A stretch of 30,956 nt of DNA from a virus (IMGVR_UViG_3300036760_000156:1-30956), one strand, 5' to 3'; positions 1 to 30,956 are shown, numbered from the stretch's first letter. The notes: generated from the letters alone by a model not told the origin. A program made the numbers and translations.

Positions 1-172
1 CCTGATGCTCGGCGAACTTTTTACCCTCCTCAAAACCAAGATTGTATCCTGCTCTGGTCTCTTTATTGATTGGTGTTTTTTCACCTCGCAACGTCACTAT
101 ACACTCAGCACAGTACTGGGTACCGTCTTCATAATGACTCATCGGTCCTTGGCAAAAATTGCAGTACCACAT
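1..172 (-). CDS. Small zinc-ribbon protein, C-terminus outside the window
   Basis: The frame opens with ATG at 170-172 and runs off the left edge after 57 codons without a stop. The protein begins MWYCNFCQGP and has two CxxC pairs (CNFC near residue 4, CAEC near residue 21), the pattern of a small zinc-binding ribbon. The second half is charged and helical-looking. It follows the upstream gene by 9 nt, so it belongs to the same early operon. Function is unknown. Such small zinc proteins are common in phage replication operons, but nothing here names a partner. The frame is too short to be picked up by a length filter. Confidence 0.6.
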   Translation of the reverse strand, partial: MWYCNFCQGPMSHYEDGTQYCAECIVTLRGEKTPINKETRAGYNLGFEEGKKFAEHQ

Positions 173-181
173 AATCCAGTA

Positions 182-310
182 TCACTCCGCCTTCTTCACC
201 TTCGCGAGCCCGACGTATGCCCCGCACTTCTCGCAGATCGCGAACAGCGTCTGCGTCGCGCACTTCGGGCACTTCTTGAACTTCGTCGCCTTTTTCTCTG
301 GTGGTTTCAT
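182..310 (-). CDS. 42-residue zinc-ribbon protein
   Basis: ATG at 308-310 overlaps the TGA of the HNH-like gene upstream in an ATGA junction, which suggests translational coupling. The product starts MKPPEKKATKF and carries CPKC and CEKC separated by about 11 residues, a compact zinc ribbon with a lysine-rich surround that would suit nucleic-acid binding. No catalytic motif is visible. Role unknown; the position at the end of the recombination cluster suggests an accessory of DNA metabolism, by context only. Confidence 0.6.
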   Translation of the reverse strand: MKPPEKKATKFKKCPKCATQTLFAICEKCGAYVGLAKVKKAE

Positions 311-642
311 GAGTATTTTCTTATGAGCCGACTGCGCTCGCTCGCCCAGTCGACGCGTGGGTATTTTTTCTTCGCCTCCCGCAGATCCTCCTCGTCCATG
401 CGCACGAGCGCCTTGTAGCGGTTGAACTCCTTATCCAGTCCGCCGCCGCGGTGGTGGTGATAGCACACCGGCACGATCGCCCACCATTCGTTCACCTGCT
501 TACCGGCGTACATGAACGCATGCTCCCATTCGACGGCGCCCAAAAGGTGCGCACCGTTGCAGTCTTCGTTCATGTGTATGCACCTTCTCATTCCCGGATC
601 CGCCGCGATCCGCGCGCGCAGCTTTTTAGGTATCGGTCTCAT
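307..642 (-). CDS. HNH-like nuclease protein
   Basis: The gene starts at ATG 640-642, which overlaps the TGA of the exonuclease gene (ATGA, 4 nt). The longer frame upstream of this ATG is a shadow of the exonuclease. The 111-residue product has paired cysteines in the first half (RRCIHMNEDCNG), a WEHAF motif, and CYHHH shortly after. This order, a zinc pair, a histidine in WEH and a later C-HH group, resembles compact HNH/zinc nucleases encoded beside phage recombination genes. The motif is not canonical, so a recombination-associated zinc protein without nuclease activity is possible. Its place directly after the exonuclease supports a role in DNA recombination or joint-molecule processing, which is inference. 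Confidence 0.55.
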   Translation of the reverse strand: MRPIPKKLRARIAADPGMRRCIHMNEDCNGAHLLGAVEWEHAFMYAGKQVNEWWAIVPVCYHHHRGGGLDKEFNRYKALVRMDEEDLREAKKKYPRVDWASERSRLIRKYS

Positions 643-1241
643 AGCAGCTCCTCCTCGGTCACCTTTGCGATCCCCTCCCAGACGCGCTTCATGCGCACCA
701 TGAAGTTCAGGATCTGGCTCATGTTCCGCACGGTCATGTATCGGTGGATCGTCCCGGTCGCTTCGATCCGTCCGTACTCGCCCTTGGTCGTCTCGACGTG
801 CACGAGTTCGATGTCGTGCGGGATCTTCCCGGTCCGGCAGAACATGGCGATCGCGTAGAAGGTGATCTGCCCGAACCCGTCCACCTTGTGCTTCGACCAC
901 GGTTCCTGCCCGGTCTTGTACTCCTTGAACGCGCTCATATCCGCGCGCATCGTGTCCGGCTTGGCCAAAAGCGGTATCGGCCGCTGCCCGCGCCCGGTCT
1001 TCAGTTCTGCTTCAAGCGGCTTGTCCATGATCTCGAAGCGCGGGATCCGCTCCATGACGAGGTCGAGCACGGGGTCGCCGGTCGCTTCCCCATGCTCGAG
1101 CCCCTCGGCCATACCCCGGCCGAACGCCATGCCGCGGTTCACCGGCATCTTGTGGTCCTTCAGGTAGACCTGCTTCCAGCGCTCGATGCTGCGCTCGAAC
1201 AGATCCATTGATGACCATGAAAGGTAGTGACGCGGTCGCAT
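639..1241 (-). CDS. PD-(D/E)XK exonuclease (Red/YqaJ/Cas4-like)
   Basis: This 200-residue protein starts at ATG 1239-1241, two bases after the Bet stop codon; the longer frame upstream is a Bet shadow. A PD-(D/E)XK core is visible: KPD in PLLAKPDTM, followed by EYK in FKEYKTGQ, the acidic and lysine ligands of this nuclease fold. The N-terminus (RPRHYLSWSSMDLFERS) resembles the start of phage PD-(D/E)XK and RecB-like nucleases. Known role of the family: resection of dsDNA ends to give single strands for the paired annealing protein, here Bet. The tight Bet-Exo-HNH cluster with ATGA overlap indicates co-translation. Confidence is high for the fold and moderate for strict 5'-3' exonuclease activity. 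Confidence 0.8.
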   Translation of the reverse strand: MRPRHYLSWSSMDLFERSIERWKQVYLKDHKMPVNRGMAFGRGMAEGLEHGEATGDPVLDLVMERIPRFEIMDKPLEAELKTGRGQRPIPLLAKPDTMRADMSAFKEYKTGQEPWSKHKVDGFGQITFYAIAMFCRTGKIPHDIELVHVETTKGEYGRIEATGTIHRYMTVRNMSQILNFMVRMKRVWEGIAKVTEEELL

Positions 1242-1243
1242 AC

Positions 1244-2149
1244 CTATGCCGCCGGCGTCGAGGTCGTCTCGGGCAGCTTCACCGTCGCCGCCTTGATCTC
1301 CGCGATCCTCGAGTCGACCTTCTTGGCGAACTCGACCTTTTGTTCGTCGTCGTACTTGTCCGACTTGCTCATCTTTTCCCGGTAGCTCTCGAGCTGCGCC
1401 ACGTCGCACTTCTCGATCGCCTTGATCAGCGTGTCGTATGCCTTTTTGTTTTTCTGTTCATCGCCGTCCGCGCTCATCGCGCGGTCCATTTCCTCCTGCA
1501 CGTAAATCCCGCTCATGAGTGTCGGGAACGCCTTTCGAAGCGCGAGCGCCTCGGCGCATTTCCCGAGCATGAGGAACGGCCGGATGTGCCATTGTCCGCC
1601 CTTACGCTCGCCCGGGTAGTACTCGTTCCACCGAGCCGTCGCCGTGAACGCGTACCGCTGCCCGTCCACGACTTTGTAGACCGAGACGGTGGCCATTTCG
1701 GGGTGCGCGAGTCCGCGCTCCTCCTCCTTGCCGCCTGCCTTCACCTTGATCTGCGCGACCTTCTCGCCGGCGAATATCGGATCATCGTTCCCCGCGTACT
1801 TGCCGCCGTTCTCGGCGACCGCGCGCAGTCCGTCGATCCCGACGATGATCGAACGCCGCTCGACTCCCGCGCGGCTGTCCCAGAACGGCACGAGGTGCGC
1901 CTGCCGCATGAACGGATTGAGCCGCGCTCCTTTGCATACCTGGATGAACAGCCGCAGTTCGTCGTCGCTCGCATCTTTGGCCACCGTGCGCTTGATAAGT
2001 TCGATCTGCGCGCGCGTGAGCTTGCCGAACGCGTCGGCCGGCGCGATGTCCGTCCGCTCGATGACCGCGGCGACCGCCGCCATTTCCTTTTTTTCAGACG
2101 CGGGCGCCTCCTCGATTTTTTCGAGTTTCTTCTTCATAGGTGTTTTCAT
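1244..2149 (-). CDS. bet: Single-strand annealing protein Bet/RecT family
   Basis: A 301-residue phage recombination protein of the Bet type. Diagnostic segments are the central CKGARLNPFMRQAH stretch and the IDGLRAVAENGGKYAG stretch, followed by GKCAEALALRKAFP, all typical of Redβ-like annealing proteins. They anneal complementary strands exposed by the partner exonuclease encoded immediately downstream. The start at 2149 is supported by GGAGG four bases upstream, one of the few clear Shine-Dalgarno sites in the window. The C-terminal 70 residues are charged and variable. With the neighbouring DUF1351-like gene and SSB, the set forms a complete phage recombination module. Confidence 0.92.
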   Translation of the reverse strand: MKTPMKKKLEKIEEAPASEKKEMAAVAAVIERTDIAPADAFGKLTRAQIELIKRTVAKDASDDELRLFIQVCKGARLNPFMRQAHLVPFWDSRAGVERRSIIVGIDGLRAVAENGGKYAGNDDPIFAGEKVAQIKVKAGGKEEERGLAHPEMATVSVYKVVDGQRYAFTATARWNEYYPGERKGGQWHIRPFLMLGKCAEALALRKAFPTLMSGIYVQEEMDRAMSADGDEQKNKKAYDTLIKAIEKCDVAQLESYREKMSKSDKYDDEQKVEFAKKVDSRIAEIKAATVKLPETTSTPAA

Positions 2150-2160
2150 GATGCCTCCGT

Positions 2161-2778
2161 TTAGAATGATGCTAAGTCCGTCTCCTCCTCAACTATAACG
2201 CCGGGGATCATTTCCTGCCCGAACTTGTCGAGTGCGAGCGCGACCTTACGCACCAGCACCTCGTCGATCACCCAGTACCGATCCGGCACGAGCGCGGCGT
2301 CGGTGATCCGCGCGACTTTCCGTTTCGACATTCGAAGGGCTGAACCTTGGTCTGTCCTGACCGTCTTCTGCGCCTCCGGCAACGTCTCCATTTTCTTGAT
2401 CGCCGTCTCCGGTTTGATCTTGCCGCTCTCGACTTGCGCGGCGATCTTGGCCTCACTCGCGCGACGTTTTTCATCAGCCGCGATCATGTACTTCTTCGCC
2501 CGCAATTTCAGAACCTCCTCGGCGTTCTGGCACTTCTTGATGTAGGGGTCGTACTTTTCCCGCGCCTCCGCGATGATCGCCTTGGCCGGCGCGACGAACT
2601 TGTCCTTTTCGCTTTCGATGAACTTCTGGAGCGTCTTCACCTGTTTGATCCGGTCCGATGCGGCCTCCAGATCTTCGTCGCTCTCGACTTGGAACTCCTC
2701 GAGCATTTCCTCCATGCTCACGGCCTTCTGCTGGACGAGGGCGAACTGATCCGCCGTGTCCTCTTTTTTCTTTTGCAT
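2161..2778 (-). CDS. DUF1351-like coiled-coil protein of the recombination module
   Basis: 205 residues, rich in Glu, Lys and Ala, with long predicted helices and coiled coil over roughly residues 20-150. The C-terminus is a short globular part ending IPGVIVEEETDL. The sequence ITDAALVPDRYW before it matches the common ending of phage proteins that sit next to annealing proteins: V-x-D-x-x-x-x-P followed by IPGV. The gene lies immediately upstream of bet with an 11-nt gap. The family is thought to act with the annealing protein, but no enzymatic role is established and none is visible here. Start ATG at 2778 has no clear Shine-Dalgarno site. Confidence 0.65.
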   Translation of the reverse strand: MQKKKEDTADQFALVQQKAVSMEEMLEEFQVESDEDLEAASDRIKQVKTLQKFIESEKDKFVAPAKAIIAEAREKYDPYIKKCQNAEEVLKLRAKKYMIAADEKRRASEAKIAAQVESGKIKPETAIKKMETLPEAQKTVRTDQGSALRMSKRKVARITDAALVPDRYWVIDEVLVRKVALALDKFGQEMIPGVIVEEETDLASF

Positions 2779-2833
2779 AATTCGATAGGTGTTTTTCGTG
2801 ATTTAGGTTGTCTCGACCTTTGGCCTTTTTACG

Positions 2834-3103
2834 TCATGCCCGGGACACGCGCGCTCGGCAGTTCCGGCAGAACACCGCGTACCCCTCCGGATATCCGCGG
2901 CGCTTCAGCCAGTAGTAGAACTGGATCGAGTTGCGCTTTTTGGTCGCATCGTCGGTCGCCGAAACGATCAGCACCTCGTCCCTGGTATCGCCGCACTTTA
3001 TGCAGACGCTCCCATAGTGCTTGATACCCGCGAGCCGCATGCGCTCGTGGAACGCATGCTGTGCCTCCCTGTTTTTCTCTCGTTTTGAGTTATCCACAAT
3101 CAT
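2834..3103 (-). CDS. Degenerate HNH-like zinc protein
   Basis: 89 residues. Two zinc pairs are present, CIKC in the middle and CRNC at the end. The segment FYYWLKRRGYPEGYAVFCRNC closely resembles the ending of phage HNH proteins (Y/F-x-WLxxxGYPEGxxxLCxNC). In that family a catalytic DH sits between the two zinc pairs; here the equivalent place reads LIVSATDD and lacks the histidine. It is therefore probably a catalytically dead HNH fold kept as a DNA-binding zinc module. A TTGAAA-16-TATAAT promoter lies directly upstream with the ATG only 6 nt after the -10 hexamer, so the mRNA should be leaderless. Confidence 0.6.
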   Translation of the reverse strand: MIVDNSKREKNREAQHAFHERMRLAGIKHYGSVCIKCGDTRDEVLIVSATDDATKKRNSIQFYYWLKRRGYPEGYAVFCRNCRARVSRA

Positions 3104-3137
3104 ACCTATATTATACTCCGATAAAATAGAGTTTCAA
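3101..3137 (-). promoter_or_regulatory. Sigma70-type promoter giving a leaderless mRNA
   Basis: On the minus strand TTGAAA (3137-3132), a 16-nt spacer, and TATAAT (3115-3110). The ATG of the 89-residue gene is at 3103, so transcription would start at or within a base or two of the start codon. The -35 box overlaps the end of the helicase gene. Confidence 0.7.
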
Positions 3138-4720
3138 TTCGCCCTGTTGGTAATTTTTTTACTGATCCGCTCGAGGAAAACCCGCTGCGCGCTCTCGCTC
3201 GAAATATCCTTGCCCTCGAGCACCCGATCCATTACGTCCCGCTTGTAGTTCAGTATGTCGATCACGTCCTCCTCTATCGTATCCGGCACGACGTAGTAGT
3301 AGACGTTCACCGTTCCGGCCTGCCCGATCCGATGCGCGCGGTCCTCGGCCTGGTTGTGGATCTCGGGCGACCAGTCCATATCCGCGAACATGACGATCGA
3401 CGCCTCGGTGAGCGTGATCCCCACCCCGCCTGCTTTGATATTCGCAATGAACACGCGCACGTTCGGGTCTCTCTGGAAGCGGTCGACCGCGAGTTGCCGT
3501 TCATTCATGTCGTCCGCTCCCGTGAGCGTCACGCACCCGATCGGATCGCGCCCCTTCTCGCCCTTACCGAGTCCCGCGGCGATCTGTTTTATCGTCTCGG
3601 TGTACTGGCTGAACACGATCACCTTCTCGTCCTGCTCGGCCGCGTTTCTGATATCCGAGACGATCCGCGACACCTTGGCCTGTGAGCACACTTGCTTCAA
3701 CTTCTGGATCTCCACGAGGTGCCGCGCCATGATGATGTTGTCGATGCTCCTCTCTGGTATCGGGTTCGCTTCGACGAACGCGAGGTAGTTGTCCCAGGCC
3801 GTTTCGTATCGCGTGCTCCATTCCGAATCCATGACGTGTTCCATGACGCTCACGATCTTCGGCGGCAAGTCGAGCACGTCCTTTTTCTTCCGCCGGATCA
3901 TCGCGGTCTTCAGTACCTCGCGCAGCTCGTCGAGGTTCGTCGCGCCGCTCTCGTCGAGGAACCGGATCGGCGGGCCATACCGCCGGATGATCGTCTTCAA
4001 GTACGCACCGCAGTACCGCCGCGCGAAATGGGTGCGCACCCTCCCGAGCGGGTGCCCGATCGCGCGCAGCAAGTTGAACATTTCGATCGGTCGGTTCATG
4101 AGCGGCGTCCCCGTGAGCGCATAGACCTGCTTCATCTTCGGCGCGATCCCCTCGAACTTCGCGACCGTGCCGTCCTTGCGTTTCACCTTGCCGCCGACGA
4201 TACACGTCGCCCGGATGCTCTTGCCTTTGATGTAGTGCGCCTCGTCGAGTATAAGTGTCCCAACGATGCCGGTCCCGACCACTCCCTCGATCCACGGCAG
4301 CATCTTTTCGAGGATGTCGTAATTGATGATGAACCATGGCCGCTTTGAGTTCATGTACAGACCGCGCTCACTCTGGTGGATCCCTGTCACCTGTGTCAGC
4401 GCTTCTTCTCCCGTACTCACGATTTGCACGAACGCCTCCGGATAGGCATGCAATATTTCGCGCTTCCAGTTGATCTTGAGCGATGCCGGACAGACGATCA
4501 GTGCTCCGTCTCCAGAACCTTCACCGTTCGCCACGATCGCCTGAAGTGTTTTGCCTATCCCCATGGGGTCGGCGAGTATCACTCTCTTTTTGTCGATCAA
4601 GAACTTGATCCCTTCAACCTGGTGATCGAAGAGGCCGAACACTTTTTTCATCTCCATGCCAGTGTACTTTGGCGTGATCTGCTCTTGTAATGACGGATAG
4701 ATTTTCGGGTCGGTTATCAT
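3134..4720 (-). CDS. SNF2-family DEAH helicase/translocase
   Basis: About 528 residues. The SNF2 motifs are all readable: DHQVEGIKFL (Q-like), DPMGIGKT (Walker A, about residue 55), LDEAHYIKG (Walker B, DEAH near 160), ALTGTPLMN (motif III), VIVFSQYTE (motif IV), IKAGGVGITLTEA (motif V) and QAEDRAHRIGQ (motif VI). It resembles SMARCAL1-like phage helicases, ATP-driven dsDNA translocases used in replication-fork or recombination processing. Two ATGs are possible. I prefer 4720 (MITDPKIYP), because the ATG at 4732 lies inside a TATAAATG sequence that itself looks like a -10 box 11 nt before 4720. Starting at 4732 adds only four residues. Confidence 0.9.
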   Translation of the reverse strand: MITDPKIYPSLQEQITPKYTGMEMKKVFGLFDHQVEGIKFLIDKKRVILADPMGIGKTLQAIVANGEGSGDGALIVCPASLKINWKREILHAYPEAFVQIVSTGEEALTQVTGIHQSERGLYMNSKRPWFIINYDILEKMLPWIEGVVGTGIVGTLILDEAHYIKGKSIRATCIVGGKVKRKDGTVAKFEGIAPKMKQVYALTGTPLMNRPIEMFNLLRAIGHPLGRVRTHFARRYCGAYLKTIIRRYGPPIRFLDESGATNLDELREVLKTAMIRRKKKDVLDLPPKIVSVMEHVMDSEWSTRYETAWDNYLAFVEANPIPERSIDNIIMARHLVEIQKLKQVCSQAKVSRIVSDIRNAAEQDEKVIVFSQYTETIKQIAAGLGKGEKGRDPIGCVTLTGADDMNERQLAVDRFQRDPNVRVFIANIKAGGVGITLTEASIVMFADMDWSPEIHNQAEDRAHRIGQAGTVNVYYYVVPDTIEEDVIDILNYKRDVMDRVLEGKDISSESAQRVFLERISKKITNRAN

Positions 4721-4780
4721 GCTTATTTTCATTTATATGGTGGACGACTTCGCCTGCCTTGAGTCTTCTTCCAAGTATCC

Positions 4781-4832
4781 TTACTGTGTATTTTTTCTAT
4801 CACCCCGGGGGTGTAAGAACACTACACAGTAA
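4781..4832. repeat. Nested inverted repeat (52 bp)
   Basis: The outer arms TTACTGTGTA (4781-4790) and TACACAGTAA (4823-4832) are perfect 10-bp complements. Centred between them is CACCCCGGGGGTG (4801-4813), itself a near-perfect palindrome. The spacers are 10 and 9 nt, so the whole element is almost symmetric. It sits in the 154-nt gap between the ParB-like and helicase genes, upstream of the helicase. It could be a protein-binding site (operator or ParB-type site) or an RNA hairpin ending the parB transcript. No U-run follows on the minus strand, so a simple intrinsic terminator is unlikely. Confidence 0.6.
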
Positions 4833-4874
4833 TAGTAGACTGGAAAGTCCAATTTCCCGAACTCGCGACATACC

Positions 4875-6260
4875 CTACAGCTCCTTGATCGCTTCACGCA
4901 GCGATCCGTACCCGGTGTCGATCATCAGTTCGAACATGAGCCGCGCTTTCTCGACCTTGCCGAAACCGTCGGCCATTTTATGCACCGCTCCGCGATAGTC
5001 CCGCGTCTCTGATCCCCAGTCGTTCTTCTGCTTCTTGACCTCCAGCGCGTGACGCTTCGCTACGGTGCGGAACGCGTTAGCGCCGGTCTGCTCGAGCATG
5101 AGCGCGAGCGCGGCGTCCAGTTGCTTTTCGCCCATCGGCCATTTCACGTTAGCCAGCGCCGCCGCGAGTTTATTTTCCCGCGACGCTTCGGCCTTCTTGG
5201 CCGCTTTGATCTGTGCCTTGCGCTCGAGACGGCGGTTCTCCTGCTCTCCCGGCGTCAGTCCGTACTCTGATTTCATGGTGCCGTGCACCTCGCACTTCTT
5301 GTCGATGCAGATATCCACCGTCTGCCCCTGATCGGATCCGACCGCGATGATCGCGCCGATCACGTTCTTGCATCGGTCCTTTCCTTTTTTGGCGACCAGC
5401 GTGTACTCACTCCGGCTGATCGTTCCCTTCGCTCCCTCGCCGTATTCGCTCGAGACCGCTTTCAATTTTTCCGTCTTGATCCGGTCCGCGAGGTACGCGT
5501 CCATTTTCCGCTTCCAGCATTTCATGTCCGTGCATGCTCCCTCCTTTACGTCGCCGAACAGAGACGCGCGAGTCGGTTCGCACTCCACGCATTTGCCGAC
5601 CGCCTTCATGGTCTCGGCTGATTTCAACCACGGCTGCCGCTCGAGCGGCGAGTAGATATTGATCTCGATCCACGCCTTGAGTTCCTTCACGGTCGCGGGA
5701 TTGTATCCGTCGACCGCCCGAGAGAGCGCTATCGACTGGTCGCTATCCGAGAGTTTGGCGATCAGTACGGCGATCCCGTCGATGATCTTGCTGGTCCGGT
5801 ATGCGTCCGCGGCCTGCTTCCCGAGGTTAGTGAGGAACAGCCGCTGCTTCACGTACGTGTCGCTCTTGGCGACCTTCGCCGCCACGTTCGCGATATCGTA
5901 TTTCGACTCCTCGATCAGTTTCCGGTACAGCTCGCCTTCGTCGATCGGGTGGATGTCCTGCCGGTGCAGGTTCTCTACGATCTGCGCTTCACGCGCCTCG
6001 ATGTCGTTCATCTCGACCACCTGCGCCGATATCTCTTTGAGCCCTGCCGACTTCGCGGCCGCGAGCCGACGGTTCCCCGCGATCACCTCCCACTTCATCG
6101 ATCCGACTGCCGGATGTATCGCGCGCACGAGCACCGGCGTGAGCACGCCGGTTTCTTTGATGCTCGCTACGAGCTCGTCGAACTCTTTGCCTTCCGTCCG
6201 TCCTTTCGTGTTGGTCGCAGACTGCTTCGCGTCGGCGACTTTGATCGTCTTCAGTTCCAT
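4875..6260 (-). CDS. ParB/Spo0J-like protein with cysteine-rich C-terminal region
   Basis: 461 residues. The N-terminal ParB/sulfiredoxin-like nuclease fold shows VIAGNRRLAAAK (about residue 80) and VENLHRQDIHPIDEGE (about 115), the conserved ParB boxes. A helix-turn-helix region follows (IANVAAKVAKSDTYVKQRL). The middle carries a CVEC...ACTDMKCW cysteine cluster (about 225-250) seen in phage ParB-like proteins, and the C-terminal third is charged and helical. No parA gene is in view, so partitioning is not demonstrated. It may instead regulate transcription or organise replication. The nested palindrome just downstream is a candidate target. Start ATG 6260 is preceded by an A-rich stretch without Shine-Dalgarno. 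Confidence 0.8.
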   Translation of the reverse strand: MELKTIKVADAKQSATNTKGRTEGKEFDELVASIKETGVLTPVLVRAIHPAVGSMKWEVIAGNRRLAAAKSAGLKEISAQVVEMNDIEAREAQIVENLHRQDIHPIDEGELYRKLIEESKYDIANVAAKVAKSDTYVKQRLFLTNLGKQAADAYRTSKIIDGIAVLIAKLSDSDQSIALSRAVDGYNPATVKELKAWIEINIYSPLERQPWLKSAETMKAVGKCVECEPTRASLFGDVKEGACTDMKCWKRKMDAYLADRIKTEKLKAVSSEYGEGAKGTISRSEYTLVAKKGKDRCKNVIGAIIAVGSDQGQTVDICIDKKCEVHGTMKSEYGLTPGEQENRRLERKAQIKAAKKAEASRENKLAAALANVKWPMGEKQLDAALALMLEQTGANAFRTVAKRHALEVKKQKNDWGSETRDYRGAVHKMADGFGKVEKARLMFELMIDTGYGSLREAIKEL

Positions 6261-6413
6261 AAGGTATTTTTAGGTTTTTTAGCCCTCCGTGTTTTTCCCA
6301 TTCTGTTTTCCAGGATGCCGTTATTGAGCGAGCCATGTCCTTGTCGGCCGACTTCGAGAGCCGGATAGCGCGTCCGTCCGAACACCCCAGAAAATGGGCG
6401 CCCGGTCCGGATC
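6261..6413. other. Gap without a supported gene
   Basis: 153 nt. A minus frame from ATG 6336 (MARSITASWK) has no stop before 5989 and runs inside parB, so it is not convincing. No promoter matching the boxes elsewhere in the window is visible. An A-rich run lies just before the parB start. Confidence 0.4.
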
Positions 6414-6581
6414 CTACTTGGTCCGATCCGCGCGCATCATCTTGTCCTGGTATTTTTTCTCACCTTCGTAATCGTGACCCATGCACCCGCAGCACCGCGC
6501 GTTGCCGCCATCTCGGTTCATCATGAACTTACAGGCGTAGTGGGTCGCCCCCTTCTCGTGATCCTTTTCTACGTTTGGCAT
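6414..6581 (-). CDS. 55-residue cysteine-rich protein
   Basis: ATG at 6579-6581 in the recurring ACTATG context; stop TAG at 6414-6416. The product begins MPNVEKDHEKG. It has one cysteine near residue 17, a CCGC cluster near 30-33 and histidines (DHEK, THY, MGHD), so metal binding is likely. It falls below usual length cut-offs but has a normal start context and matches the series of small Cys-rich proteins in this operon. Function unknown. Confidence 0.5.
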   Translation of the reverse strand: MPNVEKDHEKGATHYACKFMMNRDGGNARCCGCMGHDYEGEKKYQDKMMRADRTK

Positions 6582-6769
6582 AGTCTTGGTCGGTTATCAG
6601 ATACCCCTGTGGTTCGGTCTTTTGCGTCTACGCGCGTTTTGGAGCCGCACCCCTCCTCGGATACCTTTTCGGGTCTTACCCCTCTCCTGCGCCCTCCTAT
6701 TGCCTCGGCGCCCGGTATATCAGGCGTCGGGCGGAAGTCGACCGTCTCCGGTCGCCCGCGGGCACCCAT
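6569..6769 (-). CDS. Possible small basic protein
   Basis: A 66-residue frame (MGARGRPETVDF) with GGAGG seven bases before the ATG, a better ribosome site than most genes here. It overlaps the frame upstream by 50 nt and the cysteine-rich gene downstream by 13 nt. The composition is rich in Arg, Gly and Pro with no recognisable motif, which is also what a chance frame in GC-rich DNA would give. Kept only because of its start signal. Confidence 0.3.
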   Translation of the reverse strand: MGARGRPETVDFRPTPDIPGAEAIGGRRRGVRPEKVSEEGCGSKTRVDAKDRTTGVSDNRPRLCQT

Positions 6770-6893
6770 TGCGATGCCTCCACCATGTCCGGGATCCGCA
6801 GCAGTTGTGGTTGTTTTCGGCCGGACTCCATGAACTCTCGCTACGCGTTCCGGCGAGCCCTTCCGCCTTGACCTTTTGCCATACGGTGATCAT
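6720..6893 (-). CDS. Possible 57-residue protein coupled to the HTH gene
   Basis: Its ATG overlaps the stop codon of the 113-residue gene upstream in an ATGA junction, the same arrangement as the exonuclease/HNH pair. The product (MITVWQKVKAEG) has NNHNCC and a later single Cys, with a Trp/Arg-rich tail. No family recognised. Overlap with the following frame means at most one of the two may be real. Confidence 0.4.
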   Translation of the reverse strand: MITVWQKVKAEGLAGTRSESSWSPAENNHNCCGSRTWWRHRNGCPRATGDGRLPPDA

Positions 6894-7231
6894 AGCAGCG
6901 GGTCGCTTGTCCGCTCTCCCTCGATCCGTTCGTACCCCGCGCGTTTCATGCCGGCCACGGCGAACAGTATCTTGCGCGCTCTGCCTTCGAGCGATCCGAT
7001 GAACTCGGTGAGCTCGGTCGCCGTGCGCGCGTACCAGTACCCCTCGCCGTCGGCGCAGATCGGCCAACCGTCCACCCGCAGGTTGTTGATGATCTCGCGC
7101 AATTCTTGTCCGCTCGCGACCTTGTCGAAGCCGGCCAGCAGTTTCGTGATGATCTCGTGTCCGAGGATCTGTTTCTTCTTCGTGTGCGGCCGGACCGCCT
7201 CAAGCACCGCGGTCTCTTTCATCGACAGCAT
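6890..7231 (-). CDS. Winged-helix/HTH-like protein
   Basis: 113 residues. The pattern of helices (ILGHEIITKLLAGF, then GQELREIINNLRVDGWPICADGEGYWYA) resembles a winged helix, with a helix pair followed by a short beta wing ending in a GYWYA strand; this is typical of small phage DNA-binding proteins in replication operons. It follows the preceding gene by 6 nt. A role as a replication or transcription accessory is inferred from fold and context. The start at ATG 7231 lies after an A-rich stretch (GGATAAAAATAT) without Shine-Dalgarno. An alternative start is the second Met (MKETAVLE). Confidence 0.55.
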   Translation of the reverse strand: MLSMKETAVLEAVRPHTKKKQILGHEIITKLLAGFDKVASGQELREIINNLRVDGWPICADGEGYWYARTATELTEFIGSLEGRARKILFAVAGMKRAGYERIEGERTSDPLL

Positions 7232-7237
7232 ATATTT

Positions 7238-7489
7238 TTATCCCTTCGTGCCGCCGGATGTCTGTCCTTCTTTGGCGCGGAGCCAGCCGATGTTCCGTCC
7301 GTTCCGCCAGGCGCGCATCGCAGTGGTCGCCACGAACTCGCGGAGTGCGTCCGACTGTTCCGGCGTGAGCTTGAACCGTTCGGCTACCGCGCGAACCTCG
7401 CCGGCGATCACGTCGAGGAACGGCCTCTCTTTCCGTTCGGCTCCGACTTCTTCGTTCACGTTCTTCTTCACCTTTTTTGCTTTTGGCAT
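7238..7489 (-). CDS. 83-residue basic/helical protein
   Basis: The start is placed at MPKAKKVKK (ATG 7487-7489); the longer frame would begin inside the upstream gene. The N-terminus is lysine-rich, followed by a helical region (FLDVIAGEVRAVAERFKLTPEQSDALREF) and a second helix ending in a GWLRAKEG stretch. The charge pattern suggests nucleic-acid binding. No family recognised. It sits between the zinc-finger gene and the HTH gene with gaps of 17 and 6 nt. Confidence 0.6.
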   Translation of the reverse strand: MPKAKKVKKNVNEEVGAERKERPFLDVIAGEVRAVAERFKLTPEQSDALREFVATTAMRAWRNGRNIGWLRAKEGQTSGGTKG

Positions 7490-7506
7490 GGTCGTAAAAT
7501 AAATGG

Positions 7507-7653
7507 TTAGGTCTTCTTGTGTTTCGCGCTGCACTCGGTGCAGAACTTGGATCCATGAGTCCGGTCGTGGTAACAGTCGTCATTCGCGCACTGGTTCATC
7601 GACGTCTTGGACTGCACCCGCTTCCCGCGCGCTCCTCGATTGCGTCTGAACAT
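7507..7653 (-). CDS. 48-residue zinc-finger protein
   Basis: ATG at 7651-7653 follows the ssb stop in a TGATATG junction, which also occurs at two other gene boundaries here (18306 and 11167). The product is basic at its N-terminus (MFRRNRGARGKR) and then has CANDDC...FCTECSAKH, giving C-x4-C and C-x2-C pairs. It is a likely zinc-bound nucleic-acid-binding peptide, coupled to SSB translation. Confidence 0.6.
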   Translation of the reverse strand: MFRRNRGARGKRVQSKTSMNQCANDDCYHDRTHGSKFCTECSAKHKKT

Positions 7654-7654
7654 A

Positions 7655-8095
7655 TCAGAACTGGATATCCTCGATCTTGATCTCGTCGTCCGGGTTCGCC
7701 GGCGCGTCCGGCTCCTTTGCCGCATAGCTCGGCTTCGCGAACGTCCCGTCCGGTCCGGCCGCTCCTTTCGGCTTCGCGCCGAACTGGAACGAGTCCACCA
7801 GTATCTCGGTCGCGTATCCTTTGCCTCCCTCTTTTTTATCCCACTCGCGATATTCGATCCGACCCTGCACGTACAGCTCCTGCCCTTTGGTCACGTACTT
7901 GCCGATGGTCTCGGCGGTCTTCCCGAACGCGACGCAGTTGTGGAATTGCGCCGTCTCTTTTTTCTCCCCCGCCTTGGTGACGAACACGTGGTTGGTGGCG
8001 AGTCCGAACTTCGAGACCGTCGCGCCGCTCGGCAGCGCTTTGGTTTCCGGATCCCGCGTCACCCTCCCGATAAGGTGGGCACAGTTGAGGTTTAT
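7655..8095 (-). CDS. ssb: Single-stranded DNA-binding protein with apparent ATA start
   Basis: OB-fold SSB, about 146 residues. Family landmarks: LIGRVTRDPETKALPSGATV, KFGLATN, FHNCVAFGKTAETIGKYVTKGQ, LYVQGRIEYREW and an acidic C-terminus ending DEIKIEDIQF. A start at the first ATG/GTG (8062) would remove the beta-1 strand. Reading upstream in frame gives NLNCAHLIGR directly preceded by ATA (8093-8095), matching the usual MNLN start of SSBs. An in-frame TAA lies five codons upstream with no ATG, GTG or TTG between. The bases before it (ACT) match the ACTATG start context used across this phage. SSB protects single strands during replication and Bet-mediated annealing. Confidence 0.85.
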   Translation of the reverse strand: MNLNCAHLIGRVTRDPETKALPSGATVSKFGLATNHVFVTKAGEKKETAQFHNCVAFGKTAETIGKYVTKGQELYVQGRIEYREWDKKEGGKGYATEILVDSFQFGAKPKGAAGPDGTFAKPSYAAKEPDAPANPDDEIKIEDIQF

Positions 8096-8154
8096 AGTAT
8101 TTTTTGGTTAGCCTTTCGGCGTGTCGCGGCGTCATATTCTCCGTGACACTTTGA

Positions 8155-8637
8155 TTAGATCCTCTCTCCCCAGCACTTCTTCGATGCGTTCCACGGCGTC
8201 GTTCCCTTGGTCGCCAAGAGCCATGCCGCGTTCGTCTCCTGATCCGCGTGATCAGTCCGGTCCGTCGCGCCGGTCGCCCGCGCCGCTTCGCGCCAGGTCG
8301 ACGCGAGTATCTGGTATTTGCCGTACGCGCTCGAGTGCGGGTTCTGCGCTTCGTAATTCCGGTTGCTCTCACAGACCGCGATCGCGTCGAGCGTGATCTC
8401 GTCCCCACAGAGCACGTCCGTGAGTCCGCACGGATCCGGCGCCTCCCATGCCTCCTCGATCGCGGCCGTCCGGATCTGCTCGATCGGTTCCGCTCGTACT
8501 TTGTCGGCGTTTCCGAAATACCAGATCGCGCTCATGATGACCGCTACCCCGCCGATCCACAGCACCCAGTCCACGAACGTCGTTCCTCTCCGTTTGTTTT
8601 TGAACGTCCGGTATTTTATTTTTCCCCTCCAGTCCAT
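8155..8637 (-). CDS. Membrane-anchored Rpf/transglycosylase-like muralytic protein
   Basis: 160 residues. A basic N-terminus (KIKYRTFKNKRR) is followed by a transmembrane segment (about residues 24-42), then an external domain. The core IAVCESNRNYEAQNP...SSAYGKYQILASTW matches resuscitation-promoting-factor and lysozyme-like transglycosylases, with E90 in the CES motif as the expected catalytic acid. The remaining cysteines (C70, C77, C155) could form disulfides. It is the first gene after the TTGATG-17-TATAAT promoter, so it is expected to be made early and anchored in the host membrane. That is odd for a simple lysin: it could act in local wall remodelling or superinfection exclusion instead. 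Start ATG 8637 is preceded by AAAAAACACCT. Confidence 0.75.
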   Translation of the reverse strand: MDWRGKIKYRTFKNKRRGTTFVDWVLWIGGVAVIMSAIWYFGNADKVRAEPIEQIRTAAIEEAWEAPDPCGLTDVLCGDEITLDAIAVCESNRNYEAQNPHSSAYGKYQILASTWREAARATGATDRTDHADQETNAAWLLATKGTTPWNASKKCWGERI

Positions 8638-8692
8638 AGGTGTTTTTTAGTGAGTAAAAACGTCCTCGACCTTTATCCCCACCTCTACACCT

Positions 8693-8721
8693 ATTATACT
8701 CCTACATAATCACTCCATCAA
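8693..8721 (-). promoter_or_regulatory. Consensus sigma70 promoter of the early operon
   Basis: Minus strand TTGATG (8721-8716), 17-nt spacer, TATAAT (8698-8693). Transcription should start near 8686, leaving a leader of about 50 nt before the ATG at 8637. It would drive the whole leftward replication/recombination operon. Confidence 0.75.
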
Positions 8722-8743
8722 GGATGTTGTGCACACCAGACCC

Positions 8744-8769
8744 GGGGCGCGAAGCGCCCCCCTGCAGGG
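8744..8769. repeat. GC-rich hairpin followed by a 10-bp palindrome
   Basis: GGGGCGC-gaa-GCGCCCC (8744-8760) forms a 7-bp stem with a 3-nt loop. It shares a C with the perfect palindrome CCCTGCAGGG (8760-8769). No U-run follows on either strand, so it is not a standard terminator. Confidence 0.6.
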
Positions 8770-8815
8770 TACTCTCTGTCCCCTATATAAGTAGTCTCTT
8801 GTATATATGAAGGAT

Positions 8816-8894
8816 AAATGCCGGAAACCAGCATTTATAAAATCGCGATAAATGCCGGAAACCAGCATTTACTAAATGCCGGAAACCAGCATTT
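8816..8894. repeat. Three identical 21-bp palindromic repeats
   Basis: The same 21-bp sequence occurs at 8816-8836, 8850-8870 and 8874-8894. Each begins AAATGCCGG and ends CCAGCATTT around AAA, so each copy can fold as AAATGC/GCATTT plus GG/CC. Copies 1 and 3 share the right flank TATAAAATCG. Spacing is 34 then 24 bp start to start. The region to the left is AT-rich (CTATATAAG, TATATATG). The layout fits replication iterons or a cluster of repressor sites upstream of the early promoter. Confidence 0.8.
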
Positions 8895-8908
8895 ATAAAA
8901 TCGACCTG

Positions 8909-8946
8909 AAAACAAAAAACCCGCCTTACGGCGAGCTTCTTGTTTT
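8909..8946 (-). terminator. Intrinsic terminator after the 44-residue gene
   Basis: On the minus strand, AAAACAA, then stem CTCGCC-gtaa-GGCGGG, then TTTTTTGTTTT. The outer AAAACAA and TTGTTTT arms can pair too. A U-rich tail follows the stem directly, which is a strong rho-independent terminator. Confidence 0.8.
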
Positions 8947-8954
8947 GGGCGCAC

Positions 8955-8993
8955 GATCAGGGCTGTCGCACCTGATCACGCTGCCTCGACAGC
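8955..8993. repeat. Interlocked inverted repeats
   Basis: Two perfect 7-bp pairs overlap in A-B-A'-B' order: GATCAGG (8955-8961) with CCTGATC (8971-8977), and GCTGTCG (8962-8968) with CGACAGC (8987-8993). They lie between the 44-residue gene and its terminator. The RNA could fold as either of two exclusive hairpins or, with slight fraying, as a pseudoknot. Confidence 0.65.
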
Positions 8994-9037
8994 TGTTATA
9001 TTTTCGAGAAAACTTTTCCGAGCGCTTCCCTGCTCGT

Positions 9038-9172
9038 CTAATTGATCTTCCAGTCGATCTCTCGATTGACCAGATCTATCACGCGGCCGACGGACTCGGT
9101 GTAGTTACCGGATGCGTTGGCCATGAACAGTTTGAGAAGGCCGATAAGAGTTTTCAGCTCTTTTTGCGTCAT
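9038..9172 (-). CDS. 44-residue helical protein in its own transcription unit
   Basis: Start ATG 9170-9172 has AGGAG ten bases upstream; an in-frame ATG at 9232 would begin at the expected transcription start and is not preferred. The product starts MTQKELKTLIGLLKLF and ends REIDWKIN: an amphipathic helical peptide without cysteines or a clear membrane span. It has a near-perfect promoter upstream and terminators on both sides, so it is expressed independently of the late and early operons. This arrangement is that of a moron gene, often expressed from a prophage and affecting the host. No family recognised. Confidence 0.65.
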   Translation of the reverse strand: MTQKELKTLIGLLKLFMANASGNYTESVGRVIDLVNREIDWKIN

Positions 9173-9241
9173 GCGTATCACGCTCCTTTCTGCTTGCAGA
9201 TTTTCAAGCCGTAGCACAGCGACAGCTGCCACTACGAAAAC

Positions 9242-9270
9242 AGTATACCAGAAAAAACAATTTTTGTCAA
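9242..9270 (-). promoter_or_regulatory. Near-perfect sigma70 promoter for the 44-residue gene
   Basis: Minus strand TTGACA (9270-9265), exactly 17 nt of AT-rich spacer, TATACT (9247-9242). The predicted start near 9235 gives a leader of about 60 nt with an AGGAG ribosome site. It is the strongest promoter in the window. Confidence 0.85.
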
Positions 9271-9276
9271 CCTTCA

Positions 9277-9310
9277 GCGAAAAACAAAAGATCCCCGAAG
9301 GGATCCTTTG
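9277..9310 (-). terminator. Intrinsic terminator ending the late operon
   Basis: On the minus strand GATCCC-ttcg-GGGATC (9305-9290), preceded by CAAAG and followed by TTTTGTTTTT. The loop is TTCG. It ends transcription arriving from the holin and structural genes just before the promoter of the 44-residue gene. Confidence 0.8.
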
Positions 9311-9405
9311 TCGCGAAAGGAGGGTCTCGCACGCGCCTGCCGAAGAACACCTATCAAGGCGAACCTTGACTCCGCAAAAATCTGCGGAAACTCCAGCCGA
9401 CGCAC
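9280..9405 (-). ncRNA. Candidate small structured RNA or structured 3' UTR
   Basis: Downstream of the holin gene the minus strand has TGCTATCCT (9418-9410), similar to the extended -10 boxes elsewhere, then hairpins TCCGCA/TGCGGA (9388-9371) and TCAAGG-ttcg-CCTTGA (9369-9354), and finally the terminator. No start codon frame of use is present. This may be a short RNA of about 125 nt, or simply the structured tail of the late mRNA. Confidence 0.35.
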
Positions 9406-9439
9406 TTGAAGGATAGCACGTCCGCGCGCTCCCTGCTCG

Positions 9440-9694
9440 CTAACTGTTTTTCCAGACGATGATCTGCGTGTCGATCCATGCCCAGAGCGCGCCTGCTCCG
9501 GCCTTCCAGCCCGACCGCAGCGCCGCGGCGACCACCGCCACCACGATGTTCACGGTCACCGGCTCGGCGTGGTGACTCCACAGCTCGATGCCGACCGTGA
9601 GGATGAACGCCGAGACGAACGTATGCACCGCGCTCTTGATCTCGAGCCGCCACCATTCGGGTATCTTGATCCACAACGCTTTGATGAAGTTCAT
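9440..9694 (-). CDS. Holin-like membrane protein
   Basis: 84 residues with two hydrophobic segments: about residues 21-38 (IKSAVHTFVSAFILTVGI) and about 48-76 (NIVVAVVAAALRSGWKAGAGALWAWI). The size, two spans and position next to a candidate lysin fit a holin, which forms membrane lesions that release or activate the lysin. Start ATG 9694 is preceded by CCTATACG and nine bases, possibly a weak -10 box, with no Shine-Dalgarno. It is the last gene of the late operon before the terminator. Holins share little sequence, so the assignment rests on topology and context. Confidence 0.65.
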   Translation of the reverse strand: MNFIKALWIKIPEWWRLEIKSAVHTFVSAFILTVGIELWSHHAEPVTVNIVVAVVAAALRSGWKAGAGALWAWIDTQIIVWKNS

Positions 9695-9727
9695 AGTTGG
9701 ATTCGTATAGGTTCGGGTGAAGAATGA

Positions 9728-10810
9728 TCAGGTCTGGTGCGGCCGCGGTTTCGACAGATCCCAGATCGTCTGGTTATTGTGCGTCTTCGCATAGAGCCAG
9801 TTGATCAGGTCGGTGGTCGAATATCCGAGGTAGGTGAGCGCCTCCACGAGCATGTACCAGTTCTTGCCGGCGTACGGACGCGCCACGTCGGTCGGCGCGA
9901 ACTTGGCGTAGATCGCGTCGTGGAGTTTGAGCGCGTTCCGCTGCTCCGAAAGCAGATCGCGCGGATGCGGCGTCGGCGTGGCGGGAGTGGTCGGCGCGTT
10001 CGGCGTCGGCTGCGTGGCCTGCCAGTTATCCGGCAGATCTATCCCCGTCCACGCGGTCGCGTAGACCGGGAAGCCGTGCGGGTACCAGCCGAAACCCCGG
10101 TCGCCCCAGTACTCGCCATAGCTGTTGATGAAGAGCAGCCCGATCGCGTCGTCGTAGCCGACCACCGCGGTGCAGTGTCCGTAGATGAAGTGCGCGTTCG
10201 GAAGCGGCAGCACGCCGTTCTTGTCGGGCGAACTGTTCTCGTACCAGTCGGCCGCCACGATGATCGGCCGCTTCCACTTCCAGAGCGCCGCCTTGATCCC
10301 CTCGAAGGTGTCCTGGCTGCCGCGCTCCACCATGACCGACGACGCGCTCTTGAACTTGAGCGCGTGCGCGGCGACCGCTGCGCTCACCTCCGGGATCCCG
10401 ACCGGATCGGCCGGCACGGAAACCTCGGGGTACTCCTCCTCGATCGCCACGCCGAACTTCTCCGGGATGTACGTGGCCATGGACACCAGCGTGCCGCGTC
10501 CGCTGAACCCGTCGCTCTCTTTCGCTTTTTTGTAAATGAAAAGTCCCGAGAGGTCGGGCGTGGAGTTGGTCTCCTCGCGCTCCATGAACTCCTTGAGGTA
10601 CGAACCCGCCCAGCCGACGCAGTCGTAGTTGCGCTGCACGCCGGGTTTCGGCATGCGGTCCCGCAGCTCGACGTATCGCGCCGGCCGGTTCGTGAGGTCG
10701 CCGCCGGCGATCTGGTCTTCGCAGGGTACACCCGGAAGTATAGGGTCGGCGATCGCCCCGCCCCTGCCGCCCGCCCCCCGGTTCGTGAAGAACTTGAGGA
10801 ATGGAAACAT
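9728..10810 (-). CDS. Papain-like (C1A) cysteine peptidase, possible lysin
   Basis: 360 residues. The catalytic core of the papain fold is readable: C64 in NYDCVGWAGS (compare CGSCWAF), with Q59 near the oxyanion position; H212 in GHCTAVVGYD; N229 in INSYGEYWGDRGFGWY (compare NSWGxxWGxxGY). A Thr/Pro linker (about 270-285) separates the peptidase from a helical C-terminal domain of about 75 residues that may bind wall or virion. No signal peptide is seen. It lies between a membrane coiled-coil gene and the holin, where an endolysin is expected. It might instead be a tail-associated peptidase that digests a host surface protein. An extended -10 promoter lies directly before the ATG. Confidence 0.75.
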   Translation of the reverse strand: MFPFLKFFTNRGAGGRGGAIADPILPGVPCEDQIAGGDLTNRPARYVELRDRMPKPGVQRNYDCVGWAGSYLKEFMEREETNSTPDLSGLFIYKKAKESDGFSGRGTLVSMATYIPEKFGVAIEEEYPEVSVPADPVGIPEVSAAVAAHALKFKSASSVMVERGSQDTFEGIKAALWKWKRPIIVAADWYENSSPDKNGVLPLPNAHFIYGHCTAVVGYDDAIGLLFINSYGEYWGDRGFGWYPHGFPVYATAWTGIDLPDNWQATQPTPNAPTTPATPTPHPRDLLSEQRNALKLHDAIYAKFAPTDVARPYAGKNWYMLVEALTYLGYSTTDLINWLYAKTHNNQTIWDLSKPRPHQT

Positions 10811-10819
10811 AGTACCGGA

Positions 10820-10828
10820 ATTATAGCA
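10820..10828 (-). promoter_or_regulatory. Extended -10 box before the cysteine peptidase gene
   Basis: TGCTATAAT on the minus strand, overlapping the TAG of the gene upstream. The ATG at 10810 is 9 nt after the box, so the transcript would have almost no leader. Confidence 0.65.
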
Positions 10829-11167
10829 CTACCCGCCTTTTTTGGGTATGCGTTCGTCGATGATGGTGGCAAGCCGGGTCAACTGCCTGCCCATTTCCGA
10901 AACCGATCCGTCGAGCGTCTCCACTTTCACGTCGATGGTGTGGATGTGGTTCTGGCTCTGCGTGAGCAGACTCTCGAAGCTGTTCTGTATCTCCGAAAAC
11001 CGCCGCTCGGTCGCTTCGCGCTCGAACTTGATCTGCTGCGCGAAGAGCGCGTCCTTTTTATCGGCGGCGGTCTGCGGATCCTTGAAGTATCGGAACACGG
11101 CGAACACCACCCCGGCGATTCCGAGGACGAAGACGATGTTCGATGTAGTGAGAAGCGATGCCACCAT
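10829..11167 (-). CDS. Membrane-anchored coiled-coil protein
   Basis: 112 residues: one N-terminal transmembrane segment (about residues 9-27, NIVFVLGIAGVVFAVFRYF), then a long charged helix with heptad character (about 40-100). The layout resembles XhlA/gp-type lysis accessory proteins and some holin partners. ATG at 11165-11167 follows the stop of the hub-like gene in a TGATATG junction. A part in lysis or in anchoring the neighbouring peptidase is inference. Confidence 0.55.
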   Translation of the reverse strand: MVASLLTTSNIVFVLGIAGVVFAVFRYFKDPQTAADKKDALFAQQIKFEREATERRFSEIQNSFESLLTQSQNHIHTIDVKVETLDGSVSEMGRQLTRLATIIDERIPKKGG

Positions 11168-11168
11168 A

Positions 11169-12389
11169 TCAAGTATAGGTTTCGGGCACGCTCAACCCGC
11201 CGCTCTGGATGTCGTCGATCCTGCGCGTCTGGTCCGCCTGTATGTCCACGAGTCCTGCGTTCATGAGCTGCACCTCGATCTCGACCGAGTCGAGCGTGTA
11301 CTTCACTTTGGTGATCAGCATGTTGTCGCGGAACACCTGTGAGAGTTCGGACGAGAACCCGTAGAACGAACAGGTGTCTCCCGGCTGGATCGACTCGATA
11401 TCGTACCCCTGTCCCTGTACGTTGTTGTTGTCGAAAATCGTGCAGATCACTTTGATCTCCGGATCCTTGTTCTCGGCGAGGAACTTCGTGCCGATGAGGT
11501 CGGCCGCGTTCACGTTGTCGATGCCGTAGTCGTTCATCGTATCTCCACGGCGTCCGTACTGCGCGATCGATCCGTCGTCCTGGTAGTGCTTATAGACCAC
11601 GCTGCCGCCGGTCTCGCCGTTCCAGACCAGGAGGAAGTTCCGCACCTTTTCCATGGACTCCTCGACCCGCACGCTCGTGAAATGCCGTCCGAAGACGAAC
11701 TGGTGGGTCGGGGTGGTCGGCGTCGGTTTGAACTTCACCGCGCCGGTCTCGTCGACGTAGTAGTACGTTCCCGCGGGCGCCATTTTTTTGAGTATGTCCA
11801 GCGCCTCCCGGTACGTCTTCTGCTCGAACGCGTAGGTGGCCGTGGTGCCGGTGTCCGGGATCTGTGTCGAGTCGTACGATATCTGCGGGCTCGTGTTCTC
11901 CGCGATGTATCGGTCAAGCACGGCGCGCACGAGTTTGCCGACGTCGCATGCCGCGATCGATCCGGCGGTGACCGTAAGCCCGGACGCGTAGGAATAGAGC
12001 GTGGTCTGTGATCCGCTCTTGAGGATATCGGTGGCGAGCTGCGTGTAGAACCCGAGGCACCGTATGGTCACCTGTTCTTTCGCGCCGATGACCTCGCGCT
12101 CGATCATCGAAATGTAGCCGTTATAGATCATGCGCGCGCCGGCGTCGTTGGTCCCCAGCGCCTGCGCCGCGAGCGTGTCGGCGTCGCACACCCTGATCTC
12201 GACGCGATTCCCCACCTTGAGGTCAATTCCTCCGTAGTCGAACACGGCATCCGTTTTGAGCACGCACTCGCCGACGCCCGCGTTCAACTCCTTGTCGAAA
12301 CCGACGAACTCGAAATTCGCCCAGGTTTTGAGGTACGTCCCGGCTGTCGATGACACGATGACGGCGACTGTTTTTTTCTTGATCGCCAT
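11169..12389 (-). CDS. Tail hub / Tal-like protein
   Basis: 406 residues. Position immediately after the Dit-like gene and before the lysis genes is the classical place of the Tal/baseplate hub. The sequence has the gp27-like features of such hubs: an N-terminal beta region with VGNRVEIRV, a middle region of the type FEQKTYREALDILKKMAPAGTYYYVDETGAVKF, and a C-terminal part with IESIQPGDTCSFYG and ITKVKYTLDSVEIEVQL. No peptidase or lysozyme domain is fused. The protein likely forms the trimeric tip of the tail through which DNA passes. The start ATG 12389 is four bases from the preceding stop. Confidence 0.75.
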   Translation of the reverse strand: MAIKKKTVAVIVSSTAGTYLKTWANFEFVGFDKELNAGVGECVLKTDAVFDYGGIDLKVGNRVEIRVCDADTLAAQALGTNDAGARMIYNGYISMIEREVIGAKEQVTIRCLGFYTQLATDILKSGSQTTLYSYASGLTVTAGSIAACDVGKLVRAVLDRYIAENTSPQISYDSTQIPDTGTTATYAFEQKTYREALDILKKMAPAGTYYYVDETGAVKFKPTPTTPTHQFVFGRHFTSVRVEESMEKVRNFLLVWNGETGGSVVYKHYQDDGSIAQYGRRGDTMNDYGIDNVNAADLIGTKFLAENKDPEIKVICTIFDNNNVQGQGYDIESIQPGDTCSFYGFSSELSQVFRDNMLITKVKYTLDSVEIEVQLMNAGLVDIQADQTRRIDDIQSGGLSVPETYT

Positions 12390-12393
12390 GCGG

Positions 12394-13704
12394 TTATAGG
12401 TACGTTTTCGTGTAGACCACCGTGTGCTTCACCGAAAAAGTGTCCGGCTCGCCGCCGTACCTGATCCTGAAGACGAAGTCCGGATCCGACCAGTCAGCGT
12501 AGGTGCCGCCGCTGTCGGCGGAGGTCATGGCTTTTCCGTTCTGATAGTCAAGTCCTTTGTCCGCGACCACGCCGTAGACGGTGTAGTAGTTGCTGCCGTT
12601 CAGGGTCGCGGCCGCACTGATCACGATCCAGTACCGCGTGTTCCCTGAAAGCGTCCATAGGTTGGTCGAGTATTTCGTGTAGTACGCCTTCGAGGTGACG
12701 CTCACCGCCGTGATCGTAAAGGTGGCGTTCGCGTCCGCAAGCGTGCCCGACGGTTTGCCCGCGTTGTCGGTCTCGATCCGCACCGTCATGTTGCCCGGCG
12801 TTCCGGTTTTCTCCAGCATGAGCGTGATCCCTTTGAACGTCGCATCGGTGTAGGGGACGATGAAGCTCTGCGCCTTGCGTTTGGTGGTCGCGTCAAGCGT
12901 GTCGCCGGTGGTCGAGTCGCCGGTCACCGTGTCGCTCGTCGACTGGTTCACGATGCCGCCGCCGGTGATCTCGACGTTGTTCGTGCCGATCGCGAACCGC
13001 GGGAACACGCCGTAGAACTTCCCCTCGGTGAAATGGTCGGATGCGATATCCTCGGTCACCTTTTTGAGGAGGCAGTCGATGATGATCTGGTCTGCCTGAA
13101 ACCAGGACGAGTCGGTGCGGGTGACCACGATCTTTTCTCCGGTGTCGGTGTTCTTGTACTGGATCCCTTTGACCTTGGTGGTCGTACTCCCCATTTCGAT
13201 CGTGATCTTCGGTTTGGCCGGTTTCGATCCGGCCTCGTCGAAGCTGTCCGTGCCCGGGCCGCTGGTCAACTGGATCACCACGGCGTTCCGCGCGGTGGTC
13301 GTGCTCGTTCCCTTTCCCTCTCCCGAGAGCACCCTGAACTCGGCCGTCCACGGACAGAACTTGAGGTTGAAGTGGTCCCGATTGAACTCGTGCTTGACGC
13401 AGCTCGCCACATACCGCCGCGTGCTGCCGTTCCAGTCGATGTCGAGGTTTTTTTCCGTCCGCGAAAACAACTCCTTCATCGTGTCTATCTGATCCTCCAG
13501 AAGTGCTTGCGTCGTGCCGGTGATGATGCCCTGAAGCACTATCGACTTGGTGCCGTAGTGCTCGTCGATGAACGCCTCGCCGTCTTCGCGGGCGACCGGT
13601 AAGGACGCGATCATGCGCTCGGCGGCGGACTCGTGTTTGACGAACCGCGGCACGTAGGTCGTGTTCAGTATTTCGGTCGAGTCGAATTGGATGGATGCTG
13701 CCAT
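12394..13704 (-). CDS. Dit-like distal tail protein with inserted ligand-binding-like domain
   Basis: 436 residues. Residues about 1-140 resemble the N-terminal Dit domain (short beta-strands, RYVASCVKHEF). Residues about 140-265 form a second beta domain (PKITIEMGS ... IIIDCLLKKV ... FPRFAIGTNNVEI), like the Dit galectin domain. Residues about 270-425 are a separate beta-sandwich with AQSFIVPYTDATFKGITLML, GTPGNMTVRIETDNAGKPSG and TRYWIVISA, the pattern of choice-of-anchor/carbohydrate-binding-like modules. The protein returns to a final Dit-type strand, VVYTKTYL. It is therefore an evolved Dit with an extra binding module placed before the last strand, likely contacting the host surface. 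Confidence 0.75.
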   Translation of the reverse strand: MAASIQFDSTEILNTTYVPRFVKHESAAERMIASLPVAREDGEAFIDEHYGTKSIVLQGIITGTTQALLEDQIDTMKELFSRTEKNLDIDWNGSTRRYVASCVKHEFNRDHFNLKFCPWTAEFRVLSGEGKGTSTTTARNAVVIQLTSGPGTDSFDEAGSKPAKPKITIEMGSTTTKVKGIQYKNTDTGEKIVVTRTDSSWFQADQIIIDCLLKKVTEDIASDHFTEGKFYGVFPRFAIGTNNVEITGGGIVNQSTSDTVTGDSTTGDTLDATTKRKAQSFIVPYTDATFKGITLMLEKTGTPGNMTVRIETDNAGKPSGTLADANATFTITAVSVTSKAYYTKYSTNLWTLSGNTRYWIVISAAATLNGSNYYTVYGVVADKGLDYQNGKAMTSADSGGTYADWSDPDFVFRIRYGGEPDTFSVKHTVVYTKTYL

Positions 13705-13707
13705 AGG

Positions 13708-15474
13708 TTATTTTCCGGCTACCCCGTGGAGGGTCGCCTGTCGGTTCAGCTGTGCGATGGTGTCTGAAATGATTTTTTTTATCCCGTCGTCGCCTGCCAC
13801 CCCGCCGTTGAAGTTGAAGATCAGACTCTGCGCCCCCGGGGACGCGCCGATCGCCCCGAGGAACGAGGTCCCCTCGCTCGTGATCGTTTTGTAGAAGTCA
13901 GGCGAGACCACCATGGTCTGGATCTTGTCGAGGTATGCCTGCCGCGCGTCGATCTCCTCCTGCATCAGTTTCTTCTTCGCCTCGTTCTGATTGCGGATGT
14001 CGTCGATCTCGCGATTGTGTGCGTCCTGTAGTATGTCGAACTCGTTTTTCTGCAGCTCGCTCTGCAGATCAGAGACAACCCCGCCGGCGCGGTCGAGTAT
14101 CGCCTTCTCCGTTGCCTTCTGCTTCTCGAGGTCTGCCACCTTGTCGCGCCAGCCCTGCCCCATGGTGCGCTTCTCGTCGGCGATCTGCTTGTCGATGGTG
14201 TCCATTTTGTCCTTCGCCTTGCGCGCCAGGTTCTCCACGTCGAGCGTGTATTTTTGGTTCGACTTATTGATGCTGTCAGAAAGCCCGGCGTCGAGGTCGG
14301 CGAGGTTCGCGCGCAGCGAGTCGATCGCCTTCGACTGCTCGTCGAACGATGAGACGACGCTCTTTGAGAAGTCCTGGAATGATTGCGCCAGCTTGTCCGC
14401 CGCCTTGCTCGCCTCGTCGGCTCCCTTTCCCAGTCCGGCGAAGTTCGGGTTTGGATCGGTAAGCGGTTTGAACCCTTTGTTCAAGTTGAGCGCGGCGTCG
14501 GTCGTGTCGCGGATCTTGTTCGCGAGGTCGGTGATCTCTTTGATGCTCTGCTTGGTCGTGTCTTCAACCGGGGTAAGCCCGAGCCCGAGCTTGTTCAGTC
14601 CGCCGATGATGAAATTATTGAACTTCGTGGAAAGGTTCTGTATGCCGGTGCCGACCGTTTTTCCGGTCAGCATCCAGGTGTCGGGGTTGACCGCGATCGC
14701 TATCTTTGCCGAGAGTGATTTAGCCCACTCGTTCGAGTTCTCGTTCGAAATGTTCAAAAAATTATTGAAGTTCGTGAGCGCGACGTTCAATGCCGGTCCG
14801 AACGTGTCGCCGACCTGCTCCTTGAAGTTCGCCCAGGTCTGCGTCATGACCTGCATCTGTCCGGCGTTGGTCTTCGCGAACGTCGCCGCTGATCCGGTAA
14901 GCCGTACCTGCAATGCGTCAAGCGCCTCGGCCGATCCCGCGCTCGCCTTCAAGTTGATGCCGTATTCTTTGAGCACGCGCACGTTTCCGCCGAGCACGCT
15001 CATGAGCGTGCCGGTGGCGGACTCGAGTGATGTGCCGGATGCACGCGCCATATCCATCGCGAGCCGCGTGAGGTCCTGCTGTTTCCCGACGTCCTTTGTC
15101 GATTGCGCGAACCGCGAGAGCGAAAGCACCGCCTGCTCGTCGTCGAAGCCGAGCTGTACCGCGGCCTTCCCGAACTTCTCGTACTTCGGCATGACCTCGT
15201 CGACCGCGAGCCCGGCGTTCCGGATGTTGTTGGCCGCGATCGCGAGCGTCGCGGCCGCGTCGGTCGATGCCTGGATGGATTCCTTGAAGAACTCGAACAC
15301 CTTGAAGCCGGCGTAAAGCGCGACGCCGGCCAGTCCGAGTTTCGCGAGCGACGACGTCAACGATCCGGTGCCCTGCTCGAGCCCCTTCATCTTGTCGCCG
15401 ACGGATTTGAAGACGCCGCCGGTCTTATCCTCGGCTCCTACCTTGATTTTCAGGTTTGATTCAAAGTCGGCCAT
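13708..15474 (-). CDS. Tail tape measure protein
   Basis: 588 residues from MADFESNLKIKVGAED (ATG 15472-15474), chosen because AAGGA lies six bases upstream; the ATG at 15492 is 18 nt earlier. It has a hydrophobic segment near residues 43-65 (LAKLGLAGVALYAGFKVFEFF), the TP901-type core (ARASGTSLESATGTLMSVLGGN, LTGSAATFAKTNAGQMQ, FGPALNVALTNFNNFL) and a long coiled-coil C-terminal half. Tape measures set tail length; at the usual rule of about 0.15 nm per residue this one predicts a tail near 90 nm. Its start overlaps the end of the frameshifted chaperone frame by 14 nt, the normal arrangement. Confidence 0.92.
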   Translation of the reverse strand: MADFESNLKIKVGAEDKTGGVFKSVGDKMKGLEQGTGSLTSSLAKLGLAGVALYAGFKVFEFFKESIQASTDAAATLAIAANNIRNAGLAVDEVMPKYEKFGKAAVQLGFDDEQAVLSLSRFAQSTKDVGKQQDLTRLAMDMARASGTSLESATGTLMSVLGGNVRVLKEYGINLKASAGSAEALDALQVRLTGSAATFAKTNAGQMQVMTQTWANFKEQVGDTFGPALNVALTNFNNFLNISNENSNEWAKSLSAKIAIAVNPDTWMLTGKTVGTGIQNLSTKFNNFIIGGLNKLGLGLTPVEDTTKQSIKEITDLANKIRDTTDAALNLNKGFKPLTDPNPNFAGLGKGADEASKAADKLAQSFQDFSKSVVSSFDEQSKAIDSLRANLADLDAGLSDSINKSNQKYTLDVENLARKAKDKMDTIDKQIADEKRTMGQGWRDKVADLEKQKATEKAILDRAGGVVSDLQSELQKNEFDILQDAHNREIDDIRNQNEAKKKLMQEEIDARQAYLDKIQTMVVSPDFYKTITSEGTSFLGAIGASPGAQSLIFNFNGGVAGDDGIKKIISDTIAQLNRQATLHGVAGK

Positions 15475-15963
15475 GGCGTTTCCTTGTTTCAATCTTCTTA
15501 GTGATGCCCATGACCTCGATCATCTCCTGTACGAACCCCCGGGGCTGCTCCATAAGCTCGCGGTACGTCCACCCGAGCTCCCGGCACAGCATGTAGTTCA
15601 GATACTCGGTCGGCGCCTCGGTGGTCACTCCCTCGAGGAAGAACACCAGCCGCTTGCTCAGCTCGCTTTTTTTTTAGAGGCCTCGTCGAACGCCTTGTTG
15701 AACTCGTCGATGATCACCGTGGCGATCTCGCGCGGAAGCGACTTGACCGTTTCTTCGGTCACCGGCAGGACCGTTCCCGCGTCGTCCGTCAGGTTCCACG
15801 AGACTATCAGTTTCGTGATGGTGTTGATCCCCTTCTGCGAGCTGTCCTCGATCTTGAGTCCTTCGAGGAACTCGTACCAGGACAGCTCACTCTTGATCTT
15901 CACCACCAGGTCCGTGTTCGGGATCGCGATGTCTTTCGTTTTGATGAGGTCAGACAATTTCAT
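15461..15963 (-). CDS. Tail assembly chaperone gpGT, -1 frameshift product
   Basis: The short chaperone frame runs into nine A residues (15675-15667) just before its stop. A -1 slip in this run moves ribosomes into a second frame that reads SELSKRLVFFLEG onward and ends at 15461. The fusion is about 167 residues. The second frame has no ATG of its own (only a GTG at 15646), has a stop just upstream of the slip site, and ends within the start of the tape measure gene. This is the conserved gpG/gpGT arrangement of long-tailed phages; both products chaperone the tape measure during tail assembly. Confidence 0.85.
15658..15963 (-). CDS. Tail assembly chaperone gpG-like
   Basis: 101 residues, MKLSDLIKTKDIAIP to EASKKKAS. 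Acidic and helical, with the SELSWYEFLEGLKI segment typical of the tail assembly chaperones found between tail tube and tape measure. The ATG at 15963 is in an AAAACACCTATG context. An AGGAGGAG lies 13 nt upstream, rather far for a ribosome site. Termination follows the slippery A9 run. Confidence 0.85.
   Translation of the reverse strand: MKLSDLIKTKDIAIPNTDLVVKIKSELSWYEFLEGLKIEDSSQKGINTITKLIVSWNLTDDAGTVLPVTEETVKSLPREIATVIIDEFNKAFDEASKKKAS
15667..15675 (-). promoter_or_regulatory. Slippery A9 site for -1 frameshifting
   Basis: Minus strand TCT AAA AAA AAA GCG AGC TGA. The run contains A AAA AAA heptamers in the correct phase for a -1 shift, and the 0-frame stop follows two codons later. Confidence 0.8.
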
Positions 15964-15989
15964 AGGTGTTTTTATTCTCCTCCTGTGGG

Positions 15990-17195
15990 TTAGTACGCGG
16001 TGCCGGCGGTCCGGTTCACGAGACTGATCTCAATGGACTTGGCGTCGCCCGAGTCGTAGAGCGCTTCGTATTTTTGCTTATCGAATATGTACTGCCCCAC
16101 GTCGAGCGGCTCCTCGTCGGTCATGGTCTTCACTTTGTGATATTTGACCGTCAGGAGCTCGGAGGTGGTGAGGTCGGTCTTGATGAACCGCCCCGTGGTG
16201 ATCATGGTCACCGCCTGCTTCACGTTCTCGAGCCACTTCTGATAGAGGGTCGGGTCGGCGAAGAGCGTGTGCAGTTCGAGGTCGGCCTCCTTGACCTGGT
16301 TCAAGAGCACGGACGGTCCGGTTGCGCCGGATGCCGGCGCGTCGAGCAGGTTGTTCTTGAAGTTCGTGACCACGTTGTAGCTCGGCGTCGCGGTCGTCCG
16401 TGCCGCCGCGGCGGTGTCAGCAGCCGATGAAGTCGCTCCTACTCCCACGAGCGTGTTGCCCATGTAGAACGGCTCGAGCTGCGTGCCGTAGCTCGGCGTC
16501 TGCGCCAAAAGGAATATCGCGTTCCCAGCCGCCGCCGTAATGGAGGTCGATGCGAACGTGATCGTCTTGCCGTCCGCGTTGATAGTGAGGATCGTGAGGT
16601 CGACCGTACCGCTGTCCTTGACCAGCCGGATCACGTCATTCACCACCAGCCCGTCGGTCGGCCGCAGATCGTAGTCGGTCGAGAACACGAGGGTCGTCAC
16701 CGATCCCGAAAGCGCGAGCCCGAGGGATGCGGTGTAGAACTGCCCGAGCGCCTTCACTGATACCGTCGCCACCATTTTGTTGTCCTGGAAGTCGATCTTG
16801 AGGTTGTCCGCCCGCGCGCCGTAGATCCGTTGCGCGAACGCGCCGCGGCTGATCTCGAGCGAGTAGCTCTTGCCGTCGCCGGGCGTGAACGGATGCGTGT
16901 ACCCATCTCCCGCGCTCCCGCTGGTGGATCCTTTCGCGTAGGTCATGTTCAACATGTGCCCAAGCGCGTCAGGGTCGGCGTAAATGGTCAGGTCTCCCTC
17001 GATCTTACGCGGTCCTTTCAAAAGTTCGTCCGATTTCCAGTCGAGACCCTTGAGGCGGCGATCCGCCATGTAGCTCGGGTTCACCCGGATGCTCTCGCTC
17101 ACGAGCGCGATGAACGTCGTCGGGATGACCGGCGTGGTCGCCGCCGACTGCGGCTTCACCGCGAGGTATGATTTGTCCGCCAAAAAGTTCGACAT
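15990..17195 (-). CDS. Major tail tube protein
   Basis: 401 residues. It lies directly before the tail chaperones, where the tail tube gene is expected. The N-terminus (DKSYLAVKPQSAATTPVIPTTF) and the segment ADRRLKGLDWKSDELLKGPRKIEGDL, followed by PDALGHMLNMTYAKG, match long phage tail tube proteins with a beta-barrel core. The central Thr/Ala-rich part (about residues 150-290) may be a surface insertion. The C-terminal part ends with SIEISLVNRTAGTAY. The protein polymerises into the tube around the tape measure. Confidence 0.8.
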   Translation of the reverse strand: MSNFLADKSYLAVKPQSAATTPVIPTTFIALVSESIRVNPSYMADRRLKGLDWKSDELLKGPRKIEGDLTIYADPDALGHMLNMTYAKGSTSGSAGDGYTHPFTPGDGKSYSLEISRGAFAQRIYGARADNLKIDFQDNKMVATVSVKALGQFYTASLGLALSGSVTTLVFSTDYDLRPTDGLVVNDVIRLVKDSGTVDLTILTINADGKTITFASTSITAAAGNAIFLLAQTPSYGTQLEPFYMGNTLVGVGATSSAADTAAAARTTATPSYNVVTNFKNNLLDAPASGATGPSVLLNQVKEADLELHTLFADPTLYQKWLENVKQAVTMITTGRFIKTDLTTSELLTVKYHKVKTMTDEEPLDVGQYIFDKQKYEALYDSGDAKSIEISLVNRTAGTAY

Positions 17196-17211
17196 AGTGC
17201 GTGGTTATTTT

Positions 17212-17370
17212 TTAGGATTCTTCTTCTTTCGGTTTCTCCTTGCGCGGCTCGACGCGTTCGAAGTTCCCGTTCCTGAACGTGTCCGGCAATTCGACGGTCT
17301 CGCCGGATTTGATGATCCCGTGTCCCGGGACGTTCAGATCTTCTTTAGTGACGTTCTTGTATTTCGCCAT
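17212..17370 (-). CDS. 52-residue conserved phage protein
   Basis: ATG at 17368-17370, stop TAA at 17212-17214. The product starts MAKYKNVTKEDLNVPGHG and contains KSGETVELPD, a pattern I know from small phage proteins encoded beside tail completion genes. The C-terminus is charged (EPRKEKPKEEES). An extended -10 box lies 8 nt before the ATG. It is missed by gene finders with a 60-codon cut-off. Confidence 0.7.
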   Translation of the reverse strand: MAKYKNVTKEDLNVPGHGIIKSGETVELPDTFRNGNFERVEPRKEKPKEEES

Positions 17371-17378
17371 AGTCGTTC

Positions 17379-17387
17379 AGTATAGCA
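17379..17387 (-). promoter_or_regulatory. Extended -10 box before the 52-residue gene
   Basis: TGCTATACT on the minus strand, one base (G) after the stop codon of the tail terminator gene, with the ATG 8 nt after the box. Confidence 0.65.
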
Positions 17388-17388
17388 C

Positions 17389-17829
17389 TTAGTAGTTCGG
17401 CAGCACAGCCACCGCCTCGATCGAAAAGTTCGCGAAGTTCAGGGTGCCCGGTTTTGAGACGAAATTGGCCGTATAGTCGACCACCCGCACTATCTCGACC
17501 TGCCCGCCGAGGTCTTTGTCCTGGTCGAATGCCTCGATCACCGCGTCCACCGCCTCGAGCATCGCCTCGTTCGCCTCGTCCGCGTTCTTGGCCTGTTCGC
17601 TCTGCTCCTGATAGAGCGCTACCTCGAAGACGAACGTGCGCTCGTTCCGGTGCGTGTCTATCACCTTCCCGCTCGACCCCGCGATCCGCACGGTGGCCGA
17701 CGGGTATCCCGAAAAGTCACCATGCGGGTATCGCGCCACTTCAACAAAAATATCGTTCGAGTCCGCGTCCTGGATCGCTTCGAGTTTCGTCACGATCAAG
17801 TCCCTGATTTCCGCCTGCTTGGTGGCCAT
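17389..17829 (-). CDS. Tail terminator / minor tail protein
   Basis: 146 residues, MATKQAEIRDLIVTKLEAI. The alpha-beta pattern, with helix, then strands around YPSATVRIAGSSGKVIDTHRNERTF, then a helix (ANEAMLEAVDAVIEAF) and a final strand pair ending in IEAVAVLPNY, fits the tail terminator (gpU-like) family. It sits between the gp10-like protein and the tail tube, the usual location. The start is preceded by GATGCACCTATG and follows the previous stop by 12 nt. Confidence 0.7.
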   Translation of the reverse strand: MATKQAEIRDLIVTKLEAIQDADSNDIFVEVARYPHGDFSGYPSATVRIAGSSGKVIDTHRNERTFVFEVALYQEQSEQAKNADEANEAMLEAVDAVIEAFDQDKDLGGQVEIVRVVDYTANFVSKPGTLNFANFSIEAVAVLPNY

Positions 17830-17841
17830 AGGTGCATCGTA

Positions 17842-18306
17842 TCATTGCGCCATCGTTTTGAGTATCGCCCCGATCGCGTCATTCCAGATCTTTTCGACCG
17901 CGACCTTGCTCCGTTGTATCGCCCGCCTGAAGAACGGATTTGGTTTGGTTCCGGGGTGATGCACGAGTTTGCCGAAGAACTGCCCGGTCCGGACGTTCGC
18001 GAGCGCACGCGCGTTCACCGGACGGATCAGGTGCGGCGCGGTTCCCTCATGCACGAACAGCGAATAGCCCGCGCGTGATTCAATCACGCCGGACAATTCG
18101 CCGGTCATTCTCGATCGGATGTTCTGCCGCAGGTTGCCGCCGCCGGTCTGTTTGTTGACCGGCGCCTCTTTGATCGCGGTGTTCTGTATTTCGCCGACCG
18201 ACCGCCGCACCGCCTCGTTCATCTTGATCTTCGCCATGATCGGCTCCTTGCGTATCGCTGCGGTGAGTTTTTCCAGCCCATCGATTTTCACGGTGAGCGT
18301 CACCAT
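17842..18306 (-). CDS. HK97 gp10-like neck/tail completion protein
   Basis: 154 residues. MVTLTVKIDGLEKLTAAIRK, the middle EIQNTAIKEAPVNKQTGGGNLRQNIR and the ending GTKPNPFFRRAIQRSKVAVEKI are the hallmarks of the HK97 gp10 family: helix, then APVxTGxLRxSI, then PFFxPA. These act in joining head and tail. The ATG follows the previous stop as TGATATG, so translation is coupled. Confidence 0.85.
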   Translation of the reverse strand: MVTLTVKIDGLEKLTAAIRKEPIMAKIKMNEAVRRSVGEIQNTAIKEAPVNKQTGGGNLRQNIRSRMTGELSGVIESRAGYSLFVHEGTAPHLIRPVNARALANVRTGQFFGKLVHHPGTKPNPFFRRAIQRSKVAVEKIWNDAIGAILKTMAQ

Positions 18307-18307
18307 A

Positions 18308-18631
18308 TCAAGCTAAAAACTTCCGGATCCGCACCTCCATGTGCCGATCCTCGCCGAGGAAGTTGAACTTCTCGATGCCGACGACCTTGTAGACCGTGTC
18401 CCCTTCTACGATCCGGTCTCCCTCGAGGATGTCCGCCTTGTCGCAGAACATGATCCAGTCCTTGCCGAAACTTCCGGCGATGTCCTCGCCGTATGATTCG
18501 TCGAGCGGCTGTATGTGGCACGCCACGTCCTCGAGGAATGTCTGGTACTCCTCGGTGTCCACCTCGCCGCTTTCGTCGTTCTCGGCGAGCCGCAGCACGT
18601 CGACGGTTTTGTCGTAGTTGGTTTGGATCAC
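18308..18631 (-). CDS. Head-closure / head-tail joining protein
   Basis: 107 residues from a GTG at 18631 whose bases overlap the TGA of the connector gene (GTGA junction). The longer frame upstream is a shadow of that gene. Product: IQTNYDKTVDVLRLAENDESG, then EEYQTFLEDVACHIQPLDES, then LEGDRIVEGDTVYKVVGI. This beta-rich order, with a DRIVxGDxVYKV motif, is typical of SPP1 gp16-like head closure proteins. The start is an inference from coupling; no ATG is available in this frame. Confidence 0.7.
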   Translation of the reverse strand: MIQTNYDKTVDVLRLAENDESGEVDTEEYQTFLEDVACHIQPLDESYGEDIAGSFGKDWIMFCDKADILEGDRIVEGDTVYKVVGIEKFNFLGEDRHMEVRIRKFLA

Positions 18632-19206
18632 ACGGTTTCTTTGATGTAGGTGGCGAGCGTCTTGTCGATGCGCTCGAAGTCCTGCCACTGTTTCTCGTCC
18701 TTGTAGGTGACGGTGTAGCGGCCGATCGTCATGCTCTGCACTTCGCCGTCGGCGTTCAGCGAGTAGTTGATGATCCCCGCGACGAGCACAGTCGCCACGG
18801 TCCGGATGTCCGCCGGCACGTCCACCGAGTATCCCCACTTCGCCTCGACCGTGATGTTCTGGAACCCGCGGGTGAAGCGCCTCCCGGTGAGCTGCACCTT
18901 GGTCTTTGGCGTCTTATTGGCGGGGTAGAGGACGTAGTCGTTGTCGTTCCCCACCGTGAGCTCCTCGTCGCCTATCTTGACCTTGGTCACCTCCACGTTG
19001 TCGTCGATCAGAAGCCACGCGGTGCCGTCGCCGTCGAAGACGCGCTCGGACTCCTCGGTGTCGGCAAGGAAGTTCCGCTCTGTCGCGTTGTCGATATACT
19101 GCTCGATCTCCTCGATCCACGAGTCCACTTGCGCGTGGAAGCTCACGTCGATGTCGATCAAGAGGTAATTCTCGACCTCCTGCCTTGATGTGTATCCTTT
19201 CGGCAT
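18628..19206 (-). CDS. Head-tail connector (gp6-like) protein
   Basis: 192 residues: an N-terminal helical part (YTSRQEVENYLLIDIDVSFHAQVDSWIEEIEQYIDNAT), a beta middle, and a C-terminal helical part (PADIRTVATVLVAGIINYSL ... FERIDKTLATYI). This is the HK97 gp6 / phage head-tail connector pattern that docks onto the portal. A TGCTATAAT box ends 9 nt before the ATG, so the connector-to-tail genes appear to have their own promoter. Confidence 0.8.
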   Translation of the reverse strand: MPKGYTSRQEVENYLLIDIDVSFHAQVDSWIEEIEQYIDNATERNFLADTEESERVFDGDGTAWLLIDDNVEVTKVKIGDEELTVGNDNDYVLYPANKTPKTKVQLTGRRFTRGFQNITVEAKWGYSVDVPADIRTVATVLVAGIINYSLNADGEVQSMTIGRYTVTYKDEKQWQDFERIDKTLATYIKETV

Positions 19207-19215
19207 AGCGATTTT

Positions 19216-19224
19216 ATTATAGCA
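19216..19224 (-). promoter_or_regulatory. Extended -10 box before the connector gene
   Basis: TGCTATAAT on the minus strand. The TAA stop of the repeat-protein gene lies inside the hexamer. ATG is 9 nt downstream. Confidence 0.7.
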
Positions 19225-20206
19225 CCTTCCCGATGGGTCGGTAGGGATTGAGCGGCTTTCGTTTGTACGGGTAGATCCGCATCACGTACTGCATCGACTT
19301 TTCTATCGCCTCCGGTCCGACAATTTCGTAGAACAGCGACTTCGTGATCGCGGGCGACGGCTTGACCGCATAGGTCAGATCTTTCGTCTCTGCGCTTATC
19401 GTCTCGATCTCGTAGGTGACGTCCTTGGTTTTCGCGGCCGGCGTGATTCGTACCGTGTACTCGATCCCTTTCGTGACCACCTCAGCCGCTTTGACCTCGT
19501 AGATCAACCCCTTGGTTTCGGCCGAGGGCGTGGTTTCGACCCTGTACGTCATTCCCTTGGTCAGACTGCCAGGAGTCACTATTTCGTACTGGAGCCCCTT
19601 GGTGCTCGATATTGTGCCTCTAATGGCATACTGGGCGCCCTTCCCGATCGCTGTTGGCGTCGTTTCCACCTCGTATTGCAGTCCCTTGGTTTGGGCACCC
19701 GAAACCTCCACCCGATAGATCAGCCCTTTGGTCACGGATCCGGCGACCGTTACCTCGTAGATCAGTCCCTTTTGAACCGCCGCCGGGGTGGTCTCGATCT
19801 CGTAGGTGAGGGACTTGGTGTGCGCGCTCGGTGTCGTCTCGACTTCATAGATCAGACCCTTTCCGATCGCGCTCGGCGTGGTTTCGATTTCGTAACGCAG
19901 CGACTTGGTGATCGCGTGCTCGGTGTCTATCGCGTACTCGAGTCCGAGCTGTACCGATTGCGCCGACTCGACCCGGTAGGTCAATCCTTTAGTCACGGCG
20001 TGTGAAGCGTCCACCGCATACTGCAACCCCTTGGTGATCGCGGCGGTGGTCTCCACTTCGTACGTCAACGATTTCGTGACCGCTCCCGCGGCCTCGACCG
20101 CGTACTGCAAGGACTTCGTGACGTCCACCGGCGTCACGATCACCGCTCCGGCCGCCGCCTGGAGCCCACCGTAGTCTATGGATCCGAACGTGCCGTAGCC
20201 GTACAC
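19217..20206 (-). CDS. Tandem-repeat protein with 20 short beta-type units
   Basis: 329 residues from a GTG at 20206 (no ATG near). After a short N-terminal part (MYGYGTFGSIDYGGLQ) the chain is made of about 20 units of 14-15 residues with consensus TKGLxYEVETTPSA: K-[GS]-[LM]-x-Y-x-[VI]-E recurs from about residue 30 to 308. The C-terminus is basic (YPYKRKPLNPYRP). Alternating hydrophobic residues in each unit suggest one beta strand per repeat, as in a beta-solenoid or long fibre. It lies between an adhesin-like gene and the connector. Probably a virion fibre or decoration protein; no family is recognised. Confidence 0.8.
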   Translation of the reverse strand: MYGYGTFGSIDYGGLQAAAGAVIVTPVDVTKSLQYAVEAAGAVTKSLTYEVETTAAITKGLQYAVDASHAVTKGLTYRVESAQSVQLGLEYAIDTEHAITKSLRYEIETTPSAIGKGLIYEVETTPSAHTKSLTYEIETTPAAVQKGLIYEVTVAGSVTKGLIYRVEVSGAQTKGLQYEVETTPTAIGKGAQYAIRGTISSTKGLQYEIVTPGSLTKGMTYRVETTPSAETKGLIYEVKAAEVVTKGIEYTVRITPAAKTKDVTYEIETISAETKDLTYAVKPSPAITKSLFYEIVGPEAIEKSMQYVMRIYPYKRKPLNPYRPIGKVL

Positions 20207-20217
20207 AAGTCAGCTGG

Positions 20218-21411
20218 TTAGAAGTAGGTGGTCACTTTGACCAGTCCTTTGCCGCCGTCTCCACCCGGTCCCGAGTCCGGTCCGGCGTCGCGCCCTGCAC
20301 CACCGCCCGCGCCGCCGCCGCCGTATCCGCCTCCCTTGCCGCCCTCGCCCGCGATCGTACCGGTGTCAGCTCCCGCGCCGCCCCCGCCGCCAGTACCGCC
20401 TATCTCCTCTCCGTCGATACCTTCACCGTCGCCGCCGTCCTGCCCTGCACCTACCGTCCCGGGAACACCGCCTTCACGTGTTGAAATGAACGGACTCAAT
20501 TCCGGGTCGAACTCGCCGCCCTCTCCACCGTCTGATTCCGTGTTCGATCCGCCGCCGGATCCGCCGCCGGTCGCTCCCCATAGATATCCCAGCTTGTCCG
20601 GTGCAAGCATAACGTCGACTCCCGTGGGTTGCCCGGGAAGACCGACGTCTTCGTATTGACTGTCGGCGCCATTCGTCCCATGAGAAAACAATCCCCACCC
20701 TCCCAGTCCGCCGTACCCGGTGTCTGCATCTACGTATCCGCCTTTTCCGCCTTCCCCGCGCAGATAGTCGCCGAAAAAAGATTGTTCGCCGTCTGCTCCG
20801 GGGTTTCCGTCTGTCGCATCAGTCGTCACCGATGCTCCTCCTGCTACGGGAACCGCTGCGTACACGGATTCAGTCGCTCCGAGAACGGACGCGTCAAAAC
20901 TCTGCTTTGAAATACCGCCGCCCCCGCCGCCCGCGCCGCCCTGCTCATTCCCGTCGTACTTGAAGCCGGATCCGCCGCCGCCGCCGCCGCCGATCACCAC
21001 CACGTCAACGCGCTTCGCGCCGACCGGTTTCGTCCAGGTGTCAGCTCCCGCATCGAATATCTGGATGTCGCAGTTCGCGGCCTTCTCCTCGTACGCCTTC
21101 TTCGTGAAGGCGAGGATCATCTGGTAGGTTTTGCCGCCGGTGTTCTTGGTCGATCCGGTCGTTCCCTCCTCGGCGCGGGTCACCGTGATGTTGTCGGTCG
21201 TGCGCGAGGTGACCCGGACGATCTCCTTGTTCGGGTCGTCCGACGGGTCTGCGTAGTCGGTCACGTTCCACCAGACCAGGTTGAACGCGCCATCGGTCGA
21301 CGGATCCGGGATCCGCGCGCCGTGCCCGCTCATGAGGTCGATCGACGTCTCCGTGTCGTCGTAGCCGGTCGACACCGTTACTTTTCCGAAATTGACCACT
21401 GGGTCAGACAT
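20218..21411 (-). CDS. Glycine-rich adhesin-like virion protein
   Basis: 397 residues. Residues about 1-110 are a structural N-terminus (STGYDDTETSIDLMSGHGARIP, LVWWNVTDYADPSDDPNKE, ITVTRAEEGTTG), a pattern of virion-attached phage fibres. From about 120, DTWTKPVGAKRVDVVVIGGGG opens a glycine-rich region of about 270 residues with repeated GGxGG blocks, ending GGDGGKGLVKVTTYF. This matches glycine-rich receptor-binding domains, which can fold as polyglycine-II helix bundles. It is a likely host-recognition protein and, with its repeats, prone to recombination and length change. Confidence 0.8.
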   Translation of the reverse strand: MSDPVVNFGKVTVSTGYDDTETSIDLMSGHGARIPDPSTDGAFNLVWWNVTDYADPSDDPNKEIVRVTSRTTDNITVTRAEEGTTGSTKNTGGKTYQMILAFTKKAYEEKAANCDIQIFDAGADTWTKPVGAKRVDVVVIGGGGGGGSGFKYDGNEQGGAGGGGGGISKQSFDASVLGATESVYAAVPVAGGASVTTDATDGNPGADGEQSFFGDYLRGEGGKGGYVDADTGYGGLGGWGLFSHGTNGADSQYEDVGLPGQPTGVDVMLAPDKLGYLWGATGGGSGGGSNTESDGGEGGEFDPELSPFISTREGGVPGTVGAGQDGGDGEGIDGEEIGGTGGGGGAGADTGTIAGEGGKGGGYGGGGAGGGAGRDAGPDSGPGGDGGKGLVKVTTYF

Positions 21412-21423
21412 AGTGCCTTGGTT

Positions 21424-21840
21424 TTATGGATTGAACTTGAGTACGTCGATCTCGTCGGTCGAGCTCCACACGATCCGGTCGTCGGGAAGCACGAACATGA
21501 AACTGCGGCCGTAGTAGGGCGCCCCCTCTTTGTAGCCGAACACGTGGATCCGGATGTGTCGCTCGTCCTTCTGCCCGACGTTCATGACTACGTTCCGGTA
21601 CTTGTGGATAAGTTTCATTCCCTTGCGCCAGGGGATGTCGATGCGCTTCGCACCGTTCGCCGGCTGATAGAGCACGGCCATCTCTATCCGTTCCTGATCC
21701 ACCTCGCCGATCTGGTGGAACCGTCCATCGTCGCCGAACTGTTTGAGCTGTGTTCCGTCGTCGTAGACCACGCCCCACGCCCAGCGTTCGGGCGTGAGTT
21801 CGATCTCCTTGCCGTCTTTGTCTTTGAACAGGTACGTCAT
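21424..21840 (-). CDS. Phage protein of unknown function downstream of a terminator
   Basis: 138 residues from MTYLFKDKDGKEIE (ATG 21838-21840). The longer frame from 21891 would translate the terminator hairpin, so the shorter start is preferred. It contains RWAWGVVYDDGTQL, VLYQPANGAKRIDIPWRKG and IRIHVFGYKEGAPYYG; beta-rich with no known catalytic motif. It lies between head genes and the adhesin gene and may be a minor virion or assembly protein. No family recognised. Confidence 0.65.
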   Translation of the reverse strand: MTYLFKDKDGKEIELTPERWAWGVVYDDGTQLKQFGDDGRFHQIGEVDQERIEMAVLYQPANGAKRIDIPWRKGMKLIHKYRNVVMNVGQKDERHIRIHVFGYKEGAPYYGRSFMFVLPDDRIVWSSTDEIDVLKFNP

Positions 21841-21852
21841 GGTGTTTTTAGT

Positions 21853-21878
21853 AAAAAGGATCCCGTCGCCGGGATCCT
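21853..21878 (-). terminator. Intrinsic terminator after the head genes
   Basis: On the minus strand a perfect 9-bp stem AGGATCCCG / CGGGATCCT with a 4-nt loop (21878-21857) followed by TTTTT. It separates the head genes from the adhesin/connector genes. Confidence 0.85.
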
Positions 21879-21938
21879 CTTTGCTCGGCATTGAGTTGCC
21901 CGGTCTCCGCGCATTGAGTTGCGCCGGTCAGGTTGTCC

Positions 21939-22124
21939 TTATTTCTTTTTCTCCGCTCCGCGTTTCAATGCCGCCGTCTGCACGGCCTTGAACGCTTCGC
22001 CCTGATGCTCCGCGTCCGCCGGCGTCACGCCGGTCTCCTTGCAGACGTGCGCGACGTATTTCGCCTCGTCCGCGAACCCCGCCTTGCAGAGTCCGCAGAC
22101 ATGTTTCGGTGCTGTGGTTCCCAT
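21939..22124 (-). CDS. 61-residue zinc-finger protein
   Basis: Start ATG 22122-22124 (MGTTAPKHVCGLCKAGF) in a CCTATG context; the frame above it is the end of the upstream gene read out of phase. C-x2-C, then KYVAHVC gives a C2HC-type finger like a truncated C2H2 unit. The tail is lysine-rich (KRGAEKKK). A DNA-binding or regulatory role is possible; it is odd to find it among virion genes. Confidence 0.65.
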   Translation of the reverse strand: MGTTAPKHVCGLCKAGFADEAKYVAHVCKETGVTPADAEHQGEAFKAVQTAALKRGAEKKK

Positions 22125-22128
22125 AGGT

Positions 22129-22632
22129 CTATGCGGTTTCATCGTACTGATAGTTCATCGTGGAGGTCGACCCCGCCACGGCTGATCCCGTCGTCTGGAT
22201 CTGATGCACCAGATAGTCGGACGATCCGGTCGAGTTCAGCGAGCCGTTCAATGCCCCGCCGATCCCGAGGTTGGCCGAGACCGGTGCCGAGGTCGGCATT
22301 GCCTGTCCCGCGACCGAGGATGATGCGTCGGTCGGTGTGGCGAACGTCTCCGCGCCGCCGTATGCGGCGATGCGCGCGTTCGTCTTGTGGGTGGCGTTCG
22401 CGCCGAGCGAGCCGGTCCGCCAGATCTTGAGGTTGTCGATGAGTGACGAACCTCCCATGGCGGTCACGTGCACCTTCTGCCATTTCTCGAAGGTGTTGTT
22501 TCCCGGAATGACCGGGTTCACCACCGGGTCGGTGTTCACTTCATCGGCCGAACCCATGTTCGAGTTCGTGATGTTGTGCGTCAGTGTTTCTCCTGCGCCG
22601 TTCGCTTCGTCGATTTCGACTGTTGCGGCCAT
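22129..22632 (-). CDS. Putative minor virion protein
   Basis: 167 residues, rich in Ser, Thr, Ala, Gly and Asn, with no charged catalytic cluster. Segments such as KVHVTAMGGSSLIDNLKIWRTG and a Ser/Thr-rich C-terminus look like a beta-sandwich surface protein. The place after the capsid gene suggests a head decoration or fibre protein. Start ATG 22632 in ACTATG context. Confidence 0.6.
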   Translation of the reverse strand: MAATVEIDEANGAGETLTHNITNSNMGSADEVNTDPVVNPVIPGNNTFEKWQKVHVTAMGGSSLIDNLKIWRTGSLGANATHKTNARIAAYGGAETFATPTDASSSVAGQAMPTSAPVSANLGIGGALNGSLNSTGSSDYLVHQIQTTGSAVAGSTSTMNYQYDETA

Positions 22633-22669
22633 AGTAGTTGGTATGCGTGATTAGGTTCTTATCCGACCT

Positions 22670-23107
22670 TTAGATCTCGTGTTCGATGTAGCTGATCTTG
22701 ATCGTGATCTCGCCGGTCCCGTCCTGTTCGGGCTGGCTCCCCGCGATGATGCCGACCGCCTTGTCCTTCACGTCGTCGAACCCGCCGTCGAGTTCGATGC
22801 CGCTCCCGGACTCGTTCCCGAACTGGTGGGTGATCTTGTCGTGCGAGCAGTTCAGCACACCCCAGTGCAGACTGTTCTGCATCGCCTCGGCGCCCGATCC
22901 GTCCCCGTACTTGAGGGTGAGCGGGTGCGCGCCGTAGTTATCCGATCCCTGCTTCGAAATGGTGGTGACCGAAAGGATCTGGATGAACCGGTTCGGTCCC
23001 GGCGACGGGATCAGCTCCTGCCATGTGTCGAGTGCTCGGATCTCTTCGTGAGTGAATTGCTTGACCGCGAACTTGTTGACGTGTTCGAAGATTTTTACGT
23101 CTCCCAT
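22670..23107 (-). CDS. Putative head decoration/minor capsid protein
   Basis: 145 residues from MGDVKIFEHVNKFAVKQF; ATG 23105-23107 in the ACTATG context; the frame above it is a capsid shadow. Beta-rich, with TISKQGSDNYGAHPLTLKYG and ITIKISYIEHEI. It directly follows the major capsid gene and a strong hairpin. No family recognised; decoration is inferred from position. Confidence 0.6.
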   Translation of the reverse strand: MGDVKIFEHVNKFAVKQFTHEEIRALDTWQELIPSPGPNRFIQILSVTTISKQGSDNYGAHPLTLKYGDGSGAEAMQNSLHWGVLNCSHDKITHQFGNESGSGIELDGGFDDVKDKAVGIIAGSQPEQDGTGEITIKISYIEHEI

Positions 23108-23153
23108 AGTGTGTTTTGTTGGTTTGGAATTAGAGTCCTGTCGTCCGTAAGCG

Positions 23154-23186
23154 CCTGATTCGGGGAGCCGAAGCTCCCCTATCAGG
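23154..23186 (-). terminator. Stable two-part hairpin after the capsid gene
   Basis: On the minus strand CCTGAT, a base, GGGGAGC-TTCG-GCTCCCC, two bases, ATCAGG. The inner stem closes on C(UUCG)G, the most stable RNA tetraloop. No U-run follows, so it may protect or process the capsid mRNA 3' end, or reduce read-through, rather than fully terminate. Confidence 0.65.
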
Positions 23187-23204
23187 CTCCTACCTGTCCC
23201 GCGA

Positions 23205-24509
23205 TCAGGACTGGTGAGCGCCCGCCTGCAGCACGGTGAGTGCGGCTGGGAGAGCGACCACGTAGCCGACGCGCTCGACGATGCGCAGGGCAACCATGTC
23301 CTGCTCGGCGAGGTTGATGACGGTAGACCCGTCCGTGTCGGTGATCGTCGCCTGGTCGAGCAACTTCACGCGAAGCTGCTGCTTGTCGCCGAACACGGCT
23401 CCCTGCTTCAAGTTGCCGAAGAGCACGTATGCGTCGCCTTCCGAGACGTCTCCCACTGCCGGGAATGCGTCAGAGACTTCGTACGGGTAGTTCCAGATAG
23501 TCCCCGGCAAGCCGTTCGACGGCTGCGCGTAGATGTACTGGCCGTTCTTGTCCTTGAGCTTCCGGATCACCGAGAGCACGCTCCGGCTGAAGTAGTACTT
23601 CGCACCCGGAAGCGCGCCGGTCGGGGTCGCGTCCTGCATGTCCAGGAGGTCGTCCGCGGTGAGCTGCGTCGCGTCGCCGGATGCCTGCGGCACCTGGTTC
23701 ACTGATCCATTGTTCAGAACTCCGGTCCACGGTGCGCCAGTGCCCATGAAGAACTGGATGTCCTCTTCTTTGGATACCGCTTCCGCGAACAGCGTCGAAA
23801 TGAGCTCCGTCAGGTTGATCGCGCTGTCCTCGAGGATCTCCTCGGTGAACGGTACGATCGCGGCGAGTTTCTTCAACGTCTGAGTCACCACCGAGAACTT
23901 CGGCTGGGTGGACTTTTTCTTCGCGCCCTCGCCGGTCCAGAACACGGACACCGAGGTGCCGAGCGCCGGGACCGTGCGTGAGTTGCCCGGTCCGGAGAAC
24001 GGCAGGTAGAACATGTCGCGGCGCGCGAGACCGTACTGGGTCTGTGCGATCCGCAGCACCTCGTTCCGCAACTCGGTCGGGATCAGCAGACCCGCGTCCG
24101 CGTCGTCCGGCGAGCTGCCGGTCGTGTCGGTGGTGAGCGCCTTGGCCGCTGCCTTGTCGCCGCGCATGAGCGCCTTCATGAACTGGCGGGTGACGCTGTC
24201 CTTGTTCTCGTCCTTTGCGACCGGTTTTCCGTCGAGCGCCTTTGCGCGCTGCTCGGCGGCGCCGTCGGTGAACTTCTTGAGGATGTCAGACGATATCTCG
24301 TCCACCTTTTTCGCGAGCGCGTCCTGCACGTGCTGGTTCACCAGCGTCTTCACGGCCTCGACGTCGATCGCTTTTTCCTCGCCGACGATCTCGGCGAACT
24401 TTTCCTTGTCCGCATCGGTAAGCTTCTCGACGTTCTCCTTGAGGAACACCTTTTCCTCGTCCGAGAGGTCGTCCGCTTCTTTTGCGATGACTTCTTTCAG
24501 TTTCAACAT
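23205..24509 (-). CDS. HK97-fold major capsid protein
   Basis: 434 residues. Residues about 1-125 are a charged, helical delta/scaffold domain (KEVIAKEADDLSDEEKVFLK) removed by the protease encoded upstream. The mature part opens near DADAGLLIPTELRNEVLR and has TVPALGTSVSVFWTGEGAKK, the KKLAAIVPFTEEILEDS E-loop/spine region and a C-terminal DMVALRIVERVGYVV strand, all characteristic of HK97 capsids. Start ATG 24509 is 17 nt after the protease stop. It self-assembles into the icosahedral shell. Confidence 0.95.
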   Translation of the reverse strand: MLKLKEVIAKEADDLSDEEKVFLKENVEKLTDADKEKFAEIVGEEKAIDVEAVKTLVNQHVQDALAKKVDEISSDILKKFTDGAAEQRAKALDGKPVAKDENKDSVTRQFMKALMRGDKAAAKALTTDTTGSSPDDADAGLLIPTELRNEVLRIAQTQYGLARRDMFYLPFSGPGNSRTVPALGTSVSVFWTGEGAKKKSTQPKFSVVTQTLKKLAAIVPFTEEILEDSAINLTELISTLFAEAVSKEEDIQFFMGTGAPWTGVLNNGSVNQVPQASGDATQLTADDLLDMQDATPTGALPGAKYYFSRSVLSVIRKLKDKNGQYIYAQPSNGLPGTIWNYPYEVSDAFPAVGDVSEGDAYVLFGNLKQGAVFGDKQQLRVKLLDQATITDTDGSTVINLAEQDMVALRIVERVGYVVALPAALTVLQAGAHQS

Positions 24510-24526
24510 ATCGGGAATGTGTGTCG

Positions 24527-25696
24527 TTACTTCTTAGCCGACTTTTTGATGTTGAGCAGTTCCTTGATGGCCCTGTTCAGCACCGAGACCCGTATTTCTT
24601 TTTTGCCGCCCTCTTTCCGCGAGGGGTGTTCGACCTTTTTACCAACTTGTGTATCGGCTTCCGTTTCCGCGTTCAGCACCCGGGTCAGGGTCCTGATTGC
24701 GGAACGTATGGTTTCTTTATTGGAGGGCGTGAGCGTCTCCTTTTCTTCCGTGCTCACGGCTTCGATGTTTCCGGTCTCGGCGATCTGCTTCAGCTCGTCA
24801 TCCGTGTACTCCTTGAACGCGGGCACTTCTTTCGCGAATTGCGCGTAGTGCTTCGCGAGGTGCTCGTAGACGCCTTTGCGATCCGCGTCCGGGATCGCGA
24901 CCCCGCCGCGTCCGCCGAGGAGTGCCGCCATGGCCGCCGCTACCCCGCGCCAGACCACTTTGTAATTCGCCTGGTGGTGCGGGAGTTTGTAGGCGGATTT
25001 CAGATCAGGATACCCGTCGCCGTCGTCGTCGTTCTGGCTGTCGTCGTACCACGAATGGATCTTAGCATAGTCGGCCTGGTTGGTGCCGTCGCCCCACACG
25101 TCGGACTCGATCGTGCTCGCGTCCCATGCGGTTTCTTCAGGTGCGGTGGTGTACGGCGAGAACGGCACCACACCCTTCGTCACCGTCCCCTCGAGGATGT
25201 CGAGCTTCTTGAACTTGGCGAGCGCCTCGGCGTTCGCCGGCACGTTCACCACCGAGACTTCAAGAAGCACGTTCTCGATCAGCTTCATGATGTCGTTCCC
25301 GTTGTCGATCTCGTAGATATTGTTCATGAACCCGACCGAGAACGCCCGCAGGTACTTGCCCTGCACGAGCCGGAACGCGGTCGCCGCCACGTCATACTCC
25401 TCGACCGCGAACTTCATCGCGCCGGCGAGGTCGCCGTTCTCGAAACCGATCCGCACCATCTGCGCGAGCGGGAAGCTGTAGTTATCGTGGCACCAGAGCA
25501 CCACCGGGTTCTTCAAAAAGTCGTCCAGCTTCCACCCCTCTTGCACGACGACCTCGCCGTGACGGTCGATCGCAGCCGTCGAAAATATCCCCTCCACGAT
25601 GTAGTTCTTCTGGTCGACCTGCTTGGCCTCGAATGTGTAGGATTTGACCACGCGCTGGCTCGAAAGAAGTGTCTTTTTCATGGTTCCTTGCGGCAT
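24527..25696 (-). CDS. HK97-type prohead protease with C-terminal extension
   Basis: 389 residues. The U35 protease domain is in the first 190 residues: IVEGIFSTAAIDRHGE, the catalytic histidine in LWCHDNYSFPLA and the catalytic serine in LRAFSVGFM. The second half is an added region (HHQANYKVVWRGVAAAMAALLGG...VYEHLAKHYAQFAKE), found with some phage proteases, plus a charged tail that may act as scaffold. The protease cleaves the capsid delta domain during maturation. Start: ATG 25696, 8 nt after a TGCTATACT box; a second ATG at 25681 with AAGGA three bases ahead is an alternative. Confidence 0.9.
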   Translation of the reverse strand: MPQGTMKKTLLSSQRVVKSYTFEAKQVDQKNYIVEGIFSTAAIDRHGEVVVQEGWKLDDFLKNPVVLWCHDNYSFPLAQMVRIGFENGDLAGAMKFAVEEYDVAATAFRLVQGKYLRAFSVGFMNNIYEIDNGNDIMKLIENVLLEVSVVNVPANAEALAKFKKLDILEGTVTKGVVPFSPYTTAPEETAWDASTIESDVWGDGTNQADYAKIHSWYDDSQNDDDGDGYPDLKSAYKLPHHQANYKVVWRGVAAAMAALLGGRGGVAIPDADRKGVYEHLAKHYAQFAKEVPAFKEYTDDELKQIAETGNIEAVSTEEKETLTPSNKETIRSAIRTLTRVLNAETEADTQVGKKVEHPSRKEGGKKEIRVSVLNRAIKELLNIKKSAKK

Positions 25697-25704
25697 AGTT
25701 TTGA

Positions 25705-25713
25705 AGTATAGCA
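25705..25713 (-). promoter_or_regulatory. Extended -10 box before the protease gene
   Basis: TGCTATACT on the minus strand in the 39-nt gap after the portal gene; ATG 8 nt downstream. Confidence 0.65.
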
Positions 25714-25735
25714 CTTTTAGGTTCGCTGCGGAACT

Positions 25736-27895
25736 CTACTCGAGGAACGCCGGCCCGAGTACGCACCGACAGTTCGGCTCTTGCGGGAACTGCAAGCCGT
25801 TCGAGAACGCCGCGTCAAGCCCGACGATCTCCCCGCCCACGCCGATCCCGTCCTGGTGCTCGTCGCGCACGCGCGAGTCGCCGGCATTGATCCATTCCTT
25901 GCCGGTGGCCACTTCGGACTGCTTGAACGCCTCGATCATGCCCTGGTTATTCGCTGCCGTGGCCTCGGTTCGGGCGATCAGCTCGCTCCGGTAGCTCGGA
26001 AACTCGCCGTAGACGTCCGCCACCCGCTTCGAGAGGTCGGCGATCCCCTCGGCCGCGTCCACTCCCTCGGCGAGAGTCGACGCCAGCTTCCCGATCGTTG
26101 TCGCGCTCACTTGCATGGCGAACTCCTCGGCGCGCTGCTTGATGAGCGCACGGATTCGTGCGGTGTCCTTGAAGTCCTCTTGCGGGGCCACCATGTTCAT
26201 CGCTTCTGCCCCGGCTTCTTCGAGCAGCTGCTGGAGGTACGGCGTGATGAACTCTATCGAAAGCCCCTCCTCCTTTGCTGCGTCGTAGATCATCTCTACC
26301 GTCACGGTGACCTTCTTCGTCCGTGCCTTGGTCTTCACGTTCCCGAGCGCGTCCTCGACGCGCGCCTGCTGCCCGGCGAAAAACGCATCGCTCGCGTCCT
26401 TCAGTTTGGCCGCGCTCTGGTCCAGCTTCTTATTGATCATGTTCGCGTACGCGTTCCGCAGTTCATCGCCGACGATGAGCGGCTTCCATGCCTTCTTCCG
26501 CTTCGCGCGCTTGATCTTCTTCCCTGCGAGCGACTTCATCACCTTTTTTTCGAGCTCCTCACGGATCTCCAGCTTCTGCTTCAACCAGAACCGTCCGGCG
26601 AAGTCGTACTGCTTGGGTAGGTTAGTCTGCTCGATCACCCGCGCGTTCTCGTCGGACTGCTTCATCACCTTCGCGGCGAGTGCCTTCTGCTCGGCCTGCG
26701 GCAGACCGCCGACCGCCTGATTGATGAGCGGCATGTAGAAGCTCCACCCGCCTTTGACCGGCGGCAGATTCTCGCGCGCGCGCACCTCGTTGATGAGCAG
26801 ATAATTGTTCACGATCCCCTCGCTGTATTCCTTGAGCTGCAGCTCCCGGTTCTGCGGGGTCATGTCCACGAAGTCGAGGTAGAACTCCTCGCCGAAGTCC
26901 GGGTAGATCAGCTCCTCATTGAGCTTCTCGAAGATCCGCACCACGTCGGGCTTGATCGTCTCCGAGAGGAAAATGTACATGCCCGTCTCCGCGTTAGCGC
27001 GGTTCACGTCCTCCACGATCGACAGGATCACTTTGGGCACCTTGAACGCCACGAGTATGTCGTCTCGCGTGAACTTCTGGCTCTCGATGAAGTCCATCTC
27101 TTTTTGATTGAGCGATATCTGCTCGTACTCCAGTCCGCCCGAGAGGATCGCCACCTTCGAGTTGTTGCCCGGTCCGCGGTACTTCTTGTTCCAGCCGTCG
27201 CGCAGATCGGTCTTCTGTTCGGCGGTGAGTTTGTTCTGCGGGTTCTTGATAAGCGCATCGGGTCGCGCGCTGTTCAAGAAAAAATCACGCTGGTATTCCG
27301 CGGCGAACCCCTCGGTCTGCACCCGGATCTGCGCGGCGCGAAGCGGCGACATGCCGAGGTACGCCGAAAGCGGATCGGTATATTTGAAATGGATCACGTC
27401 CTCGGGCGCGAAGTGCACGATCGCTCCGTCGGATTTGGTGAACTGGTACTCCTTGATGAACGCCGTCGGATCGGTGATGATGGTCACCATGTCCGGCCTA
27501 AGGTTCCAGAGCTCGACCACCCGCCCACCCTTGTTCCGTACCTTGAACCAGAACGCATCCCCGGTGAGCTTCAGGTTGATCATCATCGTCTCCCAGAGCT
27601 CGGACTTCGTCTGGAACGGGTTGGGCCGGTACATGAGGTCAAGCGCCGGGTGCGTGACCACCTCTTTGACGTCTCCCTTGCTGCTCACGATCCGGAAGAA
27701 CTTAGCCTGTGTGCTCGCCACCTTCTCGGCGATCTTCGAGACGCACGCGAACACGTAGAGCGATTTGCCGTACTGCTCGAGGTGTCCTTTGGGCGAGAGC
27801 GTCGTGCCGGTGAGTTTCGCCAAAAGTTCGAGCCCGCCCTCCTGGATCACGTCCTTCTTCCGTGCGATTGAGAAAACTTTGTCGAGGATGCCCAT
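25736..27895 (-). CDS. Portal protein fused to MuF-like head morphogenesis domain
   Basis: About 719 residues from MGILDKVFSIARKKD (ATG 27893-27895). Residues about 1-430 are an HK97-type portal: GDAFWFKVRNKGGRVVELWNL, VIHFKYTDPLSAYLGMSPLRAA, FKVPKVILSIVEDVNRAN, EEFYLDFVDM. A helical linker follows. The last 160 residues carry the Mu gpF-like motif: ELIARTEATAANNQGMIEAF, GKEWINAGDSRVRDEHQ, PNCRCVLGP. Portals form the dodecameric DNA gate; MuF domains act in head assembly and sometimes enter the virion. Fusion of the two is known but less usual than separate genes. Confidence 0.92.
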   Translation of the reverse strand: MGILDKVFSIARKKDVIQEGGLELLAKLTGTTLSPKGHLEQYGKSLYVFACVSKIAEKVASTQAKFFRIVSSKGDVKEVVTHPALDLMYRPNPFQTKSELWETMMINLKLTGDAFWFKVRNKGGRVVELWNLRPDMVTIITDPTAFIKEYQFTKSDGAIVHFAPEDVIHFKYTDPLSAYLGMSPLRAAQIRVQTEGFAAEYQRDFFLNSARPDALIKNPQNKLTAEQKTDLRDGWNKKYRGPGNNSKVAILSGGLEYEQISLNQKEMDFIESQKFTRDDILVAFKVPKVILSIVEDVNRANAETGMYIFLSETIKPDVVRIFEKLNEELIYPDFGEEFYLDFVDMTPQNRELQLKEYSEGIVNNYLLINEVRARENLPPVKGGWSFYMPLINQAVGGLPQAEQKALAAKVMKQSDENARVIEQTNLPKQYDFAGRFWLKQKLEIREELEKKVMKSLAGKKIKRAKRKKAWKPLIVGDELRNAYANMINKKLDQSAAKLKDASDAFFAGQQARVEDALGNVKTKARTKKVTVTVEMIYDAAKEEGLSIEFITPYLQQLLEEAGAEAMNMVAPQEDFKDTARIRALIKQRAEEFAMQVSATTIGKLASTLAEGVDAAEGIADLSKRVADVYGEFPSYRSELIARTEATAANNQGMIEAFKQSEVATGKEWINAGDSRVRDEHQDGIGVGGEIVGLDAAFSNGLQFPQEPNCRCVLGPAFLE

Positions 27896-27906
27896 AGTAG
27901 TTTTAG

Positions 27907-27915
27907 AGTGTAGCA
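27907..27915 (-). promoter_or_regulatory. Extended -10-like box before the portal gene
   Basis: TGCTACACT on the minus strand, 11 nt before the ATG and 6 nt after the terminase stop. The weakest match of the five boxes. Confidence 0.5.
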
Positions 27916-27921
27916 CCTTTT

Positions 27922-29388
27922 CTATACGAACTCGAGTCCGGCGGTCGTCCGGTTGCGCATCTGCCAGGCGATGGCGCGCGCGAAGATCCGGTCGTCATGC
28001 CTGCCCTTCTTGTGCTCGGCGCGGTTGTTCTCGCCGTACTCCATGTCCCGCGCCTCGTTTTCCGCCTCGCGGATCGTTTCGATGAGCTGGCCTTTCCGGT
28101 ATGCCTCCTCGAGTTCGGTGATCATGACCGGCCGCGACGCGCCCGTCGTCTCCCACTCGTCGAGTATCACCCCGAGCTCGCGCAGCTTCTGGATGTGCGC
28201 GACCCCGACGCCGTTCTTCTCGACCCCGAGGTGTATGTCGAACTTCTCGCAGATCCGCATGACCCGGTGGCAGAACACGTCGATCGGCTCATGGCTCCAT
28301 AGCTCGAAGATTACCACGCCCTTTCCGGTCTGTGTATCCACGTCGATCACCGCGAAGCAGTGCGCGTCGCCCGACGGCGTCCCCTCGGCGCAGTCGATCC
28401 CGCCGTAGAGTCGGCGCTTCATCAGTTTCTCCTTATCGTCCTCGCTCCGTTTCCATGCGTCGAGGTTCTCGAGCGGGATCATCTTGGTCGGGTCGCACGT
28501 GATCATGGTGAACACGCTCCGTCCGGTCTGCAGAAAACAGCTCACGTCGTCCTCCGGATATTCCTGGAAGAACATTTGCCCCTTGTCCCAGATCTTCGCC
28601 CGCCGCCATTTGATCTGCCCGATCGTGATCCCGATGCCCCACTCGGCCTGCACCTGTTTGATCAGTTCCTTTTCGTCGGCTTGCAATTCGAACTGATCAT
28701 CGGGTATGGCGAACATTTCCTGCACGCCGCCGGATAATCCTTTGCGCTCCTCCTCGGTCAACTTCTCGATCGAATACTCCGAGTCGATGAACCACGGGAT
28801 GAAGATCGGCGTGTACGAACTGCGCCCGGACTTCGCCGCCTGCCACATGTCATAGAACTCGCCGCGTCCGTTCGCGGTCGTCTCGATGTCTATCTGTCCG
28901 AACTCAGCCGCTTCCGCGATGCCGTTCAGTATCCGCCCGAGGTCGGTGTAGAACGCGGCCTCCGAGAGGTGCGCCCGCGCTATCGTGTCGCCGCGGCCGA
29001 ACGCCTTTTGCCCGGCCGTCCCGATGAAGTAGGAACTGCCGCGACGCGGGAAACGGATCTCGGATTTCGAGTCGATGCTCGTCGTCGGTCGGTTCTTCGA
29101 TGTCTCAATGAACCCCTTGACCGCGGCGAAGAGCCGCTGCGTGGCGTCGCGCTCGTGCGAAATGACCACCGCGTTGATCGGTCGGCGCATGCACTCGACC
29201 AGTTGATCCGCGTCGATGAGCTTACTGATCCCCTTCTGCCGCGCTTTGAGGATGATGTTTCTTCGGGTTCTTTTTTCCCAGTAGTAGAGCTGCGCGGGGT
29301 TCGCGAGGAACGGCACCAGCTTTCCGCGCTTGTCGCGGATCCGGAAGCGCGCCTGTATGTACGCGAGGTTGTCTCTTTTCGGTTGCAT
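27922..29388 (-). CDS. terL: Terminase large subunit
   Basis: 488 residues. The ATPase part has a modified Walker A (ILKARQKGIS, residues 46-55), a coupling region (RGSSYFIGTAGQKAFGRGD) and a Walker B with catalytic Glu (AHLSEAAF, E143). The nuclease part has GGIDCAEG (D332), LGVEKNGVG (E390) and HDDRIFA (D465/466), the acidic ligands of the RNase H-like fold. The ATG at 29388 has GGAGG three bases upstream. TerL pumps and cuts DNA at the portal encoded next. The small subunit frame overlaps the first 167 nt. Confidence 0.93.
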   Translation of the reverse strand: MQPKRDNLAYIQARFRIRDKRGKLVPFLANPAQLYYWEKRTRRNIILKARQKGISKLIDADQLVECMRRPINAVVISHERDATQRLFAAVKGFIETSKNRPTTSIDSKSEIRFPRRGSSYFIGTAGQKAFGRGDTIARAHLSEAAFYTDLGRILNGIAEAAEFGQIDIETTANGRGEFYDMWQAAKSGRSSYTPIFIPWFIDSEYSIEKLTEEERKGLSGGVQEMFAIPDDQFELQADEKELIKQVQAEWGIGITIGQIKWRRAKIWDKGQMFFQEYPEDDVSCFLQTGRSVFTMITCDPTKMIPLENLDAWKRSEDDKEKLMKRRLYGGIDCAEGTPSGDAHCFAVIDVDTQTGKGVVIFELWSHEPIDVFCHRVMRICEKFDIHLGVEKNGVGVAHIQKLRELGVILDEWETTGASRPVMITELEEAYRKGQLIETIREAENEARDMEYGENNRAEHKKGRHDDRIFARAIAWQMRNRTTAGLEFV

Positions 29389-29863
29389 GTCCTCCAGTAT
29401 CGTTCATCTCGAAAAAATCGTCTACGTCGTCTTCCGCCGCGGTCTCGCCGATCGGCGCCTGTTCGATCACTGCCTTGGGTTTGTATTTCGGGTGGCGCCG
29501 GTCGAGCATGTAGGTGATCGCGCGCACGTTGTCAGAGAGCACCGCCTTCTTCAGTCGGTCCTCCACGATGTCGAGCTCTCGTTGCATCGCGATCTTGATC
29601 CCCTCGACGAACTGCGGATCATTCCGCTGCCAGTCGTAAAACGTTTCCCTCGTGATGTGCACCTTTTCGCAGGTTGCCGTGATAGAGCATAGCGTCTTCG
29701 TAAAATACTCCAGGAACAGCCTCTTGTTGAAGATCGTGCTCTGTCGTTCCTTTTTGAGCTTCAGACCCCGTGGCGCTCCATTCTGTGCCTCTGGTGCCCC
29801 TTCCGGCGGTAGCAGCCCTTTTTCGTCAGCTCTCGAAAGTTTGCCCCCTGTGTCGTTCATCAT
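29222..29863 (-). CDS. terS: Terminase small subunit, possibly with an artefactual 3' extension
   Basis: Start at MMNDTGGKLSRADEKG (ATG 29861-29863), 8 nt after the methyltransferase stop. The core is a helix-turn-helix DNA-recognition domain (FTKTLCSITATCEKVHITRETFYDWQ) with the following helices (EGIKIAMQRELDIVEDRLKKAV), matching phage terminase small subunits. After the acidic VDDFFEMNDTGG the frame continues 167 nt inside terL as Arg/Pro/Ala-rich sequence, which looks out of frame. Removing one base from the six-T run (minus strand; 29412-29417) would end the protein at DDFSR, just before terL's ribosome site. So the end is doubtful, while the gene itself is not. Confidence 0.85.
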   Translation of the reverse strand: MMNDTGGKLSRADEKGLLPPEGAPEAQNGAPRGLKLKKERQSTIFNKRLFLEYFTKTLCSITATCEKVHITRETFYDWQRNDPQFVEGIKIAMQRELDIVEDRLKKAVLSDNVRAITYMLDRRHPKYKPKAVIEQAPIGETAAEDDVDDFFEMNDTGGHATEKRQPRVHTGALPDPRQARKAGAVPREPRAALLLGKKNPKKHHPQSAAEGDQ

Positions 29864-29871
29864 AAAATCGC

Positions 29872-30579
29872 CTATGTCAGCAGTTTCGCCTTCTTCCCGG
29901 TCAATCGCTCCCAGCGGTTCAGTATCACCTGGCAGAATACCGGCTCCTGTTCCATGAGGAACGCCCGCCGCTTGAGCTGCTCGGCGGCGATCAGTGTGCT
30001 CCCGCTTCCCCCGAAGAGGTCGAGCACGATGTTCCCCGGCGCGGTGCAACGCTTGAGCGGTTTTTCGTGGAGCGTTACCGGCTTTTGTGTCGGGTGATCA
30101 TAATCCTGTCCGGCGTCGAGCCGCGCGATCCAGATATTCAGGAGGTCGATTATGTCCTCCACCTTCCGGTTCCCTCCCCCGATCTCCTTGTTCAGCACCT
30201 CGTCGAACGCCCGGTAATTACCGTTCAGGAATGGCCGGCCGCGTACGCCGTAGACGCAGGGCTCGTAACACTTATTGAACGCGATCGCCGGGACGGGGTT
30301 CGCTTTGTTCTTGATCCACAGGCACACCCGCTTGTTCTCCACCCCTGTTTTTTCGAAGAGCGTCTGGATCAGCCATATATAGCGCTCGTCGCACCAGTAG
30401 AACACGTGCGCGTCGTCGCTCGAGTTCGCAAGCGCGTTCAGAAGCGTCTCCTCGATGAATCCGCTGTAGTCGGCGTCCTTCCGCGAGTCGTTGTACTTGC
30501 CCTGGTATTTCCCGGCGTTCATTCCGACTCCCTTATCGTACGAGAGGCCGATGTTGTAGGGCGGGTCGCAATAGACCAT
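29872..30579 (-). CDS. DNA methyltransferase, catalytic part (frame-split gene)
   Basis: 235 residues from MVYCDPPYNIG. Motif IV (DPPY) comes first and the SAM-binding motif (LDLFGGSGSTLIAAEQL) later, the beta-class order of N6-adenine or N4-cytosine methyltransferases. It is the C-terminal half of the ParB/methylase-type protein whose N-terminal half ends at 30581. The ATG used here is internal, so this part may not be made alone. With a 9-G run instead of 10 the two join as LMGGGRADMVYCDPPY, a normal family sequence. It modifies phage or host DNA, which may give protection from restriction. Confidence 0.85.
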   Translation of the reverse strand: MVYCDPPYNIGLSYDKGVGMNAGKYQGKYNDSRKDADYSGFIEETLLNALANSSDDAHVFYWCDERYIWLIQTLFEKTGVENKRVCLWIKNKANPVPAIAFNKCYEPCVYGVRGRPFLNGNYRAFDEVLNKEIGGGNRKVEDIIDLLNIWIARLDAGQDYDHPTQKPVTLHEKPLKRCTAPGNIVLDLFGGSGSTLIAAEQLKRRAFLMEQEPVFCQVILNRWERLTGKKAKLLT

Positions 30580-30580
30580 A

Positions 30581-30956
30581 TCAGCTCTGCCCCCCCCCCA
30601 TGAGCGCTGCCACCTCGGCCGGATCCGTGGAGTCGCCGCACATGAGCCGATGATCCCCGAGCACGTAGACCTGTCCCGCTTTCACCTTGGTCTTTTTCTT
30701 CGCGGCCGCGACCGCCTTTTTCGAGTCGAACTCGTCCTCGGACGTTTCCGATGCGTCGAACAGATCAGAAAGTTCCTCGTCGCCGAACCCGATCTCGAGG
30801 AGCATGTCCATGTTCAATTCCTTGAGCTTGTCGGGGTCGAACTCGCCGCCGTTCTGGTTGAGCCGTAGGTTGAGCTCGATCTCCTCCTTATCGGTCAGTT
30901 TCCGGTCCGGTACGGACACGTTCACCTCCGTGATCCCGAGGTCGGCAAGTATCTCG
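30581..30956 (-). CDS. Methyltransferase N-terminal part, running off the window
   Basis: The frame enters from the right edge (EILADLGITEVNVSVPDRKL) and stops at TGA 30581-30583, two codons after the G run. NVSVPDRKLTDKEEIELNLRLN and QVYVLGDHRLMCGDSTDP are typical of the linker between a ParB-like N-terminal domain and the methylase. The ParB-like part lies outside the window. The split occurs exactly at the 10-G homopolymer. Confidence 0.8.
   Translation of the reverse strand, partial: EILADLGITEVNVSVPDRKLTDKEEIELNLRLNQNGGEFDPDKLKELNMDMLLEIGFGDEELSDLFDASETSEDEFDSKKAVAAAKKKTKVKAGQVYVLGDHRLMCGDSTDPAEVAALMGGGQS
30590..30599 (-). repeat. Poly-G tract of 10 (poly-C on plus) in the methyltransferase gene
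   Basis: Ten G on the coding strand. Nine or twelve G keep the two halves of the gene in frame; ten stops translation after MGGGQS. Confidence 0.85.

Follow-up and report, generated by a model that had tools for sequence, protein, structure and literature searches.

Gene content and extended -10 boxes of the window

The window, that is, the whole stretch of DNA that was analysed, is a viral record of 30,956 bases with a GC content of about 60% and essentially all genes on the minus strand. Profile matches and position indicated a siphophage-like gene order, with products including terminase, portal with an F-like domain, prohead protease, HK97-type capsid, head-tail adaptor and neck protein, as well as SSB, a ParB-like protein, an SNF2 helicase and RecT. 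The tail and tape-measure genes were assigned from position and length only, and the papain-like peptidase assignment is a weak match. The order portal, protease, capsid, adaptor, neck and tail is that of HK97-fold siphophages such as lambda and TP901-1, with which the capsid, portal, protease and terminase families are shared. No close relative was found among annotated phages by megablast and only distant matches by tblastn, and the window yielded no Rfam match and no tRNA. The features relevant to the analysis are as follows, all on the minus strand.

3110..3137, minus strand: TTGAAA-16-TATAAT promoter, 6 nt before ATG 3103 of an early-side gene
6889..6897, minus strand: TGCTATGAT, 6 nt before ATG 6882 (13-codon ORF), overlapping the stop codon of gene 6890-7231
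10820..10828, minus strand: extended -10 box TGCTATAAT, 9 nt before ATG 10810 (papain-like peptidase gene)
17379..17387, minus strand: extended -10 box TGCTATACT, 8 nt before ATG 17370 (52-aa gene)
17836..17844, minus strand: weaker extended -10 box TGATACGAT, 6 nt before ATG 17829
18628..19206, minus strand: head-tail adaptor gene (phrog_442, 2e-20), after the box at 19216
19216..19224, minus strand: extended -10 box TGCTATAAT, 9 nt before the head-tail adaptor ATG (19206), with the TAA of ORF 19217-20206 inside it
21850..21882 (approximate), minus strand: terminator-like hairpin AAAGAGGATCCCGGCGACGGGATCCTTTTT, between the capsid module and gene 21837
23205..24509, minus strand: HK97-type major capsid protein (PF05065, 1.8e-46), no box at its junction
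24527..25696, minus strand: prohead protease gene (PF04586, 3.6e-6), after the box at 25705
25705..25713, minus strand: extended -10 box TGCTATACT, 8 nt before the prohead protease ATG (25696)
25736..27895, minus strand: portal protein fused to a Mu F-like head morphogenesis domain (PF04860, 5e-78; PF04233, 7e-13), after the box at 27907
27907..27915, minus strand: extended -10 box TGCTACACT, 11 nt before the portal ATG (27895)

A preliminary description of this DNA had reported the motif TGCTAYAMT at five minus-strand sites, all in gene junctions and 8-11 nt before an ATG. Exactly five sites were found in the window, all on the coding strand, compared with a mean of 0.18 in dinucleotide shuffles, none of 100 of which contained five or more. 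The distances from hexamer to ATG were 9, 8, 9, 8 and 11 nt for the boxes at 10820, 17379, 19216, 25705 and 27907, and real genes start after all five (10810, 17370, 19206, 25696 and 27895). The observation that some boxes contain or touch the stop codon of the preceding gene was also borne out: a TAG adjoins the box at 10820, a TAA lies one base before that at 17379 and another lies inside that at 19216. The promoter before 3103, with its ATG 6 nt downstream, is present as described. The sites at 6889 and 17836 had been missed.

Start codons in the window were curated by hand (n = 36) and those of relatives anchored by homology, since an automatic "first ATG" caller performed unreliably on this GC-rich sequence. 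For the SSB gene the putative start codon is an ATA. A box with at least six of eight consensus letters was present 4-11 nt before 7 of the 36 curated starts, and in none of four control windows farther upstream. The window also holds two leadered promoters, TTGACA-17-TATACT at 9270-9242, which accompanies a gene led by a Shine-Dalgarno (SD) sequence, and TTGATG-17-TATAAT at 8721-8693.

Conservation of the boxes among related phages

When the capsid protein was used as query, about 55 viral loci proved related, with identities of 34-71%. Positional analysis was performed on 47 mostly non-redundant related viral records totalling 601 kb, the records being fragments. In this sample TGNTATAAT was followed by ATG at a distance of exactly 6 nt at 27 sites, against a mean of 1.95 and a maximum of 5 at distances of 15-54 nt (Poisson P about 1e-21). 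No peak was observed at this distance for GTG or TTG, nor any ATG peak for the reversed motif, and the peak was also obtained with TATAAT alone, when TG was left out of the pattern. An excess of ATA was noted at 6 nt, which probably comes from ATATG at 8 nt. Across 20 full records the motif-plus-ATG pattern gave 46 matches, those in any one record falling almost exclusively on a single strand, compared with 6 for the reversed pattern. The 6-nt pattern occurred about once per Mb in 60 background bacterial genomes, some 40 times more rarely than in the phage group (45 per Mb).

Conservation at particular junctions was assessed by locating homologous starts with tblastn, in which the motif was not used, and then inspecting them for a box, defined as at least seven of eight consensus letters at 4-11 nt, a threshold set by the consensus. 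Four junctions had been chosen from the boxes of the window before relatives were counted. A box was present at 12 of 24 portal junctions, 12 of 30 prohead protease junctions, 6 of 15 head-tail adaptor junctions and 3 of 5 junctions of the 52-aa gene, fractions that are rough because orthologous starts can be mis-projected. Pooled, 33 of 74 starts were boxed, versus 1 of 138 elsewhere (Fisher P 6e-17), the counts representing sequences and not independent events. The latter figure covers terminase, capsid, neck, tail tube, methylase and further groups; the capsid junction was boxed in none of 27 relatives. For the portal and the adaptor, the start codon is fixed by homology in many relatives (offset 0 or 3).

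At the boxed junctions the flanking DNA is visibly diverged and protein identities are mostly 40-70%; selection has therefore maintained the box positions, or they have been regained repeatedly. Roughly half of the orthologous starts in relatives carry no box at the four junctions at this threshold. Some unboxed orthologous starts have degenerate boxes or boxes farther upstream, and some may have been mis-projected. The weaker box before gene 17829 has a counterpart in one relative, L036, where TGATAAAAT lies 6 nt before the homologue. No relatives of the peptidase gene at 10810 were found in viral contigs. In full records of relatives, boxes also precede methylase-type, ParB-like and several unknown genes, these labels deriving from reading of the N-termini.

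Promoter class and the predicted start of transcription

TG was present in 83 of 93 boxed sites, a count that is partly built in, as the threshold of seven of eight letters favours it. A strong -35 element was looked for at the boxed sites and not found, similarity being near background, and TTG was somewhat enriched at -35 in a minority of boxes with spacers of 14 and 17 nt, deriving from TTGTTGACA in a few relatives. A TG one base upstream of TATAAT with a weak or absent -35 is the signature of the extended -10 class, and by their sequence the boxes are ordinary sigma70 extended -10 elements, mostly without a -35.

Transcription usually starts seven bases after the -10 hexamer. Six bases between hexamer and ATG therefore place the usual start site on the A of AUG, and the distances of 8-11 nt in the window predict leaders of 0-4 nt. 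As the window's own distances are not 6 nt, some of its mRNAs may carry a leader of 1-4 nt. A pyrimidine occupied position -1 of the ATG in 89% of boxed starts compared with 69% of others, which suits a transcription start at the A.

SD tetramers at 4-11 nt preceded 10 of 212 starts in the relatives, where control windows gave 15-20, and 3 of 36 starts in the window, again not above control windows. Annotated starts treated in the same way gave 43 of 71 for lambda, 51 of 89 for P23-45 and 43 of 56 for TP901-1, and none of these three phages exhibited a box peak. Lambda and TP901-1, unlike the group of the window, use SD sequences and have no box before the structural genes they share with it. 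The terminase gene at 29388, recT at 2149 and a small gene at 9172 appear SD-led in the window; the phage group as a whole, judged from these counts, is not.

The most probable interpretation, held with considerable confidence, is that the boxes act as promoters for a host-type sigma70 and belong to the extended -10 class (TGnTATAAT, in most cases lacking a -35), from which transcription would start on the AUG or 0-4 nt before it, giving mRNAs that are leaderless or nearly so. It draws on what was observed of the motif and its orientation, spacing, enrichment and conservation at the same junctions, and on the absent SD enrichment. Host RNA polymerase would use the boxes, transcription would begin at the AUG, as the spacing and the pyrimidine at -1 suggest, and 70S or 30S ribosomes with initiator tRNA would start directly on the 5'-terminal AUG, a mode of translation that resists kasugamycin. 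The proposal of leaderless messages in the preliminary description, read as leaders of 0-4 nt, is thus well supported by computation through the 6-nt peak, the conserved junctions and the lack of enrichment of SD motifs.

The boxes had also been described as late promoters. Were they strictly so, they would need a phage-coded sigma factor or co-activator, as in T4; the four conserved boxes of the structural region would fit this, and so would a uniform extended -10 with TG and no -35, if a factor takes over from region-4 contacts. The sequence is, however, that of the general bacterial extended -10, and the motif is not restricted to late genes, occurring with the same spacing before replication-side or other non-structural genes in relatives and before 3103 in the window. 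No sigma- or RNA-polymerase-like gene was detected among about 20 proteins scanned, which represent about half of the ORFs of an incomplete record. The designation "late" is consequently not supported, and a dedicated late class is unlikely.

Slightly less likely again is a combination of real promoters with leadered mRNAs, in which transcription starts farther upstream or the true start codon lies farther downstream. The start codons are predictions, and the 8-11 nt of the window leave room for short leaders. In most relatives, however, the distance is 6 nt, so that transcription starting any later would leave the AUG out of the message, and homology fixes the start codon of the portal and adaptor genes in many relatives.

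It is more doubtful still that the motif is a non-promoter signal in RNA or DNA, such as an mRNA processing site or translation enhancer, that merely resembles a -10 box. Lying between co-directional genes, it would also be present in read-through mRNA, and with SD sequences not enriched the host may use unusual initiation signals. Against this, an extended -10 promoter that starts transcription at the A would have precisely this layout: TG, one free base, TATAAT, six bases ending in a pyrimidine, and the A of ATG. The minority of sites with TTG at -35 have it at a spacer of 17 or 14. An origin by chance, or as a side effect of AT-rich junctions in a phage rich in GC, can be rejected almost with certainty: junctions do contain more AT than genes, and matches resembling promoters are easily found, but the shuffles, position-specific peak, reversed-pattern controls, one-strand bias, junction conservation and control phages all rule it out, two separate tests giving P about 1e-17 or lower.

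Leaderless middle and late mRNAs are known from the Thermus phages phiYS40 and P23-45. Host RNA polymerase serves the middle and late genes of P23-45 (PMC10770324); this phage, unlike the group studied here, is rich in SD-led starts and has no extended -10 peak, and it has no DNA-level similarity to the window. The lambda cI transcript is treated as a leaderless mRNA in a review (PMC9031893) and has, like the messages predicted here from sequence, an AUG at its 5' end and a sigma70 promoter abutting the gene. It concerns a single regulatory gene of an SD-using phage, whereas here the arrangement is repeated before several structural genes and conserved across a group. Phage transcripts have been said to be often leaderless in work on phage AR9 (PMC5312081).

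The closest parallel is with the TA-led leaderless genes of bacteria, for which the accepted mark is a Pribnow box, TANNNT, some 12 bp ahead of the start codon, TG before the box substituting for the -35 in some lineages (Zheng et al. 2011, PMC3160421). As in those genes, the box would place the transcription start on the start codon. In the phage group a TANNNT-type box was found near 12 bp, position-specific and above background (its first T lies 12 nt upstream in the 6-nt peak and 14-17 nt upstream for the five boxes of the window), and the group's starts were not enriched in SD motifs. The TA-led genes were described from bacterial and archaeal chromosomes; the present starts differ in belonging to a phage group, in being restricted to particular homologous junctions, in the lack of SD enrichment and in a near-full TGnTATAAT consensus even in a phage of 60% GC.

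Transcript organisation and implications for the phage group

The preliminary description had further suggested many small promoters rather than one late operon. The first part stands insofar as promoter boxes are conserved at four junctions inside the structural region, so that a single promoter upstream with none inside does not describe it. The idea of many small units fares less well: about 5-6 of some 20 structural-region junctions are boxed, and none was found before the capsid, neck, tail tube, chaperone or tape measure genes in either the window or the relatives. A single terminator was seen, a strict terminator-like hairpin with a T tract before gene 21837, present in the window and in 4 of 15 relatives; no other tested junction of the homology set had one.

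A hairpin at one junction together with internal boxes suggests nested transcripts, and nested, overlapping transcripts appear more likely than separate small units. The boxes would re-start transcription at points within the long structural region, whose genes all run one way, and would yield nested messages for the portal, the protease plus capsid module, the adaptor plus neck, the tail module and the lysis-side peptidase. Predicted units would run from the portal onwards, from the protease to the hairpin by way of the capsid and three more genes, from the adaptor onwards, from the 52-aa gene onwards and from the peptidase onwards. Each would possess a strong first cistron with no need of an SD sequence, and downstream cistrons such as the capsid would be read mid-mRNA by some other SD-independent route.

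A scan for a host using a 24-protein capsid alignment gave one distant capsid match (24%) in an Oscillospiraceae metagenome-assembled genome, which was too distant to count. A patescibacterial host, considered in view of the absent SD enrichment, is only a guess, and a literature search yielded nothing on SD use or leaderless genes for that phylum. The findings do provide a clue, suggesting a bacterium that has an ordinary sigma70 and makes little or no use of SD sequences; the placement of the boxes suits a host that seemingly hardly uses the usual ribosome-binding sequence.

The phages constitute a previously undescribed group of environmental tailed phages. What is new is the combination of putative leaderless promoters conserved at specific junctions with the apparent SD-independence of a phage group, by which a known kind of gene start is extended and no new kind is founded. 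Counts of leaderless genes are usually made genome by genome in bacteria; here a gene-order position is kept across a diverged phage group, which indicates selection on which cistron is first and leaderless. SD-based gene callers may also mis-set starts in these phages. It is tentatively proposed, as a possibility somewhat short of probable, that the group is adapted to a host lineage with little SD pairing and that virion production is organised in nested units, each opened by a leaderless cistron whose position in the gene order is fixed, the remaining cistrons being translated by some SD-independent route. If true, the group would be naturally suited to the study of leaderless initiation as a principal route.

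Start codons

CT stands directly before the ATG (CTATG) at 16 of the approximately 36 gene starts in the window, frequently in the form AACACCTATG or CACTATG. It was also seen at starts without a promoter box, the extended -10-like motif found a few nucleotides before the ATG at some gene junctions. The CTATG context may represent a start-site or translation context signal.

7655-8095 (-), SSB gene
6590-6897 (-), box and 13-codon ORF region, from the window sequence

The aligned first codon of the SSB gene is ATA in the window, compared with ATG in three related viral records (L104, L103 and L100). A stop codon lies in frame upstream of the ATA, and ATG, GTG and TTG are all absent from the SSB frame until about residue 12. 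The ATA may be a sequence variant, or else the gene would start at AUA. In the second region, TGCTATGAT lies 6 nt upstream of an ATG that opens just 13 codons and is followed by approximately 300 nt without a clear gene, an arrangement that could possibly specify a leaderless peptide or an RNA.

Candidate RNA genes

9280-9418 (-), candidate small non-coding RNA region, with stable fold and terminator
L073 1516-2000, putative tmRNA-like gene, predicted by ARAGORN

After TGCTATCCT, approximately 125 nt adopt a very stable predicted fold (-59.9 kcal/mol, z -5.8) closed by a strong terminator, AAAGGATCCCTTCGGGGATCTTTTGTTTTT. This folded stretch yielded no matches in Rfam. The region probably specifies a small non-coding RNA. 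The tag predicted for the tmRNA-like gene of L073, a distant relative, is DNQQLIELY, marked with an asterisk by ARAGORN.

Homopolymer runs and repeats

30580-30610 (-), G run in the DNA methylase gene, from the window sequence
15640-15670 (-), candidate frameshift site, A9 run at a gene end
8800-8900 (-), three TTTATAAATGCTGGTTTCCGGCATTTA-like repeat copies, from the window sequence

A run of ten G breaks the DNA methylase frame in two (30581-30925 and 29872-30579, minus strand), and the corresponding position in a related record, L056, is likewise occupied by a run of G; the split would reflect either sequencing error or phase variation. The small gene preceding the tape measure (15658-15963, minus strand) terminates in nine consecutive A, with an open frame (15461-15646, minus strand) on the far side, making the run a candidate for programmed frameshifting of a tail assembly chaperone. 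The TTTATAAATGCTGGTTTCCGGCATTTA-like copies have inverted halves and adjoin the lysis genes; they may possibly serve as an operator or origin.
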